64,000 bases of DNA. Source: Cliona cf. orientalis. Its lineage: Eukaryota > Porifera > Demospongiae > Clionaida > Clionaidae. Below are positions 1 through 64,000 of this stretch, piece by piece (position 1 is the stretch's first letter; every line of letters begins with the position of its first letter). The notes beneath the pieces are model-generated. The model was not told the DNA's origin. It did no database searches and saw only the letters and a list, made by a program, of their open reading frames with translations. The stretch is taken from positions 8,914,135 through 8,978,134 of the forward strand of contig OZ005692.1 of the NCBI GenBank assembly GCA_963930775.1, read 5' to 3'. The position numbers and the translations under genes are program-made.

Positions 1-682
1 AAAAAATGTGCTGCACATTAATTTCATTATTACATATAGTATACGCATGCGCAGACCAGCACAGCAGCATGTGTCTATGAGTTGCATGCGTATGCATAGC
101 TAGCTCTGAGTTTTGAAGACAGTATCTCTGATACATACCTAGCTTAGCTACTCCGCTGTCAGCATTTTTGGGGCCAAGTGCGTGATCTACTCGTACTCAG
201 ACTATTGAGGGAGGATGGCATCTTGTCCTGATGGCAAGGACGATTGTGACTTCACAACATATTATACTCCGCATGCGCGTATACTATAATAATAATATGC
301 CTGGATATAAATGCGCAGCGCATTTTTTATTTTTAATTAGGGAAGTAATAAAGTTATTAAAATATGTAATTATCCTTAATTGCAACCTTTGAACTTTTGA
401 GATTTTATGAAGTACAAATGATGTTTTATTGAACTTCAAATGAAGTTGACATATTGTTTTGAACTTGATATTCGATGTTTGAACATGATATTTTGTATTT
501 GATATTTTTGTCTTGTATGGAATGCCATATGTAACATCGATCCTTGTTGAATCTAATACAATTGTATACGTAATAATAGTGCTGAATCATCATCGACTAT
601 AATAATAATTATTATATATAATCCTGGATTGAATCATGAAAATCATTAATAATAACACAATAATTAACACTAACGAACAAAA
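1..682. other. No gene recognised; 3' flank of ERLEC1
   Basis: AT-rich DNA downstream of the ERLEC1 stop codon, which lies on the minus strand. It may contain the ERLEC1 3' untranslated region. I see no coding similarity and no clear repeat. Confidence 0.5.
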
Positions 683-14690
<14,008 letters not shown>

Positions 14691-14835
14691 ATCTTATTTT
14701 CCCCTGGTTCTTGATCGTAGATTTTCCTGGGCTTTTTTCCAAATAATGCACCCCATAACACGTATAATATTATACCCACGTGAAACCACGCCCCTGGAGC
14801 GGAGCACTTAAACTTTTGTTTAAGTTCAAACCAAG
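14691..14835. promoter_or_regulatory. Shared divergent promoter of ERLEC1 and KLHDC3
   Basis: Only 145 bp separate the start codons of ERLEC1 (minus, 14690) and KLHDC3 (plus, 14836), so both 5' untranslated regions and promoters must fit here. A palindromic CACGTG (14777-14782) and a CCACGCCCC GC-box-like site (14786-14794) lie near the middle. CACGTG is an E-box core and resembles bZIP sites used by ER-stress factors. That reading is a guess. No TATA box is clear. Confidence 0.6.
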
Positions 14836-17800
14836 ATGGCCGAGGCAGAACAGTCCAAGGATAGAGAACGCTCTCGCTCACCGATCGCCGATGAATCGAA
14901 CGCGGAAGACACCGATTCCTCCATGACCACTAGCGATGGCGAATTTGAAGGCGACGTGGAGTCTATGGACGATTCCGAAGCGGCAGGTCGTAAACAAGCC
15001 GACGGAAAAGACCCCGAGAAGAAACCACGGCTTTTCAGAGGCGGACGATCTTCGCGAGGGACGGCCGCTAGCAGAGAACGCGGGGAACAAAATCAAAACC
15101 GAAGCAACGAAGAGATCGCCCGCGAGAGGCAACAACGGCTGTTAAATTTGCTCCTTCCCCCGTGGATGCGCCTCGGGGCTAGTCGGTGGGCCGCCGGGGG
15201 CATAGCGAGTCATACGTCTAGATCGAGTGGCGGTGGCGGTGCGGTTAAACGGAGGAGAGAGGAGCGAGCTAGTGACGAGGAAGCTGAAGAGGAGGAGGAG
15301 GGAGAAGAGAGGAGGGAGTCGGTATTTGAGAGGAAATTCTTTTGGACGTGTAGCAAGGATACTGGGTTTCCGCACCGGGTCAACCATGCTGTTGCTGGAC
15401 ACAGGTGAGGGATGTCGTTAAGCAACTTAGATCGTGGTTGTACATGGGAGTTGATGTATCCATACAGTGGTGTTGAGGCATTAAAAATTCATTAAGATAA
15501 CGTGCAATTATAGATATCGTCAGATCCTACGAGAATGAACTACTGTACCTATCTCAGTGTGATACAGTTCCCTAAATACCCACCCAAAACTCAGTCACAG
15601 AAAAGTGATTGTTAAATGTAACCTTTTGGACACTTTTCTTTTTCATGATATTTGAATGAGACAAGGATGTGGGTGGGGATAGAGGGGGTGGGTTTAATAA
15701 TATTATGATCACAGTCTTCTCCCAAATCAAAGCTCATCATAATAATATTTTTAAGCATTGTAGTTATTGTTTTTGCTCGGTGTGTATAATAGTATTGGCA
15801 TGGTGCCTTGACTACCTACTGACTGTCTGTCCAATGATTGCATGGTCCTGGATAGAGTATATACATAAAAGTGAAACATAATCATTCTGATGTGTGTTTG
15901 AGGATTCCCACAGTTGGCATTGTAGCATGAATATACACGTACTCTTATGAATGATTTCAACCTCTACAATGTATGCAGCGTATTGATTGGCATAGTACTT
16001 TATGTACATAATATATCTGATAGTAATTGGGGTGCATGAGATGCATGGTCGAATGTACCCAAGTTACTGTCAGATAACTATTTTGTTGGTAGTTGACCTC
16101 TGTTCATCATTGGCCTACTTTATGATGACCCACCCCCTTCCTATAGCCTATAAAATTTTGGTTGCTAGGCAACTACCAACAAATGTACTTGGCAGATAAC
16201 TATTATATGTGTATGTGCTCATAAACACCATGATGTGTACATACCTGATATTGACATTCACACTAGGTGGTGCATTCCGTGCTAACTGTTAATAAACAAA
16301 AGGAGGAACAACTTTTAGCTCCTCATACAAATTTTTTTTATTGTCTATACCTACCGTGTTTATCATGGCATAGAATGCAAGCTAAACTGATAACTTTCGT
16401 ATGATTTTCTGGTAAAGGTTCTCATAATCTCCATTAAGATACATTATGAAAAATCCTAGAACGCGGATTTTCAAATCATGTATGATAGTAAGTATATAGC
16501 CCATAATACAGTGTTAATTGTATTCACTGGTTCTGGGATATGAGACGTGCTGACTGTCTGTATCCTTGCAGTCCGACAGAGCTTTGTGGCAATCATTTCG
16601 CTGTAGTAGAGTAGTTATGAAGCTGTTAAGTACATTGTAACGATGGGAAGTGAGAGTGATTCAAAGTTAATGCGTGATAAAGAACAATGACAAATACTAA
16701 TTTCGTGGCAGTCACCTACTGTAAGTTAAGTGCAGTCTGAGTGATTGTTACGGACAATGAAAAAAACAAATATAAGTTTAATAATTGCTGGATCACCGTA
16801 TAATATTTATTACTACGACCATCATCTAGAGTCTATGCACCCAGTTGTTATGCATTGATGAATCCCTTGATGATACCCCTGCACAGCATAATATTTATCC
16901 TGGCCATGTACATATAGTGCTATGTACACTGTAGAGATGTACGTCTACATGTCTATACAGTGTTCTCCCCAGGCTAAGTTCAAGGCATGACAGATTGGCA
17001 TACTTTGGGTGGAGACTGTGGCCACATCAAAGCTTTTGGACTATTCCTATTCCCACATCAAAGGAAACTCTGTTACTTGTTGGGCCAATATGCCTTAGGT
17101 ACATGTATGCTAGGGAGAATACTGCTATAATATGCATGGGACAAGATTAATATCAAACATGCTACTGTATCAACTGTTGAGGACGACTGTGAAGTGTAAA
17201 CATGCACAGTGTAAGGATTGACCACACTATGAAAGTATTGCCTGCAATGTGACTGTGTGGTCTATACATGTACAAACAGCAATGATTTATTGATTGTAAA
17301 CACGAGATACAGCATTTTCCTAACGCTATACTACATGTAGTTACGTACTGATTTTGATGTGATTTGTACGTAATAATATAATATTTTAATTTTTGTTTTC
17401 AGAGATGCGGATGATGAGTGGTATACGTACTCGTTTGGTGGTTACCATGCCGACGACGATGAGCGAACCGTGTTGGAGGCGGACAACTCTGGAGGACCCT
17501 TCTTCAAAAGCACTCCCATCGATGTGCACAAGTTTGAAATGGGTAAGACTAGTCTCGCTTTCACCCAGACCCAACTTCCCAGCTTTACCTGATGTATTAC
17601 ATCATCAGCAAGTGGCTGCAATACATCCAGAGATGAGGAAAGTTAGATCTGGATGATAGCAAGATCTAGGGTAAAGCAAGACATCTTGTTGGCGAAAATT
17701 TGGGGTGTTTTTTTAGAGTAGGGTGGAGGGAAGGAGGGAGGGATTATTATAGGAGTATGTGTATCAATTGCTCATTCTTCAGTAGTGGGAATCAGGCGTG

Positions 17801-20800
17801 CTCCAGTAGTTCAGTGCTATTCCCTTGTGTATGCTTTACAGGGAGGGGAATCCCCACTCTTTAAGTAAACCCTTAGGCTTTGTGCAATGACGCTTAGCAG
17901 CTGAACTGTACTAGAGCACCACGGATCTTTTGCCCCATGTAGTACGTACAATGTATGTACGATATAACATGAATATACACACTGCACACACTTGTTACTC
18001 GTACATGTATATGCACAATGCGCTCAGAGACCCAAACTTGTGTTCATCTTGCGCCCCCTCCCAATGAGATGTACTTCAATGTTGAGCCCCACTGTCGAAC
18101 GAGCATCCCTGGCAGTCGCTATGGACACACCGTCTGCTCATACAAGGACAGAATCTACATGTACGGGGGAAGGAATGACGAAGATGGCTCCTTCTCCAAG
18201 GTCGACTGCTACGACATAAGTAAGTCCAAAGAAAGTGAATTACCAGTCACTTCATCATAGTATTTTTTTTTTGTTGGGGAGGGGGGATGGGGGATTGGGG
18301 AGAGGGATTGCAATGCTGAGCTAGGGACCTGCATGGGATACTCTGTCTGATAATATTCTGTGAAGTGGTGCATACTAGCATACTAGCAAACATATTATGA
18401 ATGCATGCCTGCCACCTGCAGGTATTGATGGCTGGGGGGGGGGGGGGGGGGGGTGGTGGAGAGGGTGAGCTAGGGACTTGGGGCAACACAGCTTGATCGG
18501 ATAACAGGGGTGTATACTAGCCTCTTTCCTCCTTCTTCCGGGCGTGGGTACGAAGCTAATACTAGCCAACATAATTATTATGAATGCATACCTGCCACCT
18601 GCAGGTGTTGATGGCCTAGCAAGTGTTAATGGGGTTACCCTTGATCTCTAGCCACTTCAAAGTTTAGTGGTTTCACTTGTGATAAGCCATTCTCACAGAT
18701 CAGTAGACATACACGTACGTGCTACTTATATTTGCAGTCCATGATAGCAGCAAAACGTATGCATCCTATTAATGTTAATATGGTACGGGATCGTTCCTAT
18801 GAATTTTTCAACACGAGTTTTATAATATGAAAAATTCCGATCTACAGACGCCTTTCTGTTGCTGATTGATGTCAATAATAATTAATTTGTAGGAAATAAC
18901 ATTTGGATCAAGGTGAAGGCTCTGGGGGACACCCCTAGCTCAAGGGACGGACACGCCTGCACCAAACTGGGAGAAGAGATGATCATTCATGGAGGCTTCT
19001 CTGCAGATGTGAGAACACGTGCTCCCTCCCTCCCTCCCTTCTCTCTCTCTCCCCTCTTTCCCCCTCCCTCCCTCCCATTAACTTTTAGAGAAATATCAAT
19101 TCCGTTATGCTTGGTACATACATTGTGTGTTTGCCTCCCTGCAGGACATCAAGTTCAGTAGTGACATTCTTGCGTTCAACATGGACACCTTCATCTGGCG
19201 AAAGCTTCCCAGCACAGGGTTCAGAGTACCAGAGAGAGACTTTCATACCGCTACCACTGTGAACAGGAAGCTGCTAGTCTTTGGAGGGAGGAGTAAGGGA
19301 ATACCGTGCTTTATCTAATAGAACGTATGGAAAAAAATTATTTCAGTTTTGAAAACTGTGTTTTTCTGGTAAAGGTCATCAATTCTCCATATATAATCGT
19401 TATGAGAATTAATGCTATTTTCTTCGTTAAATTTGATCACGTGTTGCATTCGCTTAACTACAGTAGCTGTATTTGATAGCTAAGAGATCATCTCTCTTCA
19501 CACACCAACTCACTCACTCTCACTCTCTCTCTTTCTTTCCTCTCTCTCTCCCTCCCTCTCTCCTCCCCTCCCCTTTAGGTGACATGTTTGCTCCGTATTT
19601 CACTGCTAATGACGTCTATGATGAAGTGTTTTACGTATATGACTATGGTTAGTTCTGAAATTTATCCGTATTCCACCACTAGTGCATAAGAAAAACAGTT
19701 ACTGATAATAATATTGTTTGCACATTCTTTGCACTTTACAGGCCAATTTTCACGTAATGATAATATTAGCTATACATGTGTGTTGTCCCCACCCTCTGAG
19801 GGTCAAAGATGCACGTGTACTCACTGTGCAGTAGTCCTTTTCTTGCTTTGGTCCACAATATTATGTGTACATACAAACTTACATATTCAGATCAATCACT
19901 TTTTGTATTGTACTGACATACAACACAATATCATGTAGATACAACTTTTTGTATTGTATTGTACCAGTGTATGTATACTATTATGTAGATACAACTGAAT
20001 GGAAGAAGCAGGATATTGCAGGCTATGGGGTCAAAGGTCGTCGAAGCCACTGTGCGGCCTGTATTGGCAGCAGTGTGCTCTACTTCGGAGGCTACAACGC
20101 CACGACCAAGGAGCACTTCGGAGATGTCTTCATCGTTAACACTGGTAGGGCTTGACTAGATCTACTTGGGTGTATGCATTAAGGTCATATGTGTAAAGTT
20201 CCAGGTCAGAGTTCAAGTGTGGGGGGGGGGGGGATATTATAAAATAATAATAATTATGAAGATTGCTTGCAGTGTATCCCCATGTACATGTGCTTACGTG
20301 TACAAAGTAATAAACAGTAGCAATTGCAAGGCCATACCGTAGGACGGGTTTTAATTGCGTAGTTTAATAATTGTGTTTTAGTCAAGTCAGGCCAAATTGC
20401 ATGTGTACTCACCGAACCCAAACCGACCCCGTACCGTACTATATAGTTATTACCATAGTAGAACGCGATACCGGGAAATATCACGAGTTCATTGCCGAGT
20501 ATTGTTACGAGTGCGAAGCACGAGTAACAATACTAAGGCAATGAACGAGTGATGTTTCCCAGGTATTGCGTTCTACTATGGTAATAACGATTTTATCGTA
20601 TGGTCTGATTATTCGTTTACATAGAAATGTATGGAGAAAGTAATTTCAAACACGTTTTGATAAAAACCCGTATCACCCCCTGTTTGACCCCGTATCACTG
20701 CGAGTTTGACCAGTATCACTGTGAGTTTGAAAGAGAAGCTATCTGCTATGTAGCCAAGTATGAAGAACAGTGTTAGCGATAGGTGTCCAGGCTATCTATG

Positions 20801-22712
20801 CTCGCTAGTAAGCCGCTATCGGCATGCTACGAAGAGTGCTCAGTTCAGATATCGATGCGGTGGCGCCTGCCGACGATCTTCGTTGTGTTGCCGTGTAGTA
20901 TCTATAGTGAATTGATTCGTTCAGTAATACGTCTCCTAGTCATTCTTCACAGCTATTCCACTGAGCGGTATACTGCTTCTTGTTCGTTCATTCATCGTTG
21001 GACGGTCGCCGTTGCTAGCTAGCTAGCTACGTTCGAAATTGATTTTTGCTTCCAGGGGGTGTGGCTACATGTCCGAGCCGTTCGATCCATCTCAGGTTCG
21101 CAATGGCACCATACGATAAAATCGTTATTACCATAGTAGAACGCGATACCTGGGAAACATCACTCGTTCATTGCCTTAGTATTGTTACTCGTGCTTCGCA
21201 CTCGTAACAATACTCGGCAATGAACTCGTGATATTTCCCGGTATCGCGTTCTACTATGGTAATAACTATATATTATCGTATGGTCTAATTATTCGTTTAC
21301 ATAGAAATGTAAATTTGTTGAATAAAATCCAATACCATGAAAAGCCGCCCCCCCACCCCCGGGCTCCTTATGAAGAACAGTGTTAGCGATACGGGTTTTT
21401 ATCAAAACGTGTTTGAAATTACTTTCTCCATACATTTCTATGTAAACGAATAATTAGACCATACGATAATGTAGTATACGTGCACGTTTATGTTTGCGAA
21501 TCTATTAATTGCGAAACGTAGAAAAACTCGCAAATTCGCAATTTATAGATACTCGCAATTAAAACCCGACCTACGGTAAAGATGACTAGCTCTTTTGCGC
21601 AATTTTTATGCCTCATACAGATTTTTGGTTACCAAGACATTGTGCTATAATATGTCATGCACGATACCAATACATAATTATTACAAATCTCTCTCCTCTC
21701 CTTGTACTGCACAGATACATGGTTGGTCACCGAGATCCGTCCGTTTGGCATCGCCCCCTGTCCTCGTCGCAGGGTCGGCTGCGCTCTGGTTGGCTCCGAC
21801 CTGTTCATCTGCGGCGGGACCAGTCCCATCGAGGTGACGAGGAAAGGACAACAGAAGGAGATCCTACACGACCACAACGATGTCTACATACTGCATCTAC
21901 GTAAGTTCAGCTGAAATACTCAACACACATACACATACACACATGGCTACACATACAGACCGACACACTACCCTTAGGGTGACTATTTTTGTGGGTACTA
22001 ACGCTTGATGGTTCTATGGATTGATCCAAAAACGCCAAGAAAATTTGTATATACCTGCTAACATTAGCTATGCACACTATAGAGCATAAGAATTTGTTGA
22101 CCCTGTACCATTTTCGCATACTATTATAGTATATACTCGCAAATAATTATTGTTTTAAGCCAAACTTACAGAAATGTACAAGTACCTTATCACACTAAGG
22201 TAGACACATTTTGTGTGGTTTTAGAATGGATGGGTACTTAGGCGGTTGTGATGTAGACCACCAAACCGCTAAATTTAATTCCCTGCCAATATTTCCGGCT
22301 ATATATACGGTAATAACAATGTCATGTATATCTAGGGACTTACTTAGAGAAATGACATTGTGATTATGATCCCACAGTTACCATGATAATGCTTATTTCA
22401 GATTTTGCTTTATAATACCACATGTAGGATGGTAAGCTGCTGTTATTGTGGCTGTGTTTTATATGATTTATTTCTCAGTGCCCTCCCTGGAACAATTGTG
22501 TACAACTGTCCTCATCAATGAGAAGATAGATCTGAGAAGTCTACCAGTTCACTTACAAAAGAAAATGTGAGTGCATAGCATGAGTCAGGGCTTTTTCAAT
22601 TTAATATGGAAATCTTTCGAAACACTTTTTTTTTTATTATTGCAGCGAGTCGATACACAATACGAAGATTGATCCAATAAAAAAATTGCCAATCTATGAG
22701 AATTTGGGGTAA
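14836..22712 (+). CDS. KLHDC3: KLHDC3, kelch substrate receptor of CUL2 ubiquitin ligase, with long N-terminal extension
   Basis: Ten exons: 14836-15404, 17403-17542, 18028-18219, 18893-19008, 19145-19292, 19579-19647, 19989-20144, 21715-21900, 22479-22566, 22646-22712. They give 576 aa with every junction GT-AG and in phase. KLHDC3 is known to recognise C-terminal glycine degrons for CUL2-elongin ligases. Six kelch blades are visible: HRVNHAVAGHR...TYSFGGY, SRYGHTVC...IYMYGGR, SRDGHACT...MIIHGGF, ERDFHTATT...LLVFGGR, GRRSHCAA...LYFGGY and PRRRVGCALVG...LFICGGTSP. After them, SLEQLCTTVL looks like a BC-box and LRSLPVHL a Cul2-box. Vertebrate KLHDC3 starts almost at the first blade. Here about 170 extra residues precede it: acidic and Ser/Arg-rich, then LLNLLLPPWMRL and poly-Gly/poly-Glu runs. 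They are encoded in the same exon as the first blade's start. The last exon, following a phase-2 junction, is short (ESIHNTKIDPIKKLPIYENLG). Confidence 0.88.
15405..17402. other. KLHDC3 intron 1; no nested gene seen
   Basis: About 2.0 kb, AT-rich. No open frame in it resembles a known protein, and no transposon ends are clear. Confidence 0.5.
18315..18620. repeat. Imperfect tandem duplication in a KLHDC3 intron
   Basis: The block GAGCTAGGGAC...TACTAGC...ATGAATGCATRCCTGCCACC...TGATGGC occurs twice in direct orientation (about 18315-18430 and 18465-18620). A long G tract (about 18436-18454) separates the copies. The unit lengths differ by a few tens of bases, so the copies have diverged. Confidence 0.65.
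20446..21467. mobile_element. Nested fold-back (palindromic) MITE-like element
   Basis: Two 143-bp blocks (20446-20588 and 21124-21266) both begin GTTATTACCATAGTAGAACG and end with its complement. Each is itself a near-perfect hairpin. The second is the reverse complement of the first with about one mismatch. Outside them an 80-bp arm at 20595-20675 (ATCGTATGGTCTGATTATTC...) recurs inverted at 21388-21467, with a shorter copy at 21275-21311. A direct repeat (TATGAAGAACAGTGTTAGCG) lies at about 20759 and 21368. It sits in the KLHDC3 intron between exons 19989-20144 and 21715-21900 and encodes no recognisable transposase. Confidence 0.8.
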
Positions 22713-23550
22713 AAACTGTAAAATTTATTTATAGCTGTAATAATGGCTAACTGTCTGCTTAGTGTAGAGTAGATGTAAGTTACGGTTATTTTTTCTTCTG
22801 CTGCACTTCATTTTTTTTTATCACAGTGCTATTATCGATAATAATCTTGAATAATATTATTACTAGTGAGAGAAGAGAGAGAGGGAGAGGGTGAGGGAAG
22901 GAGGGAGATCTAGAGAGGAATATAATGACATTGTACAATGTCATTGTTGTGTTCCAGATCAAGCTGCCATAGGTTAGCTAAACAATATTATGTCATAATA
23001 ATTACGATTGTGAGAGTAAGTCTAAACAATCTGGTCTAAAATTAATGGAGATAACTATATAATATACAGGGAGATGCTCATAAGCCTTGTATATTATAGA
23101 GGAAGCAGGCTGCATGTGTGCACACATGGTTGCAACTTAAGTACCTTCTAATGTAGTAATGATATTCAGGCCCATGTACAAGAGGGGTTGTGATGTCACA
23201 TCTGGAAAGAGATGTATGACATTGTACTACTATTGTGTGCGTTGTACACTCCTGGTAATGTACTCCTGTCACTGGTGATATGCTGCATTGTTGAGCTGGT
23301 AGAAATTAATATTCATTACGATGAATATTAATAGTATTATGTTATCACCATGGTTATGTAGTGTGCTGTCAACAAACACTCCCACAATGTCACGCATGCG
23401 TAAGTATAATGCAGTTGTTACAGTATTGGCTTTAACACGCTATTAATTTTATAAATCACAATAAAAAAAAAACCTGACTGCAAAAAATTAATGATTGTAG
23501 TCAGCGATTCATACAGTATTATGTAGCTCTCATGGGAACATAGTTATTGG
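22713..23550. other. Convergent intergenic spacer; no gene seen
   Basis: The 3' flanks of KLHDC3 (plus) and of the C4-domain gene (minus) meet here. A short purine-rich stretch lies at about 22865-22915. No further feature can be supported. Confidence 0.5.
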
Positions 23551-24823
23551 CTACTTTGTGCACACAGCACAGGCCACCTCCTTGGTTGCACTATAGGGAG
23601 GGCACTGTAAGCCAGTGTCGCATGTGGCTTCAACCAAGTGGATGGACACACCACGTCCAGTATTTCCTGCTAGGCCGGGGATGAATTCAGGATTCTCATC
23701 GAGACATTCATACTTGAGGTAACCCTGTGACCTGTACTTGGACATTAGGTAACCGACATACTCCAAGGTCCAGGATGGGGGGCATGAGAGTTTAGCGGGA
23801 ATCATTAAGCTGGTGGTTCGCGGTACGTAGCACACAGCACAGGGGCAGTTCTGAAGGCCTAGGTCTGGCCTTGCCACCCAAGTGTGAAACTCGGCCCCAG
23901 TCAGGGGAGAGTGGCCCTGCACTGTGTCGGCAGTGCGATTCAGGTACTGTGGGTCATCTGGAAGACATAGCATGTCAGCTCCCCCTCCTCCCTCTGCATA
24001 AGAGGACCCTGCTGCTCTTCCTGAGTAGACTAGAACAGCTCCGGTATCGTTGGCACAGACAGTCCTACCCCATCTGACGTAAGTTGATCCAAAGACAGGT
24101 GGCGGAGGAGTGGTCTGTTGGCATCCAATTCTGTCTTCAAGGTCCTCAAAACGAGCCAGACAGTAGTTTCTCAGCTGATCCTCACATTGTTCTGTTGCAC
24201 AATAGTAATAAAATTAATGACACCATGTAGCTAGATGACCACAACCTATGTAAACTCCATGGATGAAATTCAATTTGGGTGCTTAGGAAAAGACACTATT
24301 ATAATGCTATGCACACATACTTGTCAATAATATTATTATTATGGTCAGGGTTTCATCCAGTGGGGAAGCTCCCCCCCCCCCCCCCCCCCCCCCCCCCAAA
24401 GGAAGAGAGAAACTAGCCTCATACCCAAGCCACTCTCACATTTTCAATGTTAGATGTGGGAGTGGCCTGGGTACGAGGCTAGAGAGAAACAAGAAAAAGG
24501 AAAGGAGAGATAGAGAGAAGTAGTAGTGGGGGGAGTATGTTATTTTTTGCACTACGGTGCAAGTGATCAGTAATAAAAATTAATTTTTTAGAGCACTAGA
24601 TGAAATCATATAATACCTCATGCAGTGATTGGTTAATAGGGGAGGAGGGGGACACGGTACATAAAACTGCCACGCCCACTTCTTCCCCAAATTTTTTTTT
24701 CTAGATGAAACCCTGATGGTGTTATGAGTAAATATTCACTCAATAATTAACTATTATACCTTGAGCATATGAGAGCTTCTGTATTATGAACAGGACAGTC
24801 ACCACTGTGATGTGTAGCTTCAT
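23551..24823 (-). CDS. Secreted protein with sponge short-chain collagen (spongin C4) C-terminal domain
   Basis: Two exons (24823-24760 and 24191-23551) give 234 aa with a phase-1 GT-AG intron. The signal peptide is MKLHITVVTVLFIIQKLSYA. A short Cys-containing segment (EQCEDQLRNYCLARFEDLED) and a TTPPPP linker follow. The rest is the globular domain typical of poriferan short-chain C4 collagens. It includes STYVRWGRTVC, GAVLVYSGRAAGSSYAEGGG, ADMLCLPDDPQY, CPCAVCYV, IPAKLSCPPSWTLEYVGYLM and a Cys-rich end (CPPY...ACAVCTK). Short-chain collagens carry Gly-X-Y repeats between signal peptide and this domain, but none are present here. The protein is therefore probably a secreted matrix or recognition protein rather than a fibre-forming collagen. 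The intron holds a MITE (24346-24715). A decayed copy of the last third of exon 2 lies at 45775-46010. Confidence 0.87.
24346..24715. mobile_element. MITE with CAGGGTTTCAT ends
   Basis: Ends are CAGGGTTTCATCCAG and CTAGATGAAACCCTG. They are flanked on both sides by ATGGT (24341-24345 and 24716-24720), a 5-bp target duplication. A long C tract and an internal hairpin of about 30 bp per arm (CTAGCCTCATACCCAAGCCA... paired with ...GTACGAGGCTAG) lie inside. It is non-coding and sits in the intron of the C4-domain gene. Confidence 0.82.
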
Positions 24824-26293
24824 GTTGCAATGAACAGTATTCCTGGATTAAACACAACGCAACTTTCTAACTATAGTATATATAATAGTATTAATTTTTT
24901 ATGTACTACTTCCAGATCTAATAATTAGTCAACTCAATATTAATACCTGCACATATTATAGCTATGCTAGATTGCCTATATTATGTGAGACACACACACT
25001 CACCAAGACTCTGAGTTGCTGCCTCTGATCTTCAACTGCTGTTTGTTTTTCTGTCACAGTAACATTGATGAATACGATTGAATGATGGTGGTACCATTGT
25101 GATCAAACTATGATTAATGCAATGGAATTAAAATGAATGTCATTTTCAACACGTGGCTGGGAGTGTCATGGTGTGTGGGGCCATCATAAGCCTGTGAACG
25201 GCCTGAAGTATGTATACCTACTGTTGAGACAATACAAAATTTAATAGGTGCATGATGCACGTCTTAAGCTGTAGGCCATACAGAAATCAGTAACTGTTAT
25301 GTACCCTGTAGCAATAATAGTAACTGTTAATATTATGCATAGTCTGGTACATGTATATAAAAAGGGGTAGAAACAATGTTATGTATGAATATCAGAATAA
25401 GATCAATAATTTAAATTTTTAGAAATAATGCATCTGCAGCATGCATGAATGCTGAGACATAGCAAAACGGTGGCTAGTATACAAGATCCCTTCTAAGCTT
25501 TTTTGGAGTTGTATAGTAATACCCTACATCATGCAGTAAATACTTTATGAGTAGTATAATAAAAATTAATTATTATTGATGCCGTTGCTGCAAACAATGG
25601 TGAAACATGTCGAGTTATGCTAGCTATCTAGCCATTTCTGTAGATGCAGTAACTAAAGCATAATAATAATTAAAGGGCCCAGAAGCAAAGTGGGCTAACC
25701 ACGAACTAAATATTAAATGTGCAGAAAAGCTTAAAAATTGATTAAAACCTAGCACTGTACTCTACAAAAATTAATATTGCCAAAATTTTCAAAAAAATAT
25801 GAATTTTCTATAGCTCATGAAACACATTTGAACATAATATTATTATTTTCAAGATTCGGGGCACTGAGTCAACATTAATTTTGTGGGTTAGTCCATTCCT
25901 TCTGAGCCCTAGCTTCAGTATTGTATAATCCATCTTATTAATCCAATATTACATACGTACACAATGATATTATTATTATTATTATTATTACATAAACAGT
26001 GAGTACACTGTGCAAATCATCACATTAAACTGTGTAGTGCCACGTGTACAATATCTAGCCAAGTCGCTGGTTGCCATCTCATCCAAAATTAATTTTTGTA
26101 TGAACATGATGTTGTGCAACGTAAGATTAGTGGTCTACCACGCTTTTGAGACTAGTACTGTCCGCAGTTAACACAAGCAATAAGAGTGGTAATAGCAAGA
26201 ATACACTCTTGGTAATAGGTATGCATAATAGGACAATGTCATGACTCAAAGTATCAATAATAATAGAAAATTAGCTACATCTGAGTTGTAGGG
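24824..26293. other. Intergenic spacer, no gene seen
   Basis: AT-rich spacer between the C4-domain gene's start and the end of Death/ROCO gene A. A short ATT microsatellite lies near 25970-25990. The right-hand part (about 25590-26290) resembles 51890-52300, which belongs to the segmental duplication. Confidence 0.5.
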
Positions 26294-29200
26294 TTATGAG
26301 ATGGAAAACACAATATTTAGATCACCAGCGATTTCGGACAAGTAAGCTTCTTCTAGAGCCTTGATTACAGTGTTCCAAGTGGTGGGAGTTCGACCTTTGC
26401 CCTCAAGCCATTCGATAAAGACAGCTTGACAAGCCTTGATGGTTTGTTGGTGGTAGTCTTCTCTTATGCGACTGATATCATGGCTCTCGAAATGCAATCT
26501 GGTAGCAACTGATACCCATTTGGCTGCTGCCCGCTCGATGACTCTCACGGTCTTCCCATTACCCTCAATGAGATCAAGATGGTGGAGTTTAGGCCAGGAA
26601 GAAACAGTGGGAATATCTGCATTACGTTTGTATAAAAGAAAGAAGAAGTAGGTACATAAAATTATTCCAAAGACTTAGTTAAAGTATGACAAAGGTAGCT
26701 TTTACCTGACACACTGCTAGGTGAATCTGATGAAGTAGCTTGGGCTTTGGGTGGTAAAACTACATTCTGTAGAGGAAAGAAAATGACTATTATACTACTG
26801 TAACAATGCAGACAACACCTAATATTATACGTATTTGGCCTATGAAACCTCAAACTCAATGCGATCAAAGAAATGACCTACCTCATCAAACCAGACCATG
26901 TGTCCATCAGGGAGATCAGGATAAAGTTTTCCTGTCAGCTGACAGGTCATAGTGCAGGGCTCTCCCTTGTGGGAGAAGTTGATGGTGGCAGAGTGTGACT
27001 GGTCGTGTGGAGGTGGCTCAGGGCAGGCAAAGGCAAGGGAATGAGATGCTCTCTGAGTGTAGTGGAGTGTTTCAGTGACGCTACGAATGCTGCTTTCAAT
27101 TTCACATCGTACATCGCAGCATACCTGACCGAGAGGCACTTTTCGATTGTGATCAGTGGTTGAACTCAGAGAGATTTTGATGTACGTTGGAGAAAGCGAA
27201 AATTGAAACGAGTCATACGGCCCAATGGAGAGGCAAATTTGGTCTCGATAGATCCTGTCTTCCTTCAGCTTACAATCTAGCTGTGAGATTTTCTGTTGCT
27301 TGAGCAGATTGACAAGAAGTGCTCCAAACATTCCCTTTGGGCAGAAGCCACTCCCAAACACTATCCTAATGGAAGGGATAATTTCCTCCAACTGTGAGTC
27401 TGGAGGAAGCTCAGCGTGAGACAGAGCAACAGGAGCAAAATACTTGACAAAAACGCCGTTCTCTTCAATTGGAGCAATAACGTGAAGATGCTTTAGAGCA
27501 ATGGCTAACTGGTCACCAGTTAGGGTGTCTGAATCTGAGGTCAGGTATTTGCTGAACACATCAGCGGAAAAGATGCCCAACTTCATAAATTCTTCACACT
27601 TCATGGGACCAACCGCATCAAACGTGAATGTTTGAATGATCAGCTCTGTCACCTTGTCAAAGATGTACTGTGGCTCCTTGATGACCACATCCTGGAGCTC
27701 AGGAACTTCCTGAAAGTGGCGTACGATACCAACATTGTGATGAAGGAACCAGAGAGCATCATCCAATTCACCACGATCTTTAATGCCACATTCATTTGCT
27801 ACTTGCATGCAATCTTCGATGCTGAGCACTCTGCCTGGTAGGTGGCGTAGTGTGACTGCAAACAACATCCATGTGTGCGGCGTTCGAATTTTGTAATCGT
27901 CAGACTGCAAACCAAGCTGTTCAACAGCATCCCTCACTTGTTGAATATCCTTGTCATCATCAGAAGTATTGTCGAGAGCAAATAACATTCGTTTTTCGGA
28001 GCAGAAAACGATCATTTCTTCCTTGTATGCATTAGTGCTCTTGACAATTTCTTGTAGCTCTTGGTCGATCTTTTGGAGCTCTTGCTCTGACCCTAGTTTA
28101 TCCTTGTGGGTAGCAATGAAAAGCACTTTGGGAGTGACTGGTTTCCCATCTTCTAGCTTAATATAACTCCTAGTCGATGCTATGCTGGCCAAAGAGGAAA
28201 GCAGGATCTCTTTTGTTGTGCAACTGGCTTCAAATGGGATAATAGACCTCCCGCTAGGATGTTGGTACTCAACTGGAATCTTCTCATTCAAGCCTTTGTG
28301 GAGAGGGAATGTGAGGAAATAGACTGAGGGACCTGAAACAAGAACTGGCAGACTCTCCTGGAATTCTGGCTGTCCACCTGCATCAGAGATATACAGTGTG
28401 AACTGCAAAATTCGTCCTTGTTGTTTGACAATTGCAGACTTTTGTAGTGCGAACCCCAAAATTTCCATTGGGTCACTTGAAGCAGTGATGCTCTCCTCCA
28501 GAGGGGTATGCTCTATGCCAGTACTACGAGGAACAATATCCACAGCATTCGATTTCTGTACGAACCTTTTTTTCGCCTTGCGTATGATCCTTTGAATCAC
28601 ATTTGGAATGGGAGCAGTAGCTTGAGATTTCATTATCTGTTTCACTAGCTTTCTACTTGCCACACTACTCTCACAATCCTGAGTAAAGTGAGTTGTGACA
28701 TCTTCGACAACTATAGCTGCTTCCTCACTTAGATCTGTTACTTCGTTCCAGATTGACGGAGACAGAAGCTGCACTGTGGTTTTCTCTATGTCCTCTATTT
28801 CCACACGGGTCACCTCCTCAGCCACTCCAGTGCTGGGCTGCTCTAGTATTGGTTGCAGGCCCTCTATTTCCACACGGGTCACCTCCTCAGCCACTCCAGT
28901 GCTGGGCTGCTCCAGGCTTGGCTTTTGGCCTGTCAAGCGTTTCTTTGTGGACGTCTTTCCCGATCGTGGAAGTCCAAAGAATACTCCTTGCATTATGATT
29001 TGATCGACAGCTCCCTTTTCTCTGATGGCTCGGCGACAAGCTTCCACTTTTTCATGAGTAGGTACTGTGTATGCTGAAAATTTAATATTAGCGATTGAAA
29101 ATGAATCCTTTGTTGTGTTCCTGGTACTTATCTATGCTGATGATTCAAAAGCATTCCATGCAGAATTGTAATATTATACAAGTATTAAAATTTAGTCGCA

Positions 29201-32200
29201 GGAATGGATAGTTGAGCCAGCAGCATATAATTCAGTAATAATAGTAACTATCATAAACTCTGGTTATTAAGCGCACCTCGCCATTAAGCGCATGCTCTCG
29301 TCTTGTCATAAGCTATTGTTTATTAAGTGCATGCGCTTAATAGGCGTGGCGTTCTATGAATATGACCTTGACTGGCTGGAAAGTATGTGGAATCCAGATA
29401 TCTTTGGAGAAATGATGGCCCCGAATAACGCTGTCATGTAAGAAGATCGAGTTTCAGACAAATCGCCAGCACTCATCATCTTGAGTGGCAGCTGTAAACG
29501 CTAAAGTACTTGATCGATTGAGCCAGCTAGCTAGCATGATGGATGCGAGGCTTGATCGATCGATTGAGCCTCGCATCCATCACGTTCCCAAACGTTTGTG
29601 GACGTGGTTATGTGCCATATAAGCGCATATCCTTTATTAAGCGCATACTGTCTGTCGTGACTTAGCACAGTGAAGTAAAACTTTTCATTAATACTTTTTA
29701 ATTGTCGACAATATTGCAATGCACACATATATATAGATTCACAAAAACCACAAAACAGGATACACAAAATAACCACGAACATTACACTTCCTTCCCTCTT
29801 AAGATAATAATTACACAAACCAAAAAATGAGGAAAGCATGTACATGTGTATGCATGAAGTTTGAATAAGCATGAAGTGATACAACCAGAAAATGACTCAA
29901 GTCCAGGTAGGTCCAAATCTCTCTACAGGAACACGGTTACGCTTTGGATAGGATTTCTCACGAGTAGGATTTACTCTCACTGCATCTGGGTTAGTTGGAA
30001 TAGGATCAGGTGATGCAGGCTCTGAATTCGTGTTCTCAGTTGGCATAGTCTCAGAAGCAGGACTAGCAGTAGAAGATTCTGTATTAGCAGATGTAGTCTC
30101 TGGTGAAAATGGTGGAATGACAATATCTGGAATATCAGGCTCACGATGAGAGTCCTGAGATACTTCCACTGAACGTTTGCGAACTTGATCTTGATGACAA
30201 CGTCTAGTTTTACCATTAGCAAGTCTCACTCTGTAGGAAACAAGACCAGTTTTCTGTTCAACAGTACCTGGCAACCATTTGTCTCCATGATGGTAATTTC
30301 TCACGAAAACATCATCTCCAGCTTCAAAGTTTCTCTCTCTGGATCTAAGATCATGTTTCTCTTTCTGTTTCATCTGATTCCTCTCTACTCTCTCAGCAGT
30401 ATTGGGTTTCAAGAGATCCAGTCGTGATCTAGGACGGTGTCCCAACAATAGTTCACTCGGAGAGATTCCAGTAGTGGATTGTGGAGTGAGGCGGTAGGTT
30501 AGAAGAACTTGAGCAAGGCGAGTACGCATAGTACCATGAGTGATCTTCCTCAATCCTTTCTTGACTGTCTGTACAGCGCGCTCAGCAAGTCCATTGGAGG
30601 CAGGATGATAGGGTGCTGAGGTTAGATGCTTGATGCCATTACTTTTGAAAAATGCTTCGATTTCTGCGCTGACAAAACACGTACCATTATCAGTAACAAC
30701 TGTTTCAGGAATTCCAAACTGTGCGAATATCGTTCTCAGTTCCTCAATCACGGCGGTAGAAGTAGCATTCGGAGTGCAAATAGCCTCAATCCATTTGGAA
30801 TGAGCATCGACCATGACAAGTATCATCTTTCCTTGTACCGGTCCGGCGTAATCGAGGTGTAAGCGTGCCCACGGCCTAGTAGGCCAACTCCATGGGGCAA
30901 CTGACGGTGTTGATTGGTGCAATTGACAAGCAGAACATTGTTGGACAGTTCGTTCGATATCCTTCGTGATACCAGGCCACCATACATACATCCTAGAGAG
31001 TCCCTTCATTCGTGTGACACCAGGATGACCTTCATGAAGCTCAGTGAGTACAGCATATCGGCAGGCATGAGGAACAATGACCCTAGTACCCCACAGTAGA
31101 CAACCTTCGTAAATTGAGAGCTCCGCTTTCTTCTCGAAAAATGGGGCAAGCTTGTCCGGATCTGGACATACACTAGGCCATCCCTGCTGCACAAACTGAA
31201 CAATTGGAACAAGCTGTGGATCCTTTCGAGTGCACTCTTTGATTTGGTGAGCAGTAACAGGAGAATTATCAAGGTGATCCACTAGCAATACAATCTCCGG
31301 CGGTGGCTGCTTAACAGACGGTTGAACGGGTAAGGGAAGGCGACTCAACGCATCGGCATTTGCGTGAGCGGTTGTATTTCGGAATTTCAACTTGTATTCG
31401 AACATCGATAGGTACAGTGACCAACGTCGGATTCTCGCTGATGCTTGCGGTGAAGTAGGCTTCTGGCTATCAAGGAGGCCCAGCAGCGGCTTGTGGTCCG
31501 TGATTAGAGTGAACGAATGACCAAACAAGTATGAATAAAACCGCTTGATTCCAAACACTAGTGAAAGGCCCTCCTTCTCGAGCTGTGAATAATTTCGCTC
31601 GGCGGAATTCAAGGTACGGGAGGCGTACCCAATCGGCTTCTCTGAACCGTCTGGCATTCGGTGAGCCAGAACTGCGCCAATGCCATAAGCAGACGCATCG
31701 CAGGCCAGAAGTAACGGAAGTTTCGAGTCGTAATGAACGAGTAATTGCGAGGACGTGAGTAACTCCTTCGATTCGTTGAACGCTTTGTCTTGTGCAGATG
31801 TCCATTCCCACGTTTCTTTCTTGCTTAGAAGCTTGTAGAGCGGTGCTAGTCGAGTCGATAAGTTCGGCAAGAATTTCCCGTAATAAGTAAGCAATCCGAG
31901 GTAGGACTTCAGCTCAGTAACATTATTGGGAGTAGGGGCTTGGCGGATAGCTTCAACTTTCTCAGGGAGCGGATGTAGACCCTCTGAGTCAATCACATGA
32001 CCAAGGTAAGGTACAGACGGTACCATAAATTTGCATTTTTGTTTCTTTACCTTCAACTCAGCCTTGGCCAACCGTTTGAAAACTTCCTCCAAGCTCTTCA
32101 AGTGCTCAGCCTCGGTCTCGGAATGGATCAAAATATCATCGATATACACGGTAACATGCGGAATACCCTGCAACACTGCTCCATGGCTTTCTGAAATATT

Positions 32201-35200
32201 CCAGGGGCAGAAGAGATACCGTATGGCAGGCGTGTGTAGCGGAAGAGGCCCTTGTGGGTGCTGATGACCACGTACTTGCTTGAGTCCTCCTCCAACTTGA
32301 GCTGCAGGTACGCCTGGCTCAGGTGTAGCTTGGTGAATAATTTCCCTTGCTTAAGTGTAGCAAAAATATCCTCTGTCTTAGGTATGGGGTAACGGTTCAG
32401 CTTGGACACGGGGTTAATCGTCATTCGAAAATCTCCACAAATACGTACACTCTTACGGTCACTCTTCATCACTGCAACGATAGGAGCTGCCCAGTCGGAG
32501 TAGTCAACTGGCTCCAGTGTTCCTTCAGCCACTAGTCTGTCCAGCTCCTCCTCGACCTTCTCTCGCATCGCATAGGGAACTGTGCGGGCTTTGCAGAAGC
32601 GGGGTGTAGCACCTGGATCCATCTCAATCTTTGCCTCGTAATCTTTGAAAGTTCCAAGGCGTTCCTGAAAAAGCTCATCATACTGGGTCAGTAAATCATG
32701 CAACTGGGGGCTCTGCATGTAGTGGATCTTATCCCAATTCAATTTAATTTTAGTCAGCCAATTTCTTCCCAGAAGGGTAGGCCCATCTCCCTTGACAACC
32801 ACCAAAGGTAGTATAGCTGTCTGACCTTGGTAAACAACTTGTACATCTGTGCTACCCACCACTGTAATAGGCTCCTTTGAGTAGGTCTGCAACCTGATAG
32901 TGGATGTACTTAGGCTCCTCCCCGGCCACAACTTGTGGTACCTGTTCTCAGAGATTATGGAAACACAGGCACCTGTATCTATCTCCATGGAGATGGAGAC
33001 CTTATCTACTTCAACTTGTACCTTTATGGGAGGTGTGCGGCCATCTCGTCTTTGTCCAATAGTCAGGATTGGCTGCATGGAGTCATCTGTGTCCGAATCG
33101 TACTCCTCGTCTAGCTGGCGAACAGGTTGTGAAGTAGTTCTCTTAGTCGACTTTCCTTGGGGTGCAGGTTGGGGTTGAGATTTGCTCTTGCAGACTCTAG
33201 CTAGGTGTCCCTTCTTTTTGCATTTGTGACACACACTGTCTCGGAATCTGCACACAGTAGCCAAATGGCCTGGCTTGCCACAGCGGTGACAAATCACTCG
33301 AGCTCCACCCTCTGCTGTGCTGGCTCTTTTCCCTGCTACCTTGTGCACTGGCTCTGACTTGACATGTACCCCTGTGCTGCTTCCAGAGGTTGACTCAGCT
33401 TTGCTGGGTGATTGCATCTCTTTCAGATTCTTAGTAGCCGTTTCGAATCCTTTCGCTATCGACACAGCTTTAGCGTAGGTGAGGTCAGTCTCCTGTAGTA
33501 GCTTCTTTTGAATCGGCTCGTCGTTTATTCCCCAGACGATTCGATCTCTGAGCATTTTGTTCAGTGTCTCGCCGTAGTTACAGTGCTGTGCAAGACGACG
33601 CAGCTCCGCTACGTAAGCGGCTACAGATTCTCCAGCCTGTCTCGACCTGGAGTTGAAGCGAAAACGCTGCATGACCTCGGAAGGTGTCGGACTGTAGTGC
33701 TCGGTAAGTTTTGCAACCAGCTCGTCGTACTTCTTTTCTTTTGGCTTCGCAGGAGCAAGGAGGCTTCTCAACAGTTTGTAGGGCGCCGGCCCGATGACCG
33801 AGAGGAAAGTAGCCCGTCGCTTGTCCGCTTTCGCGTCTCCAGTGAGATCGTTAGCCTCGAAAAATTGCTCTAGCCTCTCCACGTACTGAGGCCATTCCTC
33901 CTGCTCGGGATCATACTGCTCTATCTTTCCCAGCAGTGCCATGAGTTCGAGATCCCGTAACTCGTCGCCAAAATATGTCGTGACTTAGCACAGTGAAGTA
34001 AAACTTTTCATTAATACTTTTTACTTGTCGACAATATTGCAATGCACACATATATATAGATTCACAAAAACCACAAAACAGGATACACAAAATAACCACG
34101 AACATTACACTGTCGTTCCGTTTACCGCTACAAGTGCATGCGCTTATTAACCAGAGTATACGGTATTACACAAAAGCTGGGTAATATCGGCCAAACCCGC
34201 TCCCCACCCCCTCCAACCCTCCCCCCAACACACACACGAGGTACATGTATTATAATAATAATCGATTCGGCTTTGATCAATCATGCTCCAAAAATTGCTA
34301 TTCTTTTAAGCTCAGAGTTCTGCCCGTTACTTCAGCATGTCTGCACAACTAGTCCCACGCGCCAGCCCCTCCTACGCAAAAAGAGAGCTGGTCAAAAGGG
34401 TCGTTCCAAAGTATCTGGCTATAATGCAATAATTGGCCATTCTGGTGTGAGTAAAATGAAAATTAACTGCCACTTCTGTACTGTGTGCACACCGACTACC
34501 CATAATTACATTTCACGAATGTTATGTGACCACACTTCAGTGACCTGATTGGTCTGCAATATACATACCTTGCATGAGGACAAACAAGTGTGACCCTTTT
34601 GACCAAATACTTTCTCGTGCATGCATACATGAAGGGGGCTGGGTACGAGACTAGCACAACAATGCCTATTATTCCAGCATTTTGCAACCCCCCTTAGTAC
34701 ATGTATATGTATACCTTCAAATGAGTAGCCAAATCTAAGGGGCCTTTTCCAAAGTCATTGTGGAAAAATTAACGTCATTATGACGTTAACTTTTTACCCC
34801 CTCCCCCCCCCCCCCCTCTCTTAACGTCACAGCATTTCAGCATAGATTCAATACTGAAACTCTGATTCTGCTCCATTTAGCCTATATACACATTCGGTAT
34901 TCACTTGTATTTTACAATGCTAGCTATGTCTTCATGGATTCATTGCATACCTGTGCTTCTTTAACAGTTTCTTGCTTGCCTGTAGCTAGCTACATGCACA
35001 TTATTAGCTATGTAGTGCTTGACACAGCTGTCACAAAATGCAAATTTTGACACTGCTGGAGGTGTGTCTAGACTTGTTCAACAAGAATGCATAATCACAA
35101 CTAAAGCTAAAATCTGCTGACACTGCAGTTATAAAACGTCATGGACCAAGACCCCCTCCCCCCCTAACGTCATAATGACGTTAATTTTTCCACTAGGACT

Positions 35201-38093
35201 TTGGACAAGCCCCCTAAGTAGGCTAGTAAAATTTGAGCTTATTATTCTAGAATTACATTCAATGCTAGTACCACAAAAATGTGCATAGGTATTAATCCAA
35301 GGTCAAAGCCTATAAGCGACACCATTGTATATTATATGATTGATATGTAAATACATCACCTATTGCACCCTTGCCCATGAAAGGGGTTAAAGCTATGGGT
35401 GCTTGACAATAAAGTGAAGGGCTTCATGGGATAGAGTGTTCACAAGAGGATACTCCAGCAAACATGTAGATACTGTAGCATTCATTTTTCATTGATAACG
35501 GTTGTGATTTGCAATACTGAGGTGCCCAGTGCATGTATACGTAGCAAGAGATTTATAATCGAGGTTGTCTGCAGGGGTGGATCTAGGGGGGGTTGCTGGG
35601 GTTGCAACCCCCCCAAACGATTTTGAGCAGCCCCTCCCACTTATATACAAGGCTTACTATAGCTTGGCACGGTGGTTAGTGGTACACCCTGAACATGGCT
35701 TCAGCAATGAATAATCTAGTGTAGACCACAAGAGTCAGCTGTGGTGCTAGGCGTGGTAAAGCTCTATACCTACAGTGTTATAGTACCTTACTACGTAGGT
35801 CACAGTCACTCTCTGGGGCGTGAGATGATGATTAAAAGTGGGCGTGGCTCATTAAAAGTGGATGTGGCCACAAAATTTTCGCGCGCTTTGCGCGCAATTA
35901 TACCTACAACCCCACCACACTAAAAATCCTAGATCCGCCCCTGGTCTGTCATCTGTCATCATAAAAATCACCATATCTCGAGATCTATGTATCTGAGCAA
36001 CTCAGAAGCATAACAAGTTCAATGAAACTGTCAAAGGTATAATAAAGCCTCATAAACACTGTGTTTTTATTGGTCATGACCTGACCCCATGAGCTTTCTG
36101 CTCATGTGCACAACCTATGGCATAGTATGTAGGTAAAGGTAGTGAATAAAGCACACGCATATGATACTGCTACAGTGTGCAGATGCCTTGTCCATTCGAA
36201 TGCATGTTAAGCTCCATCAACATGATATTATGCATGTTTGATACTTTATCAGCAATATATCACAATTATTATATACTTGAGGCAATTAGTGTGGTATTGT
36301 CCCGCTAAGTATCATCAGTACACAACCACATACCACAAACATGTTTCCCATATAGCTGTTTCAGCACACTGTGATCAGTGAGTCGGCCCCGGTCATTCCT
36401 GTAGAGAGCCCAGGCTACCAGCTTCCAGCTTGGAGCAGGGTGATTCTGCAGCCATTCCTTCAGCATGGACTCTTTCCCTGTCATCACATTTAGCTTGGAC
36501 TGAGGTACACCAAGCCACAAGCCTAGCCCTTCCCAGTCAGTTGCACCTTGCAGAGCCGAGAGTAGATGAGGTACTGTCAGTGTTGAATCTGGACAAAAAA
36601 AAATGTAAACAAAATGATATGAGGGTTACATTAAACAAGACACATACTAGCAAAATTTAAAAATGAATAGGTGATCTTGATAGCTAGCCAAATATAATGA
36701 GACCATTACCGCTATATGCAGCATCAGTGTGTAGACTAAAGTGGGTACAGTACTAGTGAGTTTAGATTCAAGGCTCATAGTTATCCACACTACTATAGAT
36801 CATTGAAGTGGGTCACCTGAACACACCTCACCGGGAGCGCTCATGACCTCACTGAAATAATAATAATATTATTATCATAATAATAATCATAGAGTCGGTA
36901 GACTCTATAAGTAGGGATAGCACGGACACTCCCATATATGTAATACATTACAAACACCCAAATATCTCAAAACATGTAACTTTATGAACTTAAAGTTCAA
37001 AGTGCCAAAATTAGAATCTCCAGCAAATTATCTATCTGAGACCAAGATCATTCATCAAAACAATTGTACATGCCAGAACCAGATATTAAAAAATGGCCAT
37101 TTCTCAATCTTTCATTCTTTCTCATTTCCAGGGCTAATTAAATCAAATGTATATGCCAGAACTAGATGTTCAAAAAAGTGGCCATTTCTCAATCTTTCTT
37201 TCTTTCTCATTTCCAGGGCTAGCTCAAGACTGTCTGGACCGCTCACCTTAGTTTTCATATAAATCCACTCTATTTTGTAGCACGCAGTGCAGTGGCACGC
37301 CAGTTTGGCATTATCTCGACAGTTATGTAATAGGGCGCATTGATAATTGGGTGTGTCTGATACGCCATTTTGTGATATAATGCGCATGCTCGGAATGTGT
37401 TGCCATGGAGAAGTCATGTGACAGTGCCCTGGCCCTACACTGTAAAAAGAGAACTGTCAGTTTGACATAACAGTATGTCATTCTGGTTGCAGGTGAGTGA
37501 ATAAAACGCATCACTTGCAGAGGAGAACCTCATAACAAATTTTTCCTCTTTCATATTGGTTCCCCTACACATTCTCATACCACTGCAGTAATTATCTGAA
37601 TCCATGTGTGTGATTTGTTCACTCACCTGCATCCAGAATGACAAACTACATGTCAAACTGACATTTCCCTTTTTGCAGTGTAGGCGAGCTAGCTACTCAC
37701 TAGCATGTGCAGCAGCGTACTGGATCGATCATGGATATGAAGGCGCAAGGCTCTAGGAGCGGTAAGGCGCTAGGCATAGGCGAGCTACTCACTAGCGTGT
37801 GCAGTGCTAATTCTCCGCTGGATCGATCATAGATATCATACGAAGGCGCAAGGCTCAAGGAGCCGTGGTAACATACAGATCATAGAATTATGCCGAGTAG
37901 CTGCTGCTAACAATAAAATTTAGAACTTGGTTTTCTGCCTAGATGGAAGAGTCTCATCAATTGTTTTTATACTTATTAATAAATGATAATCGAAACTGTA
38001 TAATATTTGGTGATAATTTTTCTCTGATTGCTAGCCAGGTAACAAAATTAATTATTATGTAAGTACATGTCATGTCAGGGTTGCATACAGGAT

Positions 38094-38124
<31 letters not shown>

Positions 38125-40965
38125 GGGCGATCTCACGGACGACTTATGTATGTATATGCGCCGCTGCCATGCGTATATACTAGTAAATAAATCACACAAC
38201 AATGCTGTGATAACAAACGATTGGTTTTTGCTTGTGTATGTCATCATATTATTTGTGCTATATATATTACATGTATATTATTATGGAATCCTGGGGGGGG
38301 GGGGGGGGGGGAGATCCCAGTGCGCCCCCCCCCCCCCCTCTGTATGCAACCCTGCATGTCATCCCAGCACACAGCTTACCCTCCTCCCTTTTGGTGTATC
38401 TTTTTGCTGCCTGTAGTGTTCTTTCCTCACAGCAGTAGTATAAGGATCCAGCTATAACTGCCCAAGAGATCCCCGGGATGAACTGCACTATGTATGCTGA
38501 CAGTGACGCAAGTTGTTGTGACTGGTGCTGCTCTCTGATCTCCTCCTCCTTAGAGTCTGGTACATCAAGGTGGAAACACAGAGTGTAACCACCTCCTGGA
38601 GAGTAGTCATACCAGTTCCTCTCCATCAAGCTAAGGACATCAGCTACATGCTCCACAGTGAGGTTGGGATCTGCATCGGAAAAACATGCCCTTCACTCAC
38701 TGGAGTACACAAAGGTATACTATACCATAAACTACAGTTATCGATGATTGTGGTGATCTTTTTATTGTATTGTGTGTGAAAAGCTTTCTTTACATTATAA
38801 TTAGTGCATGTGCTATATTTGGTGGTTTGAGATGCAATTATTATTATCACTAGACTGCCTAATACACCAGTAATCGTAGTTAATTGAATACAATGTATGA
38901 TCCCAATCTAACATAAGAAATTAGCATTAATTTTTATTATGATAACGTATATATACAATCAGGAGCATATGAGCTGCCCGAAGGGCGGCGAAGGAGCGTC
39001 CGACTGCGTGTCAGATGTGTTAGGCGAAGTTCATTAGCAATGCTTGACCTTATATGGAGTGGCCAGCTGCAGGGTATTTCCATTGGTTAAGCTCCATAGT
39101 GATAGCACCGCCCGTAGTACACAGTCTACAACCACACTACAGACTAAGTCAATTAGCTAGTACAGTGTGGCTTGTGCAAAAGTAATCTGCTATGCACCGC
39201 ACCAGCTGCACGTTCCCAATAAGGAAGTGTAGCCTTAAGGACTTCGCCTAACACATACTACAGTCAACCCTATGGTAGTCAGACGCTCCTTCCCCGCCCT
39301 TCGGGCGGCTCATATGCTCCTGATACAATGTATGTATGTATGTATGGAACGACCTTCACCATAAAAGCATACATTTTTTAAAATACAATTATTTTTTTCC
39401 AAACGCTACATTAATGATAATCACAAGGCATAATATCCAACAATTTTAGACTCATCAGAGAGTAATCTCACACCACATGGAATGGTAGCTATGTCTTTGA
39501 TGTGCATACCTGTCACAGGTTCAGAGTAATCCTGTATTCGCTCTGCCTCTTGGTGATCCTCCATATCATGAAGAGCCCTGATGATACACCTCCAGCTGGA
39601 TCTAGGATGTAGGGTGAGGGCATAGAGAATCGCAGCCCTCAGTCGCTGTGAGTCTGTGGAATGTAGGCTCCTTATTTCCAGCATTGTTTCATATGGTATA
39701 TATAACCATCGTCCAATGTCATCCCATCTTTTCTCTATCCCTCTCAGAGCCGCCATGATATTCTCCACAGTGAGGGCTGGTACTAATGGGAAGAGATAAC
39801 ACACTCCATTAAACAATGCTGTGTGTGTACACTATCACTGCAACAATTATGTGCACCACTCTCCTTCAACATGCACTAAGCACTACAGTAAATAAACTAG
39901 AGCTCTATAGAGCACATACCCTGCGCACACATTGCACAATCTATAGATCTGCTTTTGTGTGTATGGGAAACAAATATTGAGTAGAAATGCTGCTTGGTTG
40001 TATCAAGGGCCTATAGACTCCATAAGTCCTTGGTTGTATATTATAGGCTCCTGGTGATAGCAGCCAAAAACCACTGACTCTCTCTCTGCACCAGATCTAG
40101 ACTAGGTAGATATACATTCTGATTCGATGGGGCTTTGCATTCCAGTCTGCAGCAGCCAAACATTATTATGCCACTAGCATTTTTACCAGTGCATAATATT
40201 TGTTATGCGCATCAGCAGAAAGCACAAGGCCTGCATGCATAATGTATTGAGTGGGCACTATTGATAGGCGTGGTTATGAAGGATAACAAAAAGGTACTAT
40301 TTATGATGCTCGTGGACCATGTCCCTTGATTCGAAGCACACTGAAGCCCGTTTTTCGTCAAATGCGACTGATTCATTGTGCTTACGAGTCGCTCAGGTGC
40401 CTAGACCTCGAGATATGGTGATATTTGTGCTAACAACAACAGTTACAACTACAATAACGACAACGACAACGACGACATGACCGATTACTTTACCCCTTGC
40501 GCATGCACGCGGGGTAAAAAATCACTATTATGCAACATAGACCTGTATTTAGGATTATTGTATATACCTCCTCTAAAATTTGGCCTTCAAAATATTCAGC
40601 ACCTTCAAAAATAATATTGTAGTCTCTAATTTTCGGCCAAGCTCGTCACATATTAAATGAGAATAGAATGCGCACACCAATGGAATGTTGAATAATGCAT
40701 GATGTGCACCACTCTCCCTCAACATGCACTAAGCACTACTGCTTACAATAACAATCAGTATTGGATTGTATTAAATTTTAGGATTTTATTGGTTGGGGGG
40801 GGGGGGGGGGGGAGGGGGGAGTGGGATAGGGAACAGCTGTTTGTACTTTCCTTGGGGGTAAACCTTTACATATAATGTATACCATAACCAAGAGTGACTC
40901 TCTCTCTCTCTCTGTTAGTCTTCTCCCAGCTTTGACTCACCTTTCTTTCTCCCTCCCTCAGCCAT
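26294..40965 (-). CDS. Multi-Death-domain ROCO-like GTPase, gene A
   Basis: Seven exons (minus): 40965-40941, 39776-39510, 38670-38380, 36588-36334, 29073-26882, 26766-26706, 26616-26294. They give 1137 aa, GT-AG throughout and in phase. After MAEGGRKK come three Death or Death-like domains, one per exon (about residues 9-97, 98-194, 195-279). A GTPase/COR-like block (280-1010) follows, then a linker, then a fourth, clear Death domain (about 1040-1130: AAAKWVSVATRLHFESHDISRI...WNTVIKALEEA). GTPase motifs are P-loop GLPRSGKT (about 313-320), DAGGQPEFQ (about 510-518) and G4 THKD (about 601-604). Roughly 190 residues separate P-loop and DAGGQ, far more than in ordinary Roc domains. Death domains form signalling assemblies by homotypic contact, and ROCO GTPases act as switches; DAPK1 also joins Roc-COR to Death. 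A role in innate immunity or cell death is inference. The intron before the GTPase exon (36333-29074) holds a MITE with a Gypsy element inside. Confidence 0.87.
28793..28929. repeat. Coding 69-bp minisatellite, two units (gene A)
   Basis: Two near-identical 69-bp units, in frame, encode 23 residues each (LEQPSTGVAEEVTRVEIEG plus QPI-type ends). They lie between P-loop and switch II of the gene A GTPase. The period is fixed by CCACACGGGT at 28801 and 28870. Gene B has three units. Confidence 0.93.
29257..34157. mobile_element. MITE split by a later Gypsy insertion
   Basis: The ends are ACTCTGGTTATTAAGCGCA and TGCGCTTATTAACCAGAGT. Without the Gypsy element and one copy of its target duplication the MITE is about 440 bp and non-coding. 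The matching intron of gene B (near 55360) lacks this sequence altogether, so the MITE arrived after the segmental duplication or was lost there. An internal hairpin (GATGGATGCGAGGCT / AGCCTCGCATCCATC) lies at about 29538-29582. Confidence 0.78.
29653..34109 (-). mobile_element. Ty3/Gypsy LTR retrotransposon, minus orientation
   Basis: Short LTRs of 134 bp (29653-29786 and 33976-34109) with TG...CA ends differ at about one position. They are flanked by the 5-bp target duplication CTGTC. TTGGCGACGAG follows the 5' LTR where the primer-binding site is expected. Parts in order on the minus strand are gag with two CCHC zinc knuckles (about 33.9-33.1 kb), aspartic protease (about 33.0-32.7), reverse transcriptase and RNase H (about 32.6-31.3), and integrase with an HHCC zinc finger and DDE core (about 31.1-30.2). 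A Ser/Pro/Thr-rich tail follows. It is nearly whole, with about one interruption of the reading frame. LTR similarity makes it young. It lies inside a MITE in a gene A intron. Confidence 0.93.
34740..35213. mobile_element. MITE with GGGCCTTTTCC ends
   Basis: Inverted ends of about 50 bp run from GGGCCTTTTCCAAAGTCATT at the left to its counterpart ACTTTGGACAAGCCCC at the right. Both contain TAACGTCATAATGACGTTA-like palindromes. CTAAG flanks both sides. The gene B copy reads uninterrupted through AAATCTAAGTAGGC (near 56000), so it is an empty site. Confidence 0.82.
35572..35943. mobile_element. hAT-like MITE (CAGGGGYGGATCTAGG ends)
   Basis: Inverted ends are CAGGGGTGGATCTAGG and CCTAGATCCGCCCCTG. 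GTCTG is found on both sides as at least part of the target duplication. The corresponding gene B intron (near 56580) lacks it. The terminal sequence resembles widespread hAT-type non-autonomous elements; the family is inferred from ends only. Confidence 0.8.
37438..37680. mobile_element. Tc1/mariner-type MITE at a TA target
   Basis: It is a 243-bp element with inverted ends CACTGTAAAAAG and CTTTTTGCAGTG. The arms are about 65 bp and include GTCAGTTTGACAT and CATTCTGG. TA flanks both sides. The gene B copy at about 59163 reads CTGGCCCTAGGCAG, the exact empty site with a single TA. Confidence 0.87.
38076..38354. mobile_element. MITE with CAGGGTTGCATACAG ends
   Basis: Inverted ends CAGGGTTGCATACAG and CTGTATGCAACCCTG enclose two long G tracts and a C tract. 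CATGT is duplicated on both sides. The gene B copy (57959-57970) reads through CATGTCATGTCATCCC without it. It lies 26 bp beyond the end of the second Death exon of gene A. The CAGGG ends and 5-bp duplication match the element at 24346-24715. Confidence 0.87.
38960..39322. mobile_element. hAT-like MITE (CAGGAGCATATGAGC ends)
   Basis: Inverted ends are CAGGAGCATATGAGC and GCTCATATGCTCCTG. They extend inwards through CCCGAAGGGCGG and a GGAGCGTC stretch. ATACAAT flanks both sides. The gene B intron near 58585 lacks the element. It lies in the gene A intron between Death exons 1 and 2. Confidence 0.87.
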
Positions 40966-43611
40966 TGTAGGATGATCTCTATCAGACACGCCCACCTCCT
41001 GGGACGATGACTACACCACCAGCCTACACAAACAATGATCATACCATCATAAAGCTTCTACGCAAATTTTATTTATGCGAATTATGCGTATGTTTGACAT
41101 CACAATCATGGAATGAATAATGGCTAATATGCATGAGTTATTCACAGTATTAAAGAATCTCATCTCCCTAGCTGTCAATCGTTAGTACAGTGCGCATGCC
41201 AGCTAGCTGCAGCAGCACGAACTTTGAACCTAATAGTATTGCTCCGTAGACCACACCCCTCGATGCAGGTCAATAGCAGCTGCTCGAACTCGCCACAGTA
41301 CTGCAATGGCGACGTCCTCGCTCTGTCGAATCTATCACCAGGCTATGACGAAGAACAGACATCGTCTCTTGCTTCGCTCGAGGCTCGGTGGCCTGCTGAG
41401 CAGGCCTCTCGAAACGCACCGTTCGTTCGAGAATGCATCTCTATGGTCACCCTTGTTTGTGCACATGGCACTTCAATTCTGACCAATCGTGGGCCTTCTG
41501 AACTTATAGAAGAGCACATCTTTTATGCCTTCCAGGTTAGGATACGGACTATATATACAAGAAAAATAATCGTCTGAAAAATATTTTTCATTGTATATAT
41601 ATAATTATCACGCTATATGTTTGTGATGTATGCAATATTTAATAAAAATCGCATAAATTTTTCAAGAGGCCCGTTTTGACAGATTCGCATAATTTTTCAT
41701 GCGCAGAAAAATGGTAGCACAATTAATACCACTTGTACTACCCACAGGAAAATTTAGTCCAAAATCATGTTGTAATCACTCTATGATTGAATAGTAAAAC
41801 CATCTGAAAAATCAAACGCCTCTATAAAATCACTGAAATCGCGTAGAAGAATTGATTCTTGTAAAGATTTTACTATTCAATCTTTGATGGATTTTTTAAT
41901 GTTGTGCATTGATTTTGGTGGTGTTTTTGCTGTGTACCGTAAATTGTGAATACTTCGATGTTATAATAATTTCGGACAGCATGGCTTGTGCGAAAATTAA
42001 TACGTGTGCAATATTAACAACAATTCGGTACAGGGTCATTTATCTGAAAATTATTTAATGCGAAAAATTATCACATGAAATATTTTAGACACGAAATATT
42101 CGCGATTTACGGTATAATGAAGCCATACTGTAAGGAAAAACAGAAAAGTAAAAAGAAAACATTTACTTAGGGTGTACCATATTATAGAAGGAAACATTTG
42201 AGGTAGAAAATTTTCACAAATTGTGCAATGTAACAGCCACCCACGCCGTGAAATTTTTAGCCATGCCACACCCATTAATATGATCACTTTACCATTCCAA
42301 GAAAGTTTTCTCCATGAAATGCTCTCTTTCTATTCATTCGTAAAAGCTTTCTCCCTCGATAAGTTTCCTGCTATAATACAGTGTATCAGCGGCATAGGGA
42401 AGTATAGTGCTACGTCTGGTTTGTTATTACAGCTAATATTAAACAAAATCTGATCATGAGGCTATAGCATCACAGCTAGCCTGCACTACACATGTACACA
42501 TAATATTATGCTACGTATACGTACAATGTATGTACTTTGTATGGTAGCCATAGTACAACTAATATAGCACAGTGGTGAATGGTTTAATCCATAATATTAG
42601 TAGGCCATTTCCTCATACTCTTCTTGGTGTGGGTGGCAATAAACCACAAGCTATGCCTGACATTGGCTGAGGGCCAGAGACACATTAATATAGTCAAGCC
42701 ATATCACAACAGAAGCAGCATGAAAGCAATCAAATCCCCTATATTCTCCTAGGTACTGAATAGGGGATTTGACTGCAAAAGCTACTCCGGCCCTGGGGCA
42801 ATTGAAATGATCATTGTCAAATACCCTGGTATTGGTATGCCCCTATATACCTGGAGCGGAGGGAGATACTGGGGCATACCATCGACAGGTGCATTACATG
42901 TAGCATGTATATACCACACCCTCCTGCCATGCCATGCAGTTACAGTGTACTAGCCACTTGATTGGGCTTCACTAGTACTGATAAGACTCCAGTACATAGG
43001 GCACCTGAGGCTCAGCCTAGGATGGCCAGGTCAAAGACACACAGGGTACATATATCATTATGGTCTGGTTATACAAAACTAATTTAAGGTCTAAGGACCA
43101 CACTATTAGTGTTTACCTCGTTGATCAACTCAGTTTCAAGGATGCGTCCAGACTCAAATTACACGTAGGTAGGTAGACGTGCTTGGGTGGTAACTTCTCG
43201 TAGCTTGGAAATTTAGTTATACTTCAGAGATGCACTTTACATTAGAAGAACTATAGAGAATGTCAAGTACGTACGAATGAATCCCTTTCATGCTGCTTCC
43301 TGAACAGCTACATGTGATATTCCAAGCATCCATTTCAGGGTAAGGATAGGAGGGGCTGGCTTGCGAGACTAGGTCAATTGAGGGAGGGACAAATTAGGGC
43401 TCAGTTCATCATTTAAACCCGGCCTCAAGACAAAAAATTGATTAATTAGGTGACGTACAAAAGTGTTGTTAAATATGATGTGCCCTAGTATAATAATGCT
43501 CGATACTATGAAAAGGCCTGGAAATGGATCATAAAATTAGAAGAGCTACAACTAGTCTCATTACGTACATAATTTTTCATCATTACATTGTAGTGAGCCC
43601 ATCAGATAATA
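40966..43611. other. Upstream flank of gene A; no gene seen
   Basis: The first 70 bp upstream of the gene A start codon match 62611-62685 upstream of gene B, including GACACGCCCACCTCCTGGGA, and probably hold the promoter. An open frame of 117 codons on the plus strand at 41224-41577 shows no domain. About 42590-43220 matches 63280-63990, the outer part of the second duplicate. The stretch between has no match that I can see. Confidence 0.5.
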
Positions 43612-44282
43612 TTAGCGTAATGTGCCAATTACCGACAGGTATCAACTATCGGAAATACGGGTATCGATTATCGACATAGGGCCTTAGTATAGGCAGTGGG
43701 CGTGGCGCGTTTAATAATAACTTCGCGTGGTCGATCGCGACTCGCTTCTGTGCTTCAGGCTGGACTTTTGAAGGTAAGTTTTGCTTCATTTGTGATAAGA
43801 TGATCCTCACAGTGTCATACTTTCTCAATACAGGGGCAAAGACGCGATGGTGCCGTTCCCGAGGCGCTTCTGCCAAGATTGAAAAAACGATAAAGATCGA
43901 ACAAGCTCACCTATGAACATGAAGTTGTCTCAGTAGTTAGAGCTCATGATTATGCACCTGCTAGTATTTTTTATATAATTTTCTTACTCTTGGATTGCAT
44001 GCACTATGATGACAAAGCTCCAAGTGACGATAATTGATTGTATTGAAAGTATACGGTGTGCCGATAATACGTACCGACTGTTGATAACTGGCATTCGCAA
44101 TTATATATAAGCTAAAATTGCCATTGCAGACGTATTTTGATAGGCAGCCCCCTGAGACTTTAGGTACTTGTAGCCCTGGCGACCCCCTACCTTTTGGTCC
44201 AAGTTCGAAGTTCAGGCGATGTTCCTAAGCAACAGCACACGCGGGAGAAAACCGTATGTCGATAATTGGCACTTTACGCTAA
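43612..44282. mobile_element. Probable non-autonomous inverted-repeat element
   Basis: The left end TTAGCGTAATGTGCCAATTA is mirrored at the right by AATTGGCACTTTACGCTAA. The next bases pair too (CCGACAGGTATC against GTATGTCGAT). It is about 670 bp long. A 76-codon open frame on the minus strand (43646-43876) has no recognisable domain. No clear target duplication is seen. Confidence 0.6.
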
Positions 44283-45774
44283 GTACTACACTCACCCCGA
44301 GTCAGACGATCGACTTCCTGCCGGAGGTCTGGCTTATTACGAGACTAGATTAAACAACAAAGTTGGTTTTATGTTTCAATATCCACGGTAAACAGCAGAC
44401 TGTCAGCATGAAGCACGCGCAACATCCAAGCTTCTTCTTACAGTGGGTGTGGTTCGGTCAACTCAGAATTATTGTGCGCATGCGCAAACTGATGCACTTT
44501 GCGCATGTGCAGAATTATGGGATTCACATTGCAAAATTATTACCGGGTATCAGCCATGTAATTAGCACAGCTCTCGATCCAGCTATTTATAGTAGGCATG
44601 TCAGAATCCCAAAATATTGTCTATAAAAAACCTGCACACATTTAAAATTAATAATAATATTATTATAGGGATCATAACTACTCACTATCATGTACTATGA
44701 ACACCAAACTTGCACCACTGGCTTCAGCAAAGACAGCACTATCCAAAGTGTTGGGTTGTAACCACTTCCGGCATTGCAGGACTTCAGGGAAACTCCATAA
44801 ATAGACTACCACATACTCAATTACTGTGGCACACAAACTTGTAATAATAATAATATTGCTAATGGATAACTTCAACTTGCTCCATGTTGCTCACTTCTCC
44901 AGGACATTTTATGCTTCTGGGGTAACTCAAGGTGCTGATTTCAAATTTTTTAGCAGTTTCAATCATTTTTGAAGTGTTGGGTCAAAAAGAGTTCAACAAA
45001 CATTAATTTTTACTTTGTGTAAAATAATGTGTGTACATAATAATAATATGAGAAAATCCGTTGAAAATATGAAAAATTGAATTTTTGGCTCAAACTACCC
45101 CCATAGCTAGACTATTTCTGTCAAAAAAATGCTACACAGAAAGTGCACCCACTTTAAACTCTTTGTTGCTTTTAAAGAACTCATGTAGCGCCTGCGTCTC
45201 AGAGACCGTGGCAATTCAATATCTAAATCAGCACACTGTGCACACATACAGACTGAGCATACACTAGCAAAATCACAGCTTAAATAGTCAGAAAATTACA
45301 TCATAAAATCAATAATTAAATTCCAGTTCTAATTATACATATAGTTCAAGTTTCATCACACTCAGGACTCGTCTTCCACTTTAAGAATAGATTCCACTTC
45401 AGAGCCAAACAGGGTTAGGTAGCTATGCACACCAAATTTTTTTTATTCATTAAATTCATCGCGATCGTGCATGATTAGTAGAATAAGCAGAGAGGTATGT
45501 ACTTAGATGCTATATTTCAAGTTTGGAGTCAATCAGTAGTCTAGTTTTATTTTTCTAAAGCAATCAACAAGTTACCTGCCATTCCCCCGTTGGAATATTA
45601 CACACACGCCTGGCAGAAAAATTGTGATGTTTAGAACAGCCATATCTCCGCAATCACTCAATGAAACTTTTCAGAATAAAGACTAAATTGTATCTTGAAG
45701 CCTCCTTTATTATTATGTGTGGCAAAGAAAGTGTAAGGAGTAATATAAAATTCTGATGTAATATGCCTACCTAT
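44283..45774. other. AT-rich spacer between the duplicate units; no gene seen
   Basis: No supportable gene or RNA. This stretch probably contains the junction between the two copies of the segmental duplication. Confidence 0.4.
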
Positions 45775-46010
45775 AGCTACTACTTTATGCACACAGCACA
45801 GGCCACCTCCTTGGTTGCACTATATATAGGGAGGGCACTGTAAGCCAGTGTTGCACATGGCTTCAACCAAGTGGATGGACACACCAGCTCCAGCAGCTAC
45901 CTCCAGCTAGGTTGGGGAAGAATTCCGGATTCTCATCAAGACATTCGTACTTGAGGTATACGTAACCCTGCTGTCTGTACTCGAACTGATGTACTCCATG
46001 GTGCAGCTGG
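45775..46010 (-). pseudogene. Decayed fragment of the spongin-C4-domain gene
   Basis: About 230 bp match the 3' third of exon 2 of the gene at 23551-24823. The recognisable parts are the Cys-rich end (CAVC...), the HLVEA region and YLKYECLDENPEF. Small insertions and deletions break the frame. There is no counterpart of the signal peptide exon or of the first two thirds of exon 2. It stands in the same position and strand relative to gene B as the intact gene does to gene A, which marks it as a truncated part of the tandem duplication. Confidence 0.85.
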
Positions 46011-46452
46011 TTATGCAAATAGGGGTGGATATCAGAGCAATGTGTCTGCAGCATGCGGCATGCATGCATGACGCTGAGACTAGAAGTGTATCTAGTATAA
46101 TAATATTTATTATACCAGACTCCTTCAGAGATATGTGTAGCACCATGCCATATTATACCATGGCCACATGCTCTGGCTATATATACCATAGCGTCCCGGG
46201 TAAGCAGGTAAATATACATTATTATTAATTTTATAATTTGGCTCGCATGGGCACTTACCCAGCCCAGGGACATAATTTCCATACATTTAATTTGTATAGA
46301 AGCTGCTACAGTGACCCTTTGAAATTTAAATAAGGTACATGGGTGCTACCCTGGAGTGGGTGCTTGCCCTGGAGCCAGGATACTATAATATGGTAATACA
46401 TTCTACAGCATCCAGTAAGTAGAGTCTAGTCTCCTTACTGTAACGTAGCTAC

Positions 46453-49400
46453 TGTAGTGTTTGTTATTAATATTATTATTTGTAATTAGCTAAAGTAACA
46501 CTTATGTAATTGTAATTGCATGTTTAATCTCTTAGGTATTGTGTAACTTTGTCAAGTTGTACTGTGTGTGAGCTGTCTGGTAACAGTTCTAAGTGTATGT
46601 GAATCGTGTAAGTGTTGTATCTTCTAGAATGTTCTGTACTTCTCTGTTTTCTATTTAAGCTGCTGTTTTGTGTCAGTTAGTAGGTTGTATCTATGGTTGT
46701 ATGAGTGCAGTTGAGTTACTAATAAAAGTTCTATTTCATTGCGCTTGCATTGCCGCGTGCACGGCACAATACAGTGACAGTATCTAGCTAGCTATAGACT
46801 ACTAGACTAGAAAGTACACTACAAATTGGCGACGAGGATTTAAAGCAAACTCACTAGTAGCTATGGATGGTGGCGGACCTCCCACTCATGAGGATGGCAC
46901 TGCCGGCGATTCCTCGGCTACGTCTGCCAGTTCTGGGGCTACAGCAGCAGTAGTTCCAACAGTATCAGTCCCCACAGTGACTGGACTTCATGGTGTTGTT
47001 ACGCCGTACGATGGCAACCAGGAGGAGTGGATCGAGTACGCCGAAAGGCTGGAGAATTACTTTATCGCCAACGAACTCGAGGATGTGGCGAAAAGACGAG
47101 CTATTCTCCTAAATGGAGTCGGAGCCCCTACTTATCGTTTAATCAAGACACTCGCACTTCCCGGCACGCCGAAGGACCTCACTTTCGAGGAGATCGTCGA
47201 ACGTGTACGAAATCACTTTAACCCGAAACCCTCCCCAATAATCAAGCGATACGAATTCAACACGAGGAAGCAAAAAGAGGGAGAGACAGTAGCTGAATAT
47301 GTTGCAGCACTGAGGAAGATAGCAGAGTACTGTGACTACCCAGTATCGATTCTAAACGACATGCTGCGAGATCGCCTAGTTTGCGGCATCTTCGACAAGC
47401 GTGTTCAACAGCGATTCCTGCAAGAAAGCAAACTTACGTATGACGAGGCACTAAGCAAGGCCTTAGCTGCAGAGACGGCAGCAAAAGACTCGAAACGGCT
47501 ACAACAGGCCCAGACTGAAGGAAAGCCTCCGTTAGAGGTGGAAGAGAAGCCTGCAGTTCACCATGTAGGCAGATCAACGAAATCCCCAAACAAGCGAAAT
47601 ACGCAATCGAAACCATCAGGAGACAGCGCATGTTATCGATGTGGAGGAAAGCATCAAGCCTCCAAGTGCAAGTTTAAAGAATACGAATGCCATTTCTGTA
47701 AGAAGAAAGGACATCTTGCATCCGTTTGTCGCAAAAAGCAAGCTCAGAACAAGACAAAGCCACGAGAGCAAACGAACCGAATAGACGAGGAAGGCTCGGC
47801 ACAGTCAGACGAGAGCGATCGTGAGTATGCATTGTATCGAGTTAGCAGTGGTTCAGCAAAGCCAATACTTGTACCAGTCACACTGGATGGAACATCCATG
47901 GAAATGGAGCTGGACACTGGAGCATCAGTATCACTAGTCAGCGAGGAAACGTTCCAACCACTACGAGAAAAGGGTACCACTCTGAGAGCTTCCCAAGCTA
48001 AACTTTGTACCTACACTGGTCAAGCTATCGAAGTTATGGGAGTTGCCGACGTAAGAGTGGAACATAATGGCCAAACTGCTACCTTGCCCTTGTTCATTAC
48101 TCGAGGTAAAGGACCGTCATTGTTAGGACGAAATTGGCTCGACACTCTGCAACTGGATTGGAAGAAAATTTTCGTTGTGCAGAATGACAACACCCTTCAA
48201 CATGTCCTTGATCGTTATCCCGATGTTTTTCGAGAGGAGTTGGGTACTATATGCAGGGGGTGACAGCAAAAATTCATGTAGATCCGAATGCTACACCGAA
48301 GTTCTACAAAGCGAGATCAGTTCCCTTTGCTCTACAAGCTGGAGTTGAGGAAGAGCTGGAACGACTGCAAAAGCAGGGCATCATTGAGCCTGTGCAGTTC
48401 TCTGACTGGGCGGCACCCATTGTACCTGTTGTCAAACGCGATGGAAAGATTCGTATCTGTGGTGATTACAAGGTCACAATTAATCAATCAGCCAAAACAG
48501 ACAAGTATCCGATTCCCCGCATTGATCATTTATTTGCGTCATTATCAGGAGGCAAACGATTTTCGAAACTCGATCTCTCGCACGCCTATCAGCAGTTGAA
48601 GCTCGACGATGAATCGCGTCAGTATGTTACCATCAACACCCACAAGGGGTTATTCACGTACAACAGATTACCATTTGGTGTTGCGTCAGCACCATCCATC
48701 TTCCAAAGAGTGATGGAAAACCTTCTACAGGGTATTCCCGGTGTCTGTGTGTACATAGACGATATTCTGGTAACCGGTAGCACTGATGCTGAACACATGG
48801 ATCACTTGGCACAAGTCTTGCAGAGACTCCAAGATGCAGGTATGAGACTAAAGAGAGCTAAATGTTTGTTTCTCTTGCCTTCTGTAGAGTACCTGGGGCA
48901 TGTTATCGTAGCTGAAGGACTATGCACGTCTGAAGCCAAAGTTAGTGCAATCGTGAATGCACCTGCCCCTCAGAATGTTACAGAGTTGCGATCATTCCTT
49001 GGTCTGGTGAATTATTATGGAAAGTTTCTACCCGATCTTGCCACTACACTAGCTCCATTGTACCAACTGTTGCAGAAACAGAAGAAGTGGACTTGCCATG
49101 GGCAACAGTCAAGAAAAAGCATTCGAAACGGTAAAGCATCTGTTGAAGTCTTCTCGAGTACTAGTGCATTTTGATGACAAGCTACCCATAATTCTCTCAT
49201 GTGATGCCTCACCCTACGGAGTGGGAGCAGTCCTATCGCACAGGATGGCCAATGGTGATGAGAGACCCATTTGTTTTGCTTCTCGCACTCTAACTGCAGC
49301 TGAACACAAATATTCTCAGCTCGACAAGGAAGCACTGGCGATTGTGTTTGGTGTTAAGAAACATCACCAATACTTGTACGGAAGACGATTCGAATTGAAG

Positions 49401-51494
49401 ACCGATCACAAACCGCTTACGCACATTTTCAGCGAGTCAAAAGCCACACCGACGATGGCATCTGGAAGAATTCAGAGATGGGCACTAACACTTGGTGCAT
49501 ACAGCTACACAATTCAGTATCGGAAAGGAGACGAGAACTCTAATGCTGATGCACTGAGCAGGCTGCCCCTAGCAGGCCCTACAAAGGAGCCACCCAAACC
49601 AGCAGAAATGATCCATCTAATGGAGTATCTGGACACATCACCAGTATCGAGTGCACAAATCAGAGCATGGACGGAACGCGATCCAATCCTCTCCAAGGTC
49701 AAGGGGATGACTCTCTCCGGATGGCCTGCAGACACTACTGGCATGGAGGAGGAGCTGCGTCCATTTGCAAGACGTAAGTATGAATTGAGTGTGGAGGAAG
49801 GATGTGTGCTATGGGGTAACAGAGTGGTAGTACCTAGCAAGGGAAGAAACCAAATTCTGCAAATGTTGCATGAAGCTCACCCTGGAATAGCACGCATGAA
49901 GAGCCTTGCCCGAGGGTATGTTTGGTGGCCTGGAATTGACCAGGAGTTGGAGAATTACGTAAAATCCTGTCAACAGTGTCAGATCAATCAGAAATCACCA
50001 CCAGTAGCACCCTTGCACCCGTGGAGTTGGCCGAGTAAACCATGGTCCAGAGTCCACATTGATTACGCTGGTCCCTTTTTCGGAAAAATGTTTTTGCTTC
50101 TTATTGATGCACATTCCAAATGGTTGGAGATTCACATGACCTCATCATCTACCTCAGCTGCTACTATCTCGCTATTGAGAAGGTCATTCGCTAGCCTTGG
50201 TTTACCAGAAGTAATTGTTTCGGATAATGCAGCAAATTTCACGAGTGAAGAGTTTGAGCAGTTTCTGAGGAAGAACGGCATCAAACATGTGAAGACACCA
50301 CCGTACCATCCCTCTTCTAATGGTCTGGCGGAAAGAGCGGTGCAAACCTTTAAGGAAGGGATGAGGAAGTTGAAGGATGGATCGTTGGAGACAAAATTAT
50401 CACGTTTTCTCTTTAAGTACCGCCTGACACCACAAAGTACTACTGGAGTGTCACCGTCAGAACTGATGTTCGGACGACGATTACGTTCGCATCTGGATCA
50501 TGTACGCCCCGAGATCGACCGAACGACTCGACTGAATCAGGAACGTCAAAAACAAGGACACGATAGACGAGCACGTATTCGTGAGTTCCAGGTCAACGAT
50601 TTAGTAAACGCCAAGAACTATGGACCTGGGGCTGCCTGGAATCCGGGCAAGATCACGGCAGTTCACGGATCAATGTTGTTTGAAGTAAAACTTGATGATG
50701 GCAGAATTGTTCGAAAACATGTTGATCAACTGCGAAGCCGGGTGAATCGTACTTTTAACACTAACACTGGAGATGGGGATGATGATTTCGATTTTCCTGT
50801 GAGTGGAAATGCTACAGTTCAGGAAGCCACCACAGATGTTGATTCTGGTGATAATTCAGCCAGCCACGATAATAACCGTCCTCCAGAGAATGAAAGTGCT
50901 GAAGAGCAGAATAATAACAACATCCCGAATGAACAATCTGAAAGTGAAAATGTTCCAGAATCAGCCGAACCAGAGAATACTTTACCCAGACGTTCTGGTC
51001 GAATTAGGCATCCCCCAGTGAGGTTTGAACCTGGTCAGACTGTTTGATGTTTATTGATTAAGTTTTGTCATTATTATTTCTGTTATGTTATTTTGGTTAA
51101 GTTGTAAACTAAGGAGGGAGGACTGTAGTGTTTGTTATTAATATTATTATTTGTAATTAGCTAAAGTAACACTTATGTAATTGTAATTGCATGTTTAATC
51201 TCTTAGGTATTGTGTAACTTTGTCAAGTTGTACTGTGTGTGAGCTGTCTGGTAACAGTTCTAAGTGTATGTGAATCGTGTAAGTGTTGTATCTTCTAGAA
51301 TGTTCTGTACTTCTCTGTTTTCTATTTAAGCTGCTGTTTTGTGTCAGTTAGTAGGTTGTATCTATGGTTGTATGAGTGCAGTTGAGTTACTAATAAAAGT
51401 TCTATTTCATTGCGCTTGCATTGCCGCGTGCACGGCACAATACAGTGACAGTATCTAGCTAGCTATAGACTACTAGACTAGAAAGTACACTACA
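46453..51494 (+). mobile_element. Ty3/Gypsy LTR retrotransposon, plus orientation
   Basis: LTRs of 371 bp (46453-46823 and 51124-51494), TGTAGTG...ACTACA, appear identical. Each has a TATTTAAG promoter-like site and AATAAA. The target duplication is GCTAC. TTGGCGACGAGGAT follows the 5' LTR (primer-binding site), and the purine tract AAGGAGGGAGGAC precedes the 3' LTR. Parts in order are gag (about 46.9-47.6 kb), zinc knuckles (about 47.63-47.73), aspartic protease (about 47.9), reverse transcriptase (about 48.3-48.9), RNase H (about 49.1-49.5), integrase (about 49.8-50.5), and an acidic Asn/Glu-rich tail. All parts are present, but the coding region is interrupted about twice. Identical LTRs make it very young. 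It is related to but distinct from the element at 29653-34109, and lies between the two duplicate units. Confidence 0.94.
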
Positions 51495-52303
51495 GCTACC
51501 ACATACGTTTGGTGGCAATAATGTGAGTTAAGAGATAGATCAAGATTTTAGACTAAATAATGACAGATTCTATGGCCTTATACACAAATCAATAGCATGG
51601 AAGGAGCGCAGAGATGAGGCATTAGGGTGAGACACAAATTAGCTACAATAGAAAATATGGACATAACATTAATAGATATTTAATATACATTAGTGTACAG
51701 AATACACAGAGTTAGTCAGGCACAGGTTACATTACTATATATGAATGCAATCTGCTCTCATGCAAATCCGCTTTGATACATTTCAAAATTAGATGAGTAC
51801 CTATAGCTAGCTATGAGGTTTCATGAGCAGTGAAGAGTATCACATGATCTCAGGTTTGAGCATTCCTGACACCACAAACAATGAAACATGTCAAGTTATG
51901 CCAAAACTGCTATCTATCTTGATGAATCAATACTGAATATTACATGAATGCACACAAACAATGGTGAGTACGCTGTGCATGATCGCATGAGCGATCACAT
52001 AAAGCTGTGTAGTATACACCACGTGCTCCATGATAATATTATTATTATTGTAAGTCGCTGTTCAGCGTTCACAATCTCATTTACCAAATTAAACATGAAT
52101 CGTGCGTGCACGTGACATTGTGCAATGTAATATTTTGTGCTTTTGAGACTGTCCGCAACTAACACAGCAATAGTAATACAAAATGGGAAAGTGTGCATTA
52201 TTATAATATGATTAAATCAATAAAAAATATTCTTGCATAGCTAATAGTTTTACGTTAAGATAACTCAAAAGGTAAGATAAACGATTTGTAGATATCCTTA
52301 CAG
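51495..52303. other. Spacer downstream of gene B; no gene seen
   Basis: AT-rich. The part from about 51890 resembles 25590-26290 downstream of gene A, as expected for the second duplicate. No gene or RNA is recognised. Confidence 0.5.
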
Positions 52304-55300
52304 TTATGAGGCAGAAAGCACAATCTTTAATTCGCCAGCGAGTTCGGATAAGTCAGCTTCTTCCAGAGCCTTGATTACAGTGTTCCAAGTGATTGGCTTC
52401 CGACCATTACCCTGAAGCCATTCGTTGAATACTGTTCGACAAGCATCCACGGATTGTTGGGGATAGTCCTTTCTTATGCAACTGATGTCATGGCTCTCAA
52501 AGTGCAAACTGGTAGCAACTGACTCCCACTTGGCTGCTGCTTGCTTTATCACCTTCACGATCTTCCCATTAGAGCCCTCAATACGATTGAAATGACAGAG
52601 TTTAGGCACGGAAGAAGTAGTGGGAAAATCTGTATGTATAAAGGTAGGTACATGCATGCCACATAAAATTTTTTTTAAACACGTACTTAAAGTATGGTAT
52701 AAAGGTAGGAGGTACAAAACTATTCCAAACACTTAGTTATACAAAATTATGGTATAGCTACCTGATACACTGCTAGCTGAATCTGTTGAAGTAGCTTGGG
52801 AAGGACAACTTGCTTTGGGTGGTAAACAAATATTCTGTAGAGAAAAAGAAAATTATTATTAGTATACTACATGTAGTAATTGCAATGATGAATATTTACT
52901 TGTAAGTATGACCAATACACTAATGACCTACCTCATCAAACCAGACCATGTGTCCGTCAGTGAGATCATCGTAAACTTTTCCTGTCAGCTGACAGGTCAT
53001 AGTGCAAGGCTCTCCTTTGTGGGAGTTGATGGTGGCAGAGTGTGACTGGTCGTGTGGAGGTGGCTCAGGGCAGGCAAAGGCAAGGGAATGAGATGCTCTC
53101 TGAGTGTAGTGGAGCCTTTCAGTGACGCTACAAATGCTACTTTCAATTTCATGTCGAACATCACGGCATACTTGACCGAGAGGCACTTTTCGATTGCGAC
53201 CAGTGGTTGAGCTCAGAGCGATTTTAATGTATGTTGGAGAAAGCGAAAACTGAAACGAATCATACGGTCCAATGGAGAGGCAAATCTGGTCTCGATAGAT
53301 CCTGTCTTCCTTCAGCTTGCAGTCATACTGTGAGATTTTCTTTTGCTTGAGCAGATTGACAAGAAGTGCTCCAAACATTCCCTTTGGGCAGAAGCCACTC
53401 CCAAAGACTATCCTGATGGAAGGGATAATTTCCTCTGACTGTGAGTCTGGAGGAAGCTCAGCGTGAGACAGAGCAACGGGAGTAAAATACTTGACAACAG
53501 TGCCATTCTCTTCGATTGGAGCAATGACGTCAAGGTGCTTCAGTAGAATAGCCAATTTGTCACCATGTAGGGTATCAGAATCAGTGGTTATGCATTTATT
53601 GAATACCTCAGAAGAAAAAACACCCAACTTCAAAAACTTTTCATGGTCGAGGGGACCGACGTTATCAAACGTGAAAGTTTGAATAATTAGCTCTGTCACC
53701 TTGTCAAAGATGTACTGTGGTTCCTTGATGACCACATCCCGGAGCTCAGGAACTTCCTGAAAGTGGCGTACAATTCCAACATTGTGATGAAGGAACCAGA
53801 GAGCATCATCCAATTCTTTGCGTTTCTTAATGCCGCATTCTTTGGCTATTTTCATGCAATCTTCGATGCTAAGCACTCTGCCTGGTAAGTGTCGTAGTGT
53901 GATTGCAAACATCATCCATGTATGAGGCGTTTGAATTTTGTAATCGTCAGACTGCAAACCGAGCCGCTCAACAGCATCCCTCACTTGTTGAATATCCTTG
54001 TCATCATCGGAAGTATTGTCGAGAGCAAATACCATTTGTTTTTCAGAACAGAAAACGATCATTTTGTCCTTGTAGGCATCGGTGCTCTTGACAACTCCTT
54101 GTAGCTCTTGGTCGATCTTTTGGAGGTCTTGCTCTGATCCTAGCTTATCTTTGTGGGTGGCAATGAAAAGCACTTTGGGAGTGACTGGTTTCCCATCTTC
54201 TAGCTTAATGTAGCTTCTAGTCGATGCTATGCTGGCCAAAGAGGAAAGCAGGATCTCTTTTGTTGTGCAACTGGCTTCAAATGGGATAATAGACCTCCCG
54301 CTAGGATGTTGGTACTCGACTGGAATCTTCTCATTCAAGCCTTTGTGGAGAGGGAATGTGAGGAAATAGACTGAGGGACCTGAAACAAGAGCTGGCAGAC
54401 TCTCCTGGAATTCTGGCTGTCCACCAGCATCAGAGATATACAGTGTGAACTGTAAAATTCGTCCTTGATGTTTGATAATTGCAGACTTTTGTAGTGCAAA
54501 TCCCAAGATTTCCATTGGGTCACTTGAAGCAGTGATACTCTCCTCCTGAAGGGTACGCTCTAAGTCAGTTCTAGGAGGCACAATATCGACAGCGTTCGAT
54601 TTCTGTACGAACCTTTTCTTTGCCTTGCGTATGATCCTTTGAAACACATTTGGAATGGGAGCAGTAGCTTGAGATTTCATTATCTGTTTCACTAGCTTTC
54701 TACTCGCCACACTACTCTCACGATCCTGAGTAAAGTGAGTTGTGACATCTTCGACAACTATAGCTGCTTCCTCACTTAGATCTGTTACTTCGTTCCAGAT
54801 TGACGGAGACAGAAGCTGCACTGTGGTTTTCTCGATGTCCTCCATTTCCACACGGGTCACCTCCTCTGCTACTCCAGTGCTGGGCTGCTCTAGTATTGGT
54901 TGCTGGCCCTCTATTTCCACACGGGTCACCTCCTCTGCTACTCCAGTGCTGGGCTGCTCTAGTATTGGTTGCTGGCCCTCTATTTCCACACGGGTCACCT
55001 CCTCAGCCACTCCAGTGCTGGGCTGCTCCAGGCCTGGCTTTTCGCCCGTCAAGCGTTTCTTCGTGGACGTCTTTCCCGATCGTGGAAGTCCAAAGAATAT
55101 TCCTTGCATTATGATTTGATCGACAGCTCCCTTTTCTCTGATGGCTCGGCGACAAGCTTCTACTTTTTCATGAATAGGTACTGTGTATGCTAAAAATTTA
55201 ATATAAGCGATAGTAAATGAACCCTTGTTGTGTTCCTGGTAGTTGTCTATGCTGATCATTCAAAAGCATTCCATGCAGAATTATATTATACAAGTATCAA

Positions 55301-58300
55301 AATTTAGTCACAGGGATGGATAGTTGAGCCAGCAGCTAATAATTCAGTAATAATAATAACTACTATGTATTAAAGAGCTCACTAATATCGGTCAAACCTG
55401 CTCCCCACTCCTCCCCCTCCCCCCCCCCCCCCCCCCACTCCACACACACACTTTGAGGGCCAAGGTACATGTACATGTATAAGCGATTAGGTATTGACCA
55501 TTGGCAATTATTATGCTCCAAAATTTAAAATATGCTATTTATTCTGTTCTTTATGCTCAGAGTTCTGCCTATTACTCCATCATGCCTGCACATGCAACAG
55601 TCTTACGTGCCAGGAGCTCCTTTGCAAAAAGAGAGAAAAGGTCTGGTCAAAAGGGTGGTACTAAAGTATCTGACTATAACGCAATAACTGGCAATTCTGG
55701 AGTGCATAAAATAACTAGGTGCCACTTCTGTACCGTGAGCATAGGCTGAGTGGACACGCATAAGTACTGACCACTCAAAATTCACATTCCACTAATATCA
55801 AGTGACCACGCTTCTGCAACCTGATTGGTCTGCAATATACATACATGTACCTCGAGAATAAGGAAGTGTGACCCTTTCGACCAGATACTTTCTCATGCAT
55901 GCATGCGTACATGTATGCATGGGTATGAGACTAGCACAACAATGCCTATTTTATGCCCACCCCTTAAGTATACCTTCAAATGGGTAGCTAAATCTAAGTA
56001 GGCTGGTAAATCTGAGCCTATTATTCTAGAATAATGTTCAATGCTAGTGCCACAAAAATGTTATTCCACGATCAAAGACCATAAGCGACACCACAGTATG
56101 ACACATATATACATGTACATGTGTACATCACCCATTGCACCCTTGCCTATGAAAGGATTAAACTACACAAAAGCTTGAAGGGTTCTTAATAAATAATATA
56201 GCAAAGGGCTTTGTGGGAGAGTGTCTATTAAGAGGATACTCCAGCAAATATGTAGCAGGTGCTGATTATGCACAGAAGGTGGCTGATAGGGTGGCTACCC
56301 ATAGTTAACTATACTGGTCCAAGGGGATGGCTGGTTAATTATGGTGGATGTTTCCATTACAGTACGTTGCATAAAAGAACTGGTGAAGGGGGGTGGCTAG
56401 CCACCCTATCCACCCCCCCCCCCCCCCATATGAGCCCCTGATGTAGACATAGCATTAATTATACCAATTTGTTTTTGCTGATTACTCAGACAAGTATCAG
56501 ACTCATTGACTATTGACAATTGCTGTAATTTGCGATCCTGAGATACCCAACGAGTGCAGCAAGGGATTTATAGTCAGGGTTGTCTATCGTCAGTATAAAA
56601 TTGCCATATCTCAAGTTCTAGGCATCCGAGCAATTCATACGCACAATGAATTCATCGAAATGGTTACAACTTGCTTTATTTTGCTGTAAATTGTTTGGTA
56701 TAGCCTACGAGCATCACAAATCCTTTTTATTGGCCATGCACGACCTGTACCCCCATGGGCTTTCTGCTCATGTGCACAACCTATAGCATAGTACCGTACT
56801 TTTTTTAAAAATTTGGCTCATCATATTATTCAAAAATATTCTCTAATTTTTAGCAAAGGTCATCACGCGTATATGGTATAAACAGGAATCGAATGCATAG
56901 GCAGATAATGTTGTCTAAAATTCAGCGAACCTCAAGCAACATCATAATTTTCATGCCGAATGTTTAGAAGAAATATTATAGTACATAGCTAGGTAAAGGT
57001 AGTCAACAAAGCACATGCATACTGCTACAGCATAGATGCCTTGTCTATTCAAGCATATGAATGCAAGTTCAGCTCCATTAACGTATGTATGTTTGATACC
57101 TTATCAGTAATAGATCACAATTATTGTACAGTATAATACTTGAGGCAATTAGTGTGGTATTGTCCCACTATTATCATCAGTACACAACCACATACCAGAA
57201 ACATGTTTCCCATATAGCTGCTTTAGCACACTGTGTTCAGTGAGTTGGCCATCACCCCACCTATAGAGGGCCCAGGCTACCAGCTTCCAGCTTGGAGCAG
57301 GATGATTCTGCAGCCATTGCTTCAGCATGGACTCTTTTCCTGTCATCACTCCCAGCCTGGACCAACATACATCAAGCCACATGCCTAGCCCCTTCCAGTC
57401 AGCTACACCTTGCAGAGCTGAGAGTAGATGAGGTACTGTCAGTGTTGAATCTGGACAAAACAAATCATAAAGATAAACAAAACAACATGAGGGTTACAAT
57501 AAACAATACACATACTAGCAAAATAAAAAAAATGAATACGTGATCTTGATAGCTAGCCAACTGATGAGACCATTACCGCTATATGCAGCATCAGTGTGTA
57601 GACTAAAGTGGGTACAGTACTAGTGAGTTTAGATTCAAGGCTCATAGTTATCCACACTACTATAGATCATTGAAGTGAGTCACCTGAACACACCTCACCA
57701 GGAGTGCTCCTGACCTCACTGAAATATCGTCTACTATCCAGAGAAGGTTAATTAAGCAATTATTCTGATCATCAGAGCTGTTTGCAATAATACTATACAC
57801 TTGTGTACACAATCCAGGTCAACCCACTGAGTCAGCAACAACAGTACATTAATATATTATGGCACACAACGATAATCAAAACTGTAATATTTGGTGACAT
57901 TTTTGATTAACATCCTCCGATTGCTAGCCAGGTAACGAAATTAATTATTATGTAAGTACATGTCATGTCATCCCAGCACACAGCTTACCCTCCTCCCTTT
58001 TGGTGTATCTTTTTGCTGCCTGGAGTGCTCTTTCCTCACAGCAGTTATATAAGGATCCAGCTATAACCGCCCAGGAGATCCCCGGGATGAACTGCACTAT
58101 GTATGCTGATAGTGACGCAAGTTGTTGTGACTGGTGCTGCCCTCTGATCTCATCCACCTTAGAGTCTGGCACATCAAGGTGGAAACACAGACTGTGACTC
58201 CACCATGGAGAGCTGTCATACCAGTTCGTCTCCAACACGTTAAGGACATCAGCTACATGCTCCACAGTGAGGTTGGGGTCTGCATTGGAAAAACATGCCC

Positions 58301-61300
58301 TTCGCTCACTGGAGTATACAAAGGTATACTATACCATAAACTAAAGTTTATTGATGATTGTGGTGATCTTTCTATTGTATTGTGTATGAGAAGCTTTCGT
58401 TACATTTTGGAATCAATAACTAGTGCATATGCTATATTCGGTGGTTTGAGCTACAATTATCATTGGACTGCCTAATATACTAATAATTACAGTATAGTTA
58501 AACAAATACATGTACAACATATGATCCAATTTAACGTAATAAATCACTATTATTAGCATTTTACAAATTCTCATAACGTATAATAATATTATGTATGGAA
58601 CTATTACAACCTTTACCATAAAAGCATGCAGGTTTCAAAATTGAAATTATTATGCTAAGTACGATAATCATAGAGTCGGTAGACTCTATAAGTAGGGATG
58701 GCCCGGATATGCCATATATGTAATACATTACAAATACCCAAATATCTCAAAATCGGTAATTTTGTGAAATTTCTAAGTGTGAAAATCAGAATCTCCAGCA
58801 AATTGTGCATCTAACAAGACCAAGATCATTCATCAAAACAGTTGTACACGTCAGAACCAAATGTTCAAAAAATAGGCCATTTCTCATTCTTTCTTTCTTC
58901 TTTCTTTCTTTCTTCCTTTCTAGTTTCTTGGGCTAGCTCAAGACTGCCTCCACCGCTCATCTTACTTTGAGTATAAATCCACTCTATTTTGTAGCGCGCA
59001 GTGCAGTGGCACGCTAGTTTGTCGTTATCTCGACAGAACGTAATAGTGGGTGTGTACGACGCATTATCGAATGGGTGTGTCTGATACGCCATTTTTGTGA
59101 TATAATGCGCATGCTCGGAATATGTTGCCATGGTGAAGTCATGTGACATGACATCGACAGCGCCTGGCCCTAGGCAGCTACGTACGTAGCTATTACTAGC
59201 TCGTATGATGTATACATCGCTAGCGCGTGCGATGGCGTGCTGGACCCGATCATGGATGTGAAGGTTCAAGGCTCGAGGAGCGGTAAGAAGCTAGGCATAG
59301 GCAAGCTACTCGCTAGCGCTTGCAGCGCTAGTGCTACGCTGGATCGATCATAGATATCATACCATCCTGATACGAAGGCGCAAGGCTCCGAGCGAGCAGC
59401 GGTATTTTAATAACGTACAGATCATAAAACTATGCTGGGTAGCTAGCTGCTGCCGACAGTAAAACTTAGAACTTGGTTTTCTACCTAAGCGTTAAGTCTC
59501 ATCACTACTTGGGCCGCCTAAAGCACTGAGCCTTCTTGGTCATCCAGGCTGTTCATCGTCATAACAATTATGAACGCAAGTTAATGAGGGGCGTGGCAAA
59601 GAATTTTGTGCACCTCCCATCTTCCACTTATTGTGAGTAAACCATGTAAGATGACATTGATAAATTTCACTAAGTGCAATAAAAAAAGAACAGAAACAAG
59701 TATGAATAAAATTGAAGAATGAAGTAGGGATGGCAGGATCAAAAAGTACACAAACAAGAGATAATTGCATCTACTATACATCCCTACGCTTGCTTTTTGA
59801 GGGGTGCAAAAATGACCAGTATATAATGCGATTGAATCAAAACTGATAAACCCGAACCATCGTGACAACTAGGGAACAACCGTTGCACGAATGTCTCCCA
59901 CATAACACACTCAACAAACACATCAACCATGATTAATAAGTGCATAATAGTCGAGAAAAGTAAGCGTAGGGATGTATAGTAGATGCAATTATCTCTTGTT
60001 TGTGTACTTTTTGATCCTGCCATCCCTACTTCATTCTTCAATTTTATTCAATTGTTTTTATACTTGTTAAGTAGGGATGGCCCGGATATGCCATATTATA
60101 TTACAAAAAAGTTAATAACTCAGAGCAAATAAAATTGTAAGGTTTTTGACTTATATATTCATGATCTACGCCAGAATAACTATCTATCGAGCCCTGAAAC
60201 ACCCATGGAAAACATCAGGTATGCCTGAACCAGCTATTTTTAAAATTATAAAAAAAGTGCAAAACTTTAATTGTCAATCTTCAAGTTTCATCTAGGGCTA
60301 ACTCAATACTGCTTCTACCTCTCAGCTTAGTTCAAGTATACATCCACTCCATTTTGTTAAGCGTACGTCCTTGGTACACTACTTTTGCGTTATCATGACA
60401 GTTGGTAAATCGTCGTGGGCATATGCAGCGCATTTCACACAATTTGTCATCTTCGATACGCCATTTTGTCATATAATGCGCATGCTCAAATAGTGTTGCC
60501 ATGGTGAAGTCATGTGACAAATGATGTCAGTGCTAGTGACATTCTCGTCGTACAGCAATACCATGGGATGAAGCTCTTGAGTATGGTATTCGGGGTATCA
60601 GGCTTATGCAAGGTGCATGTGTATCCACTGAGCCAATGTTTGGAGACAAGGCATGCACTCACGCTAAAACACCTTTAACATAGCTAATAACATAGTGCTT
60701 GGCAGAAGCCATCACCTCCATGAAATTCCAATCTATAAAATTACATGTATCATTGTATATACGAAGAATAATCATTGAACAATATTATAGCACAGCATAT
60801 GCATCAGTGTTTCTTCGACACAAGTGTCCACTGTCCGTGGTGCCTGGATGTGTCTGGTCAGCATGTTAAACATGTATAGAAAAACTTGAGGGTTGCCATG
60901 CACTCTGGAGTCTTCCAGTAGCTACTAATGATCTTGTAATCTGAAATCGAAGGTTAATATTTAATATTATATGCGTATACTTAGGCCAACCTTTTGATGC
61001 TGACGGGAGTGTATGCATGATATCAGTTACACGTATACATAATATTATGCAAGAACGAAAATCTTCGAAATTTCTTCTGAACATACTAGCTACTAGTTAT
61101 ACATTTACAGAAGATAACTATAAGATGGCTGGTGAATGAACACAGACAAAAAAAAGTCCAGCATTGAACAGGCAAACCATGAATTGCCCAGATGGCAATA
61201 AAAAAAGAATAGTAACAAGTAGGGACGGCAGGGTCAAAAGCACATGAACAAGATTAGGGATAATCACACACACAAAACATCCCTACGCTGGCTTTTTGAG

Positions 61301-62528
61301 TAGGTGCAGGAATTAACTAACCAGGCAGAAATGCGACGATCAAAGATGATTATCCCCCGTGACCCCCTACGAGAATATTGAATTTCTTGATCCCACATAC
61401 ATGCAGAAGATTCAAATTAAGGATGGATCACCATCAATAGGCACATGATAATTGAGAAAAGCAAGCGTAGGGATGTATAGCGTGTATGATTATCCCTAAT
61501 CTTGTTCATGTACTTTTTGACCCTGCCATCCCTATTTCATCGTTCAATTTATTTAATTTTTTATACTTGTATTAATTATCACAAGACATAATATCCAACA
61601 ACTTTACACTCATTAGAGAGTAATCTTTCACCACATGGAATGGTAGCTATGTCTTTGATGTGCATACCTGTCACAGGTTCAGAGTAATCCTGTATTCGCT
61701 CTGCCACTTGGTGTTCCTCCATCCAATGAAGAACATTGATGACACACCTCCAGCTGGATCTAGGATGTAGGGTGAGAACATAGAGAATCACAGCCCTCAG
61801 TCGATCAGAGTCTGTGGAATGTTGGCTCCCTATTTCCTGCCTTGTTGCATATGGTACATATAACGAATCTCCAATGACATTCCATTTTCCCTCTATCCCT
61901 CTCAGAGCCGCCATGATATTCTCCACAGTGAGGGCTGGTACTAATGGGAAGAGATAACACACTCCATTAAACAATCCTGTGTGTGTACACTATCACTGCA
62001 ATAATTAAAATACCACTCTCCTTCAACATGCACTACACACTACTGCTTGCAATTATTACGCAACACAGAATCGTATTAATTTTAGAATTACTGTACACAT
62101 GCACTTCTAACATTAAATTTTGGCCCTTCAAAATGTTCAGTTCCTTCAAAAATATTATAGTCTCTAGTTTTTGGCAAAGGTCATCGTGCATATATTATCT
62201 TATAAATGGGAATAGAATGCATAGCCAATGGAATGTTGAATAATTATTAACCTCTAAAAATTCGTCACAGCTCAAGCAATATTATTTTCACGCCAAATTT
62301 TTAGATGAAATCAGTAATAAACTATGTGCACCACTCTCCTCAACAAGCACTAAGGAATAAGAATCACTTTTATGGAACACAGTGCTGAATTTAGGATTAT
62401 GTTTGGGGGGGGGGGGGGGGGGGTAGAGGAACAGCTCTCTGTATTTTCTTGGGGCAATATTTATTCATCAAGGGGGTCACAGGGAAATACATGTACATAT
62501 CCCACAGTAGAGAGGTTCTAGCTAGTGA

Positions 62529-62560
<32 letters not shown>

Positions 62561-62610
62561 TAGTCTTCTCCCAGCTTTGACTCACCTTTCTTTCTCCCTC
62601 CCTCAGCCAT
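52304..62610 (-). CDS. Multi-Death-domain ROCO-like GTPase, gene B
   Basis: Seven exons (minus): 62610-62586, 61934-61668, 58279-57989, 57450-57196, 55189-52932, 52834-52762, 52629-52304. They give 1164 aa, GT-AG and in phase, with the same structure as gene A. The order is MAEGGRKK, Death 1, Death 2, Death 3, GTPase/COR-like block, linker, Death 4. GTPase motifs GLPRSGKT, DAGGQPEFQ and THKD are intact. Differences from A include a third 23-residue minisatellite unit after the P-loop, a linker four residues longer, and many substitutions in all Death domains. The GTPase block is much closer to A, apart from a diverged patch at about 53490-53690. The intron before the GTPase exon is about 2.0 kb against 7.3 kb in A. 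As for A, the biochemical role is a Death-domain assembly gated by a ROCO-type GTPase; the pathway is unknown. Its start codon and first exon are identical to those of A. Confidence 0.87.
54840..55050. repeat. Coding 69-bp minisatellite, three units (gene B)
   Basis: Three in-frame 69-bp units (CCACACGGGT at 54848, 54917 and 54986) encode 23-residue repeats between P-loop and switch II of the gene B GTPase. The two left-hand units share CTCTGCTACTCC where the third has CAGCCACTCC. This suggests that one unit duplicated recently. Confidence 0.93.
59696..60067. mobile_element. MITE with ~95-bp inverted arms, copy 1
   Basis: The outer ends ACAAGTAT...ATACTTGT are followed by AAAATTGAAGAATGAAG, then TAGGGATGGCAGG, then AAAGTACACAAACAAGAG, ending near CCCTACGCTTGCTTTT. 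The same sequence returns inverted at 59958-60067. It is non-coding. It lies in the gene B intron between Death exons 1 and 2 and is absent from the matching gene A intron. Confidence 0.82.
61215..61571. mobile_element. MITE with ~80-bp inverted arms, copy 2
   Basis: Same family as 59696-60067. The left arm is TAGGGACGGCAGGGTCAAAA...CATCCCTACGCTGGCTTTTTGAG; the right arm is AAGCAAGCGTAGGGATGTAT...GACCCTGCCATCCCTA. The two copies differ by more than 10 percent and the left outer end looks shortened. It ends about 100 bp before the first Death exon of gene B. Confidence 0.82.
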
Positions 62611-63449
62611 TGTAGGATAATCTCTATCAGACACGCCCACCTCCTGGGACAATGACTACACCACCAGCCTACACAAACAATGATAGCACTTGTAGCATGA
62701 TAAAGCCAAGAAAAAAGTACAAATCTATGTACTCTGCTCCTAGGATGCATCAGCAGCACACAGAAGTATTATAGCTAGTGCTTGTGACTTCCTAATATCT
62801 GGTTTATGGTAGTCTCATCCCCCTTCGGAGCCCACCCGGGCCCAAAACGAAGGGGAAAGGGTCTGGGGATTGGTGAGCGTTTCCTTGGTTTGGCCGGCTT
62901 TGGGTGCACACACGGACACCGCCAGTGCTCAAACAAATTTCAGATCTGATTGGTTAGCATATAGGCTCTGCTGTTGCATTCCTGCAGGCAGTGAGTCATA
63001 ATATTATGACCGTGCTAAAGTTGTGAAAACAAAACTGCTCAATCTGATGAAGTACAACCAAAAAAACACTAACCAGTCCCTGGACCCTTCCCTTCTTATT
63101 GGGGGTAGGGTCTGGGGACAAGACTAGGTTTGTGGTAACATTGACAAATTAGCTAGTGGGAGTGACTTGGGACAAGGATAGCATTGCAGCTGTACTATAT
63201 TATTATGTACTTCATGTGTTATAATAGAATTCATTGGGCCTCTCCCTCAGAATACCACACTCATGGTGCAGTATCCACACACCTTGGAAACCCATATTAA
63301 TATACACTGTGGAATGGTTTAACAATCGCAGTCCATATTAACTCATACTCTTGATGTGCTATCCTTAATTGGTCTGGTTATCAACCAGATATCTTTGGTC
63401 TAAGGACCACACTATTAAAGTTTACCTCGTTGATCAACTCAGTATCCAA
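62611..63449. other. Upstream flank of gene B
   Basis: The first 75 bp match the gene A upstream region and probably form the promoter. The stretch from about 63280 matches 42590-43140 outside gene A. Nothing else is recognised. Confidence 0.5.
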
Positions 63450-63897
63450 TAGGTCTGGGCCAAATATTTGTGAATATTTTCTTGAATAATAGACACCTTC
63501 TTGAAGAAGTTGAATAATGGGCTTTTCAACCGCTCAAGGAAGTCACATACACAATGTGTGCTTAAAATAGAAAACTATGTGTCATGTGACATGAGTCTGT
63601 GATCAAATGGAGGAAGCACTTGAGCAAAAAGCTCAGACAACTACATGTAGTCGTTGATCATTTTTGGGAGTGCTAAAAGTTCCGTTAGCCTCAGAACTTA
63701 CAATCAGAAAATTTTCATGTATTCCAGCATGCACTTGTTGGCCAAAATGTAGCTATGTGTACATTCTTGTCATATTCATGTTTCATTTGCCCTTTTTTTA
63801 AGAATAATATAGGTAAGTTAAACTTTCCCTTGAATAATGGGATAGATAAGTGAAGAATAATTATTTGAATAGTGGGCGAATATTTGGCCCAGGCCTA
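63450..63897. mobile_element. MITE with TAGGYCTGGGCCAAATATT ends
   Basis: Inverted ends TAGGTCTGGGCCAAATATT and AATATTTGGCCCAGGCCTA enclose about 410 bp of AT-rich, non-coding sequence. The flanks are TCCAA and TTCAA. In the first duplicate (near 43136) the same flanks are joined as CAGTTTCAAGGATG, the empty site. Confidence 0.83.
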
Positions 63898-64000
63898 TTC
63901 AAGATGCATCCAAACTCAAGTTACATGTAGGTAGGTAGACGTGCTTGGGTTACAACTTCTCTTAGCTTGGAACTTGAATTCAGTTACAGGGGAGTAGGAA

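Follow-up and report, generated by a model that had tools for sequence, protein, structure and literature searches.

The window, by which we mean the whole 64,000-nucleotide stretch of the Cliona cf. orientalis genome analyzed here (C4:8914135-8978134), carries two related genes on its minus strand: gene A (40965 to 26295; 1139 amino acids) and gene B (62610 to 52305; 1166 amino acids). Each was modeled in seven exons from stop-to-stop frames and splice anchors (Table 1). The two proteins are identical at 982 of 1138 aligned residues and share one plan: a start exon encoding MAEGGRKK is followed by three module exons, a 2.2-kb exon for the GTPase, a linker, and the final exon. Exons 2 to 7 start in phases 1-1-1-1-0-1 in both genes, and each N-terminal module is a single symmetric exon with phase 1 introns on either side. 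All exon borders are GT-AG and both reading frames lack internal stops. The module-module-module-ROCO-Death layout given for both genes in a preliminary description of this DNA is thus real, with matching coordinates and open seven-exon models.

Table 1. Exons and tandem units of genes A and B (positions counted from the first letter of the window)
Feature	Position	Strand	Basis
Gene B exon 1, start codon, MAEGGRKK	62586..62610	-	gene model
Gene B exon 2, first N-terminal module, predicted Death fold, variable patches	61668..61940	-	model and fold prediction
Gene B exon 3, second N-terminal module, first-module homologue	57989..58279	-	gene model, profile comparison
Gene B exon 4, third N-terminal module, shorter first-module homologue	57196..57450	-	gene model, profile comparison
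Gene B exon 5, ROCO-like GTPase with COR-A	52932..55189	-	gene model, Pfam
Gene B, 69-bp/23-aa STG unit, three in tandem, last partial	54822..55028	-	exon 5 offsets 161, 230, 299
Gene B exon 6, linker	52762..52834	-	gene model
Gene B exon 7, C-terminal Death domain and stop	52305..52629	-	gene model, Pfam, PDB search
Gene A exon 1, start codon, MAEGGRKK	40941..40965	-	gene model
Gene A exon 2, first N-terminal module	39510..39782	-	gene model
Gene A exon 3, second N-terminal module	38380..38670	-	gene model
Gene A exon 4, third N-terminal module	36334..36588	-	gene model
Gene A exon 5, ROCO-like GTPase with COR-A	26882..29073	-	gene model, Pfam
Gene A, 69-bp unit, two in tandem, last partial	28775..28912	-	exon 5 offsets 161, 230
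Gene A exon 6, linker	26706..26766	-	gene model
Gene A exon 7, C-terminal Death domain and stop	26295..26616	-	gene model, Pfam

Several other features share the window. Five ARF-like GTPase open reading frames, recognized by eye and each in a single frame, stand in tandem on the minus strand (4055-4690, 5812-6465, 7330-7878, 10598-11182, and 11942-12526); their G3 motifs read, in order, DVGGQ, DVGGQ, DVHGG, DVGGG, and DVRGD, and the later copies may be altered switches. The open reading frames of a Ty3-type retroelement, also identified by eye (29653-34124, minus strand), lie in intron 4 of gene A, on the same strand as the gene, and are flanked by direct copies of 149 nt that are 95 percent alike. 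A second Ty3-type element, between the two genes (46451-51421, plus strand), is probably recent, because its 300-nt flanking repeats are 100 percent identical. A cysteine-rich open reading frame (23551-24213, minus strand), which we take to be short-chain-collagen-like, shares YLKYECLDENPEF with a frame at 45863-46345 (minus strand), and the latter looks like its decayed copy.

Further copies in the genome

We searched the genome of origin (216.8 Mb, 149 contigs) exon by exon and then, for the loci, by tblastn. Five places, spread over two chromosomes, have the full order of three modules, ROCO, and Death. They are A, B, C (C4:8684032-8689969), D (C4:8709896-8718028), whose ROCO exon is split over two frames, and E (C8:5361506-5356240). 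The expected acceptor AG is kept in 26 of the 28 rows checked among copies, the exceptions being the inner start of the broken exon of D and exon 2 of E, where an AG stands a few bases further in. Exons of the MAEGGRKK type open copies A to D, and there is a candidate at E; they also occur at three less complete places, F, G, and H. F (C4:8994949-8999924) and G (C4:4743321-4746730) are module triples with no adjacent ROCO among the matches listed, nor any ROCO-sized exon within 7.4 and 6.8 kb downstream in frames judged by eye. H (C3:10110830) has exons 1 and 2, with no close exon 3 or 4 nearby among the matches listed. All 19 N-terminal exons that were read are free of stops; they comprise exon 2 from eight copies, exon 3 from six, and exon 4 from five.

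Since the same exon order is found at five places, the module, ROCO, and Death exons probably belong to one gene, and assigning them to separate genes is less likely. Judged from the genomic sequence, this five-fold recurrence with kept splice borders is far beyond chance, and A and B are members of a larger family whose module exons appear to have moved. The search for further members suggested in the preliminary description yielded three more places with the full order, two triples, and one partial locus. Its term "tandem pair" is too narrow for what is a family, and its reservation that the exons might belong to separate transcripts is made unlikely by the order kept at five places.

Some loci deserve separate mention. 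In copy D (C4:8714689-8718963; L013 and L017) the ROCO frame is broken, and the three module exons and the Death exon are open. Locus L041 (C3:10109330-10112599), inside a cluster of Death-like sequences on chromosome 3, has a start exon together with an exon for the first module, 82 percent like gene B, a sign that exons move between chromosomes. Near one chromosome-3 relative there are two more small Death-like exons; the 9 kb covered there showed no long frame that could be a partner. Genome-wide, the first module has at least 150 matches, and all 150 Death places that were scored, from 1292 first-look candidates, exceeded the cut-off. On C14, between 5.3 and 7.8 Mb, 10 of the 12 main ROCO matches lie in open frames of 1357-3135 amino acids, apparently very long single exons.

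Domains of the encoded proteins

The Pfam scan covered ten exon translations, five per gene. Of the Roc, COR, and Death profiles for which the preliminary description had proposed a search, COR-A exceeded its cut-off in both GTPase exons (36.9 and 43.5 bits against 35.3) and Death did so in the final exon of each gene (25.7 and 34.8 bits, cut-off 22.6); Roc stayed below its cut-off in A (12.4 bits against 27) and was not listed in B. In an alignment of 27 family sequences, A and B among them, COR-A was matched at E <=0.001 in all 27 and Roc in two, most rows containing only a partial GTPase. The P-loop GLPRSGKTS, DAGGQ, and THKD are present on direct reading, and profile comparison gives a match to LRRK2 (E 2e-7), best in the COR part. 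In both genes the Death domain follows COR, as in DAPK, and its best sequence match in the PDB is the Death domain of PIDD (E 1.4e-5). Pfam listed no kinase, ankyrin, NACHT, LRR, ZU5, or UPA domain in the ten exon translations, and NCBIfam gave nothing for the four proteins scanned.

Just past the P-loop lies a 69-bp unit of 23 amino acids with an STG segment. It is present once in E, L014, L015, and L016, twice in A, C, and D, and as three copies in B, with a partial last copy. By its position we take it to be probably switch I, in which case a switch segment is repeated in frame, with a copy number that differs among paralogues.

For the first N-terminal module the structure model predicts a Death fold, with helices at residues 5-11, 19-25, 30-39, 43-57, and 61-75. 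Modules two and three align with it at hhalign probabilities of 96.9 and 97.7 percent, respectively. Their assignment to Death from their own sequence failed: the direct Death profile gave weak matches (3.0 percent for module two and 27.6 percent for module three), PDB sequence searches with either returned no Death row, and the six N-terminal exons of A and B had at most sub-cut-off Pfam matches, to unrelated families. Module three is shorter than module one, and its structure model has a pLDDT of 53.4. We infer from the homology with module one that both share the Death fold. The claim of four Death or Death-like modules combined with a ROCO-like GTPase is therefore supported for the first module, where fold prediction agrees with it, for the GTPase, and for the C-terminal Death domain. 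The two modules in between are homologues of the first that match Death profiles weakly.

Substitution rates

Counted on trees, amino-acid and silent changes numbered 97 and 24 in exon 2 (eight copies), 71 and 26 in exon 3 (six copies), and 54.5 and 22.5 in exon 4 (five copies), against 236.1 and 270.9 in the ROCO exon 5 (four copies, the broken frame of D having been excluded from codon testing) and 60 and 57 in the Death exon 7 (five copies). The ratio differs between exon 2 and exon 5 (Fisher p 9e-12) and between exons 2-4 and exons 5 and 7 taken together (p 5e-16). By these counts the N-terminal modules change much faster than the ROCO-Death part. Pairwise omega among copies spans 0.45 to 5.6 in exon 2, where silent divergence is low in most pairs, 0.19-0.29 in the ROCO exon, and 0.15-0.49 in the last exon. 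Between A and B, dS is 0.046 in exon 2, whereas the ROCO exon has 0.214 and the last exon 0.523; the low value of exon 2 suggests gene conversion, which we consider likely among the copies.

Variable positions of the first module

We compared three groups of module-one copies drawn from the best 30 of at least 150 matches: the A/B family (G1, eight copies) and two subsets from chromosome 3 (G2, ten copies; G3, eight copies). Four of the 30 alignment rows (L054, L056, L057, and L061) come from other genomic places and were kept out, and L062, at 8.45 Mb of C3, was retained in G2, whose other nine copies lie at 9.98-10.34 Mb. Column variability correlates between groups (Spearman 0.36-0.50). When the 15 most variable columns were cross-tested between pairs of groups, pN/pS was 1.59-2.84 in five of six tests and 0.95 in the remaining one (G1 columns in G3), against 0.56-0.69 at other columns. 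At columns picked from the two other groups, and with changes treated as independent in this and the placement tests below, the A/B family shows 51.5 amino-acid and 2.5 silent changes (omega 4.65, p 0.0014), G2 shows 66.5 and 3.5 (omega 4.15, p 0.0028), and G3 shows 45.5 and 7.5 (omega 1.50, p 0.25); the rest of the module has omega 0.53-0.66 in the three groups. Whole-module omega does not support values above 1 (0.95 to 1.19 in the three groups). As counted here, module-one changes converge on shared positions in the three copy groups, and the argument for positive selection comes from two of these groups, in this module.

The mapped positions (module-one residues 20, 21, 24, 25, 27, 30, 34, 37, 47, 68, 69, and 72-75) were transferred to the other modules by hand from profile alignments. 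In module three they take 29.5 of 54.5 amino-acid changes, against a random mean of 8.4 (p 0.0000 in 20000 draws), with omega 1.03. Module two has no excess there (17.5 of 71 changes, p 0.06, omega 0.66), and the last Death domain takes 12 of 60 changes (p 0.09), with omega 0.62 against 0.28 elsewhere. A control Death cluster on C2 (four sequences, compared pairwise) showed no excess, pN/pS being 0.20 at mapped positions and 0.43 elsewhere.

On the predicted fold of module one, the variable patches map to H2 and H3 and to the end of H5. Measured as entropy over the model helices, H2 to H3 (residues 19-39) holds 38-40 percent of the variability of the module and residues 65-78 hold 27-38 percent; H1 and H4 together have 8-18 percent, and residues 58-64, the H4-H5 loop of type IIa, are nearly constant (0-1 percent). 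In the MyD88 assembly, type I contacts run from H1/H4 to H2/H3, type II from H4 and the H4-H5 loop to H6 and the H5-H6 loop, and type III from H3 to the H1-H2 and H3-H4 loops, so that H2/H3 is the Ib face, H3 is IIIa, and the H5-H6 loop is part of IIb (PMC7054835). Transferred to our map, the varying side would correspond to Ib, IIIa, and part of IIb, and the near-constant side to Ia and IIa.

Discussion

Fast-evolving patches clustered in the first module suggest a surface for recognition or for private docking. The explanation we favor, at roughly even chances, is that A and B are lineage-expanded ROCO switch proteins with a variable input, a switch, and a constant output. The input would consist of the three Death-like modules, encoded in tandem by one symmetric exon apiece; through their fast-changing patches (H2, H3, and the end of H5) each paralogue would dock a partner of its own. 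Roc-COR would convert docking into a nucleotide-dependent dimer or conformation change, and the conserved C-terminal Death domain would nucleate one common downstream complex. As its role we hold innate immunity or self/non-self recognition in the cytosol to be likeliest. With these partners, switch, output, and role we infer beyond sequence evolution. The preliminary description had proposed a polymerising signalling hub, which is possible; the substitution pattern points to something more specific, a variable front end with a constant back end. That description mentions neither the existing family, nor the patches, nor the repeat that follows the P-loop.

Variable faces could also be keys that prevent cross-reaction among paralogous Death-Death assemblies, rather than sensors of outsiders. 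The many Death places and first-module matches in this genome would call for such insulation, and the varying helices are, on the predicted fold, assembly faces. Yet insulation of this kind should leave co-varying partner faces, whereas within module one H1 and H4 carry little of the entropy and residues 58-64 almost none, and we hold private channels to be rather improbable. It is a little less probable still that the N-terminal modules are tolerant spacers, whose exposed positions drift neutrally while gene conversion homogenizes the rest. Whole-module omega near 1 in three groups fits relaxed constraint, as do the lack of values significantly above 1 in G3 and in modules two and three, and the conversion suggested by the low silent divergence of exon 2. 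However, two of three groups exceed neutrality at independently picked positions, the other positions stay below 1, and no N-terminal exon has acquired a stop.

The remaining alternatives require no special surface. An ordinary lineage-specific expansion of ROCO-Death proteins, with added adaptor domains and no recognition role, would suit a genome with large ROCO and Death families, and published TRADD-N proteins of Amphimedon carry between one and three Death-like domains N-terminally (PMC8195603). This account leaves the recurrence of variable positions across three groups unexplained, and we consider it unlikely, about as much so as neutral drift. Even the unity of the genes might be questioned, if short Death-only proteins and a ROCO-Death protein were transcribed separately: triples F and G stand without a neighboring ROCO exon in the matches and distances given above, and a retroelement sits within intron 4 of gene A. 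But the order and the phase-compatible borders repeat at five places, one of them on another chromosome, which leaves separate transcripts very improbable.

Death domains are conserved connectors in cell-death and immune complexes. A wider interpretation would make the Death fold a germline-diversified recognition domain in an early-branching animal, with a large superfamily of single-exon modules whose patches vary at fixed sites, carried by several host proteins, including ROCO switches with a constant Death output. We offer it tentatively and regard it as rather doubtful. If true, a fold known as an adaptor would become a variable receptor head. More generally, if selection diversifies the assembly faces in a large family that is coupled to a nucleotide switch, this family would be a candidate system for recognition in an animal lineage that lacks antibodies. 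What most deserves pursuit is the variable-patch pattern, and it is testable, since it predicts an excess of amino-acid polymorphism between individuals at the named positions.

Comparison with known systems

Among the open-licence papers listed in our searches, no title or beginning of an abstract describes Death-domain arrays on ROCO proteins or Death domains with hypervariable positions. The genome paper of a sponge counts 128 DEATH genes, and the word ROCO occurs 0 times in its main text (PMC12909245). ROCO fused to immune adaptors is not new as such, since in Aplysia ROCO domains occur in some TLR and MyD88-like proteins (PMC9334734). The Amphimedon TRADD-N proteins resemble A and B in their one to three N-terminal Death-like domains and their large lineage expansion, but they are built around TRADD-N, with no ROCO named in that account (PMC8195603).

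The ROCO-Death part has its own relatives. DAPK1, from the third group of Roco proteins, also has Roc-COR followed by a Death domain (PMC6320773), whereas the scanned exons of A and B lack a Pfam match to kinase or ankyrin, and both genes carry three Death-like modules in front. PIDD provides the best PDB match of the last domain; in contrast to PIDD, Pfam listed no LRR, ZU5, or UPA in the scanned exons of A and B.

The closest published parallels to a variable front end are prokaryotic, fungal, and brown-algal. Prokaryotic AP-GTPase-COR conflict systems combine a GTPase-COR with a fast-evolving N-terminal part and are predicted to be immune, although they are bacterial, with an LRR front and assorted effectors behind (PMC8195603). 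The het-d and het-e NLRs of Podospora have near-alike repeats with few hypervariable sites under diversifying selection, but these are fungal WD40 repeats on an NLR (PMC12222747). In brown algae, ROCO genes whose LRR exons are in phase and evolve under diversifying selection have been proposed as immune receptors (PMC11378527). Like A and B, they place a ROCO switch behind a modular front of same-phase exons; the front is made of LRRs there and of Death-like modules here, and our variation is known from paralogues rather than from shuffling within a gene. In the sponge family, phase-1 front-end exons come together with selection at cross-chosen columns of module one in two of three groups, and not of modules two and three.
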